A stretch of 64,000 bases of DNA, taken from the NCBI GenBank assembly GCA_922989275.2, contig OV277864.1, forward strand, positions 46,313,550 through 46,377,549, in the 5' to 3' direction. This DNA is from Gari tellinella (lineage: Eukaryota; Mollusca; Bivalvia; Cardiida; Psammobiidae). Shown here in pieces: positions 1 to 64,000 of the stretch (positions within the stretch are counted from its first letter, which is position 1; each line of letters opens with the position of its first letter). The notes under the pieces are model-generated. The model was not told the DNA's origin, ran no database searches, and saw nothing but the letters and a program-made list of their open reading frames with translations. A program made the translations under genes and the position numbers.

Positions 1-117
1 CCGTATTTTCCTTTTCAGTTATCGTATTAACTAAGACTTACAGGAATTTACCAGAACCAAAAAATGGTTCCAAACAGATCTAAACACTATTTGGAAGTGC
101 TGATTTCTTTGTTACAG

Positions 118-235
118 GAAATAAACGAGCAAGCCAACCGACTGGCCCGAGCAGCGCTACATGTTGGACTAAAGAAAGGGGACACTGTGGCCATAATGAT
201 GTATAATGAACCTGCCTTCATATGGACCTATCTCG
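118..235 (+). CDS. SLC27A: SLC27A exon (first in window)
   Basis: The acceptor TTACAG precedes 118 and the donor GTGCGT starts at 236. It begins in phase 0 and ends after one base of a codon. It encodes the start of the AMP-binding domain ([20 protein letters not shown], then a '[11 protein letters not shown]' match to the family NSPEFVWxxLG motif). Since it starts in the middle of the family alignment, upstream exons must lie outside the window. Confidence 0.9.
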
Positions 236-3200
236 GTGCGTATATTTTTATAAAATTACAGGCGAACCTCAATATTTCAAACTCAATAGATTCGAAATAA
301 CTTCGAAGTAGATCTATTGACTTCAACAGTATTTCTACTGTTGACTTCCATTATTTCAAATTAGCTTAAGTCGAGTCTAACCGCATTTAGCCACGTTTAT
401 ACTTTACAAGAAAGTTTGTTTCTACTTAAAAGAGTTTAAAATAACGACGTTCGAATATATATAAAGATAAAACATGTACGAGGCGTTGTTTCTTTTGAAA
501 ATGAATACATAGTATATACCATAATATACACCTACGCAATTCTAAAACACAACTAAGTTTGATAAATGCATATTTCCAGAAATGTTTTCAAAATGCACAT
601 GTAGAGTAAATCCTCTCTATCACGGCCCCTTAATGGAAGGGTGGTAATTGGTTGTATAAAGAACAGTTTAAAGCAATGTGACAGTAAAAAAGAAAGCTTT
701 TTGTTTTACTGTGACAGTCACATTGCTTAAAGCGGTCACCTTTCATAATCATCTAATAGTAAACACAAGCATGTGGTCGTATAGAGGTTTTACTATACAT
801 ATATCAAACACATTACGACAATATCAGTTCTCAGCAAAATGATATCCAACGTTTCAGCCATGATGAAGATTGGAGTGATTATGTCAATGATAAATACGAA
901 TTTACGGGGAAAGCCACTACAACATTGTATCAGCGTCTCATCAACGACCGTCATCATAGTCGGGTCAGGTATGTATTTAACTCATTCACTCAGGAACTTT
1001 TGATGAACGATTTCGATTTCCAATTAAATCTAGCCCTATTACGGATATTTAGGGTTGTTGTGTGCAAGACTATTGCAACAAACGAAACAATGGAGACCCT
1101 AATAGGAGCCCTCTGAGCAGGGTCTACCTTGTTAGGAAAGGTGTACCTTCCTAGGTACATTGAGTTTTAATGACGAGTATGCTCCTCGCTAGAGTTGAAT
1201 GCGATACTCAGTAGTTAAAATGTCGTTCTTTGTCAAGCCTTTTGAAACAGATTAATATTCCAAAACATGAAGTGCTTGAGGGAAAACTTTATTCTTGTCA
1301 AAATATTGTTTTATGTTTGACACCTTTTGTACAATTCAAATAGTTTTGAACCAGATTCAAAACTATTTGCCACTCCGATTTATAAAATTTGTCCAAATAT
1401 TGAACACTGTTATTTAACCCCGCAAACTTCAAATGGACAAGTCCAGTTTAAAATAACTATAGTCCATATCAAAATATTAGGGGTTGAATTCACAAAACAT
1501 ATTGCAAAATGACAAAATTAATAGTGAACACCCTGATCAGAGGGTTCCTACAGGAGCCCTCTGAAAAGGGTATACACTCTTTGCATATCACAATGTACTT
1601 TTCCATGGTCCACTGTTTGTTAATGGAGAGTATACTCGTCGCTCAGATTAACCGTGTGAATGCGAATTTTTCAGATAAAGACCTCACAGATGCAGTAGCT
1701 GCCATATTGCCAGAAATGTCAGACCTGACTGTTTATACAAATATCCCAGACACTAGTCACTTGTCATCACACTTCAGCGCAGATTTGCATAGGCGATCGG
1801 ACACTGAGTCCATGGAGAACATAAATCTGTCCATCAGAGCTGGTTCCATGCCGAAAGATCCAATTGCATACATATTCACATCCGGGACAACAGGTAATAT
1901 GACAATCTGTTTAGTTTTACACACTGTTTAAATACTGTTTTCTGAAAGTAGACAAAGTGCTTGTTAAAATCTATCATGGTCTTACCTGGTTGATGAAACC
2001 ATTTGGTAGTTGGTCTTTATGGATGAATATGTACTTTAGTACCCACTTTAGTGAACTTACAGAGAGGATGTCTTAGACTAACTTAACCTACATTGTACAT
2101 TGTTTTCCATTCCCAGGTCTGCCGAAAGCTGCCTATATCACCACTCACAAAACCGTGGCAGGTTTCATGCTGGGTGGAATATTTGGAATCCAGTCCAATG
2201 ATAGGATATTTGTTTGCCTTCCCTTGTATCATTCCAGCGGACTACTTGTAGCGGTGACCTCGACAATTGCATTTGGTAGGTTAAGATGTATAAGCACGTT
2301 CTATTTTCTTGATTATTTGATTAATTTAATATCCATACAGTTTGGTATCGAAACGGCGACTTTAGAGTTTTGGCAACACATACAGTAAGACTTGTTTGGA
2401 TGTTTGAAGTTACTTATGAATATCACAATAATAGTTGTTATCAGAATAGAAAGCACGTTCGTCTCTTTAAAACACAATCCCTAACACATTTCTTTAAACG
2501 ACCTAAACATACATGTAATAATGCTGGTGTTTTGTTTTCAAGAAATACATTCCGGAAATATTATGTGTTTGGAATTTCCCTTCAGTTTACAACAGTAGTT
2601 CTGTTTACCATATAGAATATTACACATCAAATACACAGTTATACAAATTGTTCGTTGCAATAGTCATGTTTTTCTGTATTAAGGTGCAACGTGTGTGTTG
2701 GAGAAAAAGTTTTCAAAATCTAATTTCTTAAACATCTGCCGGGAGCATGGAGTTACAGTCATGGTGTACATTGGAGAGCTTTGTCGTTACCTGCTTACAA
2801 CAGAAAAGGTATACTATCAGATGTAAGAGTTCATTGTACCACGTTTTATGATAGACTGGTACATTAATGAATAATTTACACTCAATATTGCCATGTAATA
2901 AACTTACTTGTTACATAAACCATATTAAATTAAACTGTACCAGTCTCAACTGAAAACAGTATCGGTTATTCCTTGGGCGAATAACGTTAAGCAAACATTA
3001 TGTATGTTAATTAATTTTACCGTCGCCTTTCATTTACAAATAGAAGATTCAACTGATGAATTCTAATATTCTATTTTATTCACATGACCCGTGTCACTGT
3101 AAAACCAGCCAAATAGCGACAGGTAAGATGCAATCAAGAAAGTGTTTTACTTTTACCCTTTTACTGCCATAATGTCGAAAACAACCGTCTAACAAAGTCA

Positions 3201-6200
3201 CTGCCATATTATCGTATGCTTATATATTTCGTCTGATTTTACTTTTTTGAAATTCTACACATTTTTGACAAACATTGAGGAGACAATGGTATTAGTGTCA
3301 AAGAGAGAGGATCCTGCCACACGCCGCGTTTCGAACTTCTGATGTTCGTATAAATTATTTCTATCAATACTTGCTTTCAGAGTGATATGGACACACAACA
3401 TTCCATTCGATTAGCTATTGGCAATGGTCTGAGACAGGACGTGTTTGCAGATTTCAAGGACAGGTTCAAGATTAGTAGAATTTGTGAGTTTTATGCTAGC
3501 ACAGAAGGCTCGGCTGGCATGGTCAACTTTGACGGAGTCGTGGGCGCATGTGGAAGAATATCCCCCTTCTTGGTAGGTACTGTAGATATAAAACGTTGTT
3601 CTGTCCCGTTTAAACGCAAACGAAACGCAAACGCATTGCAATAAAATGTAGAAATTACCACTTTTTGACAATTCTGAATGCTGATTTAAACCTGGATGGC
3701 AAACAGTTTGGAGCCTGATCAGACACCGGGTTACCCGGTATCTGATCCGACTCCAAACTGTTTGCATGGACAATAATAGATTTATCGTAAACGCGTTTAA
3801 TTAGGAAGGAATAACCTTTTCTTCTCTGTACATAACTGTTTTAAACGTTTCCTAAATCGTAAAGCCTTATACAGCTCGCCCTTATCCCAATAAAGATACA
3901 TGTGCATGGTTTTAGTTAGTATTTGTAAGGATATATAAGAGGGACATTCTAAAATCGTTACAGTTGGCTAAGTTCCAAATTAACCTAAAGTCTCATTCTT
4001 AAATTGAATACAGGTGACAATTCAAAGTAGGTTAGAAGAAAATGTAGAGTGCGCCTGAAAGGCATTCTACTTTAATTTCAGCCTGCTTTAAGGTATTATT
4101 AATCTGTTTGTATATAGACGATATTATTAAAGTGAATATTCATGACTATGAAGTGGAACTGTTTTAATAATTTGAATGCGTATTTATAGGAAAAAAGGGA
4201 AAAGGCGTTTTATGTTTTATTTCTTATCAGTTGTCAGCAATCTCGTATCTAAAACACGGAATAAAGCATGTTTCATACTTCAACACATTAATTATATCAC
4301 AAAAATTGAAATATTATACAAGTGTATATACCATTCTATATAATTGAACTAATAATGACAAGATACTCATAAAAAGTCACTGTGTACACCTCGACCATCT
4401 ATAGATGTTTGAGGCATACATTTGTGTATATCTATCGGGATTGCACTGTCTGTTCGTACAAGTGTGTCTGTACGTCGGTGCGCACGATGCTATTCAGAGT
4501 ATACCATTTCTTCTAACACCAACATCGCTTAACCGAATACTTTGACACCTATACAGTTAATGCTTCGAACCATTCCCAATTCAACAATAAAATTATATAG
4601 TTGTTTCGTTTGACCCAAACACAAATTGACCTTGACATTGATCTAAATTTTACTTAGAATAATTAAAAATTAGTTATTTCTGAGTCACCTAGATTTTACC
4701 GTTTTGTTAGCAAACATCAGTTAATAAAAAAGTGTTTTACCAATGTTTCATTTTATTTCAGGGCCTTTTCCTTAAAATGGGACTTTATAAGTGGAATGTA
4801 GAGGAGGAATGTTTGGTCAGAGATAACAAGGGGCATTGTGTTCCAGTTCCATTTGGTAAGTACAGTATTAATTTCGCTTGTCTTTGTTTAGCAAGGAATA
4901 TATGTAGACATTGTTTATTTCTTCTATTTTTGATGGTTTTAATCCTTTGACACATCTGTAGTCAGAGTCGAGTTTAGAAGACTTTGACTTAGTCTACATC
5001 CGCTCAAGAAACATATAATTATAAATCAGATAATAATCATCATTACATGAAAATTCGATTCATTTGAGAAATGTTTTAAACGAAACAATGAAAACGTTTT
5101 GGAAATGTGTAACTTACACTGATTACATAGATCTACTACATTCTAAACATGAGCTACTTTTACTTGCTTTTGTGTATGAGTAATTCTGGATCGGGAACGT
5201 GACATGCTTCTTTGAAATACGGCGTCACCGAGGGTTGTCGATTACCCAGCTTTTGCAACATGCTTCTTTGAGATTGTTTAATGAAATTCAAAGACCATAT
5301 GTATAGATACTCTCCAAACATGTCTGAAATAATATTCAAGTGTTAAAGTAATTTACGAAAATGGGTTTAGGCCAATTCTGGGGGGGGGGGGGAGGATTCA
5401 GGGTTTTAACAGTTTTATTCAATGTTAGAGGTTCTCTGTTTATATGAACAGTTTCAAATGCTACTTTCAAAAACATTTGAAAAGTTGCAATGCTTTCAGA
5501 ATTGTCACAATTAATCTCCGTTTTTACTTTTCATTCAATACCTCTATACATCAGTTTGAAACCATCAGCAGTATTCTCAAGCCCTTTGATATGTTTTACT
5601 TCATACTTTTGCATTTGCAGTAATTCAATGTTCGAAATCTAATTCCTAGTCATTTCAAAAGTATGCATTACACATTTGTAATGTACCAAAATATAGCATA
5701 ATTAGAAATTTGGACAAAGTCTAATGTATGAGGTTTGCTTTGGTTTTGCAGGAACTCCAGGACTTCTTCTAACAGCCATTAATCAAAAGCAAGAATACCA
5801 AGGCTACAAAGGGAGAAAAGATTTAACGGAGAGCAAAATCGTCAAGTATTGAATACTTAAGACATTGTTTCTCAATGTTATCCATACTTAATCTCATACC
5901 CGTTTGGTTGACCTTTACTTTGCCATTAACTCTTTGCTTAACTCATTCACCCCTGAAACTTTTAATGGACAATTCCAATTTCATTTTAAGTCTAGTCCAA
6001 TTTTTGCTATTTAGGTTTGATTTTAACATTATATTTTAAAATGACAAACAGTAAGGATCCCTCTGATCAGGGTATACACTGTTTGCATAGGACAAGTGTA
6101 GTCCTCAAGATGTATACTGCTTGTAAAGGACGAGTATACTCGTCGCTAGGGTTGAATGTGTCAAACATTGCAGTACGAGTTTATGGCTGTATTGGAAGAA

Positions 6201-9198
6201 ACACACTGTAGTTAATGCTTACAGTAGGACTAGATTACAGAGAAAACAAATCTTTAACCGATTCACCGATATTATGATGTAAACTTCCATCTAACAAGAT
6301 AACTGTCATATAATCGTCTGGTTACAGTTTTAGTCTGCTTTTATTTTGGTCATATAATGCGCTACACTTTGTATTTAAGACTGACAGTTTATAATATGTG
6401 TTGCGATTGACAGAAATCTGACTATATATTTGAGTACATGTACCAATTAGAATCATAATAAGGGCAGTGAGAATGAGAGACAGTACAGACACTTCATATC
6501 ATGAACATATTGGACTTGTAGTTTACAGCGCTATTGGAAGAAATACATGTATTTGCAATTATGAGTACAAAGACCTTATAACTACAGAGAGTACTGACAA
6601 AGTAAAATTAGTATACGTAATACAGTAAGGCAGTCTGTTTGCATTTGCTTATCTTCAATAATTTATCTTAACATGATGGATGTGGAAGTTTACCATGAAG
6701 CTGAACATGTTTTGGGAAATGTTTTGAAAATCGATGAAATCCTATTTAGATACTACAATATATATAACGGTCTTTACGGTTCACATGTACCGTATAACCC
6801 CTATATGACAACCACAATTTAAAGACATATATTTGGTTCTTAAAGCATGTGACTGTTATAAACGCAAAAATGAAAATAATGCAGAACTATTATGTAGGAG
6901 TGTTCTGCTTTACTTTCATCTTGTTTCAAGCTATAAAATGTATATGTCCTTCAAACCATCAAGAAGTACACCTTTCAATAGTCAGAACAGAGGATGTTTA
7001 TTTTATGATAATGCGTTTAATGACAGTACGTTCACTTTTATGGGTATTGTTTTTCAGAAATGTTGTGAAGGATGGTGATGTTTATTTCAATACTGGGGAC
7101 CTCATGGTGCAGGACAGGAATTACAATGTTTACTTTAATGACAGAGTAGGCGATACATTCAGGTAAGAAATCGAAATGTGGCGTTAGTCTAGGTGTATAT
7201 TAGTTAGAAGTATGTGTATAATTTAAGTCTACATTGGAACCTATCAATATTTTGACTTAATAGTCTCAAACGCACTTTAACCCCTCTTAATGCTAAATTT
7301 TAACGACCACTATATATCAACAGCTTTAACTTGTTACCTTTTCTCCAATTTCTAAACAAGAGTAAAGGCCATAGCATTGTTCATCAGAGTGTCAAACAGG
7401 GTGGATCGTAACCTACAGATGCCGCGTTATGCGGCGTCTGTTCAGGCCAGTGGTGACGATAGAGTAAACATGCATCAGTATATGTGTTATCAGTTTTACA
7501 TGCATGTTGTACTTACTAATAAGAAAACGAAAAGGGAGAAAAACTATATACGTACTTCGTACGTGTATGATGTGTTAACGTTAAGTGTTGTCCTGATCGC
7601 CCGACAATTATTGCTTTATAATATACATGTAGCCCAGTATATAAAAATTAGTATGATACATTGTTTTAGATGGAAAGGTGAAAATGTTTCAACAACAGAG
7701 GTCAGCAACTTCCTCACAGATATTGACTTTGTAATTGATGCCTACGTGTATGGTGTGAGCATACCAGGTGAGTGACGAATATATCATCAGGGATATAGTG
7801 GACAAGATGTTGTGCTTTACCGTTTAACGCAAATGAAGGCAAACGCAATTCAATAAAATATAGAAAACAATGTATTCTTGAAAATACTAACATTTATTTT
7901 TAACTGAATGGTAAACAATTTGGAACCTGATCAGACGCTGAGTTACCCGGCGTCTGTCCAAAACTATTTGCAATGTAAATGATTATTTGAACACTAATGC
8001 GTACATGTATATTGAGGTAGTATTTGAACTTTCCCAGTGTATGTACTTATGTCTAAAACAATGCAAACGTTTATATAAATGTTAAATACAAGTGTACTTA
8101 ATAAACATACATGTATGAGGTATGTGCAATAAATTTCTGATACATATTATAGAGGATAATGAATGAGTGTGTTTGCAGTATTGAGTTTGTTGAACGAGTT
8201 GGATAAAATAATAATATGGCGAACCTTGTTGAGCAACATATCATTTTATCCATCGAGTTCAACCAATTCAATGCTGAACACACGTGAATGTAAAATTCTT
8301 TTTAGGTATCATCACAAATACCAATTGACACAAAAATCGTTTACTTTCACTCTTTCGTTAGGAAAACGATTCGTCATACGTGTTGTTAGATTTTATTCAT
8401 CCATAGATAAAAACACATATTGAACTAAAATAAAGCAAATCAATATCAATGTGTTGCTAAAAGTCTTCTCTTGTAACATATTCCCATTTTAAAGTCATAT
8501 CTAAGCTAAACTTGTTTTAATTGACTAAACATCAGCATTTGACATTTAGTTTCGTTTTTGGAATTACATCATTATTATAAAATGACGTCATTTTGATGTA
8601 ACGTTGAAAATTTAAAACCAAATTGTTTTCTGAGAACCTGTTAGTACTAGAGATATACGTAGCTTGATTAGCTGCCTCGTTTGCCGGACTGCTCGGTGAT
8701 AAAATTGGGCACACTTGTAAATGTTTCAATGACTAGTGGTCTAAACTGTATAGCAATATAATATTTCATTGATTAGTAAATTAGCATATTATATGCACGC
8801 TGCGCCGTACGATTTTATTTCACTGTATATTTTGCACGTTTATGTGATAATGAATATATGAGTGTGTCCATCTTCTAGGTTGTGACGGACGGGCAGGAAT
8901 GTCAGCTCTTGTTGTTCCGAAATCCCAAACGTTTGATGAAAAGTGTCTTAAGCAGCTCTATCAACATTGCAAAGAGTGTATTCCAGTGTATGCCAGACCT
9001 TTATTCCTCCGTGTCCATTTAGACGAACTGGATATGACGTCAACACTGAAACAGAACAAGGTGCGACTGAAAAAAGAAGGTTATGACGTCAGTGTTGTAT
9101 CTGAGGACTTGTTCTATTACGACAGATCAGCGGATGGCTACAAACCCCTTACCAAAGACGTGTTTGCTAAGATAAGCGGTGGCAACATAGCATTTTGA
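118..9198 (+). CDS. SLC27A: SLC27A-family very-long-chain acyl-CoA synthetase / fatty acid transport protein (3' part)
   Basis: This enzyme activates long and very long fatty acids to acyl-CoA with ATP, usually at ER, peroxisomal or plasma membranes, and so drives fatty-acid uptake. Eleven exons join in frame: 118-235, 858-968, 1675-1893, 2117-2275, 2684-2808, 3381-3572, 4762-4855, 5752-5845, 7058-7162, 7670-7767, 8879-9198. They total 1635 nt, that is 544 residues plus TGA. The assembled protein has the AMP-binding loop [14 protein letters not shown] (about 142-155), [22 protein letters not shown] with [18 protein letters not shown], and the FATP signature [12 protein letters not shown] (about 406-417). 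Vertebrate members are about 620-645 residues, so roughly the first 100, including the N-terminal membrane segment, lie off the left edge. The DVYFNTGDL and VGDTFRWKG stretches look closer to SLC27A2/A6 than to SLC27A4, but the paralogue is not certain. No key motif is broken. The introns are full of MITEs. Confidence 0.94.
602..797. mobile_element. TM2 MITE in SLC27A intron
   Basis: TA-flanked ends with AGTAAATCCTCTC on the left and AGAGGTTTTACT on the right (inverted). In the middle is core C2: TTTAAAGCAATGTGACAG pairing with its complement ending TCACATTGCTTAAAG. It lies between the first two visible exons. Confidence 0.75.
858..968 (+). CDS. SLC27A: SLC27A exon
   Basis: The acceptor TTTCAG ends at 857 and the donor GTATGT follows 968. 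Phase 1 in and phase 1 out match the neighbours. It encodes [20 protein letters not shown] followed by [17 protein letters not shown], matching the family 'lakiGa.aalIN.nlRg..Llhci.vs.a' stretch. Confidence 0.92.
977..1215. repeat. PB3 MITE relic in SLC27A intron
   Basis: It starts TTAACTCATTCACTC nine bases after the exon ending at 968. It has the PB3 interior (GAGACCC, GGAGCCCTCTGAGCAGGGT) and the right end CTAGAGTTGAATG. One arm of the palindrome is largely missing. Confidence 0.6.
1414..1655. repeat. PB3 MITE relic next to an SLC27A acceptor
   Basis: PB3-type left end (TTAACCCCGCAAACTTC), core with CACCCTGATCAGAGGG and GGAGCCCTCTG, and right end with GTATACTCGTCGCTC. It stops within about 20-30 bases of the acceptor at 1674, so it may supply part of the branch-point region of that intron. 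Confidence 0.6.
1675..1893 (+). CDS. SLC27A: SLC27A exon with AMP-binding P-loop
   Basis: The acceptor TTTTTCAG ends at 1674 and the donor GTAATA starts at 1894. It carries the variable linker and then [13 protein letters not shown], the ATP/AMP-binding loop of adenylate-forming enzymes. The last glycine codon is split and completed in the next exon. A PB3 MITE relic ends only about 20-30 bases upstream of the acceptor. Confidence 0.93.
2117..2275 (+). CDS. SLC27A: SLC27A exon
   Basis: The acceptor TTCCCAG ends at 2116 and the donor GTAGGT starts at 2276. It opens with the rest of the P-loop (GLPKAA) and contains [16 protein letters not shown], the family 'vlPLYHsaG' motif of the adenylation domain. 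Phase 1 on both sides. Confidence 0.93.
2684..2808 (+). CDS. SLC27A: SLC27A exon
   Basis: The acceptor ATTAAG ends at 2683 and the donor GTATAC starts at 2809. It encodes [20 protein letters not shown] then [20 protein letters not shown], the conserved '[10 protein letters not shown]' block of FATP/VLACS proteins. It ends in phase 0. Confidence 0.93.
3381..3572 (+). CDS. SLC27A: SLC27A exon with EFYASTEG motif
   Basis: The acceptor GCTTTCAG ends at 3380. The donor GTAGGT at 3573 keeps phase 0 with the next exon. A second GT at 3577 is possible but would shift the frame. It encodes [16 protein letters not shown], then [20 protein letters not shown], the family 'EFYgaTEg' motif. A TM1 MITE starts about 7 bases after the donor. 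Confidence 0.92.
3580..3830. mobile_element. TM1 MITE beside an SLC27A donor
   Basis: Diverged TM1 with CCCGTTTAAACGCAAACG, core C1 (GGCAAACAGTTTGGAGCC, GATCAGACACCGGGT, then the complementary arm) and AAACGCGTTTAATTAGG at the right. It begins just after the donor of the exon ending at 3572. Confidence 0.8.
4005..4180. repeat. PB1 MITE relic
   Basis: Core C2 (AGTAGGTTAGAAG, GAGTGCGCC, then CATTCTACTTTAATTTCAGC and CCTGCTTTAAGG) with PB1 flank CAGGTGACAATT. The ends are lost. Intronic in SLC27A. Confidence 0.5.
4392..4720. repeat. Dispersed 'CGTCC / ACCTAGATTTTACCG' repeat, copy 1
   Basis: It has GGCATACATTTGTG, GTCTGTTCGTAC, CGCTTAACCGAATACTTTG, CCTTGACATTGATC and CACCTAGATTTTACCGTTTTG. These blocks recur in the same order at about 22970-23400. 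It lies in an SLC27A intron. I recognise it as a repeat common in molluscs but cannot name its class. Confidence 0.6.
4762..4855 (+). CDS. SLC27A: SLC27A exon
   Basis: The acceptor ATTTCAG ends at 4761 and the donor GTAAGT starts at 4856. It encodes [20 protein letters not shown], matching the family 'lvkydvekdepvRD.nG.C' block, and starts in phase 0 with the preceding exon. Confidence 0.9.
5752..5845 (+). CDS. SLC27A: SLC27A exon
   Basis: The acceptor TTTTGCAG ends at 5751. The donor GTATTG at 5846 has to be used because the open frame stops two codons later. It encodes [11 protein letters not shown] then [17 protein letters not shown], the family 'GEpGLLv..I....f.GY.g....te.Ki' block. Confidence 0.9.
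5938..6165. mobile_element. PB3 MITE in SLC27A intron
   Basis: TTAACTCATTCACCCCTG left end, TCTAGTCC interior, and a palindrome GTAAGGATCCCTCTGATCAG reduced on one side (the mirror arm is missing). The right end is GTATACTCGTCGCTAGGGTT then GAATG. It starts about 90 bases after the donor at 5846. Confidence 0.7.
7058..7162 (+). CDS. SLC27A: SLC27A exon with [10 protein letters not shown] motif
   Basis: The acceptor TTTTTCAG ends at 7057 and the donor GTAAGA starts at 7163. It encodes [15 protein letters not shown] then [11 protein letters not shown], including the conserved aspartate of the adenylate-former TGD motif. It leaves a split arginine codon. Confidence 0.93.
7670..7767 (+). CDS. 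SLC27A: SLC27A exon with FATP signature
   Basis: The acceptor TGTTTTAG ends at 7669 and the donor GTGAGT starts at 7768. It encodes [15 protein letters not shown] then [13 protein letters not shown], the hallmark FATP/VLACS motif at the start of the C-terminal subdomain. Confidence 0.94.
7805..8010. repeat. TM1 MITE relic
   Basis: CCGTTTAACGCAAATG, the eroded core C1 (GGTAAACAATTTGGAACC, GATCAGACGCTGAGTTACCC, GGCGTCTG, then AACTATTTGC), and loss of both termini. Intronic. Confidence 0.5.
8148..8860. repeat. R1 repeat, copy 1 (last SLC27A intron)
   Basis: It opens with a palindrome of about 150 bp: AATGAGTGTGTTTGCAG, GAACGAGTTGGATAAAAT, ATCATTTTATCCATCGAGTT, GCTGAACACACG. A diverged interior follows, and it ends near GCACGTTTATGTGATAA. 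The same order of blocks occurs at 58031-58830. No coding capacity is seen. It ends close to the final-exon acceptor. Confidence 0.75.
8879..9198 (+). CDS. SLC27A: SLC27A terminal exon
   Basis: The acceptor TCTTCTAG ends at 8878 and TGA is at 9196-9198. It encodes [45 protein letters not shown] and [11 protein letters not shown], the normal C-terminal end of the family. The R1 repeat ends about 20-30 bases before the acceptor. Confidence 0.93.
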
Positions 9199-9311
9199 AA
9201 TATAGTTTGTTGTTTGGATTCGATTGACTTGCAACACATTTCTTTCTAAATTCATTCTATTTTTTGGAACTGAAAGCTTTGTAAATAAGAAAACCATGCA
9301 TTACAAATAGT

Positions 9312-9317
9312 AATAAA
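9312..9317 (+). terminator. Candidate polyadenylation signal of SLC27A
   Basis: AATAAA lies about 115 bases after the SLC27A stop codon and is followed by a T-rich stretch. The position fits a short 3' UTR. The real cleavage site cannot be seen from sequence alone. Confidence 0.55.
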
Positions 9318-9394
9318 GAGGGGTTCTTTTCAGTCTAGAAAAACGAGTTTATTTCCGAATAAATGCAGTAGCCCGATAACTATAAGTGTTTCAA

Positions 9395-9465
9395 TTGCAG
9401 ACATTTGGAACCAGATCAGTAGCCGGGTAACCCTGCGTATGATCAGGTTTTAAACTAATTATAGT
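9395..9465. repeat. Eroded C1 palindrome
   Basis: TTGCAGACATTTGGAACC, GATCAGTAGCCGGGTAACCC, then GATCAGGTTTTAAACTA. It is a decayed TM1-type core without recognisable ends, just downstream of the SLC27A gene. Confidence 0.45.
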
Positions 9466-9561
9466 AGCATCGCAAACATCAAACATATATAAGTATTTTA
9501 GAAAGAAATATGGACCAACAATGAATATCTCTAACTTGCAGCATTGTCTTTAATGCATGTA

Positions 9562-9807
9562 CAGTGGATAATCTGTTATTCTTTCCCAATAAACGCGTTT
9601 ACGCTAAAACTATTATTTGCAGTGCAAACAGTTTGGAGCCAGATCAGACGCCGGGTAACCCGGCGTCTGATCAGGCTCCAAACTGTTTGCAACCAAGATA
9701 AACAAGAATTATCAGAATTGTCCAAAAGTTGTTCTTTTCTACGTTTTAGTGCTTTGCGTTTGCGTACGTTTGCGTTTAAACGGGAAAGAATAACAGATTC
9801 TCCACTG
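9562..9807. mobile_element. TM1 MITE, full length (246 bp)
   Basis: TA dinucleotides flank the inverted ends CAGTGGATAATCTGTTATTC / GAATAACAGATTCTCCACTG. The interior has CCCAATAAACGCGTTTACGC on one side and GCGTTTAAACGGGAAAG on the other, with core C1 in the middle (GCAAACAGTTTGGAGCC, GATCAGACGCCGGGTAACCC, mirrored). The TA duplication and CAGTGG end fit a Tc1/mariner-type non-autonomous element. No transposase is present. Confidence 0.9.
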
Positions 9808-10164
9808 TACATTGTTCAACGAAAGAAGGATATGTCCAGAAGCACCGTACTTGGACAAATAAAAACTTTCATACTATTGTTTTATATTACATGTATAAGT
9901 TACATTAGTTTTCTACATTTGTAATATTCCCGTTAAACACTCAGCAATAGTTTTGGTCTTTGGCGCAATACATTTAGTGCAACGGCAGATGATCTATTGA
10001 ACATGTATCAGTTTAAAGGTTTGTATAAATAACGATATTTATTTGATGCAGTTTTACCATTTGAATCTTAAAAATATGGATTTGATTAGCCTTTTTTAAT
10101 CTTCTACATGTAGTAAAGACATTTTGAACCAGTCTACTATGATAACCAACACTAATGAAAATAT

Positions 10165-10236
10165 CAAACAGTGCAGAGCCTGATCAGACGGCTTCTATAG
10201 AGTAGCCTTCTGATCTGGTTCTACACTGTTTTCAAA
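10165..10236. repeat. C1-type palindrome, PB3-like variant
   Basis: CAAACAGTGCAGAGCCTGAT, CAGACGGCTTCTATAGAGTA and the arm CTGATCTGGTTCTACACTG. The surroundings do not resemble a complete PB3, so this is either a relic or an isolated core. Confidence 0.5.
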
Positions 10237-10351
10237 TGTAACCATTTGGTGATATTGTTTATGATTATGTAAAAATAGGTTTGCTGGTTTCATAGTACAA
10301 TAATGTACATTTGCTTTTTATGTTGCGCGTGTAGTTACTGCAGACATGTGC

Positions 10352-10603
10352 TTAACCCTTTCCCTTATAGAAGCGACTTTTAGCGCATTCATTTTATTCA
10401 TCCGCCAAAGAAAAAAGTTCCATTTTATACTGTCATGAATATGTACCATAAGCAATATTTTCTATATCCTAGCAGATAGTAACTTAAAGCAGGCTGAAAG
10501 TAAAGCAGAATGCGCCATAGGGCGCATTCTACTTTACTTTCAACCTGCTTTAATAGGTCACATATCTTAACTACTAGAAACAGGCTATTGGGTAATGGGT
10601 TAA
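10352..10603. mobile_element. PB1 MITE, full length (252 bp)
   Basis: TTAA at both ends with inverted TTAACCCTTTCCC / GGGTAATGGGTTAA. Interior GAAGCGACTTTTAGCG and TCATCCGCC. Core C2: CTTAAAGCAGGCTGAAAG, AGCAGAATGCGCC and the mirrored arm. CCC next to a TTAA duplication is the piggyBac-type signature. Confidence 0.9.
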
Positions 10604-10839
10604 GACAGATATTTTGATCAAACAATGTCTTCTGGTTTTACATGTTCAGGTTAAAACAGTTACACTTTACCGTAAATCACACATTGTCATTAAAGACGAA
10701 TCACAAAATTATGTATACTATTATAATAAAATTACGAACTTTTCTGTGTAAAGTTGAATATAAATATATTTGAACTTATACGTATTTTACATGTATTTAA
10801 GATGGTGTTATATACTAAATTTAGTAATATCCCAAGACA

Positions 10840-11072
10840 CAGTTGAGAAGAGTTATTATTTCGGAATAAACACGTTTACGCTAAAACTATTATTTTCATT
10901 GCAAACAGATGGGAGTTTGATCAGACGCCGGGTAACCCGGCGTCTGATCAGGCTCCAATATGTTTGCCACTCCGATTAACATAAAGAGTCAAAAATGCGA
11001 AAAGTCGTTGTTTCGACGTTTTATTACGATGCGTTTGAGTTTAAACGGGAAAAAATAACGTCTCCTCCACTG
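10840..11072. mobile_element. TM1 MITE
   Basis: Ends CAGTTGAGAAG / CTCCTCCACTG, AATAAACACGTTTACGC interior, core C1 GCAAACAGATGGGAGTTTGA, CAGACGCCGGGTAACCCGGC and the mirrored arm. Mildly diverged. Confidence 0.8.
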
Positions 11073-11116
11073 TAACAGATGCAAAGGTAATGATGGTGCT
11101 AAACAATAGCAGTTTA

Positions 11117-11640
11117 CAGTGAAGAAAACGTTATTGTGTTCCGTTTAACCCATTACCCCATAAATACGCTTTTTACCCCTTTGAATTATTACTACGCTGA
11201 AGAAAATAGTTCCACTTTTTTACAGTCATGAATATGCATTATAAGAAATATTTTGTATATTCTAGCAGATGGTAGCTACATGTAAGAGCAGGCTGAAAGT
11301 AAAGCAGAATGCACCTTAAGGTGCATTCTGCTTTACTTATAACTTGCTTTAAGTGGTCACCTATCTTCAAAACTAGAAACAGGTTATGGGGTAATGGGTT
11401 AAAGGAAATACAATGCATTTAAATATAGAACATCATAATCGTTAACGATTTGTTTTAATCTGAGTGGCGAACAGTTTGTAGCCTGATCAGATGCCGGGTT
11501 ACCTGGTGTCTTTAACCATGAATTTAAATAGCAGACAATTTTGAGTCTTGTCAGTTATCCGGCGTCTGATCTGGCTCCAAACTGTTTGCAATGTACATAC
11601 AGTATAAAAAGTCAATGCTTTTACTGGGGAAAAGTAACAT
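11117..11640. mobile_element. TM1 MITE split by a PB1 insertion
   Basis: Left end ACAGTGAAGAAAACGTTATT ends in CCGTTTAA, where PB1 (11145-11402) begins. TM1 sequence resumes after it with a core GGCGAACAGTTTGTAGCC, GATCAGATGCCGGGTTACC. The core holds an extra internal stretch (about 11505-11560) before the other arm (GATCTGGCTCCAAACTG). The right terminus is lost. Confidence 0.65.
11145..11402. mobile_element. PB1 MITE nested in TM1
   Basis: TTAACCCATTACCCCATA / TATGGGGTAATGGGTTAA with a perfect TTAA on each side. Core C2 has GCAGGCTGAAAGTAAAGC and a TGCACCTTAAGGTGCA centre. The target TTAA is the one inside TM1's subterminal GTTTAAAC. Confidence 0.88.
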
Positions 11641-12073
11641 TTTATCCAATTACAATAACATGAGCTATATCACAGTAGAATATAAGATTTAGACACTGCA
11701 AACTATGTATTCTGTATCTGATCACCGTGTCTGATGTTTTGCAATGTTAACCCATTTCAGTCTAGGGCCCCCTAAAGTATGCATTAGCAAACAGTGTAGA
11801 CAGTGTTTATCAGGGTATTGTACTGTTTTCTATGTGATATGAAACAGTTTGCTGTATGGAAAAAACATTGCAGTATCCTTAGATCACCCTTGTATATCTA
11901 CAATGTATAATGAAATATTCCAGCAGCAAGCAGATAGGGAGAGCTTATAAGCCTTATTGCAATAAACAGGCATCAATAGTTAAACTTTAAGCTTTATCCA
12001 GTTTCTAAGTTCTAAGACGCAACGAATGACATCCAACTCCGTCTTGAAAATGCCAGAAGTAAGTGCTATAGAC

Positions 12074-12327
12074 TTAACCCTTTACCCCATAACAGCGCCT
12101 TTTAGCGAATATGATTTATTCATCCGCTGAAGAAAATAGTTCCAATTTAACCAGTCATGAATATATATAATGGGGAATATTTTCTATATTCTAGCACACG
12201 GAAGCTTAAAGCTGGCTGAAAATAAGCAGAATGCGCCTTAAGGCGCATTCTACTTTACTTTCAGCCTGCTTAAAGTAGTCACCTATCTTCAATACTATAA
12301 ATAAATAGGCTATCAGGTAAAGGGTTC
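12074..12327. mobile_element. PB1 MITE
   Basis: TTAACCCTTTACCCCATA left end; the right end GGTAAAGGGTTCA carries one change in the TTAA. Interior GCGCCTTTTAGCGAATATG. Core C2 has TTAAAGCTGGCTG and ATGCGCCTTAAGGCGCAT. Confidence 0.85.
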
Positions 12328-12354
12328 ATATTGCAATTCATTAAATCTGTTTCA

Positions 12355-12450
12355 TGAATCGTCTAAGAATTGAACCAGCGACCTCCCGTTTCATAGGCTT
12401 ACGCATTGAGTATTGTCGAAATAGTCTGGTATACGATTCATCCGTGAGAA
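12355..12450 (-). repeat. Possible tRNA-derived SINE fragment
   Basis: Read on the minus strand, this has GGGAGGTCGCTGGTTCAATTC, an RNA polymerase III B-box-like GGTTCAATTC preceded by tRNA-like spacing, and ATGAATCG that can pair with CGATTCAT. The T-stem does not pair properly, so it is not an intact tRNA. Confidence 0.3.
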
Positions 12451-12554
12451 GGCATATGGTTGCTTACAGAGACCTACTTTTTATTTTGCTTTCACCCTGT
12501 ATTGAGTAGCAGTCACATTATACACCATCACCAATACTGTTTGTGTTGTAAGGA

Positions 12555-12733
12555 CAGTAAAACCTCTCTATTACGATAACTAAACCGTGTGAATTATTAT
12601 ATGTAGGTGTTTAAGACAGGTTACTGCTTAAAGAAAGGTTACAGTTTGTTTTATCATTGCTTTAACCAGTCACCTGACTGTTATACAGTAAATACGCCTT
12701 CTTTTTATTTGTCGTAATAGGGAGGTCCTACTG
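12555..12733. mobile_element. TM2 MITE
   Basis: CAGTAAAACCTCTCTATTAC / GTCGTAATAGGGAGGTCC then TACTG. Core C2-like arms CTGCTTAAAGAAAGGTTACA and CATTGCTTTAACCAGTCACC; the centre of the palindrome is shortened. Confidence 0.75.
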
Positions 12734-13084
12734 TATTTTATTATTTAAGAGTATGTGATGGTCGGCTTGGTATTGATATGTACATATATACAGTGATGAC
12801 ACAACGTAAAAGATTTGCCGACAGCTATGACAAATGGAAATCCTAATACAGTGAATCCTGTGCTAAGCGAGGACTAAAAACATGTGAAGTGGAAATATTG
12901 CAGACAGGTGACGGCTGATAGCAGGATACACGTAATGCAGAAAGCTACTATTGAAACTGTCTGCATGTATGTCATACATTTGGAAGTAACTTTTTATATC
13001 AGTCTTATTGACCTCTGAAGTTTCAAATAGAGAGTTTCAGTGGTCAATTACATCTCCTCTATATTTGAATACTTGTGGCTGCTG

Positions 13085-13180
13085 TGTTCAATGTATTGCA
13101 AAATGACGAACAATGCAGAACCGGTCAGATGGCTCCTATAGGAGCCCTATGATCTTTGTTTACACTATTTGTTCATGACA
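13085..13180. repeat. PB3-type palindrome relic
   Basis: CAAAATGACGAACAATGCAG, CAGATGGCTCCTATAGGAGC and CTATTTGTTCATGACAG. Only the central part of a PB3 element is recognisable. Confidence 0.5.
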
Positions 13181-13228
13181 GATTCCTTGAATGCTTGAAT
13201 CCTTCATAGACATATTAAACTGTAGGTA

Positions 13229-13474
13229 CAGTGGAGAAAACATTATTCTTTCCCAATTAACGCGTTTACGCTAAAACTATTATTTCAATTGCAAACTGTT
13301 TGGAGCCAGATCAGACGCCGGGTTACCAGGCGTCTGATTCGGCTCCAAACCGTTTGCCACTCAGATTAAAATGCACATATAGAATTGTCAAAAAGTTGTC
13401 AAAATCTCCATTTTATTAGAAGGCGTTTGAGTTTCGTTTGCGTAAAACGGGAAAGAATAACGTTTTCCCCACTG
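13229..13474. mobile_element. TM1 MITE, full length (246 bp)
   Basis: TA-flanked CAGTGGAGAAAACATTATTC / GAATAACGTTTTCCCCACTG. Core C1 GCAAACTGTTTGGAGCC, GATCAGACGCCGGGTTACC and the mirrored arm. The same length as six other copies in the window. Confidence 0.9.
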
Positions 13475-13718
13475 TACTGTGCATGTGCATCATTAGGTTT
13501 TCGATTTATATTTGTTATGATTTAATGTCGTTTTAAAAGTTCCAGTAAACTATTAGCAGATAATCTCAACATCCCTGTATGCACTGTTTCAGGCTAAAAT
13601 TGACAACTGGGTAGAACCACCGGCCTTCCGTAAGCCGGCTTGAAGTCTTCCTCACATGAAACATTGGCAGTGCCCAGACTTGTATTCGATCCCACCGCAT
13701 CACTAGGAGTTTTATTGA

Positions 13719-13918
13719 TTAACCCATTACCCTATTAATACATGTACTCCCGTTTTGTCCTTTATTTTATTTCCCCACTGACGAATGATAATTCTAATTG
13801 ATACAGACATAAGTATGCACATTACTAAATATTTTTCCCTCACAGATGGTAGACCAACCTACTTGCAGTGGTCACTTGTCTTCAAATTTAGAAGCAGAAA
13901 ATGCGGTTATGAGTTTAC
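13719..13918. mobile_element. PB1 MITE lacking its palindrome
   Basis: Left end TTAACCCATTACCC; right end GCGGTTATGAGTTTA. The PB1 interior is kept up to CAGATGGTAG and resumes at CAGTGGTCACTTGTCTTC, but the C2 palindrome between them is gone. Confidence 0.65.
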
Positions 13919-14114
13919 CACTAAGCACGTTTTACTGTACTAACAGAGGCATTACGCACACCATGACAGCCTAAATCGAGTTATTGTATTACAAGGCATT
14001 AACATCACGTCACCCTTTATGCATTATTCATGGTACATACATATAGAGATAGTCACCGAGGTAGCCTTCAGCATAGTACATGTAAGAATACCATGGAACA
14101 CAATAGAATATGTA

Positions 14115-14352
14115 TTAACCCATTACCCCATATCCTATTTCTAGTTTTGAAAACAGGTATCCACTTAAAGCAGGTTGAAAGTAAAGCAGCATGCACCTTA
14201 AGGCGCATTTCGCTTTACTTCTAGCCTGCTTTAAGCTATTATCTGCTAGAATAAGGACTTTTTTCTCATAGAACACAATCATAACTTAATAAATTTATTC
14301 TGTGGACGAAAAATTAGAGGGAAACAGGCGTATTTATGGGATAATGGATTAA
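14115..14352. mobile_element. PB1 MITE (reverse)
   Basis: TTAACCCATTACCCCATA / GGGATAATGGATTAA. Core C2 CTTAAAGCAGGTTGAAAG with a GCACCTTAAGGCGC centre. TTAA at both ends. Confidence 0.85.
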
Positions 14353-14459
14353 GCCTTACACTGCTAACTTTCCAAATGAACTCTTCCGTTTTCTAAATAT
14401 TGACCAGTTTACAACAAATAAATATTTAGGGGTTTATGCCAAATATCTTTATAGAATTA

Positions 14460-14530
14460 TGTCAAACAGTGTAGATCCTGATCAAAGGGCTCCTATAGGA
14501 ACGCTCTGCACTGTTTGTCATTTTGCAATA
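14460..14530. repeat. PB3-type C1 palindrome
   Basis: CAAACAGTGTAGATCCTGAT, GGGCTCCTATAGGA and CACTGTTTGTCATTTTGCAA. An orphan core. Confidence 0.5.
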
Positions 14531-14743
14531 ATTATACTGTAAACAACAACCTTTTAAACTAGTCAAATATAGAATGATGTAACTGGAAACTGGACGATTC
14601 AGAGGTTGCCTTCAGCACTGTATAAAGCACTGTGGAACACACAATAAACATATTATGTCTTATTCTGCAGATTTTCCTTTAGGGCTCTTCAGTTTGCACG
14701 TGTCCTGTTTAGGTAAAATAACTGAAGTAATATCGTTATAGTT

Positions 14744-14805
14744 GTCAAACAGATAGGGACCTGGTCAGACTCGTGTTACGCGGCGTCTGATTAAGATCCA
14801 AATTA
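14744..14805. repeat. PB2-type C1 palindrome relic
   Basis: GTCAAACAGATAGGGACCTG, GTTACGCGGCGTCTGATTA and ATCCAAATTA. Orphan core without ends. Confidence 0.45.
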
Positions 14806-14908
14806 TATATAAATAATTAGGACACTGAAGGGTTTTACATGTACTAGGCATTTGATTAGGGTATTATGGAACTCCTTTCAGCGTTTATTCACTCCAACAA
14901 CAGGCTTC

Positions 14909-15134
14909 TTAACACTTTCCCCATATCAACTTTCTAGTTTTGAAGACATGTAAGCATTTAAAGCAGGTTGAAAGTAAAGCAAAATGCTTTACTTTCAGCC
15001 TTCTTTAAGTTACCATCTGCTAACGGATAAAAACATTTCTTTTGATACATATTGACTGTATAAACTATTTTCTACAGTGACTGTGGATGAACAATTTAAA
15101 TGCCCTAAAATGCGCTTATGGGAGAAAGGGTTAA
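14909..15134. mobile_element. PB1 MITE (reverse, short palindrome)
   Basis: TTAACACTTTCCCC / GGGAGAAAGGGTTAA. The C2 arms meet almost directly (AAGCAAAATGCTTTACTTTC), so the GC-rich centre of the palindrome has been lost. Confidence 0.8.
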
Positions 15135-15261
15135 ACGTGTAGTCAACTGGCTTCTTAAAAATGTTAGTGTAGTCGACAATCTTCAAGAGGGCAATACTAT
15201 GACAGTGATCGAGTACAAACAGCAATTGGATTCGGCTAGTACTATACGACATTTGCATACA

Positions 15262-15440
15262 TTTATCCCCTTCACTGCCATGACGTCATCAGCATTTCAC
15301 ACTTGTCATCTGCTTTTATTTAAAAAAATATTTTTTATGCATTTTGATATTAGAAATATTAAATGAGTGTCAAATGGTTTGGATCCTCTTAAGACTCTGC
15401 CTTGCGCGGCGTCTGGTCAGGATTCAAACTATTTGAGAGA
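15262..15440. repeat. PB2 MITE relic
   Basis: CCCCTTCACTGCCATGACGT at the left, GAGTGTCAAATGGTTTGGAT, CGCGGCGTCTGGTCAGG, then AAACTATTTGAGAG. The right end is missing. Confidence 0.55.
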
Positions 15441-15779
15441 CACATATATGCAAATAACCATTTTTTCTCGGGTTAAGACAGTGGAGAGGTTAAAGTCCCA
15501 TTGTGTTTTCAGACCTTTTCATAATGTCTGAAATACAATAACGGTTAATAATAATGTTTGAACATTCTAATGGGCCAAACTGATCTATGAAATGATGAAG
15601 ACGGACCTAAATCACCAAAAAGGGCGATTTAAAATCATAACAAACCGAAAATAGAGCGTCTGCCATAAACCTTACCACACGGCTTAGTATCACGTGATAC
15701 AGCCGGAGTCAACATCACCGTGTGCAACCGCAATTACCTTCGACGGTCAATCCATCAGTCAGTTAGACTATCACACTTT

Positions 15780-18700
15780 TTTGTCCGCTCTCTAACTCGA
15801 ATATCTTTTATCCGATCTTCCACAAACTTGCTGAAAATGTTCATTGATATAAAATCAAGGTTTAGTTTGATTACTACTAAAATCGCATTAGGTGTTTTTG
15901 AGTTATTGCCTGTTAATTTATAAAAAATGACTGTTTCAGTCATTTTTGCACTCTAAAACAAACAGTTTTTATCGGATATTCACCAAACATGCTGAAAATA
16001 TTTATTTATATAAAATTCAGGTCTAGTTTGATTATTACTAAAATCGCATGTGGCATACCTAGCTCAGCACATTATTACATTTTTTGGGGTGAATCATGCA
16101 CTTAGTGATACAAGCATCAAACTTGGCACACTTGCACTTCTATCTGTAGTATTTCATAAAAGCCCGTTAGCCACTTGAAAAAATCAAAATGGCGGCCATT
16201 TTTCAAGATGGCCGCCATAACAGGTTCGAAAATACAGTTTTGTTGCTAATATTTGACATATATGGCCGTTCTTTACAGTTTTCGTGTCTAAGTATATGTT
16301 TTAAAGTATAAGGAAACTCATTAAGTCAATTTCAAAGTGTTTTAAAACTTACTTTATCATGTAATGGCAAATTTGTGACAAAAATACATAGTTTTTTCGA
16401 AGATGGCTACTATTTTTGGTTCAAATTTACGATTCTCTTTCTTACTTTTGACGTACATTGCCATGGTTCTAAATTATTGAGTCAAAAGATATTTTTACAG
16501 CAGAAGGAAGCTAATTTTGTCAGCATCAGACTGCTGTGTTTGCACAATAACACATTTTTGACAAAAGACAGTCTATTATTAAAAAATTACTTAACTGCGT
16601 AATGACAAATTTGTTGAGTTAGTTTGCATATGTTTGCCAACATAGTCTCTAATGTAGAATATCTTTTCTTACATCTGGTTTATATGACGATTTGTCATAT
16701 TTTTTGGTGTCAAAGAATGTTTTAAACAGGCTTAGAAAACTATTCATGGGAGCCTCCGGTCGGTTAGAAACTCATATCATTGTCTAATGACCTATTTTAA
16801 CCACACATATATTTAAACTCCGTAGCTGACCAAAGCTTGTTGTCTGTTGTTATGTGACTGCTTATGCTGAATGTAGGTGCTGTTTTCTCACATTTACAAT
16901 TTCATTTATCTGAACAATGATTGCCCAAACTATATTACTTTACCATACAATATTCTACCTTTCAAGTAAACTGTAAAGTCTTGAATATGTTTCTTATTTC
17001 TCAATTTAAATATAATTGAATTTAGAAAACAAACATAATTCCATAATTATCAAACATAACAATTAATCCCTGTACCAACAACAGACATCATGCTAATTCT
17101 GAAGATCATTTAACCACTTTGTAACTTCTTACCAGAAAAAGTACATGTGTATGTAAGACGCAGGTACATGTATCTGCACTCCGGCACATGTTATAAATGT
17201 GACCAAAATTTAATAGTCTAGCATATCCCAATAGTCATTATTATATTTAAATCAAACAATGTGCCTACAGAGTTGATGCCCAATATGACTCATGTCCATA
17301 GTAATAGTGACTAGATAATTCATGGATACCATTTATCTTACTACTGCATGCGCGTGTAAGTAATCATGTGAACAAGGGAGCATCTGATAAATTGGTTAAT
17401 ATCGTTCAAAATTCAGACGAGTAATCGGACGACAAACCAGTGTTTCTTATTATGTTTTGAAGAAAATCAAAATTTCGAAGTAAAAGATGTGGTGGTTGAA
17501 TTTGAAAAAAATAAATGAATGTACCCAACACCTAAATTACTGATTATTTCTTGTAGGAATTACTTATGGGTCTTGGTGGCTCATGCATTAAAAGTATCGG
17601 GACACTGGTTAAACTGATTTTTACAACAGAGAAAGGGGCCATTTTACACCAATGAATATGGATTAAGCGTCTTTTGCATGAAACAGAAATACATTTGCTT
17701 ATATGTTTTAGATATGTGTCTGTATAGTAGGTAAAAGTCAACAAAATGTATCCTTTAATGTTTCATCTTGGACAGTTTTAATTTCTGCACAAACAACATC
17801 TTCATTAAGTTTGGTATATGTACACCAGATGTTCACTGTTAATAAAGAAAGGCTGCGCCATGAAAATAGTTGAAGGCAGTGTGGACCCCTTTCAATAAAA
17901 TCAGATTTAAGCAATGTTAAGAAATATACTTTACACAATAAGTCTTGTCTCTTCTCCAAAGTAATACATGCAACCATTTGAAAGTATGAACCTTAAAACT
18001 CTGCATGAATCTTTTTAAAGAATTTCCATTCCTGAGTTTGGTGTAAAAGTCGTAACAGTTCTGGGACGGGTGTATAGTCAACCTACTCTGACAACAGACT
18101 TTTAAAAGCGATGTGATGATACATAGTCAAAGATAGCATACGTTTTCTTGTGGTACCATTGCATAAAGACATAACGTTTCAGCTGTTTGCTAAAGCTATT
18201 TGATGTGGACACATAATACTGTTAATATCATATTTGAGATTGATCCCTGTGTAATCTTCAACAGCATTTTAGAAATTATACAATGTTAACATGTGTGTGC
18301 ACACATGTTCATGCATGAAATGCAAGCAAAAATTTCATGTGGATGTGAATTTCAAATGCTAATTCAAACTATCTTGTTCTACAGAAATTGTTGGTTGCAA
18401 TTTGTCAACGGTCAAACTTGAGCTAGTTTCACGCCAAATTTCCATACAAGAAAGAGAAAAGGCTGCATAGAATACATAAACTGAAAGATATGGTGCATGT
18501 GCATGTGCAAAGTCCAGTCTATAATCATAACTCATAATGTACAAGCAATAAAATCTGGAAATCATTGCATCAATTATGCCAAGTCATGGGATAAGATTAT
18601 TGTGTTTGTTTGGACATGTTAGCTTGATAGTATAGACCTTAAGGTGCAGTTCCTAAAGGTCAAGCCCCTCTGTTTGAACATGCCAAATGTTCTGCATACC

Positions 18701-20760
18701 AAATACATGTAGCTTGTGTCATGATAGAAATATCTCATAGAGTTGGAATGAATGAAACACTGTTGATACATTGGACAACCCTGTTACCTAGTGAAATGAT
18801 TGCAAATACCCGATTAAACATAGATACTAAAGTAAACTGTTAGCAGTGACAGATGCAAGTACATGTATTTACGATGTGGCCTTCCTTGTTCAGACTAATA
18901 TACCGATATTTGGACATGTGAAAATGAACACCTACATAAGTATAAGCGATTATACACCAACTCCAGCATGTACACTAAGAAATTACATGTACTGCTAAAA
19001 TAGTCATAACCCACATATTATAATAAGTCACTACCCAAAAGAACAAGATTCTTAATAAAGAAAATGATCACATAATTAGCTTTCTGTGCTCTTATCATAA
19101 TGCTTTGACACCAAAAGTATGACAAGAGGCCAGAAGTATATAGAAAAGATCAGAAAGGATATTAATCACTATTGTAAAAAGAAACGATTATCTGTGAGCA
19201 AAAAACACTTATTTTGTCTAGATTGGTAATTGTGCAATAAAATTAGTTTCAATTCAGAAAGAAGTTGTCTGAATTAGCTTCCTTATACCTTATGACATCT
19301 ATGTTGACACAAAAACATAAATGTTGATCAAATTTAAGAAATGATTTTGCATACCAATATAAAATGGTGGCCATTTTGAAAACAAACGATGTAGCTTTGC
19401 CATTTTGCATTAAAGTAAACTTTTGTTCAGCTTGAGTTTGACTGAATTGGCCTCCTTATGCTTAAAATCAATTTTTTAGTGAAATTTGGTCAAACATATC
19501 AAATGTTAGAAAAGAATTGGTCAACGATCATAGTCGATTATAAAATCTCTTCAGAGCTTATGTTACTAGTATATGTATTGCCGACTAAAAAATAAACCTT
19601 ATCATAATTATGTTATCTTAACGAGAACCAGCAATGGCAGTCATCTTGAAAAAAATGGAGGCCTCTTTGATTTTACGTGGCTAACGGCTTTTGTTTAAAG
19701 TAGGGTCATACCAGTATACATACCAAATTTGATGCTTGTATCACCAAGTTCGTGGGTTTTTTTTAGCACTGATGTGTACATATTTATGTAGTTGTAATGT
19801 GCAAAATAGCATCTTCAGACAAAAGCAATTGAAAACAATATCATTAAATAATATGACAGAAGGTAAAGTGAGTGTATAATCTATAAAAACCCTGTGAATT
19901 TGGTTTTTACCTTGACACACACTTCGTTTTTGTACAGTTTTGCTTGTAATACGATTAAATAAACTTCTTACAAGTCTATGGATCACATAAATAGCTTCTA
20001 GATCTATATGCTTGCAAACATATAATTAGACACCAAAAGTTTGAAAATCGGCTAAATATGTCCGATGTTAGAGATAAAACTGTATAAAAGAACCGGAAAC
20101 GGCGGCCATCTTGGAAAATGGCCGCCATTTTGAATTTTGACGTGGCTAACGGGCTTTTTGTTGAAAGTAGGGGCATACCAGTATACATACCAAATTTGAT
20201 GCTTGTATCACCAAGTGCATGGTTTTTGTAATAATGTGCCCAGCTAACCTAAGTTTTTGCCCTTTATGTATTAAAAAATGACTGTTTTCAGCAAAGTTTG
20301 CTCTCTAACACAAATACGTTTTATTGGATCTTCACCAAATTTGCTGAAAATATTTATTGATATAATATCAAGGTTTAGTATGATTACTACTAAAAGCGCA
20401 TATGGTATATCTAAGTTATTGTCTGTTTATTAATGAAAAATGACGGTTTCAGTCACTTTTTGCACTCTAACACATACAGTTTTTATCGGATATTCATTAA
20501 ACTTGCTGAAAATGTTTAAGTATATAAAATTTAGGTTTAGTTTGATTATTACAAAAATCGCATGTGGCATATCTGAGTTTTTGCCCTTTATGTATTAAAA
20601 AATGACTGTTTCAGCATTTTTCAGCAATAACTCAGACATGCCTTATGCGATTTTGCTAGTTATTGAACATGACCTAGATTCTATACTAATAAACATTTGT
20701 AGCAAGTTTGGTGAATATCCAAAAAGAAATGTTTGAGTTAGAGAGCGGACAAGGCTGAAA
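15780..20760. mobile_element. About 5-kb element with long complex inverted repeats
   Basis: GTCCGCTCTCTAACTC near 15782 is mirrored by GAGTTAGAGAGCGGAC near 20736. GTGATACAAGCATCAAA near 16108 mirrors TTTGATGCTTGTATCAC near 20197. Further in, GCGGCCAT-type sequence and GAAGCTAATT / AATTAGCTTCC pair across the middle. Each arm contains subrepeats (ATCGGATATTCACCAAAC, TAAAATCGCATGTGGCATA). The 2.5-kb interior has no ORF above about 80 codons and no recognisable transposase. It is probably a non-autonomous DNA transposon. The exact ends and target duplication are not resolved. Confidence 0.7.
16600..19080. other. Interior of the 5-kb inverted-repeat element
   Basis: No coding similarity and no palindromic MITE is visible here, which contrasts with the flanks. 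Only short spurious ORFs occur. Confidence 0.5.
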
Positions 20761-20861
20761 CAGTCATTTTCAGCAAGCTCAAGGTATACATTCTCTATAG
20801 TTTTTTTGACCGTTTACCCACAGTGAAAGATATGTACACGTTGTTATTGAATCTCATAGTG

Positions 20862-20966
20862 TTTAACCCTGTGCCTACTTTACGGAGTTTACAAACTATT
20901 TGAATCTAAAAAGACGCCGCGTAACGTGGCGTCTCATCTGGATCCAAACTATTTGACACTCGTCTT
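20862..20966. repeat. PB2 MITE relic
   Basis: TTAACCCTGTGCC, TACAAACTATTTGAATC, AAGACGCCGCGTAACG and GATCCAAACTATTTGACACT. It abuts the PB3 element that starts at 20965. Confidence 0.55.
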
Positions 20967-21215
20967 AACTCTTTCCTCCCTGAAACTTTAAATGGAAAAT
21001 TCCAGTTTCCATTTTAGTCTAGTCCATTTCTGACTTTTAAGGGTTGTTTTTGTCAATGTTTGGCATTGTGACAAACAGTGAAGAACCTGATCAGAGGGCT
21101 CCTATCGGAGCCCTCTGATCAGGGTATTCACTGTTTGCATAGGACAAGTGTACTATTCACATGTACACTGTTTGAAAAGCATGCCTATATGCGGGACTAG
21201 GGTTCAAAGAGTTAA
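20965..21215. mobile_element. PB3 MITE, full length (251 bp)
   Basis: TTAACTCTTTCCTCCCTGAA / CTAGGGTTCAAAGAGTTAA with TTAA at both ends. Core: AAACAGTGAAGAACCTGATC, AGAGGGCTCCTATCGGAGCC, mirrored. Next to it is a second hairpin CATGTACACTG and CATGCCTATATGCGGG. Confidence 0.88.
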
Positions 21216-21344
21216 GGTTTGTTTAATTAAAACAATGCATAAATCTAAACTGAACACATTTTGCAGACGACAATGTCGAAGCAGACGTCTGTGCAGCAGA
21301 ATAAGGGTTATCCAGATGTTCCAGCTAAACATGTAAGCGAGAGT

Positions 21345-21530
21345 AATCTGAACCAATCTAACATTTTCTCACTCATTTCAGCACCGAATGCTATGGTGTT
21401 ACTACTGATTAAACCGTCTATTCGAGACACGTTTAATGAGTATGACACCATTGGGTTTAAAAGCAGAAATAAAGATTTAAGTTTTCGAAATACTTCCGTT
21501 ATCTGGAGCCCTGTATTTACAGAGTTGTCC
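21345..21530. repeat. Foldback repeat, copy 1
   Basis: Contains ACATTTTCTCACTC, CACCGAATGCTATGGTG mirrored by ACACCATTGGGTTT, AAATAAAGATTTAAGTTTT and TTATCTGGAGCCCTG. The same blocks occur at 30218-30420, so this is a dispersed foldback family, not a gene, despite a 99-codon ORF. Confidence 0.55.
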
Positions 21531-21837
21531 TTCTTTCCATTCACAAGGGAGGCTTTTTAATTGGTGCTAGCACAAAAATATTATAAATAAAATTTAAAAA
21601 GCGAATTGCTTAGATAAAACGTTTTTTTGTAAAAGAATCACGTCCCACGTAGTTCAAATGGGACCCCAAACAACCGTTTTATGCAGGTTTCTCAAAAGCA
21701 CAATGCGGCTTTAACGTGAGTCTTTTACATGAAAGTGGAAATAGCGTTATGCGTTCGCAATAAACAAACTAAGACGAAAGCATTGCAAATACTTTGGAGC
21801 TAGATCATGTTGTTTGCCACCAAGATTACCGTTACCA

Positions 21838-22095
21838 TTAACTCGTTACCATTTTTCAGTTTATTTAGTTTCTATACCTGCGTTTTGTTGCCTGTTATGA
21901 GGGACATATCTGCTTCATTTTTGTTGTTTGCAAGATCGTTCCAAAGTAAGATTCATTGTAGTATGACTTAAAACATATCGATACGAGTGTCAAACAGTTT
22001 GGATCCTGATCAGACGCCGCGTTACGCGGCGTCTAATCAGGATCCAAACTGTTTGCAAACGCGCTTTTAGGCGTCATTGAAGATGAAAGGGTTAA
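21838..22095. mobile_element. PB2 MITE
   Basis: TTAACTCGTTACC / GATGAAAGGGTTAA. Core C1 of PB2 type, almost perfect: GTCAAACAGTTTGGATCC, GATCAGACGCCGCGTTACGC, mirrored. Confidence 0.8.
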
Positions 22096-22302
22096 TCCAT
22101 TTGTGACCATGAGTTCATACATGGGGCATAGGCAAACAGTGTAGACAAACTCTGATCAGACGCTAAATAATACAGCGTCTGATCAGTCTTCACTGTTTGC
22201 TGATAGAAATTTCAATAAAAACAAACTGAAAATGAAATTTTAACTGGGCAACTCTTCGATCAAAAATGGATTATATAAGCTTGGAATAATCCACTTGGCG
22301 CA
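22096..22302. mobile_element. Family E palindromic MITE
   Basis: CCATTTGTGACCATGAG, CATGGGGCATAGGCAAACAG, TGTAGACAAACTCTGATCAG, GACGCTAAATAATACAGCGT, mirrored, then AAAATGAAATTTTAACTGGG and GAATAATCCACTTGGCG. The same family occurs at 44882, 45340, 40650 and 62395. Confidence 0.65.
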
Positions 22303-22463
22303 AACGTGATAATAATGTCTTCTTCACTGTACAATGTATCACCACACGTAACGCAGAGATATCGGATTGCAATGCTAAGCAAATATAAACTTTGCAGTGT
22401 TTCCTTTACCCTCTTCATGCAAATAAATATAGTATTTTAAAACTTGTTGTCTGCTAATAATCA

Positions 22464-22545
22464 AACTACGAGTGTCTCACAGTTTGGAGACTTATAAGAC
22501 GCCGACTTACTCGCCGTGTTATCTGTATACTTGTTTGGTTTTGTG
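22464..22545. repeat. PB2-type core relic
   Basis: GAGTGTCTCACAGTTTGGAG, AAGACGCCGACTTACTCG and TTATCTGTATAC. Eroded. Confidence 0.4.
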
Positions 22546-22889
22546 TTAATGTTAATGAAACCGGGCTTGGAATAAAATTAACAATGTTAATGTTATTTAT
22601 GATGTGGACATACATCTTTTTGTAATATGAACCAAAATCTAAATGTCAGAAGAGCTTATAAATACAAGGAACTGGCTGTTTCCTAGATTCTTTTAATACA
22701 CATGTGTTTAAATTTTATAAACTTATTCTTATGACTAATACTGTCGTATGGAACTGCGTTTGACACTTTTCAGTCATACAGTGAGTAAAATATAACTCGC
22801 TGTCGTTTACATGTACATGAAACTAAGCACATTAGCAATGAAATAAAATATAGATAATGGCAACGTTTTAAATTTATATCAGTGAGCAA

Positions 22890-22950
22890 ATATAAAATTG
22901 AGCCTGGTCAGACGCCGGGTAACCCGGCGTATGGTCAGCTTCATACGTTT
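22890..22950. repeat. TM1-type C1 core
   Basis: AATTGAGCCTGGTCAGACGC, CGGGTAACCCGGCGTATG and GTCAGCTTCATAC. No TM1 ends remain. Confidence 0.5.
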
Positions 22951-22964
22951 TATGTCCCGGCATC

Positions 22965-23400
22965 GATAGATGCGGAGGCATATAGTAATCGTCCTGTCCG
23001 TCCGTCCGTCTTTCCGTATTTTCGTCCGTCCGTGCGTGCGTGTGTCCGTCCGTAACAAGGTTAAGTAGATTTTACCGTTTCGTCTAGCATCAACACCGCT
23101 TACCCAAATGCTTGGATACTTATACAGTTGTTGCCTTGGACCATTCCCTATCCACCAATATCACCAAACTGTGATTTTGACCTTGACCTAATTTGGACTT
23201 AGAAAATTTTGAATAGGTTACTTCTTGGTTAACTAGATTTTACCGTTTCGTCTAGCATCAACACAACTGACTACAATGCTTTGATACTTGTACAGTTGTT
23301 GCCTTGGACCATTACCAACTCACCAATAAAAACCCAAGTTGAGTTTGACATTGACCTTGACCTAATGTGGACTTTCGTTTTTTTAATCGAATCAGAATCA
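22965..23400. repeat. Dispersed 'CGTCC / ACTAGATTTTACCG' repeat, copy 2, with internal tandem units
   Basis: A GTCCGTCCGTCCGTC tract is followed by two units of about 150 bp, each with AGATTTTACCGTTTCGTC, TAGCATCAACAC, ACAGTTGTTGCCTTGGACC and TTGACCTTGACCTAAT. It is related to 4392-4720. Confidence 0.65.
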
Positions 23401-23754
23401 TGTTCTGTAATCACGCTTATCACAAATAATCGAGCCCAACACTCGATTAAATTGTAATCATAATGGCACTTGTCGATTCAACCAGCTATTTCATTTACAC
23501 CTGGCAAAATAATTAAACAGTCTATGCTTTATAACTTTAGTTTATTTAACATTAACTTTGAGCAATTAATTAACCCCTTTGAATAAACACACTCACTGTT
23601 TTTTGCAACCAGTTTTTTTAATAACGTTCCTGGCGTCTGAACAAGTCTCAAACTGTTCGTCACATCTTACATTATAACTTAAGTCAATATTTACCCAAAA
23701 GTTATCTTTTCGAAATAAATTTGTATTTGAATTAACTCCTCCGGAGAACAAGGG

Positions 23755-23830
23755 TAATTTGTCAACAGTTTGGATACTAATCAGACGCTAGCAGTTTGAT
23801 ATCATAATCATTGTCTAATCAAGCTGTTTT
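23755..23830. repeat. PB2-type core relic
   Basis: GTCAACAGTTTGGATACTAA and TCAGACGCTAGCAG. The other arm is missing, and AATCATGATT-rich sequence follows. Confidence 0.35.
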
Positions 23831-23909
23831 TTTATCACTTAAATCATGATTCTGATTATTAGTTTAATCATAATCATGATTGTGTAAATAAAACACACCC
23901 CAGGACGTA

Positions 23910-23972
23910 AGGTGTTTTAAACCAAATTCGTTTATTGGAAAAGAATAACGTCGTTTCCGCTGTGGTACATGT
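23910..23972. repeat. TM1 right-end relic
   Basis: TTTAAACCAAATTCGTTTAT, TGGAAAAGAATAACGTCG and CGCTGTGG match the TM1 right terminus. The rest is absent. Confidence 0.4.
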
Positions 23973-24136
23973 ACGGCAAACAGGATGCAAGTGTAATTTA
24001 TAGGAAATAGAGTACCACTACTGTGGGAAGACGTTATTTATCAAAAACAACACTCACAATTGTGCTAGAACAATATTTTCCTTTATAAACTGATCTGACG
24101 CCTTTAACCCTTTCATGATCTAATTATTCGGAGATG

Positions 24137-24346
24137 TTTACCCCTTCGCCGCCGCCGTCTGTTTATGTATTATTGGCTGCAAGGCACGTTTTAAAATTCA
24201 GATTTAAGGTTGTTTGACTTAATAAATATCGATAAGAGTGTCAAACAGTTTGGGTGCTGATCAGACGCCGCGTAACGCGGTGTCTAATCAGAAACCAAAA
24301 TATTTGCAAACGCGCTTAATGGCATCATTAAAAGTGAAATAGTTAA
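24137..24346. mobile_element. PB2 MITE
   Basis: Left end TTTACCCCTTCGCCGCC, right end AAAAGTGAAATAGTTAA. Core GTCAAACAGTTTGGGTGCTG, ATCAGACGCCGCGTAACG and a partly eroded mirror arm. Confidence 0.7.
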
Positions 24347-24659
24347 CATGACGTCAGGCTAATTAAAATGGTTGGCTGTTAAGTGCGATGTACATCAAAC
24401 CGCAGCTATATACGAGCTGTTTTTCTTTTTTTAAAGTGATTGTGGATATTTTTAAATTCCTTACATGAAGAAAAGGATAATATTGTATGCTTATAGCTAA
24501 TGCATCTGTCTGAAAAGGGGCTTAACATGATGCTTGTGTGTGCCAAAATGCTTAGAATGAGTACTTGTTCTTGCAAAAACGATGCATACATAAAATGATA
24601 CCGTAATTGCAAACTAAAACGATTGCTCTCTTTCATGATCAAATTTAGCGTGAGGTTGT

Positions 24660-24808
24660 TACCCTTTCAACGCCATATTGCCGTCTACTTCAATACTGTT
24701 GTCTGCGATGTCGTTTCAAAGTTAGATATAAGGCATTGTTACTGACGCAATTTCAAAACAAGTGGCAAACAGTTTTGTTCCTGATCAGACGCCGCGTTAC
24801 GCATCAAA
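24660..24808. repeat. Half PB2 MITE cut at the palindrome centre
   Basis: It has the PB2 left half (ACCCTTTCAACGCCATATTG, TCGTTTCAAAGTTAGATATA, GGCAAACAGTTTTGTTCCTG, ATCAGACGCCGCGTTACGC) and stops at the symmetry axis. The right arm and right end are missing. Confidence 0.6.
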
Positions 24809-25040
24809 CTACATTAAAGATTACATAGAAACAATGTAACACTTTTAAAGCAGACTATAGTATTTAGCTCTGAAAGGGACAAACCAGGCAACAGTTCTTG
24901 GCAATCAAAGGTTTGCTATACTGTTTATGCCTGTTTGCTCTTTTAAAAAGCAAGATGACAGTTCATTAAAGTGATTTTTCAGAAGTTTACTACTTTACAC
25001 TCACGTGCTTTTACATACACCGTGTTGCAGACACTAAAGA

Positions 25041-25286
25041 CTAACCCTTTATTCAATAATCCGGTTATAACATTAAATACAGGTGATCATTTAAAGCAGG
25101 TTGAAAGTAAAGCAGAATGTGCACATTCTGCTTTACTTTCAGCCTGCTTTAAATTAAAATCTGCTAGGCTATATAAAAAATATTTGTTATGGTAATTGTT
25201 CATGAGGGTATAAACTGGAACTATTTGCTTCAGCGGTGGAATAAATTAAATACGCTAAAAGTCGATTTTATGGGGTAATGGGTTAA
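25041..25286. mobile_element. PB1 MITE (reverse)
   Basis: Left CTAACCCTTTATTC (first base of TTAA changed), right TGGGGTAATGGGTTAA. Core C2 GCAGGTTGAAAGTAAAGC with a shortened TGTGCACA centre. Confidence 0.82.
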
Positions 25287-25357
25287 ATATAACTCAACTA
25301 CAGTCACTATGCTCTCATGTGCACTTTGCCTGCTGATTGTGACTTCACTGTTTTAGC

Positions 25358-25428
25358 AAACAGTTTGGATCCAGAACATACATCGCGAGATGTGTCCTTG
25401 GATCTGGATCGCAACTGTTTGCCACTTG
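25358..25428. repeat. Orphan C1-type palindrome
   Basis: AGCAAACAGTTTGGATCCAG, a non-standard centre ACATCGCGAGATGT, then GGATCGCAACTGTTTGCC. The outer arms are kept, but the inner GACGCC part is replaced. Confidence 0.5.
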
Positions 25429-25555
25429 TCAGTCTTGGTGTTTCTTTAGTTAAAAATTCTTTAGATCAAATTCTTGATTGAACAAATGTTGCACATGGCA
25501 TATTCGAAGCAGACGATACTACAGAAGAATATCGTCTAGTCCTTTCATGATCAAA

Positions 25556-25740
25556 GATAAGATAAGATAAGATAAGATTTTATTTCCACCTTTAGACTAA
25601 CAAGTCCATGAGGTAACACATTCAATACATTCATCAAGATGACATTGATCAACAGAAGTAATCTATATCATTCAAGCTAGTTTTCAATGCGTACATATAA
25701 ATTTTCAGCAATCTAGCCACCCTGAAAAAGTTTGTTCTAA
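25556..25740 (-). repeat. Probable truncated non-LTR retrotransposon 3' end
   Basis: A (GATAA)n-like tail AGATAAGATAAGATAAGATT is followed by TTATTTCCACCTTTAGACTA. On the minus strand this reads as an AATAAAATCTTATC-type 3' tail with simple repeat, typical of 5'-truncated LINE copies. No reverse transcriptase is visible. Confidence 0.4.
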
Positions 25741-25775
25741 AAATAATTAGACTGCAGACTGATACAAGTCATCTA

Positions 25776-25848
25776 CAAACAGTTCAGACTAGGGTCAGAC
25801 AGTTCCTTCTATGGAGACTCTGTCTGATCTTTGGTTACTCTGTTTACC
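25776..25848. repeat. PB3-like palindrome relic
   Basis: CAAACAGTTCAGACTAGGGT, AGTTCCTTCTATGGAGACT and CTGATCTTTGGTTACTCTG. Eroded. Confidence 0.4.
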
Positions 25849-26059
25849 AAACACTAAAATCTACCTTAAGTTACAAAGCTGCAGTACTTTTTGAAATTGT
25901 TATTGTAATAAATATTTTGAAAGAGAAGCTGTATGGTGACTAGATCTAGATCTTATACTGAAACTGTTCTCATTTACAATGCAAGTATAAGTACAAATTA
26001 ATTGTTATTTATCATAAATGCTTTTTGTATAGTCATAGACTGTTATATATGGTGAAAAG

Positions 26060-26277
26060 TTCACCCCTTTACCGCTATATTGTCGTCTGTTTCAATATTG
26101 TTGCCTGCAATATCGTTTCAATGTTAGATTTAGCCAGTAAGACTGACGACATTCCGAAATGAGCAGCAAACAGTTCTGATCCTGATCAGACGCTGCGCTA
26201 AGCGGTGTTTGATCAGTTTCAAAACTACTGTCTGCAAATGCACTTAGTGGCTACATTAAGAGTGAAAGAAGGGTTAA
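26060..26277. mobile_element. PB2 MITE
   Basis: TTCACCCCTTTACCGCTATA left; right end GAAAGAAGGGTTAA. Core GCAAACAGTTCTGATCCTGA, TCAGACGCTGCGCTAAGCGG and a diverged mirror arm. Confidence 0.7.
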
Positions 26278-26574
26278 TAGTATTTTAATATTTTTGGAAT
26301 ATATGATATTCTCAAAGCAATGCTGCAGACAATAAAATGTGCTGTTGAACACTCCCTAGAAAGCTAAAGAATATGTCTTTAACTACATATACTATTTCTT
26401 CTTTCTTCGCCAGATCCTATCGTTTGCTTTAACTCTAAAAAGTTAAATTACGCAGCTTCTGATCAGGTTCCACACTGTTTTCAAAGTCACCCATAGGGTT
26501 ATAACATATTCAGAGAGATGTGTCTTTTGTCGCACAGTAAGGAATACATTAATTTGCCAATACAAGCGTTATGC

Positions 26575-26668
26575 TAAATTACTTATTGCCGTTTTCTCAA
26601 ATTCCCTGCATTGCCGTTTGCATTTTGTTTCGTTTAAATGGAAAAGAATAACGTATTCGCCACTGTTT
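26575..26668. repeat. TM1 right-half relic
   Basis: TGCATTGCCGTTTGCAT, TTTCGTTTAAATGGAAAAG, AATAACGTATTCGCCACTG. Left half and core absent. A half-core (CTTCTGATCAGGTTCCACAC) lies about 110 bases upstream. Confidence 0.5.
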
Positions 26669-26774
26669 TTTCCAGTATATTATATACTCTACTCATATTT
26701 CAATATCGTTGAACTTACATAGAGGGTGACACGGTATCATTTCACCCTTATCGTGTTAAGCGAGACTTAGCTTA

Positions 26775-26852
26775 TATTTGCAAAACAATTTGAATCCAGA
26801 TCAGATGCCGCGTAACGCGGCATCTAATCTGGATGCAAACTGTTTGCCATTC
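26775..26852. repeat. C1 palindrome of the GAATCC subtype
   Basis: TTGCAAAACAATTTGAATCC, AGATCAGATGCCGCGTAACG and GGCATCTAATCTGGATGCAA. The same subtype sits in TM3 at 30971. The ends of the host element are unclear. Confidence 0.55.
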
Positions 26853-26999
26853 ACATTCAACTTTTGTTTCTTTTTACAAAGCGTAAAACTATTTTGATAT
26901 GTTTCGCAGACGATATACATGTAATTATTTGAAGCAGAAGACAATTCAACATGATAAGAGAGGAAATTGTGGTTTTGTTTTACTCTAATACCTGATTGT

Positions 27000-27420
27000 A
27001 ATTGCAAATAGTGTAGACCCAGACCCCAAACTGTCTGTCACCCAGATTAAAATAAATCGTGAGAAATGTTAAAACATTGTCCTTTTCTGTATTTAAATGC
27101 ATTGCGTTTGCGATTCCGTTTGCATTTAACCCATTACCCCATAGCCTGATTCTAGTTTTGAAAATAGGTGACCACTTAAAGCAGGTTGAAAGTAAAGCAG
27201 AATGTGCCTGAAGGCACATTCTGCTTTTCTTTCAGCCTGCTTTAAGATACCATCTGCTAGAAATTTAGAAAATATTTCTTCTAATACATATTTGTGACTG
27301 TATAGATTGGAACTATTTTCTTCAGCGGATGAATAAAATGAATGTGCTAAAAGTCGCTTCTATAAGGGAAAGGGTTAAACGGTCGGGCTATTAGACATTG
27401 TTTGCCGTCTTTGTATTGCA
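27000..27420. repeat. TM1 right half with chimeric core, split by PB1
   Basis: The core is reduced and mixed: a left arm of PB3/E type (GCAAATAGTGTAGACCC) joined to a right TM1-type arm (CCCCAAACTGTCTGTCACC). The TM1 right interior (TGCATTGCGTTTGCGATTCC) runs to CATTTAA, where PB1 is inserted. TM1-like ACGG follows the PB1. Confidence 0.6.
27126..27378. mobile_element. PB1 MITE nested in TM1
   Basis: TTAACCCATTACCCCATAG / GGAAAGGGTTAA with exact TTAA on both sides. Core C2 GCAGGTTGAAAGTAAAGC, AATGTGCCTGAAGGCACATT. It sits in TM1's GCGTTTAAACGG site. Confidence 0.88.
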
Positions 27421-27747
27421 AAGTTTTGTTTATTCGGGAATGTATTTCATGTTTTTTGATTTACTATCATATTTTATTGAGCTGTTATTAGCTATAACAA
27501 AAAGACACAATTACAGAACCTTCATGAAAGTAGCTGTAAAACTATTTCTGTGTTCATATTTATAACCTTTGTAAAAGCTTGACAGTACTAGATTTATATC
27601 GTTTGCAATTTAGAACTGTGAGTGCTTTGTACAAAAATTAATTTCCTTACGACATGGTCTCACAATTCTTTTAATTCATAATATAGAGGACACGACTTAT
27701 GCATATAGATAATTCTTAATACACACACTAATTTTGGTAACGTAAGG

Positions 27748-28048
27748 AAGACGGACGTTATACTTTCCCAATAAACGCGCATTCATGAGGTACAACATTA
27801 ATTATTTCATGTGTATTTGGGGTCAACACTATTTGCTCGATGTATCAAGGGACACTTTTGATCTGTTGCCCGGGGCCTATCGCCTTCGGGTAACAGTTCA
27901 AAATGTCTTCCCTGATAACTAAACTGGTTGCCTCTAAGATAAACATAAATTGTCAGACATTTAAGAAATGTGTCATTTTCTTCATTTCATTGCACTGGGT
28001 TAGCGTCTAGATTGATTAAATCGGAAAGAACAACGTCTTCCTAACTGT
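27748..28048. repeat. TM1-like element with a different central palindrome (core C3)
   Basis: TM1 landmarks on both sides: ACGTTATACTTTCCCAATAA, ACGCGCATT, GCCTCTAAGATAAACATAAA, GGAAAGAACAACGTCTTC. The centre is not C1 but an unrelated palindrome of about 73 bp (27848-27922) with TGTTGCCCGGGGCC and CGGGTAACAGTTC. Confidence 0.55.
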
Positions 28049-28184
28049 AGTAAATATAATATGTTTGGCAGTATGTTTTAGAACTTTTTGCTGCGCCAGT
28101 CTTGAACCTACAGTTTTAGATTTATTCCTTTGCAATTTGGCCTATGTTTATCAAATACAAATTGATTTCCATCCGCTAACAGCT

Positions 28185-28245
28185 TCGATCCAGATCTGAC
28201 GCCAAGTGCTCAAATTTTAATCCAAACTATTTGAATCTAGTACAG
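28185..28245. repeat. Eroded C1 palindrome
   Basis: AACAGCTTCGATCCAGATC, TGACGCCAAGTG and TTAATCCAAACTATTTGAA. Confidence 0.4.
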
Positions 28246-28729
28246 CATTTCTCCAGTTAGACACACGTGAATGTTGAAATATGTTGCAGACTACAACTTT
28301 GAAGCTGACGATATTTTGACATTGTAATGCTTAAGGTCGGAACAATTGTCTTCTTCTGGTGATTTTGCATATAAATTGGTAAACCTGTCGGCTGTAAATG
28401 CCAATGCAAATTGATGAGTTCTTAAGTTCAGAAAGCGGCCATTATGAGCGGTGTGGTGTATATAGTAGTGACAAATCAAGCATTTTAATTTCCCGGCAAA
28501 GCGCTTTTGCTGAAAGATATGTTTATTTGAACGCGGCACGGATTGACGATAAACGACTTTCTCCCGAGATCCGCTGATGCTTGGCGAAAATTGTTTGGTT
28601 TATTCCTCTTTTCGGTCATAAGTTAACACTTATCGAGAAAGAATGACGGTCGGATTTAAGAGAAGACGGGAGAATTTAACCCTTTCCACGTCAAATCTTA
28701 ATGTCAGATTTTACTATTTCACCCCTATT

Positions 28730-28828
28730 ATATAGTGGAAAAGACGTTATTTTTCCCGTTTTAACACAAACGCATTGCAATAAAATGAAGAGAAAGATAA
28801 CTCCTCTGTAATACATGTAGCTGCTTCA
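28730..28828. repeat. TM1 with large internal deletion
   Basis: TAGTGGAAAAGACGTTATTT, CCCGTTTTAACACAAACG, GCATTGCAATAAAATGAAG, then directly AACTCCTCTGTAA. The palindrome and most of the right half are missing. Confidence 0.5.
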
Positions 28829-28866
28829 ATATTGTATGTACATGTACATTCGCTTCAAAGTCATGT

Positions 28867-29083
28867 TTAACCCCTTCACTGCCATGACGTCATCAATTTT
28901 AAACAATTGTCGTCTGCTTTTATTTCTAAAATTAAATATTTAGTGTTTTTGACTCATGGAATATTGAAATGAGTGTAAAACAGTTTGTATCCTGATCAGA
29001 CGCCGCGTTACGCGACGTCCGATCAGGAAACAAACTGTTTTCAAATACCCGTTGTACTCGATGTAAGGCAATGAAGGGGTTAA
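28867..29083. mobile_element. PB2 MITE, full length (217 bp)
   Basis: TTAACCCCTTCACTGCCATG / GGCAATGAAGGGGTTAA with TTAA on both sides. Core GTAAAACAGTTTGTATCCTG, ATCAGACGCCGCGTTACGCG, mirrored. A good reference copy for the family. Confidence 0.88.
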
Positions 29084-29121
29084 GATAACTTATCGAAGAT
29101 TTGTCGATTACAGAATCAAAA

Positions 29122-29220
29122 TGTAGGATCCTGATCAGACACTGCCTGAAGTGGTGTTCAGTTTTGATCCAAGCTGTTTGCGAAGTCGACATTAGTCGCC
29201 TATATGATTGTGAAGGGGTA
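29122..29220. repeat. PB2 core and right-end relic
   Basis: GTAGGATCCTGATCAGACAC, TTTTGATCCAAGCTGTTTGC, GATTGTGAAGGGGT. It passes directly into the next PB1. Confidence 0.5.
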
Positions 29221-29221
29221 G

Positions 29222-29460
29222 TTTTAGAAGCGCCTTTTAGCGAATATGATTTGTTCCTCCGCTAAAGAAAATAGTTCCAATTCAATCAGCCATGAATATA
29301 TATTATAGGAAATATTTTCTATATTGTAGCACATGATAGCTTAAAGCAGGCTGAAAGTAAAGCAGAATGCGCATTAGGGCGCATTCTGCTTTACATTCAA
29401 CCTGCTTTAAGTAGTCACCTATCTTCAATTCAAGAAATAGGCTATCGGGTAAAGGGTTAA
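29222..29460. mobile_element. PB1 MITE
   Basis: GAAGCGCCTTTTAGCGAATA left interior (the outermost bases are lost at the junction with PB2). Core C2 CTTAAAGCAGGCTGAAAG, AATGCGCATTAGGGCGCATT. Right end GGGTAAAGGGTTAA. Confidence 0.8.
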
Positions 29461-29579
29461 AAATGTAGTTTTCATTTGAATAAAGTTAAACACGTGGAAA
29501 CTGATGAGTCTCCAAACTGTTTGTAACCTGTACCATGATAAAAACAAGAACTATCTTTAAAAAAGATATTCGGCGGAAT

Positions 29580-30215
29580 GAGTGGTTGAACTAAGGCTAT
29601 ATAGATGGGTGTGCAAAATTGAAAGAAATTGAGGTTTTCAAAGAATTGTAATATCTTGGATTGAAAAGCAAAAAATACAAGTATTCAATTGAAACAGTAA
29701 CTTTTATTTAAAATGCAAAACTATCATGTACAGAAATGCAAAACAAAACAATAATTTAACTCATATCCTAGCTACTGGTAGGAGATCCTCACATTAATCT
29801 ATTGTTCTATATGTCAAACTTCATTCACAGAGTTTCTTGAAACAAACTATAGCATAAACAATTGTACAGATACAACATTCTACTGTACTTCACTCTTGTA
29901 AATAATGATGAAACAACACAATTGTGTTTAACTCACTTGAGGCTATTCATATATAAAAAATTGCTTTTAATGTATGGCAAATGTGTACAAATAGTTAACA
30001 ATTAAAACAAATTAGTTGTAAACAATTACGAAACACCTAGCTTTCCTCTGTATATCTATAAATAGATTTCAGATCATATCTTACATGTAAAATAGAAGCA
30101 TAATTTTGTCAACAGTGGAAACTTCTGTGGCCTATTCATCAGCCCAGTGTAGTAAAAGCCAGCCTGTATCCCACAGTCCACATCATGTAAAACTGCTATG
30201 GGACATAAACCAGCC
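29580..30215. other. AT-rich stretch without recognised features
   Basis: No MITE core and no conserved coding signal is visible. It includes TTTTATTTAAAATGC and long A-rich runs. Confidence 0.4.
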
Positions 30216-30217
30216 TA

Positions 30218-30420
30218 CAGGGCTCCAGATAAGAGGGAGTAAACTAAACAAATCACATTTTTTCACCTCTTTTAGCACCAAACCCTATGGTATTACCACT
30301 CATTTTGTTTGTCTCGAAGAGACAATTCATATGTATAGTGACACCACAGGGTTTAATGCACAAATAAAGATTTTAAGTTTTGAAACAATTCCCTTATCTG
30401 GAGCTCTGGGTACTACATGT
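30218..30420. repeat. Foldback repeat, copy 2
   Basis: GGGCTCCAGATAAGAGGG at the left mirrors CCCTTATCTGGAGCTC at the right. Inside, AAACCCTATGGTATTACCAC mirrors AGTGACACCACAGGGTTT, and TCTCGAAGAGA lies near the axis. It is the same family as 21345-21530. The 154-codon ORF across it reads an inverted repeat and is not a gene. Confidence 0.65.
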
Positions 30421-30589
30421 ATCCAATCAGACTATTCAGTTTCAACAGGTGCTCTTAATTCTAAATTTCTGATCAAATATTATTGGTTGAAATGTGTGGC
30501 CAAATATAAAGTGTGTCTAAATAGAAAACAGTCAGCTCCGCCGAATAAATCACCATTTTTTCTCAAATAGGTCTGTTTATATGTCCAGG

Positions 30590-30835
30590 TGGGTACATTA
30601 TGTATGTCATTGCCATACATATATTAATTCTTGTTTTGTTTGATCGTCGTTCATATCTTGTGTGCTCGGGACCATTTCGTTTCCCTCTGGGATAAAGTGT
30701 TCACTCTTTACAACTGTTTTGAAGATGCATCGTACTTGATTTTATTAGATCGATAACATGACCCTTTTTCAAACATTGTACTGATAAGCCTGCGGCCTTT
30801 GTACAAAATAAAGTATCTATCTCGATTTTGACACC
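30590..30835. repeat. Possible retrotransposon 3' tail
   Basis: GCCTTTGTACAAAATAAAGT followed by ATCTATCTCG resembles a LINE 3' end with AATAAA and a short tail repeat. No coding part is present; weak. Confidence 0.25.
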
Positions 30836-30970
30836 GCTTGATCCAAGGCATTATGTAATTCCATCGTGTATTCCTCGACGCAAGACTTTTTAGGTCATGA
30901 CGTCACTACCGCATGAACTTCCAAACTGTAACTATTCGACTAAGTCATGCGAGGGCATAACACTATTGTA

Positions 30971-31236
30971 CAGCGCTCCCTCTCTAGAAAGACACATATT
31001 GTGAGCGTTATTTGGAGGGAGTCATTATAGGAAGGGCATTGGCTTACATTGACAAACTGCTTGAATCCAGATCAGACGCCGCGTTATGCGGCGTCAGATC
31101 TGGATTCAATCAGTTTGTCATTCGTCATTATATTGTTTTTCTTTAAAAATGTCCAATATGTGACTTTGAGTAAAACAGCAGACGACCCTTTTAAGCAGAT
31201 GATATTGCATCAGTAAAAGCGATGGAAGGAGCACTG
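30971..31236. mobile_element. TM3 MITE with C1 core
   Basis: TA-CAGCGCTCCCTCTCTAG left and GATGGAAGGAGCACTG right (inverted). The centre is a C1 palindrome of GAATCC subtype: GACAAACTGCTTGAATCCAG, ATCAGACGCCGCGTTATGCG, mirrored. A second TM3-like copy is at 51088-51456. Confidence 0.65.
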
Positions 31237-31693
31237 TGGATTAGTTTAAACACATTTTATTACTGTTACACATGTAATACAGTTGTACATGTACATATAG
31301 CAAAACGTTTAACACCACATAATATAAATATATAGGTAAATGGGTTAGGCCGCATAATTAGTGAAAGCCCTTCCCTAAATTGAGGCATTTGAAATAGTGG
31401 TAGTGATTTATGTTTGTTCACAAAATTAAAAACTACATTAATTCAGTTAAATGAATATAAGTGCTAGTATCAAAATAACGTTTAAAGTCGACGAAAATAT
31501 TGTATCTTGTTCTTCAACCTATTGGACCTGGTTCAACCTTTAAAGGCCTGGTTGGCTTATAAAAATTGTTTAACCAATACGGTGTATCATTGCAATACTT
31601 TTGATTTTCATAACCATAAATTATATCAAAATCAAAGCTGTTTTCAAGATATTAGCAATGCCCAAAGTCGCCTTTTTTCTCTTTAATCTAAAT

Positions 31694-32158
31694 ACAGTGG
31701 TGAAAACGTTATACATTCCCAATATATGAATTTATACTTAAACTTTTAAATTCATTGCAAACATTTTAGCAAATATATAATAGTAAATTTTTTTTAAACA
31801 AGTATTACAGTGGAGAATGTGTTATTCTTTCCCAATAAACGCGTTTACGCTAAAACTATTATTTGCAGTGCAAACAATTTGGAGCCAGATCAGACGCCGG
31901 GTAACCCGGCGTCTGATCAGGCTCCAAACTGTTTGCCACCAAGATAAACATGAAATATCAGAATTGTCCAAAAGTTGTTCTTTTCTACGTTTTAGTTCTT
32001 TGCGTTTGCGTACGTTTGCGTTTAAACGGGAAAGAATAACAGATTCTCCACTGTAAATGTTACCAAGAAATTGTCATTTTCTACACTTTACTGCCATGTG
32101 TTTGAGTTTCACCATTGCGTTTAAACGGGGGAGCATAATGTACTCGCCATTGTAGTAT
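31694..32158. mobile_element. TM1 MITE carrying a second TM1
   Basis: The outer element has CAGTGGTGAAAACGTTATAC at the left and CGCCATTG at the right. It is interrupted near its core (GCAAACATTTTAGC) by the younger TM1 at 31808-32053 and resumes with AAATTGTCATTTTCTACAC. Confidence 0.65.
31808..32053. mobile_element. TM1 MITE, full length, young, nested in TM1
   Basis: TA-flanked CAGTGGAGAATGTGTTATTC / GAATAACAGATTCTCCACTG, 246 bp. By eye it differs from the copy at 36285-36530 at only about three positions. Core C1 intact. Confidence 0.92.
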
Positions 32159-32309
32159 CGTCATTTTAAAAATTATTGTCTACAAACTCCTGAAATTTAG
32201 AATAAATACATTCTGACTAAAGAAACAGCGATCTAAGTCTGATTTGGACCTTAACTGAAATGGACCTATCATTGTCTAAGATGGTGAACAGAGTGATCTG
32301 ACAATCATC

Positions 32310-32747
32310 CTATAGTGAAAAGGATGTTAGTATTTCCTGTTTAACCCTTTGAACCCTAGTCCCGCATATATGCGTCCTTTTCAAACAGTATATATGTGAA
32401 AAGTGCACTTGTCCTATGCAAACTGTGAAGACCCAGATCAGAGGGCTCCTCAAGGAGCCCTCTGATCTGGGTATTCACTGTTTGTCATAATGCAAAACAT
32501 TGACAAAAACAACCCTTAAAAGTCAGAAATGGACTAGACTAAAATGGAAACTGGGATTGTCCATTTAAAGTTTCAGGGAGGAAAGAGTTAAATGAAACTA
32601 ACCACAAACGCGATGTTATGAAATGTAGACAATTACTAGTTTAAATAATATTCGACAATTGATTTTTATCATATTGCAAACAGTTTGGAGCTTGATCAGT
32701 TGCCGGGTTATGGCGTCTGATCTTGGTCTAAACTATTCGAATGGATA
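32310..32747. mobile_element. TM1 MITE split by PB3
   Basis: TAGTGAAAAGGATGTTAGTA, TTTCCTGTTTAA, then PB3, then ATGAAACTAACCACAAACGC and a core GCAAACAGTTTGGAGCTTGA with a shortened centre. The right end is replaced by the next TM1 at 32748. Confidence 0.65.
32341..32591. mobile_element. PB3 MITE nested in TM1
   Basis: TTAACCCTTTGAACCCTAG / GGGAGGAAAGAGTTAA, TTAA both sides, 251 bp. Core GTGAAGACCCAGATCAGAGG, GCTCCTCAAGGAGCC, mirrored. Inserted in TM1's GTTTAAAC. Confidence 0.88.
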
Positions 32748-32972
32748 CAGTGGAGAAGACGTTTTTTTCTTTCTCAATAAACGCGTTTACGCTTAAACCA
32801 TTATTTATATTGCAATCAGTTTGGAGTCAGACGTCTGATCAGGCTCCTAACTGTTTGTCACTCAGATAAGAATAACAACTTTGTTAAGAAGATTGTTCTT
32901 TTCTCCTTTTTATTGTAATGTGTTTGAGTTTCGTTTGCGTTTTAACGGGAACGAATACCGTCTTCTCCACTG
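32748..32972. mobile_element. TM1 MITE with shortened palindrome
   Basis: TA-CAGTGGAGAAGACG / CGTCTTCTCCACTG-TA. The core arms GCAATCAGTTTGGAGTCAGA and CGTCTGATCAGGCTCC are directly joined, so the GCCGGGTAACCCGG centre is missing. Confidence 0.85.
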
Positions 32973-32982
32973 TATGCTTGTC

Positions 32983-33234
32983 TTAACCCTTTCCCGAATA
33001 GAAGCGCCTTTTAGCGGATATAATTTAGTCATCCGCTGAAGAAAGTAGTTCCAATTTAATCAGTAATGAATAAGTATTATGGGGAATATTTTCTATATTA
33101 TAGCACACGATAGCTTAAAGCAGGCTGAAAGTAAAGCAGAATGCGCCCTAAGGCGCATTCTGCTTTACTTTCAACCTGCTGAAAGTAGTCACCTATATTA
33201 AGTACTAGAAATAGGATATCAGGTAAAGGGTTAA
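32983..33234. mobile_element. PB1 MITE, full length (252 bp)
   Basis: TTAACCCTTTCCCGAATAG / CAGGTAAAGGGTTAA with TTAA at both ends. Core C2 CTTAAAGCAGGCTGAAAG, AATGCGCCCTAAGGCGCATT. It lies 10 bases from the preceding TM1. Confidence 0.9.
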
Positions 33235-33239
33235 ATAGC

Positions 33240-33725
33240 ACAAAAGTAGAAACCGAGAAAAAATATCGTCTTATCCACTAAAGGGCAACAGACAGGGCAA
33301 TACTCAAAAGAAATGTCAACAGAGGCATCAGAGTCGAGTCTGTTGTCCAGTGTTGCTATAATGACTGCTATTATCATGTCTAGAGAACCGATGACCTTGC
33401 TTAGCCGTTTTCTGTCACAGTTTATCATTCAGGCGAAACCCCTTAAATGTTTTCAAAAGAACGGACGTTAATTGCTGAAAGTTTAGAACCAAATCAAACG
33501 ATGAATAACTGGGCATAATGTCAAAACTATTATGCTGTCAGTGAACCTTCATCATTAATTGTATTATATTAATTTTGCATTATTATTTCGTGTCAATGGG
33601 AATGAATAACATTCGATCTACCGGTACACCATCCATACACGGTCAGTTCTTAACCAACTAAACAATATAGATACTGGTGAACGCTGCAATTAGCTGGAGT
33701 ATTTCATTATACATATACAAGGATG
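33240..33725. other. Unassigned stretch
   Basis: On the minus strand it contains a 65-codon ORF (33231-33428) with an acidic-cysteine stretch that I do not recognise. No splice context or family match was found. A small exon is possible but unsupported. Confidence 0.25.
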
Positions 33726-33728
33726 TTC

Positions 33729-33898
33729 TTAACTCATTACCCCATAGCCTGTTGTTACATGTAGTTTTGAAGACAGCTGAGCACTTAAAGCAGATTGAAA
33801 GTAAAACAAAATGCGCCTTCAGGCGCATTCAGCCTTAATGTCAGCCTGTTAAAGCTACCATCTGATACAACGTAGTATATAGTAACTATTTATGTTGG
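33729..33898. repeat. PB1 MITE (reverse) truncated by TM1
   Basis: TTAACTCATTACCCCATAG, CTTAAAGCAGATTGAAAG, AATGCGCCTTCAGGCGCATT and CAGCCTGTTAAAGC. It ends where TM1 starts at 33901; the remaining end is not found. Confidence 0.6.
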
Positions 33899-33900
33899 TA

Positions 33901-34146
33901 CAGTGGAGAATCTGTTATTCTTTCCCGTTTAAACGCAAACGTACGCAAACGCAAAGCACTAAAACGTAGAAAAGAACAACTTTTGGACAATTCTGATATT
34001 TCATGTTTATATTGGTGGCAAACAGTTTGGAGCGTGATCAGACGCCGGGTTACCCGGCGTCTGATCTGGCTCCAAACTGTTTGTACTGCAAATAATAGTT
34101 TTAGCGTAAACGCGTTTATTGGGAAAGAATAGCAGATTCTCCACTG
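33901..34146. mobile_element. TM1 MITE, full length (246 bp)
   Basis: TA-flanked CAGTGGAGAATCTGTTATTC / GAATAGCAGATTCTCCACTG, opposite orientation to 31808. Core C1 with the single A/T mismatch typical of TM1. Confidence 0.92.
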
Positions 34147-34270
34147 TATATCCTTTATATGCAATATATACGTGATTGGATTCTGCTTATTGTGGCGTGT
34201 CAGCAGGGTCTACACTATTAGCTTGTGTCTACTCTTGTGCAGACAGGCATTAACACATACTCCATAAATA

Positions 34271-34516
34271 CAGTGGAGAATCTGTGATTCTTTCCCGTTT
34301 AAACGCAAACGTACGCAAACGAAAAGCACTAAAAAGTAGAAAAGAACAACTTTTGGACAATTCTGATAATTCTTGTTTATCTTGGTGGCAAACAGTTTGG
34401 AGCCTGATCAGACGCCGGGTTACCCGGCGTCTGATCTGGCTCCAAACTGTTTGCACTGCAAATAATAGTTTTAGCGTAAACGCGTTTATTGGGAAAGAAT
34501 AACAGATTCTCCACTG
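34271..34516. mobile_element. TM1 MITE, full length (246 bp)
   Basis: TA-flanked CAGTGGAGAATCTGTGATTC / GAATAACAGATTCTCCACTG, same orientation as the copy 125 bases upstream and nearly identical to it. Confidence 0.92.
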
Positions 34517-34599
34517 TACATGTTCGCATTTTAACGCGTCTACTTATTCTAACACTGTAACAAGTAGTCCTTAGCTGGGACGGTCTGGCATTATTCATT

Positions 34600-34745
34600 T
34601 CAAGACATATATTTCAACCAGACTGACAGAAAAACAGAATGCTCCTTCGTGAGCATTCCGCATTACTTTCGACCTGCTTTGAGTCATATTTAGTCTTCGA
34701 AACTAGAAACAGGCTTTGAATATAGTGTTAATATTAATGGGTTAA
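34600..34745. repeat. PB1 MITE relic
   Basis: AACCAGACTGACAGAAAAAC, AATGCTCCTTCGTGAGCATT, CGACCTGCTTTGAG, right end TAATGGGTTAAG. The left end is lost. Confidence 0.55.
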
Positions 34746-35362
34746 GAGCTGTTTTTTGTCCTGAATTAAACCTGCTATATATGGTGGCCGCCGACGGTTA
34801 AAAAGGCGGTACAATTCGGAAGTAAATCTATCCCAAGGTTCAGTTGTCTCTAGTCAACCAATTGTCTTCAGCAATTCTAACCAAACTTTTCTCGTATTTA
34901 ATTCCGCATTCGTTCAGGTTCGGACCGTCTGGGACCTTATGATAAAACTATACCATAGTATGTTGTTTAGATGTTGACCTCGTTGTGTTAAAAGCCAATA
35001 TCTATACGGAAGGCAATTACATAGCTGGCCTACCCATCCGAACCTGGAACACTACCATTATATTCCGGATTTCTTCTATCGGAAAACAGACGCTCAATGC
35101 TACAAGTGGTTTTCGGGAACGACTGGTTCCCTTACTACTATTTCATCATTTTACTACTTACAACACGACATAGTGCCGGATACCATTATGTCTATACAGA
35201 ACATCAATCGTGATGTATACATGTGTTTTGTTATCTGTCGAAATTAGGTGGATTTTTTGTTATACTGTGGCAGTGCTCAGTTAATAAGTCTAAGCGTAAG
35301 AACTTTACTGACTTATCACAGTTATTAATCATTCCTGATATATTGCTTCTAGGAGTGGAGTT
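34746..35362. other. Low-repeat stretch upstream of the Ig gene
   Basis: It contains GGTGGCCGCCGACGG near the left and no MITE core. It could hold the promoter or a non-coding 5' exon of the Ig gene, but no TATA box or initiator could be assigned. Confidence 0.3.
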
Positions 35363-35575
35363 TTAACCCTTATTCTACCATAATATCGTCTGATTTAAAA
35401 TTATCGTCTACAAAATTTGTGAAACTTATCTTTGTTATGTTAAAATAAAAGAAACGTGAAGACTATTGTCAAACAGTTTGGATCCAGATCAGACGCCCGC
35501 GTAACGCGGCGTCTGATCTGGATCCAAACTGTTTGCAAATACATGTCAAGTCGCGATCGGAAGAATAAGGTTTAA
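35363..35575. mobile_element. PB2 MITE just upstream of the Ig gene
   Basis: TTAACCCTTATTCTACC / GGAAGAATAAGGTTTAA, 213 bp. Core almost perfect: GTCAAACAGTTTGGATCCAG, ATCAGACGCCCGCGTAACGC, mirrored. It ends about 190 bases before the ATG at 35763. Confidence 0.85.
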
Positions 35576-35762
35576 AACTATGTTTGTGTTTGGGAAGAAG
35601 TGTACCCTTTGACTTCGGAAGCTGCGGAACAAAGCTAGGAAATAATTGACGGAAGCTACAATGTGTACATGAGAACATACAAAGGAGGCTTGACGTATAT
35701 TGTAACTTGAATGCTGCTGTAAATGTATATATGAATACTATAACGCGTGTGTAGGTTTCAGA

Positions 35763-35829
35763 ATGGCAGTTATTACTGATCTATACAGCCGATGGCTGGC
35801 ACTGTTACTCATCATCGTGAGTGATGCTG
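35763..35829 (+). CDS. Ig gene exon 1: start and signal peptide
   Basis: MAVITDLYSRWLALLLIIVS then DAG, with donor GTAGGT at 35830 and phase 1. The bases TTTCAG just before AATGG look like a splice acceptor, so a non-coding exon may lie upstream. The coding exon is supported by signal-peptide character and phase only. Confidence 0.72.
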
Positions 35830-38800
35830 GTAGGTAGTGTTTTCTACTTTTACTCCTGCAATAAAACATGTAAATACACATGCCCTAGATACAGTGGGGG
35901 GAATGTAAGGCTTTCCAGTTTACACGAAATGCACAAAAATATTAAATATAGCAGTTTAAAAAAAATTAACGATTAAGTTCTGAGTGGCAAACAGTTTGGG
36001 CCCTGATCAGTCTGAACTGGCTCCAAGCCGTTTGCAATGAATGCAATAGTTTTAGCGTAAATGCGCTTATTTGGAAAGTATAGTGTCTTTTCAACAATAC
36101 TATAACTATGTTGATATTATAAGTTTAACCATGATAGTTCCAAAAGACCGGTGGTAAATTACTTAAATGGTGTTCTGACAACATCATGACCATTGTCTCT
36201 ACTCAGTCTACTGTATTTATTTCGTTTTAGCTCCAAGCGTTGTATGTAATGTTTTATGCAATCAAACGATCGTATCGTATCGTACAGTCGAGAATGTGTT
36301 ATTCTTTCCCAATAAACGCGTTTACGCTAAAACTATTATTTGCAGTGCAAACAGTTTGGAGCCAGATCAGACGCCGGGTAACCCGGCGTCTGATCAGGCT
36401 CCAAACTGTTTGCCACCAAGATAAACATGAAATATCAGAATTGTCCAAAAGTTGTTCTTTTCTACGTTTTAGCGCTTTGCGTTTGCGTACGTTTGCGTTT
36501 AAACGGGAAAGAATAACAGATTCTCCACTGTAATAAAACATGTGCATACACCGTACCCTAGATACAGTGGAGAAGATGTTATTCTTTCCCGTTTTATCGA
36601 AACTGAACATAAACATAATGCAATGAAATATTGAAAATAAACATCTTTCTTAAAATGTTCACGATTTTGTTTTCTGATTGGCAAACAGTTTGTAGCCAGA
36701 TCAGACGCCGGGTGACCCGGCGTCTGATCTAGCTCCAAACTGTTTGGAATGGAAAAGGGATTTGAGAACGAATAACTTCTCCAGTGTAAGATCTTGGTAA
36801 ACTTCAAATTTCCATTTTTTCGCCGTTATGTTCAACCAGTTCTTATGATTTACAAATGTAACTGATTGGAATACATGTGTATATAATAAGAACAAAAGTT
36901 CAATGGAGAAATAAGCATTGTAGTACAAATGTATTTGCCCCTTTCGATGCAGAAGCAGAATGGTACCGTCTGCGTTCGCCCCCTTCACTTCCATTATATC
37001 GCAATCCTCAAAAACTATTATTTCAAAGTAAGATATAAAGCAGTATGGCCGACCAACATAAAACACCGTGTCAAACAATGTGTTTCCTTTTTACATAATG
37101 TGGCGTCTGATTAAGATTTGAACTGTTTGCAAAGTCAGCTGTAGTTGAAAAAGGTTAACATACATGTAACACCATCCCTTATCGTAAGCTACAGTGTAAA
37201 GTGCAAACGTGTTTTATTCCATTCCACCACTGCCATGATACTATTTTCTTACCCAAAGTACAGCGGTTATACGTAAACAGTTTGGATTGGAATCAAAATT
37301 GGTTGGTACTCATAACGATATTGCCTTCGTCAGTATACCACAAACTTGATTAAATTTGAGAGTTAAAACAGACGACAATTGTTGAAAACAAATAATTTCA
37401 TTTGCAGTGAAGCGATTCGTAGTTAAGTGTTTACATCGAATGCCTGCGGAAAATATGTACATTAATTGAGCCAGATGAGCTTACCCTATTACATGTACTT
37501 GAACGCTTCCAGCTTACACACATGCCATGCATGAGCAGTGTTGAATTACAGTAGTATGGGATCTTTGAAAATTATTAGGCAGAATAGTCACCGGTTAATC
37601 CGGCGTCGGCGCAGGGTCCAGATTACTAGAAATAATCGTCAGAATTTTCATAAATGTATTAATGTTCACTTGTGTTGGCATTGCATTTGCGTTTCGTTTC
37701 GCTAAAACGGGGAAGAATACGGCATTCTCCACTTTATACTGCCGGATGATTTGGTTCGGTTTTCTTTGTTGTGGTATTTTGCGGTCTTTGTTGTGTCATT
37801 TTTATAACAAGTCCATATGGGGACGTTCCCTCAGGAAATCAACGCTTTACAAAGCCAGTAGCCTACATGTATGTATAGTTCCAGATGCAGCGGGGAAAAG
37901 GTTATTCGTTCCCGTTTAAACGCTTTAGAGTCTGATCTGGCTCCAAACTGTTTGTAATGGAAACAATAGTTTCAGCGTAAACACGTTTTTAAGGAAGGAA
38001 TAACGTTTTCTCCACTGTTAGCGGTTATTGTATCCCATTAAACGAACCCAATTGAAATCCAGTAAAATGATAAGAAAGCTTTTAAAACAAATTCTATCTT
38101 ACGCTCGCCGAGGCGAACAGTTTAGAGCTTGACCAAACACCGGGTTAGATGGCTCTAACCTGTTTGCAACTGAAAAGCTGTTATTGACAAAGGAAAGCGT
38201 CACCTCCCTTTCAAAAAGTGGTCTCATTAATGAACCCCTGGGACGACATGCTAATTTTGTGACAGTTGTCATCCCTCAGGATATAGCCAATACGAAAAAT
38301 AGCTCCATATTATCGTACTGTACACATGTGGACTTCCCTGTAAGAGTTAGTAAACTTGACTGACATAAATATGTTAACATCTCCCAATGAGAATTTACAC
38401 CATAGTGTTTGGTTGTGATATTAGGGGTGTAAGTATTTGAACTACTCACCTGATCTGCAGCACTGAATTCTATGTCATTCAAACCAGAAACTTATAATGG
38501 AAAATTCCAGTTTCCAATCTAGTCTAGTCCGAGTCTAATTCATTTTAAGCTCATATGAGCACGAAAAGCTCAAGGCGAGCTTTTGTTGTCAGTCAATGTT
38601 CAGCGTCCGTCGTCGATGCGTTCTGCGTCGTGTGTCAATAATTTCTTTAAACATCTTCTTCTAAACCATATGCCTGATTGCACCGAAACTTTACAAGAAT
38701 GTATTTGGGCCAAGCTTTTGTTCAAATACTTTGAAACAATGCAGAATTATGGTTGCCATCATAACCGAAGTGAAAAAATAAAGAAATCTTAAAAAATCTT

Positions 38801-41800
38801 CTTGTCAATAAAACACAGTAGATCTACCATGCGCTTAGATGTTTGCATCGTAGCATCATCTATAGGTCCTATCAAGACTGATCAAAGTTAGCCCATTGTG
38901 TCAAAATTGGCACCGCCCTTGGGTTCACCGTTTTAAATACAGTTATATAGTGAACTCTTTAAACATCTTCTTCTCTGAAACTCGCGTGCTGTTGGCGAAT
39001 TCATGATAAGTGTTTCAAATAACTTGCCGTTTCAACTGTATGTTAAATCTTTCACACTCTTGTGATATTTCTTGAAATAAACTTTTTTTTAATCGCATTT
39101 TAGATAAAGTGCAGATGACAATTTATTTTACACACGACAGTTACATGCACATAGCGTGCAGAACGTTAATCCATGATCAATTGTGGAAGCGAAATGTTTG
39201 TTCCGTATTTTAAGACTTCCCTATTTCAACAGTTCGGTTTTCATTGGCTATACTGGTGCTCATATTAGTAGAACTAGTCGAGTAAATGAGATATTATATC
39301 TGCATAATTATACGTAGTGATATTATATCTACATATATTGTAGTGAGTGTGTTTGATGTGTTATTACATCATAATAGCAGTGAAAGGGTTAAATTCACAT
39401 TCCAAACATTGTAGACCAAGGCCCACCGCCGCGTCTTTGACGAGGCGACCGATCTTGGTCTACACTGTTTCTTATTCAAAACCATGTCCAGTGTGTTGTT
39501 ACAGTGAAGAAAACGTTATTCTTTCCCCAATAAACGCTAAAACCATTATTTCCAATGCTAACAGTCTGGAGCCAGATCAGACGCCGGGTAACCCGGCGTC
39601 TGATCAGGCTCCAAACTGTTTGCCGCTCAGATTAAAATGAAGAGTCAAACAGTTGTATTTTTCTACATTTTAATGGATCGCGTTTTCGTTTCGTTCGCGT
39701 TTACATGGGATGGAAGAACATCTTCTTCACTGTGTCTAAGGTGTTTGCAATTGTAGGCATTGAGCAGACGTCGAGACTTAGATGTCTAGATTAAGTCAAC
39801 ATTGTTTTGCAATGCAAGTAATGCCAACAATTGTGGTTTTCTTTTTGCACGGTTATATTAATTTAGTTACTGGAAAAGAAAAATAGATGTATTCGGTAAA
39901 ATTGTAAACAGCTAATAAATTTACCGGTGAAAGGTTTTACCAAAACGGCATCTGCTTTAAATGATTGTGGTCTGGGTTTTTTTCTTAAATTTGAAAATTA
40001 GGTAAAGTGCCAAAGGTTGTATCACTTTAAGTGTCAAACAGTTTGGATTGTGATCAGACAACGCGTTACGGGTGCCCTGATCAGTAGATTGTTTGCAAAT
40101 AACCACTGTACTCTAGAGTAAGGCATCGAAGATGCTTAACTATAGACCTACATCTACAAACATTGATGTCTTGCTTATTAAAGTAGTTTCATGGTTAATG
40201 TATCATTTGCATGACTCAAAATCGTTAACAAATTCAATATAGCTTATAATTTTGAACCATTACTACAACATATTTACGGTTTATGTGAATGCTATCTAAT
40301 ACAGTTTGGAAATAAAACAAATGTTTACTTTTATTTTTTATTATTTTTATCAATATCATACTGATTGGAGCTTGATCAGACACGACGTTCCTCGACGACT
40401 GTCCCAGAGACCTTCATACCACGTCGTGGTTCTGAGGTTTAGTTGTCATGGGGAATGTTTTTAGGCTTGATTGTCGTAGGGAATTGTTTCTGTTTATTAG
40501 ACCGAGATTATCCCCTCTGTCTGTCAATAAATAAAAGGAAGGCAGGTCGGTGGTTTTACATGTAATCACATGCGCTGTTTCGCAACGAATGAGACTAGTC
40601 GAAAGCATATTCCTTAAATTATCATCATTACCCCACCATCATCCATCGGTGCGGCGTCTGATCAGAGTCTACACTGTTTGCTGAAAGGAATTTAAAAATA
40701 AAACAAAATGAAAATGAAAATTTAGACCAGGCATCCCTTTGATAAAAAATGGACTAATCCAATATATAAACATGGAAGAATCCACTGGGCATACATTGGT
40801 TAATGGAACAAACAGTTTTTCACCATTGCACAAGTCTACTTTTGGAGTAAGTTATAATGGGGTTGAAACTGCTGCATTATTCTGCCATACAAACATCTCA
40901 ATCTTTAGACGTAAGGATTAGTATTGACAGACGCATGGCGGAATCTTAGAATAATGTTTACAGTGCTAATGTTTTCAAACTATCCACAGCTTCATTGTAA
41001 TATTAAAGTTGAGCATATTATAACGTTTACACTGTTATAATGGAGAAGACTTTATTTTTCCCGTTTAAACACAAACGAAACGCAAACGCAGTGCACTTTA
41101 ATGTAGAAGTTGACAACATTTTACAATTGCTATCCATCTATTTAAATCCGAGCGGCAAACAGTTTGGAGCCTGATCAGACGCCGGGTTACCCGGCGTCTT
41201 ATCTTGCTCCAAGCTGTTTGCAGTGGAAATACATGTAATAGTTTAACCCTTTCCCTTATAGAAGCGACTTTTAGCGCATTCATTTTATTCATCCGCCAAA
41301 GAAAATAGTTCCATTTTATACTGTCATGAATATGTACTATAAGAAATATTTTCTATATACTAGCAGATATTAACTTAAAGTAGGCTAAAAGTAAAGCAGA
41401 ATGTGCCCTAGGGCACATTCTGCTTTACTTTCAGCCTGCTTTAATAGGTCACATATCTTAAATACTAGAAACAGGCTATGGGTTAAAGGGTTAAGCGTGA
41501 ATGCGGTTTTTTGGGAAAGAATAACATCTTCTCCCCCGAATACACTACACTAATATCGTCTTCTCGCAAACAAATTGTCTGCCTTTATTTCAAAGATGAA
41601 GTAAGATGTACAGTGGAGAATCTGTTATTCTTTCCCGTTTAAACGCAAACGTACGCAAACGCTAAAACGTAGAATAGAACAACTTTTAGACAATTCTGAT
41701 AATTCATGTTTATCTTGGTGGCAAACAGTTTGGAGCCTGATCAGACGCCGGGTTACCCGGCGTCTGATCTGGCTCCAAACTGTTTGCACTGAAATTAATA

Positions 41801-44800
41801 GGATTAGCGTAAACGCGTTTATTGGGAAAGAATAACACATTCTCCACTGTAGTTTGGATTTTTATGATTGCATTTATATGATTATCAAACAATTTGGACT
41901 CTGGTCAGGGAAAGAAACAGTAAACTGTAAATGATACAGTTTAAAACGGTAGCTGTTATTCTGGACATATATATTTTAAAACTATTGTACTGAAATTTCA
42001 TTAAACCTCATTGTACTTTCATTGTTGTGGTTGGTGGTTGACCATAAAACAACCGCCTAAAATGAATTTCTGAGGACAGTTGGTTTCTTGACATCATTTT
42101 TATGATAAATGCACAATGGATTTTTTTGCTCCTGGGTGAGCTTTTTCTTTAATAATATACGTCATAAAGCTGTAATTGTAGCAAATGTTCTTTTCTGGAG
42201 AGGACTTACATTGGCAATGCCTGTTGTCCAATCCATTTCATTATGTGAATAAAATATTGTTTAAACCAACCCTTTCGGCGCCGTATGCGACAAAAGTCGA
42301 CTTTGAGAACAGTTTGGATCCAAAAGAAACGCCGCACATCGCTCAATCTGCCTAAAATAAACCTTTGAAATGGATGTTCAGACACGCAGACACTACTTTG
42401 ACTGTGAAATGGCAAATGGCAAGGCAGTCTGTAACAGTAGGCGTAAAAGGGTTAAAGACATCCATTGGCTCGTAACCTGACTGGTCGCTAAACATACATT
42501 TCACTGGTTTAAACTCATTCACCCCTGAAACTTTTAATGGAAAATTCCAATATCAAAATATGTCTAGTCCATTTTTGACTATATAGGGTTGATTTAACAA
42601 TACATGTATTTTTCAAAATGACAAACAGTGTAGACCCTGATCAGAGGGCTCATTAAGGCGCCCTCTGATCAGGGTCTACACTGTTTGCATGGGACAAGTG
42701 TTATCCTTCAATGAACACTGTTTGTAAATGACGAGTATACTCGTCGCTAGGGTTGAATGCTTTAACCATTTCGCTGTCATTATGAGCGAACAACCCGTCT
42801 AACACAGTCACGTCCATGGTAACGTCTGCTTCAATTGTTCGATTGCATTAATTGATATAAAACGTTTTTTGTAGTTAGGAAACATTAATATATTGTTTTT
42901 GTCAAACAGTTTGGATCCTGATCAGACGACGCGGTACGCGCCGTCTGATCCAAACAGAATCCATACTGTTTCCCCAAACAAATGCATACGGTATTGGCAG
43001 TGAACGAGTTATAGTACTGGGTCCGTTTTACGAAACGTCGTACCCCAAATATTGTCGTAATTCTCAATTATTGATTCCATTTCTCCATCTAATCCTGTCT
43101 TATGGCATCTCTTTGGAATTGTTTTTAAAATACGATTTCAAAGAGATGACACAAAACAGGATTAGATGGAGAAATACAAAAAAGGTGTATTTTAAAGTTT
43201 GGACTTACGACCGTTTTTGTCGTAAGACGGGCCCCTGGCTTCTAAACTATAAGGGAGAAAGACCTGTCTGTATGAATAAATATGGGTATTTTTTTCTAAT
43301 TTGGAGCTCTCCTGATAAATCTGGTAACTAGAATCTTTAATAGAAATCTTTGATTTCAGTTTCAAACGATGAAACCTCGAATGCTATTACATTGTAAAGA
43401 CATGTAGTATGGAATTCTCACAAAGTGGAGAAGTCCTTTTTTTCCCAATAAACGCGTTTAGGCGAAGTTCTTTATTTCCATTGCAAAGTGTTTGGAGTCA
43501 GATCAGACGCAAGGTAACCCAGCGTCTGGTCAGGCTGCAAGTGTTTTCTGTTCATATAAGAATAAATGGTGTACATTTTTAGAATACTGTCAGTTTGCCC
43601 ATTTTATTGCAGTATGTTTTCGTTAAGGTTTGTTTAAACGGTGAGGAATACCGTAACCCTTATTCAGCTATAACCGTGTTTGCTCCAAAATTGTGTTCTG
43701 CAGGAACGTTCACATTCAGTTTAATGTCTCTTTAGCAAAGAATATCTTAATTGATCGTCAATCAGTTTGGACATTGATCAATATATGTATTCTAGATTCA
43801 AGCCGTTAGAACATTGATCAAGCGCCGAATTACTTGTCTACATTCAAACAGTTTGCAAATACATGTACCAGTCAACGTCACACGGACATTGCCTACATTG
43901 TGGCTTCAGTAACACCTCTCTGTTACGACAACTATTGTGTAAATTATTAGGTATTTTCGACAGGTGACTGCTTGAAGCAAGGTGACAGTAAATTAAAAAG
44001 ATCATTTAGGAGCTTTCTGTTTTACAGTTGCATTTGCTTAAAGCTGTCACCTGTATTTTATACAACCAACGGTTTTGACGGTCGTAAAAGACAGATTTTA
44101 CTGCATTTAGATCTGTCGATTTTCAGACCAAACATTTCATGCTTGGTGGAACGACATAGTCTATTTTCTATTCGCTTTAGTAATCAGATGTCTGTTATGT
44201 AAATTCCATGTATCCTAGGCAGTAAAGGCTTGTCAGTACAGTACCGTAGAGAAGACATTAATGTAGAACATTTCAACGTTTTGACATATCTCACGATTTA
44301 TTTTAATCTGAGTGGCAAACAGTTTGCAGCCTGATCAGACGCCGCCGGGAAAGCCCATGTCTGATCTGGCTTCACACTGTTTGCATTGGAAATTGTAGTT
44401 TTAGCGTGAACGCGTTTATTGGGAAAAAATAACGTCTTCTCCACTGTACATGTAACTCAAACAAATACTGTTGAATGCTCTTTAAATAATTACACGTAAC
44501 AGGTTAAAGCATAATAAAAGTAAAGCAGAAAGCTCTTAAAGAAGTATTTTGCTTTTATTTCATTTTGCTTTAAGCATCCACTTGCCTTGCATATCGCCAA
44601 CAAGCTTTCTTTTGTTTTGTCGAATTTGTGCGACATAACAATAGTATGTACAATCATAAAGGACAAATCGCAAATCGTTACACAGAAACGCAGTACAGAA
44701 TCAATGCAAGGCTAAGTGAAGAATTACCCTCTTTGTTTCATAAAGCATGGTTTTTATTACGGTAAAACCTTTCTATCACGACCGCTAAAAGGAATGCTTA

Positions 44801-47800
44801 TTGATTGTATAAAAGACAGGTGACAGCTAAAAGCAAGGTGACATTAAAACAGAAAGCTTCTGTTAAGTGTCACCTTCCTTTATCCCATTTGTGCCCCCGA
44901 TCTCATATATGGGACATAGGCAAACAGTGTAGACTATGATCAGATGCCGCTTTATGCTGCGTCTGATCAGAGTCTACACTGTTTGCTGACAGGAATTCCA
45001 ATATAAAACAAAATGAAAATGAAAATTTTGACCAGGCAACCCTTTGATAAAAAATGGACAAATCCAGTTATATAAACATGGAAGAATCCACATGTCGTTA
45101 ACAAGTTATAAATAACACAATTAAGTGGTCGTAATAGAGAGGCTTTACTGTAGAATATTATGAAGCGTTAACCATCAGCAATAAACTGATTACTATTCTG
45201 CATAGTATCTCACTAAAGGCTTTGACAACTAGTATACAGAACAATTTTGCAAATCAAACATTTTCTGATCGTGTTCAAGGTTTGATTTAGACAGGTCTAC
45301 ATACATGTACATATATTTTTGTGTGACCCATTTCCGCCCAGTGGATTCTTCCATATATTGGATTAGTTATATTTTTATATAAGGGATGCCCGGTCTAAAT
45401 TTTCATTTTATTTTATATTGACAATCCTACATGTATCAGCAAACAGTGAAGACTCCAGATGATCAGACGCCGCAAAATGCGGCGTCTGAACAGGGTCTAC
45501 ACTGTTTGCCCATGTCCCTTAATGGGACGCTAGGATCAGGGTCCAAACTGCATAAGTGTCACTAGACATACATGTAGTACTCGGGGTAAGGCAGTGAAGG
45601 TGTTTCATGTAAGCAAATTCGCTGAATCAATGGACTACAAGTATAACAAATGCACCAGTATAGAGAATTTTGTGCGAATTTAAAGAGACAATCTGATTTA
45701 TGAAATTCAGATTTCATAGAATAAAACGTATTTAGAAATCTCGATATTTAAGCATACAACTTAGTGCATGGAATTGCTTCGTTTATCAATTAAGAGTTAG
45801 CAAACGGTGTTTACTAATAAAAGACCCTGGAAGTTATTAAGCTTATGTGTTGTATAAGATATTCCCTTACGGTTATTATGTATCTCGCCAATGATGAACG
45901 AATCTATGACAATCTTAATGAAGAAACGAGTTGACTGAACCTGAAAATTGTCAAGGCCTTTCTACAAGAGCACAGTAGATGTCCATTATTTTTACCTGTT
46001 CAAATAAGCCTTTATCGGTGTATGGTTCAATCAGGTTGTTGCTTAACTCATTGAGCCCTAGTGACGCATATATGCGTCGTTTACCAAATGTGTACCTGTG
46101 AAGAGTACTCTTGTCCTATGCAAACAGTGAAGTCCCTGATCAGAGGGCTCCAGTAGGAGCCCTCTGATCAGGGACTTCACTGTTTGTCATTTTTCAATTT
46201 ATTACAAAAAACAACCCTAAATAGTCTAAAATGGACCATCCTTTATTGCAAATTGGAATTTTCCATTGGAAGTTTCAGGGGATAATGAGTTAAAACAAGA
46301 TGAAAGTGAAGCAGAAAGCTCCTTCGGGAGCTTTCTGCTTCACTTTCATCTTGCTTTAAGATATCATATACATGTATCTTATTGTATAAACTCGTAATAT
46401 CGAAGCTTTCGTAATAGCGGGGCTCTACGCTACGTCAATACATGCTTTGGTAACCAAATAGGAACAATGATTGATCGGCCTGTAAAACAATACAATCATG
46501 ATTGAAAGCTCTATCAGCAAGAGTATCTTAATCCATGAGATACAATAATGTCCAGCTGTAACGACCACTCATACATCTTATATTACTACCACTCATACAT
46601 GACTCATTGGTCGTTCAAAGACAGGCAACAATAACATTTGAGAAGATGGTATTATTTCCCAAAATATGCGTTTATACTAAATTACTTATGTCAACTGCAA
46701 ACAGCAAACAGTTTAGAGCCAAATCAGACGCCGGATAACCCGGCGTCTAATAAGGCTCCAAACTGTTGGTTATTCTTATTAAAGCTAGTCTCTTACATTT
46801 TCAGACAGCAGTTTTCCTTACTATTGCATAGAGTTTATGTGTAGTTTCTTTTAAACAAGAAAGAATAACATCTTCTCCTCTGCACGTGTGATCATTGAAA
46901 GAAGACTCATTGAGATACAGTTTAATCCAGTTGCGCACGGGAACCTGCTGTTTTACATCGTATTTGCTATTTAGCACATTCAAAATAATTCCACGTGTCG
47001 GTTTATAGCACCAGATGCAGATTAATACTGGACCGAAGTAATGCATAAACCTACGCTCGTATATGTATATAGACGTTTTTAACCTAACTATTATTCTTTG
47101 AAGCATCCATCGTTCTACATGTACCCACTATAGTCTGCAAATTTTACATAGTGTACAGGGGCGTAGCTTGGCCGAAATGAAAGTGTAGGCATATCTGTTT
47201 TAGGGGGGTCCGGGGGCATGCTCCCCCGGGAAAATTTTGAGTTCTACAACACTGTAGACGCATTTAAGGAGGGTCTGGGGAGACATTTATATGAAGAATT
47301 AATGAAATGAAAAGCTTCAAACAACAGACAATTTTATTTTTTGCAAAGGAATATGTCTGCATATTTTCTTGAAAAACAAAAATCACCAAAAAACAACTCC
47401 ACGTCAATTAGTATATCATAGGGTCTGATACCGTAACTTTTTCAATAACATACTCGCTACTTGAAATTATTTGGATGTAACGGTTAACTTTCTTTTCGGG
47501 ACAAATTGATCGAGCACACTAAAGGCCCGTATGAAATCCAAAGTAACTATACCAATTTATGAACTCACTCTTACTAGGAAGGGATTGGGGAGGGTTGATT
47601 CCTAGATAGCCTCTGGCTTGTTCTGAGGGCGTTTTTGCGTAAAATTCTTTCAAAACTTTTTCAATAACATACTCGCTACTTGAAATTATTTGGATGTAAC
47701 GGTTAACTCTCTTTTCGGGACAAATTGATCGAGCACACTAAAGGCCCGTATGAAATCCAAAGTAACTATACCAATTTATGAACTCACTCTTACTAGGAGG

Positions 47801-50800
47801 GGATTGGGGAGGGTTGATTCCTAGATAGCCTCTGGCTTGTTCTGAGGGCGATTTTGCGTAAAATTCTGCCATAAATATATGTAAAATCTCGGCTGAAAAT
47901 GACAAAGTTTCTGTTCCAGGTTATTATAATGTAATTGTTTACAGGTTGTCTTCCATTAAGCTCTAAGTTAGACTCTAACACCACCCTTTTCCTATTTTAT
48001 TGCATTTTTTTTAACTTTTTGAATTGTCGCAAGTATGAGGACAGTGTGTACGCGGTAGCGCGTGTTTTGCATAAGGCAGCTACATGTACACCAACGGGGT
48101 GATTAGACCAATTAATAAGTGTGCGGTTTCTTACTAGGTGGGTCGGGGGTATGCTCCCCCGGGAAATTTTTATTCCTAGATAGTCTCTAGGTGCGTTCTG
48201 AGGTCTTTTCCCGCGTTTGATAAAAGCAAAATACTAACATGAATCTATGTAAAAATAATTGGGGTTCACTTCTAACCCCCCTTAGATGTCAATTTTATTG
48301 CCTTTTCTGCATTTTTAGCCTTTTTTATTTTTTGGACTTCTAAAAAAAAGTGTAGGCACGTGCCTACTTGCCTAATAGGAAGCTACGCCAATGGTGTATG
48401 CAAGTATGATAATATTGGAGTACAGTAAAACCTCTCTTTTACAATCACTAAAAATTAAAAAAGGCTCAATGACGGTATGAAATACAGACGGCAGCTTAAA
48501 AGAGAGGTGACAATAAAACAGAAAGTCCCTGAAGGAGCTTTCTGTTTCACGTTCACCTTGCTTTAAGCAGACACCTGCCTTAAACACAAACTAACTAACT
48601 GAATTTAGCAGTCGTTATATAGATGTTATACTGTAAATCTTCAGACGATACGCGTTACCTGGCGTCGATTCTGAGTTAAAATGTGTGTAAATGGTTATAG
48701 GAATAAACAACATCTTTTTGACGTTCATGACGGTATGACTACATTAGCTTCGCAGGGGGTGAGTTTTGTAAACGCCCGAAGGGCGTTTTCAATAAACTTA
48801 CCCCCGAAGCTAATGTAGTCGTCATGAGCGGCAAAAAGTTGTTGTTTATTCCTTATATTTATATTTTTATTTTCTGTCATCCATTTAATGTGTAGTTTGA
48901 CCAGATTTGTTTTCATGTATATGAATGTATCATATACCGGCCATATGGGTTTGATAGATGTAATATCGATGTAATAGCCAATCCAGTTTCTAAATATGGT
49001 GTCAAAAGTAGTCCTTACTACATGTACTGTATTTGCATGATAATTTCAGGGTTTTACGCAGTAAACTTTCTCGCTGTGCTTTAAGAACGCTCGTAAGAAA
49101 CTAAAATAAAAATTTCAATCTGAATATCCATTATCAAAGCGTATTTTAAACAATTAGGTGGCGCAAGTTTTTATACACGCTTTACACATAGCAACGCGAA
49201 TAGCAACGCTGAAATGCGACTACACATTCAGCGTGTACACACACCCGCGGCTATCCGTGGCATATCCAATACACATATGCTAGTTTCAATATGTCATAAC
49301 GGAACATTACGTTACCAATTTAGCAAGTGTGAATGCATTATTTTGCTTTATGTTTGAGCGACTTTCCTATGTAATTCTGGTGAACAAATTGTTTGAACTT
49401 GTCAATTTCAAACCGTAATTGGGAGACAACATGTCTAATCTATAAATAGAACACTCGGAGAAGGGAGAGAACGCGTACAGCTTTAATGACGGAGCGTAAT
49501 ATGATAACCTCCCTTAAAAATAGCATTTAATTATTTTTTTTCGCAATTTGATTTTAATTGAACTGTCTGCGACTTTAAATAGGGGTTTCGAGATACCCAA
49601 ACGGATAATCTAAAAGTAGATCCTAACTTGGTCGGTATCTCTCCGCCGTATGGAAGATTTTCTTCGCGGCGGAGACTCCGCCCTCTTTCTAACTGGCTGG
49701 AACCGGATTCGATTCGTAGGTTAATCGAGAATTGACCTGCATATTTTTAATACGATTACATAGAGACTTTACAGGGTGAATGTAAATATAATCAAATGTC
49801 TTTGAAAAGGAGAACTTTTAAAATATATATACTGTCATGAACGTACGAGGAGCGTTTGAAACGTAGTGGCAATAGGAGCAGGATATATCCATACTTCATT
49901 CAATTTCCAAATATCACTTTCGTATACCTTCTCCGTCCGAAAGAACACAATGTTTAGACGCAAAAGACTCAGAAATGCATTTTGAAGTACTCTTTATATA
50001 TACCATTTTTACACCAATTGCGCTGTGCATTTCAAAGCATAGCTACCTTAACATGATTTACTGTACGAGATAAATAAAATTCGCAATGGTAGCGATCAGG
50101 TTATTGTGGCTGATATCGAGAACAGCAGGGAGGACATTTTATGTGTAAAGTGTCCATGTACCAGTATTACTTCTATGTTCAGGAGCATGGATTCGAAACA
50201 CAGTTCCATCTGAGAAAGGAATTGGGCATATATAATGCGTCTGGCTCTTCTGCTACGCTGAGCAATAACGGGTATCTTTTATTACCTTTATTTAATGTCC
50301 GATAAGCATGTGCAATAAATGTTTTTCGATTTTAAAGACTTCGAGTGTTTTCAAAGTTCTCTGTCAAGAGGTAACATTTTTGTAGTTCAGGCACATGAAG
50401 TGTTGAAATACTAATTAATATTGCTAACATTCTGAAGGCATGTCACATACTTTTAAACATATTATGCCATTATTTATTGAGTTGCATGACTTTCAATTTT
50501 GTATAAAAGCATACAATTATCATCATTTCCTACACTGTCAAATAGATTTAGTCCATACAGGCTAACTGTCCTGCGTTCATTAGCAAGAACTCTCGCGAAA
50601 CTCTCGCGCTGAGCATCTCCGCTCAGGGTGAACCAAAGGTTTACGTCGCTTCAACATCGTATGCTATGTCTATCTCCTAGTCCCTCCACATGTGGTTCGC
50701 CCCAAGGAAAGAGGTTCGCTGCGATAGGTTTGCGAGAGTTAATGAACACAGGACTTGTTTGCTTCTTCGACCTTTAACAAAATACGACAAATAATCAAAC

Positions 50801-53800
50801 AACTGTTGTCCGAAAACAAACAAAACACTGTCCTAAATATTTGTCATTGTCCTTAATCGATTTCCTATAGGAGGGGATAATGTATAGATGCATTTGTTGG
50901 CAATCGTATTAACAAGATATGAATATTAATGGCGACGGATAATGGTGGGGATCCTAGGGAAACACAGTCATGCAAATGACTCGGAATGCTGATGGGGTCA
51001 TTCAATGACTGCTTAACCCAGGAAAAACACATTAATAACCCTATGTTTGTACTCTGCCGTGAAATAATTCACGTCTTGTTCAAAGAACAGTGCTCCCTCC
51101 CTATGTGAACAACGGCCCTCATAACAACGATTCCCTCCTTACAACGACCCTTGTCGAAGTTCATTAAACAGAACAAATACGTCCAACCTATTCACGGCTG
51201 CAATGTCGTCTGCTTAAAATTGTCGTCTGCTGTTTTTCTCAAAGTTACATAATGGACATTTTGACAGAAAAAAGACTAAATGACGAGTCACAAACAGCTT
51301 GAATTCATATCAGACGCCGTGTTACGCGGCGTCTGATCTGGATTCAAACTGTTTGCAAATGTAAGCCAATTTCCCTCCCTTTAACGACTCCCTCCGAACA
51401 ACGAACACACGTTTTGTCTCCTATTGGATGTCGTTGTAGAGAGATAGAGAGAGCTGTATTGAGTTACAATGGAGTGAACGTTAGTCTTCCCGTTTAAACG
51501 CAAACGAAACGCAAAGGCAAACCTCTAAAATGTAGGAAAATACTATTTTTTGACATTTCCAATTATTTGTTTTGATCTGAATGGCAAACAGTTTGGAGCC
51601 TGATCAGACGTCGGGTTACTCGGCGTCTGATATGGCTCCAAACTGTTTGCTAGGGAATTTATAGTTTTAGCGTAAACTTGTTTATTGGAAAAGAATAACG
51701 TTTTCGCTACTGTACAGTACACTGTCAATTGCAAAGAGTTCGGATCCTGATTAGACATGACGTCTGATCAGGATCCAAACTGTTCCACAAACAAACCAAT
51801 GCTTCTTAAGTTAACAAACTTATAATATTACAAACTTCATAAATGCAAGAGAATGAAACACGGTACCACAGCAGTGTCTTTCTAGACCGGTTATTACGTC
51901 ATAATGACAGCGAAAAGAGTAAACGTCTTTATGTTCGTCCTGCTACATGTAAACGCTCATTCTGCTTTAACCCTTTACCTCATAACCTGTTTCTTGTATT
52001 GAAGATAGGTGACTACTTAAAGCAAGCTGAAAGTAAAGCAGAAGGCGCCTTAGGGCGCTTTCTGCTTTACTTTCAGCCTGCTTTAAGCTACCACCGTCTT
52101 GAATATAGAAAGTATTTTTTATACTACATATACTTTTGACTGTATATATTGGAACTATTTTCTTCAGTGGAGAAATGCGTTATAAGACGCTTCTATGGAG
52201 GAAAAGGTTAAGCGGCTATCTGTCTGAAACCCATAAAGTGTTACTCAGGGCTGGGAACATTATTAAACGTATGCCTGGAACATATATCCGTCGATGTTAT
52301 GTTAACATGTTCAACCCTATCGACGAGCATACTCGTCATTAGCAGACAGTTTACCTGTGGAGAGTACACGTGTGATATCCAAACAGTGTATACCCTGATC
52401 AGAGGGCTCCTGCAGAGACCTTGGTCAGGATCTATACCGTTTGTCATTTTGCGATATATATTGCAGACAATATCCCTTAAAAGTCGTAATTGCACTAAAC
52501 TTATTAGGGAACTGGAATTGTCCATTTAACGTTTCAGGGACGAATGAGTTAATGGTTTTGTCTTTGGAGGGCTAAATGTATGCCTCATGGACTATAGATG
52601 TATCGGTAGTTGTTACTATGAGTCATCAATATCTATGAATTATAACCATTTTATCTCAACGTACAGCTGAGGGCTTAGTACAGAATCGTAGAGTATGATA
52701 CGTATTGCGATAGTCCAACAAAGTCTGATTGATTGTATAAAAACAAATAGTAAATGAACACTTTCCCTCTTGAAAGAGAATATTTGTCATAAATTATTCT
52801 GTTATTGCATGCCATAATATAAATCTATAGACATTATTTTAAACACCCTGTGGCACTGTAAATGCTTAAAGTATGTTGAAAGTAAAACAGGAAACTTCTA
52901 TATACATGCCATTTCAACTACTTCCAGATTACTAAATGCAATATTTTTTCATAAACAGGTACATTTTGTAAATCGAGAGCTATGGTGGCGGGTTAACCCT
53001 TTCACCAATAGGATCGCCTTTTAGCGTATTGAACTTATTCATCTATACTGAATAAATGGTTTCAATTTATGCAGTCATAGATGTGTATTATAAGAAAATG
53101 TTTCTACATGTATATCCGAGCAGATTCTAGTTTAAAGCAGGTTGAAAGTAAAGTAGAATTCGCCTAAAGGCACATACTGCTTTATTCTAATCTTGCTTTA
53201 AATGGTCACCTATCTTCAGTACTAGAAACAAGCTATGGGATAAAGGGTTAAGGTAGGGTAATGGATATGCTATCTTTATTTCCCTGAGTCAAGGGTTGTC
53301 ATTGTTATATAATCCGTGCGGTTATACATTCAAGGTGCAACTGTTTTGGCCATTATCTTCCCCTTCCTTTTCCTCTTTCCTTTACCATAACTTCTAACTT
53401 CCTGTAAATAGTTTACTCATACATCTACTCATACTGTACTGAAACTAGCACAATTAGTTGTCTGACTCTGCCTACTATTGCTGTTTCTACTATTATTGTA
53501 ATTGCTTCCACTACATTTTGTGCTACTGTTTATTGCTGTTGTTTCTACTGTTGCTTTTTCTTCTTCTTCTTCTTCTTCTTCTTCTGCTGCTGCTGTTTCT
53601 ATTACTACTAATACTATATCTATTACTACTACTACTTACTCTTCTACTGCTACTACTACTACCGCTGCTACTACTACTACTACTTCTACTATTTCTACTA
53701 CTACTGGCTTCAAACTGTTGACATTGGATATAATAAATTTTGAATGAACGCGATTTTTTGTCTTTTTCACTTTAGCATGATGGTTCTTTCGAATGATTAA

Positions 53801-56800
53801 TTGTCCAATAGCATTTTGTCTTCGCCAATTAATATTAACCGCTTATTTGTTAACTTCATTGGTATTTGCAAATAGACTCAGTCGGGAAGAAACTCGGCGT
53901 CTGATTGCGATTCAAACTGTTTGACATTCAAATCAATGATTTTTCTGTCCTAGACGTCAATTTATAAAAAGAACACAGACAATGCTATAAAACTGAATAG
54001 TTTAATGTAAAAAGGCCAATGTCAGCATACACAGGTACAAGACTGGTCGTGCAAAGAACGAACTTTTCTAAATAGCGTCTATCAAAGATTCATGCTTCTT
54101 GGTACTTATTTAAATGTTACTTTATCTGAACTATTTCCTCGCTAAAACTTCAAATGAAAACTACCACTGTCCGTGGTAATCCGCTACATGATTCACTATG
54201 TAATGTTTTATTTGCCAATATATTGACAAACAGTGCAGGTGTAATGACGAAATGCCCCCACCTCTCTCTAACAAGTGTCCCCGGAGGACGTTATTCGGGG
54301 TAGAAAAGTGTCCTTGGGTCTTGATTTGTCAACGAAATATGTCCTCAATGCGTAGCAAATGACCCGGGAGGACGCTTTTCTACGTCCGATGGGGGGGGGG
54401 GGGGGGGGGGGGGGGGGCTTTTCGTCATTACAGAGGCCCTGATCAGAAAGCTCCTTTCGGAACCCTCTGATCTAGGTCTAGTATGTTTACATAGGCAACA
54501 TGTACAGTAAAACGATCACTAAAATGAAGGCTAATTGTTTGTATGAAAGACAGGTGACAGAGAAAGCTCCTAGGAGCTTTCTGTTTAACTGTCACTTTGC
54601 TTTCAGCAGTCACCTGTTCATATCACCTAAACACTATTGAAACAGTTTATGGTCGTAAGAGAGATGTTTTACTTTATTCTTCACAGGTACACTACACTAA
54701 CTGAAAGGGACGTGTATATGAGTAACTAGGTTTCAAAGAGTTAAACTATATATCAGATGTTTATTTGAAGACGAACGTAAAAACGTTTATATTAATGATA
54801 CTGTGGAGAAAACGTTATTCTTTCCCAATAAACGCGTTTACGCTTAAACTATTATTTCCAGTACAAACAGGTTAGTGCCACTCAGCTTAAAATAAATAGT
54901 CAGAATTGTCAAAAAGTTGTTATTTTCTACATTTTAGTGTATTGCGTTTGCGTTTCGTTTGCGTTTAAACGGGAAAGAATAACGTTTACTCCACTGTACC
55001 TGTACCATGTACACAATTCAAGAATAAATTTACGAAGAACAGTGGAGAAAACGTTATTCTTGACTATAACAGTTTTGGCATAAAACGTTTATTTGGAATG
55101 ACTAAAGTCTTAGTTTTCCGATAGTTCAGGATATTGATTGTTCAGTGCACGTTTGACATTATCAAATTTCATAAATCAATTACAAAGCATTTGTCACTGC
55201 ATGTAATAATTTGCAACCTACATGTTTGTCGTCGGCGATATTTTTTTTCTTGTGAAATAAACTGCAATGTTTCTAAAAAATATGGTAAGAATGTCAAATA
55301 GTTTGAACCCTGATGAAACGCAAAGATATTTGGGAGTCTCGTCAGGATCGAAACTGTTTGCAGCAGATACAGTGGAGAAGACGTAATTCTTTCCCAGCAA
55401 ACGCGTTTATTATTTCAATTGCAAACAGTTTGGTGCCAGATCAGACGCCGGGTAACCCGGCGTCTGATCAGGCACCTAACTGTGTGACATTCAGATTAAG
55501 ATTAGCATTCAGAATTGTCAAAAGGTTGCCAGTATCTGCATTGTATTGCAAGGCGTTTGCGTTTCGTTTACGTTTCTTTTGCGTTTAAACGGGACCAAAT
55601 ATCGTCTCCTCCACTGTATCACAACTTTGTCCACGAAGTACAGAAGGTTTTAAAACATGTAGACCGTTTGTATACGGTTAATTTATATTTATTACAGAGG
55701 AGAAGACATTATTTCCCGTTTAACGCAAAAAAACGATAACGCATTGAATTGAAATAATAGAAAATAAGAACTTTTTGAAATGTTAATGATAAATTTTAAT
55801 CATAGTGGCAAACCGTCTCAAGACCTGATTACACGTCAGGTTATATGGCGTCTGATATGGCTCCAAACTGTTTGCAATGGAAATAATAGTTTAGCGTAAA
55901 CGCATTTATTGGGAAAGAATAACGTCTTCTCCACTGTTCGTTCGCTCAAACAGGCCCATTGACTTTATAATAATCAGATGAAAGCTTCAAGCATGATGAA
56001 AGCAAACCAGAGATCTCTTTATTCTCATCCTGTGCTAGTAAGACGTCTTGTTTAGGTCGCAGTAGTATATGTCATAATCGCCGACAGCTGTGTGCAGTGG
56101 TAATGACTCAAAACTTGTTCACCTGCAAACAAAATGTTCCGTGGATGTTTAAATCTCAAGGTTCTGACTGTTTCAATACCATATGAATGCAAATATAGGA
56201 AACACCTTCTATTACGACCTCTAAATTTGGTAAAATACTAGATGTATAAGACAGATGACTCCTTAAAGCAAGGTCACAGTAAATCAGAAAGCTCCTGAAG
56301 GAGCTTTCCGTTTTACTGTTACCTTGCTTTAAGCTGTCATCTCTCTTTTATACAATCCATTAGCCTTCATTTTAGTGGTCGTAATGGAGGGGAGTTAATG
56401 TATTTATTTGTTAATTTTCCGTATAGTACCGCAATTACGATCACGCAAAGGAAGACAATATTGATAGGGTTACAGACAAGAGTTTCCTGATTTTACCGCA
56501 ATCTTGCTTTGTTTGCCATAAACACCGACCGCTTTAATATATTCTTTCTGTGTTGAATTTCAGGAGAAGACGTTCCCATTTAAACCAGCCATTAATTCGA
56601 GCGAAATGAAGTAGAACAGAAATTAAGAAGTTATTACAAAGTTAAGACAATAGTTCAGTATTAGTGACAAACAGTTTGGAGCCGGTTAACCGGCTTCTTA
56701 TCTGGCTCCAAACTGTTTACAGTTAGCATACGCAGTTAAGCATAAACGACGTTGCGATGCATTTTGAAATGTCCCATATACATTATGGGTTAAATCAAAA

Positions 56801-59800
56801 CGAATCACTGAATACATCGGTGTTTCAACTGAAGCAAAACTATTCGACATTCTGACTACATGTATATGTTACTCAACGTTTCATTTGGATCCAATATATT
56901 TGCAATAGATAAGACAAATTTCCATGTAAGAATTTGAGAGTTAAATTTTAAAACATTTTCACTCCCATGAATCGATACACTCGGTCATAAAACAATACGT
57001 TGTGAAACTAATTGATCAATCTCTATATCTTTTAACCCTGACCTTGTTAAGTGTTGATTTTATTGTAATTAACTTCTCCACTGCTAGAACTTTCAACACA
57101 GCATGCTTAGATATTTACGACTGCTTTTTACGACAACGTTTCGACTGTGTATTTTGATTAAGGACAATTCGAGTCAAACAGTTGAAACATGAATTGGTGC
57201 ATAATTATCCAATGGGTACCGACTTATTTGCAAACTATTTCTGATTTTATTTTGGTATATTTGCATGAAGATAATTCTTATATACTTCAATCTTTAAATC
57301 CTTAGCATTAGGCATTTTCAAGATGCCAATTATTTGTCTTTTAGCAACTACATGTATCAAAATATACTTATGTACCAGTTTATGGAATATCACGAGAGTA
57401 GACATTTTAAATTCAGATGAGACGCCGATTTTCTTAGCCTCCCATCTAAAACCAAACTATTAACAGCACATTTTATAGATTTGTCCTAACTTTCTATACA
57501 TTATGAACACCATATTTCTATTTATAGGTTTGATGACGTCAGCAGATGAGGATTCCCCGATTATGGAAAAGAGCGTTATTCACATGAACATTACCGAGGG
57601 GAAAACTGCCATACTACCATGCTTGGTGAACACAATAACTAAAGAAACAGGCAATAAATATACGGTAATGAAATCGTCAAAATCTACCAATAATACTGTC
57701 AATAGTATTGGCCTATTACTCTATAGAGTATAGATACGCATTTAAGCCTGTAATTAATTTCTTCACTGAGAAAATAGCTCTGCTTTATGTAGTCATGGAT
57801 ATGTACCGTAAACATAGTTTGTTTTCCCTAGCAAATGATAGATTAAAGCAGGTTGATATTGTTTTCCTTAGGCCGTATCAATTAACGAAGTGTGGAGCAC
57901 TGGTCGGCAACTAATACTGTCGAATTTTCGAACATCTATATGCTGCATTTTGAATTTATCAATGCATGCATGCATCAATAATTATGACTTATACTCAATG
58001 ATTTATATTGACAAAACTCTTGATATTGACCAAAAAATTACTCTATATATAGAGGATATTGAATGAGTGTTTTTTCAGTAATGAATTTATTGAACGAGTT
58101 GGATAAAAATGATATTTTGCGAGCCTTGGCGAGCAACATATCATTTTTATCCAACGAGTTCAATAAATTTATTACTGAAAAAACACGAATTTAATATCCT
58201 ATTTATCACATAAACACCAAATGACACGAAAATCCGAAAGGTCTTACTTTCACTTTTGCCCTCGGCTCTTAGGTAAACGATTCGTCATAGGTGTTATTCG
58301 GTTTTATTCATCCGTAGATAAAAACACCAATCATATTAACGTAACGAAAATCAATACCATTACGTTGTGAAAAGACTTCTCTGATACCATATTCAAATTT
58401 TAAATTAATATTTAAATTAAAGTTGTTCTAATTGACTAAAAATGATCATTTGATATTAAGAATCTAGTTTTGTTTTCAAAATAACGTCAAGACGTAACAT
58501 GACGTCATTATCATTGTAACGTCTAAATTTGAAAAACAGTTTGAGTCACTGTTAATACTAAAGTCTACGTGGTATAAAGTTTAGCCTGATTTGCAGCCTG
58601 AGTTTGCGAGACTGCTAGGGATAATGTTTCTAGGACACTTCGAAATGTTTCAATACCTAGTGGTGATCTATGTTTGTCTAGATTCTCTTAACTGATTTAC
58701 AGTCGGCGTAGTACTACATTATTTTGGTGATTCGAAAATTAGTATAAAATATATGCCCAGTGGGCCATACGATTTTTACGGCCCTCTATATTTTGCACGT
58801 TTATGTGATAAACATATATATAGTATACATGTATACTCATTTTACGCCTGTAGTTCGTTTCTCCCCTGTAAAAAGTAGTGTCATGACCATAGTTTGCTTT
58901 CCCTAGAAATGGTAGCTTAAAGCAGACCTAAAATGAAGCACTGATCGAGAAATGTATTGTCGAAGCACCAAAAGACTACGGTATCTGCTGCATTTTGAAT
59001 TCATCAATGCATCCATCATAATTATGACCTATACACCGTTATTAAATTTTACGAAATTCAATATTGAAGATATTGTTGACTATAAAATTGGCATTGTAAG
59101 GACCCCATTATGCATTGACCCCCGTAACTTTATATGGGTATTTATAGTTTCCAATTTATTTATGTCAATTTTTACTATATGTATTTAGTGTAGTCTCTTA
59201 CCATATTTTACAAAATGACTAACAGTGAGAAACGGATCAGTGGGCCCTGCAGGATCCCTCTGATCTAAGTATTCGCTTTTGGCATAGGACACAAGAACTC
59301 TTTAACAGGCACACACTGTTTGTAAAGGATGGGTATACTCGTCCCTAGGGTTCAGATGGCTTGGATTGCTATGTCTCTTTCAAGACATGGTGATAACAAA
59401 GGAAGATTTAGTGTGCCCTGACAGCATCCTTAACCTTTTCTAACCCCACAGTTGAGTGTATGCTTAACCTAACATTGATCAACAATAGCTACAAACAGGC
59501 TGCAATTAAAGCATAATGCGCATAAAGGCGCATTTTGCTTTACACTCAACATGCTTCAAGTGGTCATCTGTCTCCAAATCTAGAAACATGCAATGTTTTT
59601 TAGAATTCATCCTTTCGTTGCCATAATATTGTTTGTAATTGTGTACAGTCGTTTTTCAATACTGGAAAGAAATTAATTTGCTTAAAAGATCTCCTCGTTT
59701 CCTTAATGTTCGGTGACATAAGGTTTTATTGTATACTTAAGCAATTGAGAATATGAAAATAGGTTTATTGATGTATTGTGTGGGCTTGAAAAACAGAAAA

Positions 59801-62800
59801 TTGGTTGATCGATATACAGTTGCACATGTATCAGCTTTCAAGCAATATCAAGGTGCATTTTATTCAAAATATTTCGTGAAATGGAGAAGTCCTTTTTCCA
59901 AGTTTAACATTGTCCTTCCTGAAACTTCAAATGGACAAGTTCGGTTTCCAAATTAGTCTCGTACAATTTTACTATTTAGGATTTATATTGGTTAATGTAT
60001 TCCAATATGACAGACATTGCAAACCCTGATCAGAGAGCTCCTTTATGTTCACTCTGATCTAGATCTTCAGTTAGCATAGGAAACGTGTATTTTTATATGT
60101 CCACAGTTTCATAGGCCTGTATGCTAGACTAGAGTTCAAAGGTAATTACTACTAAATGCAAGCGCAATGGAATAAAATGAAAACAGTTTTTGGAAAACGT
60201 TGACACTATAGAGATCGAAGTGGCAAACCGACGAAGCCTTGTCTTAGTGTGGTGGAAGAGTGTAGCGTAAACTTTCTATTAGAGCATTATACATTGTGCT
60301 TCAGTAAAATGTTATGCCATATCTTTCTAGTATCCAGCCTCATATGACAGTGTTTTGAAATGTTTAATAACTATATATTTGATCTTGATTACTCTGCGTC
60401 TGTGCATGCTCAACATTATTTGCAATGGTAATGTTTTGTTAATTATAAACGGGAATCTCTGTATTTCTCATTTCATTTAAGAGTGAACCACTTGTATTAA
60501 AACTAGAATCCATTAAATCATAATTTAGCCAACGCACTTTGCAACTAATTTACATACTTTAAACCCGTCGAACATAAAGTTTTACCTCGAATACTTTGAT
60601 TAGAACGAACTTTAGGCGCTACAAATTTGATTGCTGTAAATAATAGAAATCGATATAATTTCACGTTGTTAACCCCTTTAATGCCATGACGTCGTCACTT
60701 TTACACAAGTATCGTCTTTTTTATTACCCATATTGAAATTTTACGTATTTTAACTTAAGAGATATTAAAACGAATGTAAAACAGTTTGGATCCTGATTAG
60801 ACGCCGCGATACGCGGCGTCTAATTAGGATCAAAACGGTTTGCAAATAATACTAGCACTCGGGTTAAGGCAGTGAAGGGGGTAAAGATTATTGGTTTTCC
60901 AATTGTTGTATAACTCACATACAGTAAACACTGTCTTAACCCTTTCCCCCATAGAAGCGACTTTTAGCGTACATGTATTTAGTTAATTCCTCCGCTGAAG
61001 AAATTAGTTCCAGTTTATACCCTCATGAACAATTATCATTACAAATATTTTATATAGTTTAGCAGATTTTAGCTTAAAGCAGGCTGAAAGTAAAGCAGAA
61101 TGTGCCTTAAGGCACATTCTGCTTTACTTTCAACCTTCTTTAAGTGGTCTCCTGTTTTTAAAACTAGAAACAGGCTATGAGGTAATGGGTTAAACATGGC
61201 AAACGAGCATATGTTCGAATACGGGGAAGAAGACGTTACTCTTTCCCGTTTCAACGCAAACGGAACTCAACAAAATGCAGGAAGTGTCATTTTATAGAAG
61301 TTTCTAAAGACTCATTTCAATCTGAGTGGCAACTAGTTAGAAACCTTGTCAAATGCTGGGTTACCCGGCGTCTAATCAGGTTCTAAACTGCTTTTTGTAA
61401 TTGAAATAATTGTTTTAGCGTAAACGCATTAATTGGGAAACATTACTGTCTGATCACTGTTATTGAGAATAGAACTTAACTCTACTGGTTCTCCAATTAC
61501 ACTTGTTTTATGAGACACAAATTATCCCTCTGCACGATGAATTTGTCGCTACTGTCAACAGTTTGCCAACATGTTAGATCCAGATGCGATGCCGAGCCTC
61601 TCAACGTATCATTTTGATCAAGACTGTTTGATATTCTGGTGATATTTGTCTAGAAAAACTGAAGAAATAACATTTTATAGCAATGATGCAGGCGTCAAAG
61701 TTGCGAAAACCCAGCTACACAGCATGCCAAAGGTCAAACCTAAACAAAGATGAAATCTCTCTTGGAAAGTTAGACTTTTATGTCAACAGTGTTCAGTGTG
61801 ATATTTGATTATTTGCTATAGGAAAGAAACTAGATTCAAATTACTAGTAAACAACGTTTTCTCATCTCTGTTTCAATTAAGCCCAGTTTTATGAGAACTT
61901 TTCCATAAAACATTCTGAAAGTAAAGAACCATATCATACATGTATATATATATATATTGGGAGCACCAGCTTAAAGCAGACTGAAAGGAAAGCAGAATGT
62001 GCCTTAAATCGAGCTCAGCTTTACCTTCAATCTGCTTGAAATTGTCACGTGTCTTCCAACTAGAAACATGATATTGAGTAATGAGTAAACTTGAATGAAC
62101 AATGTACTTCACCCTGTATAAATATGTTACTTATCCTAACCCAGGTTACATGGGTCAGTCCACGAAGTGAGATGATCACTTACGGATCAAACATCGTCAT
62201 TAACGACCGACGTTTTAGTATCGTCATGCCAACGAGGGAGGAGTGGAACCTGCGTATCTCCAGGGTACGGGGCCGGGATGCCGGGCAGTACCTGTGTCAG
62301 CTTAAAACAGACCCTATACAAGAGAAAAGTGTATTCTTAAATGTTCACGGTAAGAATGTGTAGATACAGTCTAATATTTTGTCCTGAATTATTCCATTTG
62401 CGCCCAGTGGATTTTTCCATGCTTATAATATTGGATTAAGCCATTTTTTATATAAGGGATGCCTGGTCTACTTTTTCTTTTTCGTTTTGTTTTATATTGA
62501 AAATCCTATCAGCAAACAGTGTAAACTCTTGAAAAGACGATTCCAAAGAGATGTCATAAGTCAGGGTTAGATGGAGAAATAAATGAGAATTTTAGAAGCT
62601 GACTTACGACAATAGTTGTCGTACGACTTTTCGTAAGTCGAGTCCCAGGGGTCCGTCTAACGAAACGTCGTACGATACAAACGGTCGTAAGTCAAAACTT
62701 TAAAATATATCTAATATATTTCTTATTTCTCCATCTAATCCTGTATTGTAACATATCTTTGGAAGCGTCATTTCAAGATGATTCCAAAGACATGTCACAA

Positions 62801-63136
62801 GAAAAGATAAGATACAATAATAAATAATAATAGAGAATTTTTTAATATGACTTGGGACACTATAAGTCGTACGACGTTTCGTAAGACAGGTCCTATGCAG
62901 TTGTACTGATTACTGGGATTGGTGAATGTTGTTTAATAAAATTATTGATATGTTAAACAACATTGTATTTATGAGTTTGAAGATTGTTTATTGGCTTATG
63001 ATTAATGCATGATGTACAATAAAACAAAGGTTCTTCACCATCATATTAATATGTAATTCAGTTAGGAGTTTTAAATCAATATGTCGTTAGTTAACATTAT
63101 CGTACTACTACTAAACTACTACTGCTACTACTATTA

Positions 63137-63188
<52 letters not shown>

Positions 63189-63552
63189 GACTACTACTAC
63201 TGCTGCTGCTGCTGCTACTACTACTGCAACTACATGTACTACTACTACTACTACTACTACTACTTGTACATATGCTATCATTTTTTACAATAATAACAAT
63301 AAATATTATAATGATAATAATAGAATAATGATACATGTAATACATGTAATAATAAAAATGACAATATAAGATATATTTGACGTACATACGTTAAAGATAA
63401 GTCGAGAATGAAAGATGATTTCTCTATTTTAGTGTCCCCCGGTATAGTGAGCAGCCCGGATGTTAGTGTTAGTGAAGGTCAGGATGTACAACTACACTGT
63501 AAGGTCACCGGCAGACCCATGCCGACCTTGACCTGGTACAGAGATGATCAAA
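35763..63552 (+). CDS. Immunoglobulin-superfamily adhesion protein, lachesin/DIP/IgLON-like (5' part)
   Basis: Exons 35763-35829, 57528-57664, 62145-62349 and 63433-63552 keep one reading frame (phases 1, 0, 1). The ATG has A at -3 and G at +4. The N-terminus is a signal peptide (hydrophobic core WLALLLIIV, likely cut near SDAG). Exons 2 and 3 build the first Ig domain: EGKTAILPCLV with the first cysteine, VTWV with the core tryptophan, LRISRVRGRDAGQYLCQ with the second cysteine and the DxGxYxC motif. The region after it, QLKTDP, is typical of lachesin, DIP and IgLON proteins. Exon 4 starts the second Ig domain (EGQDVQLHCKVTGRPMPTLTW). An N-glycosylation site, NIT, precedes the first cysteine. 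Such proteins mediate cell adhesion, often in the nervous system. Later exons are off the window. Joining exon 1 to exon 2 across 21.7 kb is inferred from matching phase and the missing signal peptide. Confidence 0.88.
35892..36096. mobile_element. TM1 MITE, diverged, in Ig intron 1
   Basis: CAGTGGGGGGAATG left, GTGTCTTTTCAACA right. Core GCAAACAGTTTGGGCCCTGA, TCAGTCTGAACTGGC, CCAAGCCGTTTGC with the GCCGGG centre missing. Only about 60 bases after exon 1. Confidence 0.7.
36285..36530. mobile_element. TM1 MITE, full length (246 bp)
   Basis: TA-flanked CAGTCGAGAATGTGTTATTC / GAATAACAGATTCTCCACTG. Almost identical to 31808-32053, including the interior GATAAACATGAAATATCAG. Intact core C1. Confidence 0.92.
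36565..36786. mobile_element. TM1 MITE
   Basis: TA-CAGTGGAGAAGATGTTATTC, AATGCAATGAAATATTG, core GGCAAACAGTTTGTAGCCAG, ATCAGACGCCGGGTGACCC, mirrored; right end ACTTCTCCAGTG. It lies 34 bases from the previous copy. Confidence 0.85.
36970..37160. repeat. PB2 MITE relic
   Basis: CCCCCTTCACTTCCATTATA, CAAAGTAAGATATAAAGC, GTGTCAAACAATGTGTTTCC, GTGGCGTCTGATTAAG, AACTGTTTGCAAAG, right end AAAAAGGTTAA. The left core arm is eroded. Confidence 0.6.
37585..37736. repeat. TM1 right part
   Basis: GTCACCGGTTAATCCGGCGT core remnant, GCATTGCATTTGCGTTTCG, AAACGGGGAAGAATACGGC, TTCTCCACTTTA. The left end is missing. Confidence 0.5.
37888..38017. mobile_element. TM1 with one palindrome arm deleted
   Basis: CAGCGGGGAAAAGGTTATTC, CCCGTTTAAACGC, then directly TTTAGAGTCTGATCTGGCTC, CAAACTGTTTGTAATGG and CGTTTTCTCCACTG. 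The left arm and centre of C1 are gone; the ends remain. Confidence 0.7.
38105..38215. repeat. TM1 core relic
   Basis: GGCGAACAGTTTAGAGCTTG, AAACACCGGGTTAGATGGC, CTAACCTGTTTGC. Eroded. Confidence 0.45.
38545..39010. repeat. Dispersed 'AAAGCTCAAGGCGAGCTTTT' repeat
   Basis: A GAGCACGAAAAGCTCAAGGC, GAGCTTTTGTT hairpin is followed by GTCCGTCGTCGATGCG, CATCTTCTTCTAAACC and a second TTTAAACATCTTCTTCTCTG. I recall this type as abundant in bivalve genomes; its class is unknown to me. Confidence 0.5.
39383..39475. repeat. C1-like palindrome with GACCAAG arms
   Basis: CCAAACATTGTAGACCAAGG, CCGCCGCGTCTTTGACGAGG, GATCTTGGTCTACACTGTTT. The outer arms resemble PB3/E, but the inner variant differs from every other core here. 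TTAA lies close to its left. Confidence 0.55.
39502..39732. mobile_element. TM1 MITE
   Basis: CAGTGAAGAAAACGTTATTC / ACATCTTCTTCACTG. Core GCTAACAGTCTGGAGCCAGA, TCAGACGCCGGGTAACCC, mirrored. Confidence 0.85.
39935..40140. repeat. PB2 MITE relic
   Basis: GTGTCAAACAGTTTGGATTG, TGATCAGACAACGCGTTACG, ATTGTTTGCAAATAACCACT, CTCTAGAGTAAGGCATCGAA, then GCTTAAC. The core's right arm is damaged. Confidence 0.55.
40355..40450. repeat. TM1-type core arm joined to another inverted sequence
   Basis: TGATTGGAGCTTGATCAGAC then ACGACGTTCCTCGACG and CCACGTCGTGGTTCTGAGG. Only one C1 arm is present. Confidence 0.35.
40650..40830. repeat. Family E half element
   Basis: It starts at the palindrome axis (GTGCGGCGTCTGATCAGAGT, CTACACTGTTTGCTGAAAGG) and continues with AAAATGAAAATGAAAATTTA, CCAGGCATCCCTTTGA and GGAAGAATCCACTGGGC. 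The left half is absent. Confidence 0.6.
41036..41540. mobile_element. TM1 MITE split by PB1
   Basis: ATGGAGAAGACTTTATTTTT, CCCGTTTAAACACAAACG, core GGCAAACAGTTTGGAGCCTG, ATCAGACGCCGGGTTACC, mirrored, AATAGTTTAA then PB1 (41243-41494), then GCGTGAATGCGG and ATAACATCTTCTCCC. Confidence 0.75.
41243..41494. mobile_element. PB1 MITE nested in TM1
   Basis: TTAACCCTTTCCCTTATAG / ATGGGTTAAAGGGTTAA, TTAA on both sides, 252 bp, core C2 with TGTGCCCTAGGGCACA centre. It entered the right subterminal part of TM1, which makes this a different TM1 site from the GTTTAAAC insertions. Confidence 0.9.
41611..41849. mobile_element. TM1 MITE, full (239 bp)
   Basis: TA-CAGTGGAGAATCTGTTATTC / AATAACACATTCTCCACTG-TA. 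Core C1 intact with GGAGCCTGATCAG and CTGATCTGGCTCC arms. Confidence 0.9.
42268..42457. repeat. PB2 MITE relic
   Basis: CAACCCTTTCGGCGCCGTAT left; GAACAGTTTGGATCCAAAAG and ACGCCGCACATCG in the middle; right end GTAAAAGGGTTAA. The right arm has been replaced. Confidence 0.5.
42509..42765. mobile_element. PB3 MITE, full length
   Basis: TTAAACTCATTCACCCCTG / CTAGGGTTGAATGCTTTAA. Core AAACAGTGTAGACCCTGATC, AGAGGGCTCATTAAGGCGCC, mirrored. Adjacent second hairpin GACGAGTATACTCGTC. Confidence 0.88.
42762..43012. mobile_element. PB2 MITE sharing a TTAA with PB3
   Basis: It begins TTAACCATTTCGCTGTCAT at the same TTAA where PB3 ends. Core GTCAAACAGTTTGGATCCTG, ATCAGACGACGCGGTACGC, mirrored. Right end GCAGTGAACGAGTTATAG has lost the exact TTAA. 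Confidence 0.75.
43017..43237. mobile_element. Family G foldback element
   Basis: Outer inverted parts GGGTCCGTTTTACGAAACGT / TTTTTGTCGTAAGACGGGCC; inner inverted parts TTTCTCCATCTAATCCTGTC / CAGGATTAGATGGAGAAATA and TCTCTTTGGAATTG / TTTCAAAGAGATG. Nearly the whole element folds back. Related sequence lies at 62540-62895. Confidence 0.7.
43422..43655. repeat. TM1 MITE, diverged
   Basis: AAGTGGAGAAGTCCTTTTTT, CCCAATAAACGCGTTTAGGC, core GCAAAGTGTTTGGAGTCAGA, TCAGACGCAAGGTAACCC, mirrored, right end GTTTAAACGGTGAGGAATAC. Confidence 0.7.
43655..43890. repeat. PB2 MITE relic
   Basis: GTAACCCTTATTCAGC, GATCGTCAATCAGTTTGGAC, AAGCGCCGAATTACTTG, CAAACAGTTTGCAAATACAT. Both arms are changed. Confidence 0.45.
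43917..44103. mobile_element. TM2 MITE
   Basis: CAGTAACACCTCTCTGTTAC / GGTCGTAAAAGACAGATTTT then ACTG. Core C2-type CTTGAAGCAAGGTGACAG and GGAGCTTTCTGTTTTACAG. Confidence 0.75.
44239..44446. mobile_element. TM1 MITE with short left side
   Basis: CAGTACCGTAGAGAAGACAT left, AACGTCTTCTCCACTG right. Core GGCAAACAGTTTGCAGCCTG, ATCAGACGCCGCCGGG, mirrored. About 35 bases are missing on the left. Confidence 0.75.
44500..44584. repeat. C2 palindrome relic
   Basis: GGTTAAAGCATAATAAAAGT, AAAGCAGAAAGCTC, then TTTTGCTTTAAGCATCCACT. TM2-like. Confidence 0.45.
44760..45150. mobile_element. TM2 MITE split by family E
   Basis: CGGTAAAACCTTTCTATCAC / GTGGTCGTAATAGAGAGGC then TTTACTG. Left half up to GTGTCACCTTCC; then E (44882-45097); then the TM2 right half resumes. 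Confidence 0.75.
44882..45097. mobile_element. Family E MITE nested in TM2
   Basis: CCCATTTGTGCCCCCG, CATATATGGGACATAGGC, core AAACAGTGTAGACTATGATC, AGATGCCGCTTTATGCTGC, mirrored, then AAAATGAAAATTTTGACCAG and GGAAGAATCCACATG. The most complete E copy. Its target duplication could not be fixed. Confidence 0.7.
45336..45605. repeat. Chimeric element: family E (reverse) fused to PB2 right part
   Basis: E sequence (CCGCCCAGTGGATTCTTCC, AACAGTGAAGACTCCAG, GACGCCGCAAAATGCGGCGT, CTACACTGTTTGCCCATGTC) runs into a PB2 right arm and end (AGGATCAGGGTCCAAACTGC, AGTACTCGGGGTAAGGCAGT, GAAGG). The junction lies just beyond the core. Confidence 0.6.
45965..46440. mobile_element. TM2 MITE split by PB3
   Basis: Left flank TTCAATCAGGTTGTTGCTTA ends at the TTAA that opens the palindrome. 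PB3 sits there (46043-46293), and TM2 resumes AAACAAGATGAAAGTGAAGC, AGAAAGCTCCTTCGGGAGCT, mirrored, ending near TTCGTAATAGCGGGGC. The left terminus is eroded. Confidence 0.6.
46043..46293. mobile_element. PB3 MITE nested in TM2
   Basis: TTAACTCATTGAGCCCTAG / GGGGATAATGAGTTAA, TTAA on both sides, 251 bp. Core GTGAAGTCCCTGATCAGAGG, GCTCCAGTAGGAGCC, mirrored perfectly. Second hairpin GACGCATATATGCGTC. Confidence 0.9.
46631..46883. mobile_element. TM1 MITE, diverged
   Basis: TGAGAAGATGGTATTATTTC, core AGCAAACAGTTTAGAGCCAA, ATCAGACGCCGGATAACC, mirrored, right interior TTTAAACAAGAAAGAATAAC then ATCTTCTCCTCTG. Confidence 0.75.
47156..48393. mobile_element. hAT-like non-autonomous element with internal duplication
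   Basis: The left end CAGGGGCGTAGCTTGG is mirrored by GGAAGCTACGCCAATG at the right. CAGGGGCGTAGC-type ends are known from hAT transposons. GTGTA occurs on both outer sides (47151-47155 and 48394-48398), a possible short target duplication. GTGTAGGCA lies inside each end. Interior: GGGGGCATGCTCCCCCGGGA twice, and a tandem duplication of about 217 bp (47436-47870). No transposase. Confidence 0.7.
47436..47870. repeat. Tandem duplication inside the hAT-like element
   Basis: Two units, each starting TTTTTCAATAACATACTCGC and including GGACAAATTGATCGAGC, GGCCCGTATGAAATCC, GATTCCTAGATAGCCTCTGG and TTTTGCGTAAAATTCT. The units differ at only a few positions. Confidence 0.85.
48423..48633. mobile_element. 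TM2 MITE
   Basis: TA-CAGTAAAACCTCTCTTTTAC / GATGTTATACTG-TA. Core C2 GCTTAAAAGAGAGGTGACA, GAAAGTCCCTGAAGGAGC, mirrored (CACCTTGCTTTAAGCAG). Confidence 0.8.
48697..48860. repeat. Near-perfect 160-bp palindrome
   Basis: AGGAATAAACAACATCTTTT / AAAAGTTGTTGTTTATTCCT at the outside, GACTACATTAGCTTCG / CGAAGCTAATGTAGTC further in, and AAACGCCCGAAGGGCGTTTT at the axis. It belongs to none of the MITE families above. Confidence 0.8.
48861..51085. other. MITE-poor stretch within Ig intron 1
   Basis: No C1 or C2 core is found over about 2.2 kb, while the flanks carry one every few hundred bases. It includes CTCCGCCGTATGG ... CGCGGCGGAGACTCCGCC (about 49640-49682), a GC-rich patch, and a foldback at 50569-50757. 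No coding exon is recognised. Confidence 0.5.
50569..50757. mobile_element. Foldback MITE, family not otherwise seen here
   Basis: GTCCTGCGTTCATTAGC and AACTCTCGCGAAAC at the left mirror GCGAGAGTTAATGAACACAG and GAC at the right, about 190 bp. The interior has CATCTCCGCTCAGGGTG. Only one copy in this window. Confidence 0.6.
51088..51456. mobile_element. TM3 MITE with C1 core / PB2 insertion
   Basis: CAGTGCTCCCTCCCTATGTG left; GTTGTAGAGAGATAGAGAGA then GCTG right (inverted). The centre (about 51190-51370) has GTCGTCTGCTTAAAATTG and the core CAAACAGCTTGAATTCATAT, CAGACGCCGTGTTACGC, mirrored. Whether the core belongs to TM3 or to a nested PB2 is unclear. Confidence 0.6.
51467..51712. mobile_element. 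TM1 MITE (246 bp)
   Basis: TA-CAATGGAGTGAACG / CGTTTTCGCTACTG-TA. Core GGCAAACAGTTTGGAGCCTG, ATCAGACGTCGGGTTACTC, mirrored. It lies 10 bases from TM3. Confidence 0.85.
51726..51788. repeat. Short orphan C1 palindrome
   Basis: GCAAAGAGTTCGGATCCTGA, TTAGACATGACGTCTGATCA, GGATCCAAACTGTTCC. PB2-type arms with a reduced centre and no ends. Confidence 0.5.
51967..52211. mobile_element. PB1 MITE (reverse)
   Basis: TTAACCCTTTACCTCATAAC / GGAGGAAAAGGTTAA. Core C2 CTTAAAGCAAGCTGAAAG, AAGGCGCCTTAGGGCGCTTT, mirrored. Confidence 0.87.
52302..52552. mobile_element. PB3 MITE (reverse, 251 bp)
   Basis: TTAACATGTTCAACCCTATC / GGGACGAATGAGTTAA with TTAA on both sides. Core GTGTATACCCTGATCAGAGG, GCTCCTGCAGAGACC, partly eroded mirror arm. 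Confidence 0.85.
52850..52930. repeat. TM2 core relic
   Basis: AAATGCTTAAAGTATGTTGA, AAGTAAAACAGGAAACTTC. Eroded. Confidence 0.35.
52993..53251. mobile_element. PB1 MITE
   Basis: TTAACCCTTTCACCAATAGG / GGGATAAAGGGTTAA. Core C2 TTTAAAGCAGGTTGAAAG, AATTCGCCTAAAGGCACAT, diverged mirror arm. Confidence 0.85.
53545..53706. repeat. Trinucleotide microsatellite (TTC, TGC, TAC/ACT)
   Basis: TTCTTCTTC blocks followed by CTGCTGCTG and long TACTACTACT runs. The leucine- or serine-rich ORFs read from it are artefacts of the repeat. Confidence 0.95.
53870..53932. repeat. C1 palindrome relic
   Basis: GCAAATAGACTCAGTC, GGGAAGAAACTCGGCGTCTG, GATTCAAACTGTTTGACATT. Confidence 0.4.
54245..54434. mobile_element. 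Element H: inverted ends and poly-G tract
   Basis: TAATGACGAAATGCCCCC at the left is mirrored by GGGGGGGCTTTTCGTCATTA at the right. The interior has GTGTCCCCGGAGGACG / CGGGAGGACGCTTTTC. The terminal C/G run has expanded to about 27 G (54391-54417). Inserted in the PB3 core. Confidence 0.65.
54505..54674. mobile_element. TM2 MITE nested in PB3
   Basis: TA-CAGTAAAACGATCACTA / GTAAGAGAGATGTTTTACT-TTA. Core: GACAGGTGACAGAGAAAGCT, CCTAGGAGCTTTCTGTTTAA, CTTTGCTTTCAGCAGTCACC; the left arm is partly deleted. Confidence 0.7.
54801..54996. mobile_element. TM1 MITE lacking its palindrome (196 bp)
   Basis: Intact TM1 ends (CTGTGGAGAAAACGTTATTC / GAATAACGTTTACTCCACTG) and intact subterminal parts. The centre reads GTACAAACAGGTTAGTGCCA instead of the C1 palindrome: about 50 bp shorter than the standard copy. 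Confidence 0.85.
55036..55110. repeat. TM1 left-end fragment
   Basis: GAACAGTGGAGAAAACGTTA followed by TATAACAGTTTTGGCATAAA and CGTTTATTTGGAATGAC. Ends joined without a core. Confidence 0.45.
55280..55362. repeat. PB2-type core relic
   Basis: GTCAAATAGTTTGAACCCTG, TGAAACGCAAAGATATTTGG, CAGGATCGAAACTGTTTGCA. Directly followed by TM1. Confidence 0.45.
55370..55616. mobile_element. TM1 MITE (247 bp)
   Basis: TA-CAGTGGAGAAGACGTAATTC / AATATCGTCTCCTCCACTG-TA. Core GCAAACAGTTTGGTGCCAGA, TCAGACGCCGGGTAACCC, GATCAGGCACC: the G to T change in one arm is matched in the other. Confidence 0.9.
55695..55936. mobile_element. TM1 MITE
   Basis: TA-CAGAGGAGAAGACATTAT / AACGTCTTCTCCACTG. Core arms GGCAAACCGTCTCAAGACC and GATATGGCTCCAAACTGTTT; one arm is eroded. 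Confidence 0.8.
56200..56402. mobile_element. TM2 MITE
   Basis: ACACCTTCTATTACGACCTC / GTGGTCGTAATGGAGGGGAG. Core C2 CCTTAAAGCAAGGTCACAG, GAAAGCTCCTGAAGGAGC, mirrored (TTACCTTGCTTTAAGCTG). Confidence 0.75.
56563..56755. repeat. TM1 MITE, diverged
   Basis: AGGAGAAGACGTTCCCATTT, core GACAAACAGTTTGGAGCCGG, TTAACCGGCTTCTTATCTGG, CTCCAAACTGTTTACAG. The ends are eroded. Confidence 0.65.
57395..57470. repeat. C1 palindrome relic upstream of Ig exon 2
   Basis: TTTTAAATTCAGATGAGACG, CCGATTTTCTTAGCC, AAACCAAACTATTAACAG. Strongly eroded. Confidence 0.3.
57528..57664 (+). CDS. Ig gene exon 2: first half of Ig domain 1
   Basis: The acceptor TTTATAG ends at 57527 and the donor GTAATG starts at 57665. 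It encodes LMTSADEDSPIMEKSV, HMNITEGKTAILPCLV and GNKYT. This is the A-B strand region with the first disulfide cysteine. It ends in phase 0, so that the next exon gives YTVTWV. Confidence 0.88.
57740..58020. repeat. Left direct repeat flanking R1 copy 2
   Basis: It shares in order with 58845-59040: TTTAAGCCTGTAATTAATTT, TAGTCATGGATATG, AGTTTGTTTTCCCTAG, TTAAAGCAGG, TGCTGCATTTTGAATTTATC and ATAATTATGACTTATAC. The first part is a PB1 relic. Confidence 0.55.
58031..58830. repeat. R1 repeat, copy 2 (Ig intron 2)
   Basis: TATAGAGGATATTGAATGAG, GAACGAGTTGGATAAAAATG, then the mirrored ATTTTTATCCAACGAGTTC, AAAAAACACGAATTTAATAT; then CACTTTTGCCCTCGG, TAACGTAACGAAAATC and GACGTAACATGACGTCATTA; ending TTTTGCACGTTTATGTGATA. 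The better copy of the family at 8148. Confidence 0.75.
58845..59040. repeat. Right direct repeat flanking R1 copy 2
   Basis: ACGCCTGTAGTTCG, AGTGTCATGACCATAGTTTG, TTTCCCTAGAAATGGTAGC, TTAAAGCAGACC, CTGCTGCATTTTGAATTCAT, ATAATTATGACCTATAC. It parallels 57740-58020. Confidence 0.55.
59185..59365. repeat. PB3 MITE relic
   Basis: AAAATGACTAACAGTGAGAA, GGGCCCTGCAGGATCCCTCT, CACACTGTTTGTAAAGG, GGTATACTCGTCCCTAGGGT. Confidence 0.6.
59430..59600. repeat. PB1 MITE relic
   Basis: TACAAACAGGCTGCAATTAA, AGCATAATGCGCATAAAGGC, GCATTTTGCTTTACACTCAA, CATGCTTCAAGTGGTCATCT. Confidence 0.6.
59878..60280. repeat. TM1 relic split by PB3
   Basis: TGAAATGGAGAAGTCCTTTT, TCCAAGTTTAA, then PB3, then AAATGCAAGCGCAATGGAAT, AAAATGAAAACAG and AGTGGCAAACCGACGAAGCC; the right end is lost. 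Confidence 0.5.
59903..60145. mobile_element. PB3 MITE nested in a TM1 relic
   Basis: TTTAACATTGTCCTTCCTGA / CTAGAGTTCAAAGGTAATTA (right TTAA eroded). Core GACATTGCAAACCCTGATCA, GAGAGCTCCTTTATGTTCAC, CTCTGATCTAGATC. Confidence 0.65.
60669..60884. mobile_element. PB2 MITE (216 bp)
   Basis: TTAACCCCTTTAATGCCATG / GGCAGTGAAGGGGGTAA. Core GTAAAACAGTTTGGATCCTG, ATTAGACGCCGCGATACGCG, GGCGTCTAATTAGGATC: the T in GATTAG is matched by A in the other arm. Confidence 0.87.
60936..61193. mobile_element. PB1 MITE, full length (258 bp)
   Basis: TTAACCCTTTCCCCCATAG / ATGAGGTAATGGGTTAA with TTAA on both sides. Core C2 CTTAAAGCAGGCTGAAAG, AATGTGCCTTAAGGCACATT, mirrored. Confidence 0.9.
61219..61457. mobile_element. 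TM1 MITE, diverged
   Basis: ACGGGGAAGAAGACGTTACT, CCCGTTTCAACGCAAACG, core GGCAACTAGTTAGAAACC, TGGGTTACCCGGCGTCTAAT, right interior TTAGCGTAAACGCATTAATT. Confidence 0.7.
61555..61640. repeat. C1 palindrome relic
   Basis: TCAACAGTTTGCCAACATGT, TAGATCCAGATGCGATGCCG, TTTTGATCAAGACTGTTTGA. Confidence 0.4.
61860..62090. repeat. PB1 MITE relic just upstream of Ig exon 3
   Basis: CAGCTTAAAGCAGACTGAAA, GGAAAGCAGAATGTGCC, CTTTACCTTCAATCTGCTTG, CTTCCAACTAGAAACATG and ATTGAGTAATGAG. It ends about 55 bases before the exon at 62145. Confidence 0.55.
62145..62349 (+). CDS. Ig gene exon 3: second half of Ig domain 1
   Basis: The acceptor AACCCAG ends at 62144 and the donor GTAAGA starts at 62350. It encodes VTWVSPRSEMITYGS, DRRFSIVMPTREEWNLRISR and DAGQYLCQLKTDP. 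The Trp core, the 'WnLrI..v...D.G.Y.CQ' pattern and the following TDP are diagnostic of the lachesin/DIP/IgLON group. Confidence 0.95.
62393..62535. repeat. Family E half element
   Basis: CCATTTGCGCCCAGTGG, TTTTTCCATGCTTATAATAT, GGGATGCCTGGTCTAC, TCAGCAAACAGTGTAAACTC, then it breaks off at the palindrome and runs into element G. Confidence 0.6.
62540..62895. repeat. Family G foldback sequence, copy 2
   Basis: GACGATTCCAAAGAGATGTC, GGTTAGATGGAGAAATAAAT, GACTTACGACAATAGTTGTC, GTCTAACGAAACGTCGTACG, TTTCTCCATCTAATCCTGTA, CTTTGGAAGCGTCATTTC and a third partial unit to ACGTTTCGTAAGACAGG. About one and a half units of the family at 43017. Confidence 0.65.
63105..63265. repeat. Trinucleotide (TAC/ACT)n microsatellite in Ig intron 3
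   Basis: Long ACTACTACT runs with a TGCTGCTGC patch, followed by AATAATAATA-rich sequence to about 63360. It lies about 170 bases before exon 4. The tyrosine- and serine-rich ORFs are artefacts. Confidence 0.95.
63433..63552 (+). CDS. Ig gene exon 4: start of Ig domain 2
   Basis: The acceptor ATTTTAG ends at 63432 and the donor GTAGGT starts at 63553. It encodes SPGIVSSPDVSVSEGQDVQL then HCKVTGRPMPTLTWYRDDQ: a C2-type domain with cysteine and tryptophan in place. The domain must be completed in an exon beyond 64000. Confidence 0.93.
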
Positions 63553-63636
63553 GTAGGTCTGAAAACTCGTCTTTGACTAACCTCTTGAAGGCACTGACTA
63601 CAGTGGGAGTCGTTATTCATTAACAAAAACAAATTA

Positions 63637-63880
63637 ACGTTGTGGAGAAAACGTTAGTCTTATCCAATAAAAGCGTTTACGCTATAACTATTGTAACTAT
63701 TGCAAAACAGTTTGCAGCCAGATCAAACGCCGGGTAACCCGGCGTCTGCATGACCAGGTTCCAGTCTGTTTGCCGTCCAGGTTAAAATCAACATTCAGTA
63801 TTGTCAAAAAGGTGACATTTCCTTAATTTCATTGCAATACGTTTCCGTTTAAACGGGAATATATAACGTCTTATTCACTG
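63637..63880. mobile_element. TM1 MITE after Ig exon 4
   Basis: TTGTGGAGAAAACGTTAGTC / ATAACGTCTTATTCACTG. Core GCAAAACAGTTTGCAGCCAG, ATCAAACGCCGGGTAACCC, with an extra GCATG in the right arm. It starts about 85 bases after the exon 4 donor. Confidence 0.8.
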
Positions 63881-63883
63881 CTA

Positions 63884-64000
63884 CAGTGGAGAATCTGTTA
63901 TTCTTTCCCAATAAACGCGTTTACGCTTAAACTATTATTTGCCGTGCAAACAGTTTGGAGCCAGATCAGACGCCGGGTAACCCGGCGTCTGATCAGGCTC
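63884..64000. mobile_element. TM1 MITE cut by the window end
   Basis: TA-CAGTGGAGAATCTGTTATTC, CCCAATAAACGCGTTTACGC, GCAAACAGTTTGGAGCCAGA, TCAGACGCCGGGTAACCC. It lies two bases from the preceding TM1 end. Confidence 0.85.

Follow-up and report, generated by a model that had tools for sequence, protein, structure and literature searches.

Families of small transposable elements with different ends and a similar interior have been described before. A close precedent within piggyBac is provided by coral CMITEs (Wang et al. 2010, PMC2872659), six families of small TTAA piggyBac-type MITEs in which different TIRs enclose a common 75-bp internal region; this region varies less between families than the TIRs do, and the authors of that study suggest a role in transposition. 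In the clam Lucina pectinata, a haemoglobin-gene repeat of 210 bp combines inverted ends of 30 bp with a palindrome of 77 bp (96%), a second repeat has a 68-bp self-complementary part and a short segment in common with the first, and similar fragments were reported from other molluscs (PMC4732748). For rice Stowaway Ost35 (Yang et al. 2009, as cited in PMC9921582) and for mPing/mPong it was reported that internal MITE sequence alters the transposition rate in assays. Bivalve MITEs of the Pearl/DTC84 type are modular as well, and DTC84 has a conserved palindrome near a repeat junction (PMC5139131).

The data set analysed here is one 64-kb window (the whole stretch of DNA) of Gari tellinella, which carries MITE families with two kinds of palindromic core, C1 and C2. 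As in CMITEs, families differ less in the internal region than in TIRs and flanks, and, compared by eye, some CMITE TIRs (CCCTTTCCCGTCCA and CCCTTTCACTGCCA, for example) look similar to PB1 and PB3. However, CMITEs are all TTAA-flanked and belong to one superfamily, and the available sections of PMC2872659 describe neither a palindrome nor a constraint test along lineages; the letters of the CMITE internal region are absent from that text, and the comparison with C1 and C2 is by description. Since TM1 and TM2 are TA-flanked, the families found here are not the CMITE group proper. The Lucina pectinata repeats are, by description, likewise clam repeats with inverted ends and a palindrome, but in the accessible part of PMC4732748 no target duplication was found and no superfamily was assigned. 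The mPing/mPong system differs in having no specific promoting internal sequence in common, and the accessible text of PMC9921582 does not mention a palindrome or sharing across superfamilies. Pearl/DTC84-type MITEs are described as built on satellite-like tandem repeats (PMC5139131), whereas a tandem-repeat scan of the window detected no satellite-like array of this kind in the present MITEs. The scan did note three repeats of an 11-bp unit at 55554-55586, within a single TM1 copy.

Cores were called with core HMMs at E<1e-3, and palindromes were taken from a separate scan. In total 114 recognisable palindromic cores (84 C1 and 30 C2) make up 11% of the sequence, while three first-order Markov controls gave 0, 0 and 0 matches at the same threshold, which confirms the presence of both cores reported in the initial annotation. 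Of 56 palindromes scoring at least 14, 35 overlap C1, 13 overlap C2 and 8 overlap neither. Matches to the MITE family HMMs cover up to ~31% of the window.

Element ends were checked by TIR/TSD search and alignment (Table 1). TM1 is ~250 bp long and TA-flanked, with a TIR score of at most 22 over 24 bp; TTAA borders PB1 (~252 bp), PB2 (~251 bp) and PB3 (213-217 bp); TM2 is bordered by TA, with ends read by eye as TACAGTAAAACCTCTC.. and also given, again by eye, as TACAGTAAAACC. Among flank-defined copies, TTAA is no more than a few bases away from either end in 10/14 PB1, 5/9 PB2, 2/5 PB3 and 0/22 TM1, and TA directly adjoins both ends in 10 of the 22 TM1 copies, with varied outer bases, and in no PB copy; in the remaining copies the motif is absent from one or both predicted ends. 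TM1, PB1, PB2 and PB3 (213-252 bp) show the usual MITE characters, namely a length below ~600 bp, TIRs, a TSD and many homogeneous copies. The piggyBac-type MITEs are characterised by a TTAA duplication and CC[C/T]T termini (as quoted in the available text of PMC2872659). PB1 has both, with ends CCCTTT, and the termini of PB2 (CTCATT), PB3 (CCCCTT) and PB4 (CCCATT) match the motif only in part. TM1 and TM2 display the TA duplication, variable outer flanks and CAGT-type termini of Tc1/mariner-type MITEs. Kolobok transposons likewise use TTAA. Ten long ORFs of the window, scanned against Pfam, matched no family at E 0.001. Judged by their ends, PB1 is classed as piggyBac-like, PB2, PB3 and PB4 provisionally so, and the TM families as Tc1/mariner-like MITEs, and at least two superfamilies would fill the window.

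Some host assignments had to be revised. The family with copies at 22.1, 44.9 and 45.4 kb, which is probably the one initially called TM3 and taken as a TA-flanked carrier of C1, reads tentatively as TTAA-flanked and is named PB4; at its right end the 22.1-kb copy and L001 (a chimeric contig end) have TTAA and the other two copies ATAA, and its left end is uncertain. For the possible bivalve-wide system suggested earlier, the comparison covered this contig end and, by description, a Lucina pectinata repeat. The element E does contain a C1 core, as stated earlier, but it is a single copy of no assignable host with weak ends (TIR score 21, where scores up to 25 are reached by 95% of random pairs). 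Nor are the cores central, as had been claimed: the distances from core centre to left and right end are 97/152 in TM1, 167/84 in PB1, 140/110 in PB2 and ~141/73 in PB3.

Table 1. Elements and palindromic cores in the window, with the evidence for each.
Feature	Position	Strand	Evidence and remarks
TM1 element, young full copy, TACAGTGGAGAA ends	31806..32055	+	TIR score 22 over 24 bp, TA both ends; alignment
C1 core (TM1 type) of TM1 element 31806..32055	31870..31936	+	palindrome scan; core HMM 82 bits
TM1 element, young full copy	36283..36532	+	alignment, TIR/TSD search
C1 core (TM1 type) of 36283..36532	36347..36413	+	core HMM; DNA fold -39.9 kcal/mol, z -14
TM1 element, C1 core 9624-9690	9560..9809	+	alignment, TIR/TSD search, core HMM
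TM1 element, C1 core 34018-34083	33899..34148	-	alignment, TIR/TSD search, core HMM
TM1 element, C1 core 34388-34454	34269..34518	-	alignment, TIR/TSD search, core HMM
TM1 element, C1 core 41721-41787	41609..41851	-	alignment, TIR/TSD search, core HMM
TM1 copy, core deleted, CAAACAG stub and filler, not an empty site	54800..54998	+	flank E 3e-20 and 2.5e-33, gap 18; alignment
PB2 element (TTAA), GAGGGCTCC tip, C1 core 21072-21137	20965..21215	+	alignment, TIR/TSD search, core HMM
PB2 element (TTAA), perfect C1 core 46121-46186	46043..46293	-	palindrome scan, TIR/TSD search, core HMM
PB2 element, C1 core 32419-32484	32341..32591	-	alignment, core HMM
PB3 element (TTAACCCCTTCACTGCC..), C1 core 28978-29040	28867..29083	+	TIR/TSD search, core HMM
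PB3 element (TTAA), C1 core 35470-35535	35363..35575	+	TIR/TSD search, core HMM
PB3 element, C1 core 21991-22055	21889..22095	+	core HMM
C1 core (PB4 type), PB4 element nested in TM2 element	44920..44986	-	alignment, core HMM
C1 core (PB4 type), second PB4 copy	45439..45509	+	alignment, core HMM
C1 core (PB4 type), third PB4 copy	22132..22200	-	alignment, core HMM
E, C1 core without assignable host, weak TA ends 10135-10297	10165..10230	+	core HMM
PB1 element (TTAACCCTTTCCC..), C2 core 10483-10553	10352..10603	+	alignment, TIR/TSD search, core HMM
PB1 element, C2 core 27175-27246	27126..27378	-	alignment, TIR/TSD search, core HMM
PB1 element, C2 core 61073-61144	60936..61193	+	TIR/TSD search, core HMM
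TM2 element (TA, TIR score 16 over 24), C2 core 44816-44882 and nested PB4	44758..45152	+	TIR/TSD search, alignment, core HMM
C2 palindrome of TM2 element, ~106 bp with outer arms 56245-56350	56250..56344	+	alignment, core HMM
C2 palindrome of TM2 element	43959..44054	+	alignment, core HMM
C2 palindrome, intermediate TM2/PB1 type; by eye in TM2 element interrupted by PB2	46290..46360	-	alignment, nearest-core test

C1 is hosted by TA-flanked TM1 and by TTAA-flanked PB2, PB3 and (tentatively) PB4, and C2 by TTAA-flanked PB1 and TA-flanked TM2. Comparison with random palindromes had been set beforehand as the check that could refute the sharing, and the cores proved far more alike: none of 1000 random palindromes reached the likeness of any of the six pairs among TM1, PB2, PB3 and PB4 (z 5.9 to 34), and PB1-TM2 gave z 27 (0/1000), the PB4 and TM2 consensi having been made by eye. 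The flanks, on the other hand, gave z of at most 1.8 in 14 of 15 pairs of families; the exception is PB2-PB4 (z 5.2), with an 18-bp near-palindrome in opposite orientation. The core consensi of TM1 and PB3 differ at 7/65 sites, while their flanks give z 0.2. For C2, the right flank of PB1 matches the outer arm of TM2 at 15/18 positions (z 6.4, 3/5000 shuffles), and the left flank shows no match (z -0.2). Taken together, the cores are homologous and the flanks are not, and in two separate cases, C1 and C2, TA- and TTAA-flanked elements have a core in common; the earlier statement that each core is common to TA- and TTAA-flanked MITEs with unrelated ends is upheld.

In a leave-one-out nearest-core test 55 of 56 cores were closest to a core of their own family, the sole exception (46290..46360) having its nearest neighbour in another family; the ongoing exchange of cores between families that had been proposed is not supported. 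Forty-nine of the 114 cores lie between paired family flanks, 35 have a family match of at least 30 bp past the core, and 30 have neither. Several of these 30 are PB4 or TM2 by eye, most others are weak, and the well-preserved remainder consists of E (10165) and the core at 20892, which is read as an interrupted PB3; 22 host-less cores were inspected. A core is present in 47/50 flank-defined elements; two of the other three retain core stubs and the third, at 27755, has a different, longer middle, with no common core-less form. As neither a clear case of a solo core with target duplication nor a clean empty site among flank-defined elements was found in the window, the suggestion that the palindrome is itself mobile is unsupported.

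The new element of this analysis is a test of constraint along lineages, which gives a pooled signal with some families not significant alone. It was carried out on usable flank-defined copies (set A: 19 TM1, 13 PB1, 9 PB2 and 5 PB3) and on a larger set picked with whole-element HMMs (set B: 24 TM1, 15 PB1, 10 PB2 and 14 PB3). Changes on internal/terminal branches numbered 33/208 in cores, 222/587 in flanks and 56/172 in TIRs in set A, and 55/337, 383/884 and 88/259 in set B. The pooled odds ratio of core against flank is 0.42 (p 7e-6) in set A and 0.38 (p 4e-11) in set B, and of core against TIR 0.49 (p 0.003) and 0.48 (p 1e-4). The odds of an internal-branch change in cores are therefore 2.4-fold below flanks and 2-fold below terminal repeats, where the flank models were built from copies initially found by whole-element similarity and misaligned flanks could inflate the internal changes of flanks. 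Taken singly against flanks, set A gave p.0013 for TM1,.047 for PB1,.089 for PB2 and.15 for PB3, and the weak spots of set B were PB2 (p.10) and, with a tree built from flanks only, PB1 (OR.81, p.51). Against TIRs the contrast is pooled evidence, since one family alone is significant in each set: TM1 in set A (.0015, with PB1.64, PB2.088 and PB3 1) and PB3 in set B (TM1.19, PB1.7, PB2.11). Private changes per base are nearly equal in core and non-TIR flank (TM1.041/.040, PB1.043/.047, PB2.077/.071, PB3.072/.063), and in six young TM1 copies they are somewhat rarer in the core, with 3 in 402 core bases and 16 in 1091 flank bases (p.43). It had been proposed that the palindrome gives an advantage and was acquired repeatedly. 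The internal-branch deficit suggests that the core is indeed favoured during propagation, but since PB2, PB3 and PB4 could share one TTAA ancestor, the data call for no more than a minimum of one acquisition across superfamilies for each core.

The core arms covary between families. In 35 of the 84 C1 cores, chosen for good preservation, both sides have changed in 19/32 pairs, with a score of 0.267 against 0.112 when shuffled (0/500) and at most 0.079 when slid. Within families 27 compensated events were observed and 10.9 expected (0/2000); with distinct compensated events alone, PB1 is not significant (158/2000). Pairing is not strictly kept within families, as only 4/55 internal-branch core changes were compensated on the same branch. 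The boxes CAAACAGT and GATCAGA are conserved in letters, beyond pairing alone. The terminal decamer of the TM2 TIR is present in TM2's own core (0/1000 shuffles), and the TM1 TIR has a 9/10 match in the PB2 and PB4 cores (.007 and.004), among 36 comparisons with one further at.025.

How did the same palindrome come to stand between different ends? Common descent seems unlikely, although it accounts for part of the data: PB2, PB3 and PB4 would be one old TTAA lineage whose flanks diverged past recognition while the slower core stayed alike, with a single ancient switch as its link with TM1. The similar left-flank lengths (107 bp in PB2, 108 in PB3 and 115 in PB4, whose end is uncertain) fit this history, as does the 18-bp stretch of PB2 and PB4, though in opposite orientation; because internal changes per site in TM1 (set B) are 0.19 in core and 0.96 in flank, 11% core divergence could mean saturated flanks. 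It leaves unexplained how TA and TTAA ends with unrelated TIRs surround one core, twice (C1 and C2), and how TM1 and PB3 can be so similar in core with flanks at the level of chance. Mobile palindromes are known from organelles and bacteria, and a nuclear counterpart, mobile in its own right, might have inserted into several MITE families. The C1 homology ends, by eye, at the palindrome edge CAAACAG..CTGTTTG, the copy at 10165 has no recognised host, and the TIR-core matches hint at an origin from fused mariner-type ends; yet no duplication is seen by eye at the core edges, the PB1-TM2 homology of C2 extends beyond the TTAA edge on the right, no clean empty site was found among the flank-defined elements and core type follows the host in 55 of 56 cases, so that such a history is very improbable.

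The conserved and symmetric look of the cores could also arise with no function. Palindromes are known substrates for correction by template switching and gene conversion, and correction of arms or copies during transposition would produce compensated changes above chance, as observed. Resident copies are, however, uncorrected, with private changes about equally frequent in cores and flanks, conversion between families would mix the core types, which is at odds with the 55 of 56 cores that follow their family, and the boxes are conserved in letters too; such an origin is improbable. A selected RNA hairpin, i.e. a small-RNA precursor or RNA surveillance substrate made from elements transcribed within introns, would agree with the near-perfect hairpins of 65-106 nt and with the C1 arm covariation. 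G-T is not in excess of A-C among one-sided departures from pairing (40 vs 49), which are mostly decay of resident copies, and an Rfam search of the window at the gathering threshold gave no match, so that this is a quite remote prospect.

The best explanation, held with about as much doubt as confidence, is that the core is an ancient module acting in cis, which elements of two transposon superfamilies captured and retained as a propagation aid, a function suggested by patterns of sequence change. Capture would be rare and would take place at the founding of families; in the simplest route a core-bearing MITE nests in another transposon and an internal deletion leaves new ends around the old palindrome. 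The module would be retained if copies with an intact core propagate better, and it would act in cis, without dependence on a specific transposase, either as an extruding cruciform or hinge that joins the ends of a 200-250 bp element or as a paired site for a host protein, with CAAACAGT and GATCAGA as candidate boxes. Once inserted, a copy would be unconstrained and decay. A wider and more doubtful reading is that C1, C2 and perhaps deeper relatives represent a transposase-independent, structure-based module, a cis-acting transposition enhancer of mariner-type and piggyBac-type elements which passes rarely between superfamilies, is selected only in transposing copies and may have helped its carriers to occupy their present share of the sequence. 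A literature search found no cis-acting transposition enhancer common to mariner-type and piggyBac-type elements.

MITEs are usually viewed as a pair of ends dependent on a borrowed transposase, and the sequence in between as filler; a homologous palindrome inside elements of two superfamilies, more constrained along propagating lineages than the rest of the element, suggests that the filler can be the selected part. Why some MITEs become so numerous could be approached directly through the core, and an origin of new MITE families is suggested, in which new ends would be placed around an old core.

Two types of palindromic core, C1 and C2, occur inside the MITEs of the window, and each is common to TA-flanked, Tc1/mariner-like and TTAA-flanked, piggyBac-like families: C1 to TM1, PB2, PB3 and, tentatively, PB4, and C2 to TM2 and PB1. 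The families were delimited by end search and alignment (see the table), and in each the core lies off-centre at a family-specific site. The C1 core, 65-67 bp long, is laid out as CAAACAGT..GATCAGA..tip..TCTGATC..ACTGTTTG; letters are kept in its outer (CAAACAGT) and inner (GATCAGA) boxes, and in the tip and the stretches between boxes the letters vary with pairing mostly retained. The C2 core reads CTTAAAGCAGG.TGAAAGTAAAGCAGAATGCGCC followed by its mirror and is longer in TM2 (about 106 bp) than in PB1 (72 bp). The DNA of the window, with a GC content of 35.9%, has a eukaryotic look, and a palindrome scan found 56 palindromes scoring at least 14, of which 35 coincide at least partly with C1 cores, 13 with C2 cores and eight with no core. 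With core profile HMMs (E<1e-3) 114 copies were recovered (84 C1 and 30 C2), covering 11.1% of the window, and the same HMMs gave zero core matches in three first-order Markov controls; four family HMMs (E<1e-8) covered 30.7%, core-only matches counted in. Flank models, in which the core was unscored and whose copies had originally been picked by whole-element similarity, defined 22 TM1, 14 PB1, nine PB2 and five PB3 elements after removal of overlaps and of matches with E of at least 1e-3, and a recognisable core was present in 47 of these 50. Another palindrome family is possibly a third core type, and a different repeat, present in two copies, also includes a palindrome (see the table).

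Core-bearing families and single features of the window
Feature	Position	Ends or letters	Length	Core or remark
TM1		TA-flanked, TACAGTGGAGAA..	250 bp	C1
PB1		TTAACCCTTTCCC..	252 bp	C2
PB2		TTAACTCATTCACC..	251 bp	C1
PB3		TTAACCCCTTYACTGCC..	213-217 bp	C1
PB4		probably TTAA		C1; three copies
TM2		TA-flanked, TACAGTAAAACCTCTC..		C2
E	10165-10230			C1; no assignable host
Second well-preserved core	20892-20955			by eye, interrupted PB3
Core of TM2-like element	46290-46360			intermediate between TM2 and PB1
Cores with common tip	46121-46186; 56250-56344	CAGA..GCTCCT		PB2 C1; TM2 C2
Nested insertion (by eye)	44758-45152			PB4 at TTAA of TM2 palindrome
Nested insertion (by eye)	46043-46360			PB2 beside TTAA at C2 core edge
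Tandem pair	47435-47867		2 units of 219 bp	matches 98%
Core deletion, TM1	54800-54998
Core deletion, PB1	13719
Other palindrome family	43079-43175; 62527-62829	TCTCCATCTAATCCTGT..
Different repeat	8148-8859; 58048-58821	TTGAACGAGTTGGATAAAA..		71% over 790 bp; palindrome of roughly 90 bp near one end
Exon-like ORF pieces	1600-9200	TSGTTG, FNTGDL, 19-letter stretch (by eye)		three separate ORFs

In the initial annotation one palindrome was noted as common to MITEs with unrelated ends, with two alternatives named: likeness at the level of random palindromes, and a single ancestor. When palindromes were built by shuffling one arm and then mirroring it, the likeness within all six C1 core pairs and the PB1-TM2 pair was equalled by none of 1000, which refutes the random level for both C1 and C2 and makes the cores common to the families beyond chance. 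Flanks, compared in both orientations against 500 shuffles, showed no likeness in 14 of the 15 family pairs (z -1.3 to 1.8), the sole exception being an 18-bp near-palindrome common to PB2 and PB4 (z 5.2). Descent from a single ancestor with diverged ends is possible within PB2, PB3 and PB4, yet it leaves unexplained why one and the same core is bounded by TA ends in some families and by TTAA ends in others, a situation found in two separate cases. Between C1 and C2 no likeness to exceed random palindromes was detected in seven of the eight cross-type pairs; the exception, PB2-TM2, lies in the tips (3/1000 random palindromes as high, z 4.3). The two types may form one deep palindrome family.

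C2 was also considered as a TTAA mini-element and rejected: TTAA does stand at its edges in copies of both PB1 and TM2, yet homology continues past the right edge. The right flank of PB1 finds a match in the TM2 palindrome's outer arm (z 6.4, reached by 3 of 5000 shuffles), and the left flank does not (z -0.2). The TTAA at the C2 edge is therefore probably no insertion edge, and the common C2 palindrome was probably longer in PB1 formerly.

Exchange of cores between families is rare and old, because in a leave-one-out comparison of 56 cores, made up of 47 in flank-defined elements and of three PB4 and six TM2 cores chosen by hand, 55 had their nearest neighbour in their own host family; the remaining one is the core of a TM2-like element. 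As to hosts, 49 of all 114 cores are enclosed by the paired flanks of a family, and for another 35 a family match extends at least 30 bp beyond the core. The last 30 show neither feature; among them are many weak cores and those of PB4 and TM2, two families not represented by an HMM. Single inspection of 22 host-less cores left two that are well preserved and have no clear host (E and the second core of the table). No clean empty site of a core was seen in the flank-defined elements of the window; two candidates, in TM1 and PB1, have lost most of the core and are deletions, not empty sites, because core stubs are retained. Two nested insertions were seen, and the TTAAs of cores may serve as target sites for TTAA elements. 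The tandem pair is probably a young duplication, given its 98% matches. The exon-like pieces, read by eye, resemble a long-chain acyl-CoA synthetase/FATP-like gene that would have been broken up by MITEs; Pfam gave no match at E 0.001 for ten long window ORFs, single ORFs of this region included, and Rfam and tRNA scans of the window gave none.

Within each family the core was compared with the flank and with the outer 24 bp of each end (terminal inverted repeat, TIR). Mean pairwise difference in the core was 0.15 vs 0.32 in the flank and 0.28 in the TIR for TM1, 0.16 vs 0.29 and 0.25 for PB1, 0.22 vs 0.32 and 0.26 for PB2, and 0.24 vs 0.46 and 0.43 for PB3, whereas in each of the four families core and non-TIR flank had about the same number of singleton (private) changes per base. 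Parsimony mapping on maximum-likelihood trees gave internal/terminal changes of 55/337 in the core, 383/884 in the flank and 88/259 in the TIR for the larger set, and of 33/208, 222/587 and 56/172 for a set with flank-only membership (19 TM1, 13 PB1, nine PB2 and five PB3, elements with >45% gaps or no usable alignment being dropped). Pooled odds ratios in the flank-only set were 0.42 for core vs flank (p 7e-6) and 0.49 for core vs TIR (p 0.003). Taken by single family, core vs flank was significant in this set for TM1 and PB1 only (PB2 p.089, PB3.15), and in the larger set the outcome for PB1 varied with the tree (p.012 or.51); core vs TIR was significant for TM1 only in the flank-only set and for PB3 only in the larger one. 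Six young TM1 copies carried three private changes over 402 bases of core and 16 over 1091 bases of flank (p 0.43). We read these data as constraint on the core in transposing lineages and neutral decay of resident copies.

Covariation was assessed in 35 C1 cores, selected from the 84 because they are well preserved. Changes on both sides were present in 19 of 32 pairs, 90.3% of cells were pairing, and the score was 0.267, vs 0.112 for shuffled partners and no more than 0.079 for slid ones; the slid control preserves the relatedness of copies and the shuffle does not. Compensated changes within families amounted to 27 distinct events vs 10.9 expected (0/2000), an excess that was greatest in PB3 and fell short of significance in PB1. 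Compensating pairs on the same branch numbered 4 among 55 internal-branch core changes and 34 among 331 terminal ones, counts that speak against strict maintenance of pairing. DNA folding of six cores gave -27.8 to -39.9 kcal/mol (z -10 to -16). A function of the core as RNA found no support in one-sided departures, which were 40 G-T vs 49 A-C with no RNA-strand bias.

The persistence length of DNA is about 150 bp, and the host elements are not much longer. The module occurs in elements with different ends and at differing distances from them. A hinge or cruciform would let an element of 200-250 bp bring its ends together; alternatively, the core would be a paired site for a putative host protein. 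Either would suit both superfamilies. Among 36 comparisons in all, the TM2 terminal decamer ACAGTAAAAC recurs in the TM2 core (0/1000 shuffles) and the TM1 end matches the PB2 and PB4 cores at 9/10 positions (0.007 and 0.004). This resemblance is a lead to the origin of the palindromes, which may derive from mariner-type ends that became fused.

Four patterns had no match in viral contigs, and one pattern had two matches in genome contigs. The first (L001) is a contig end of a spirochaete MAG (MUIB01000095.1), bases 1-89 of which resemble the right half of PB4 (z 6.0 and 3.8 against the flanks of two copies and 0.3 for the third; against flanks of other families, ten comparisons gave -1.0 to 1.6); by its sequence it looks like a host or assembly chimera in a public bacterial genome. 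The label 'LUC14' belongs to a specimen of Stewartia floridana (PMC12614003), which is no proof that the MAG comes from a lucinid. A bivalve source for the window is likely, on the basis of the initial annotation, of the likeness between PB4 and this contig end, and of the Lucina pectinata repeats. The second (L002) looks like a chance match within bacterial DNA and was set aside.

Literal C1 letters had no match in the literature, and no palindrome common to TA and TTAA MITEs was found there, in a search made up mostly of titles and openings of abstracts among the papers listed, with supplements and figures outside it. The nearest relatives in kind are the coral CMITEs, which comprise families with different TIRs and a common internal region of higher conservation than the TIRs, for which the authors suggest a role in transposition (PMC2872659). 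All coral CMITEs are TTAA elements, whereas the core-bearing families of the window span TA and TTAA. In Lucina pectinata, there are repeats in which 30-bp inverted ends enclose a 77-bp palindrome (PMC4732748), and these, compared by description, may belong to the same families. On the present evidence, what goes beyond the coral CMITEs and the Lucina repeats is that the TA/TTAA boundary is crossed, that the palindrome covaries and that constraint acts at the level of lineages.
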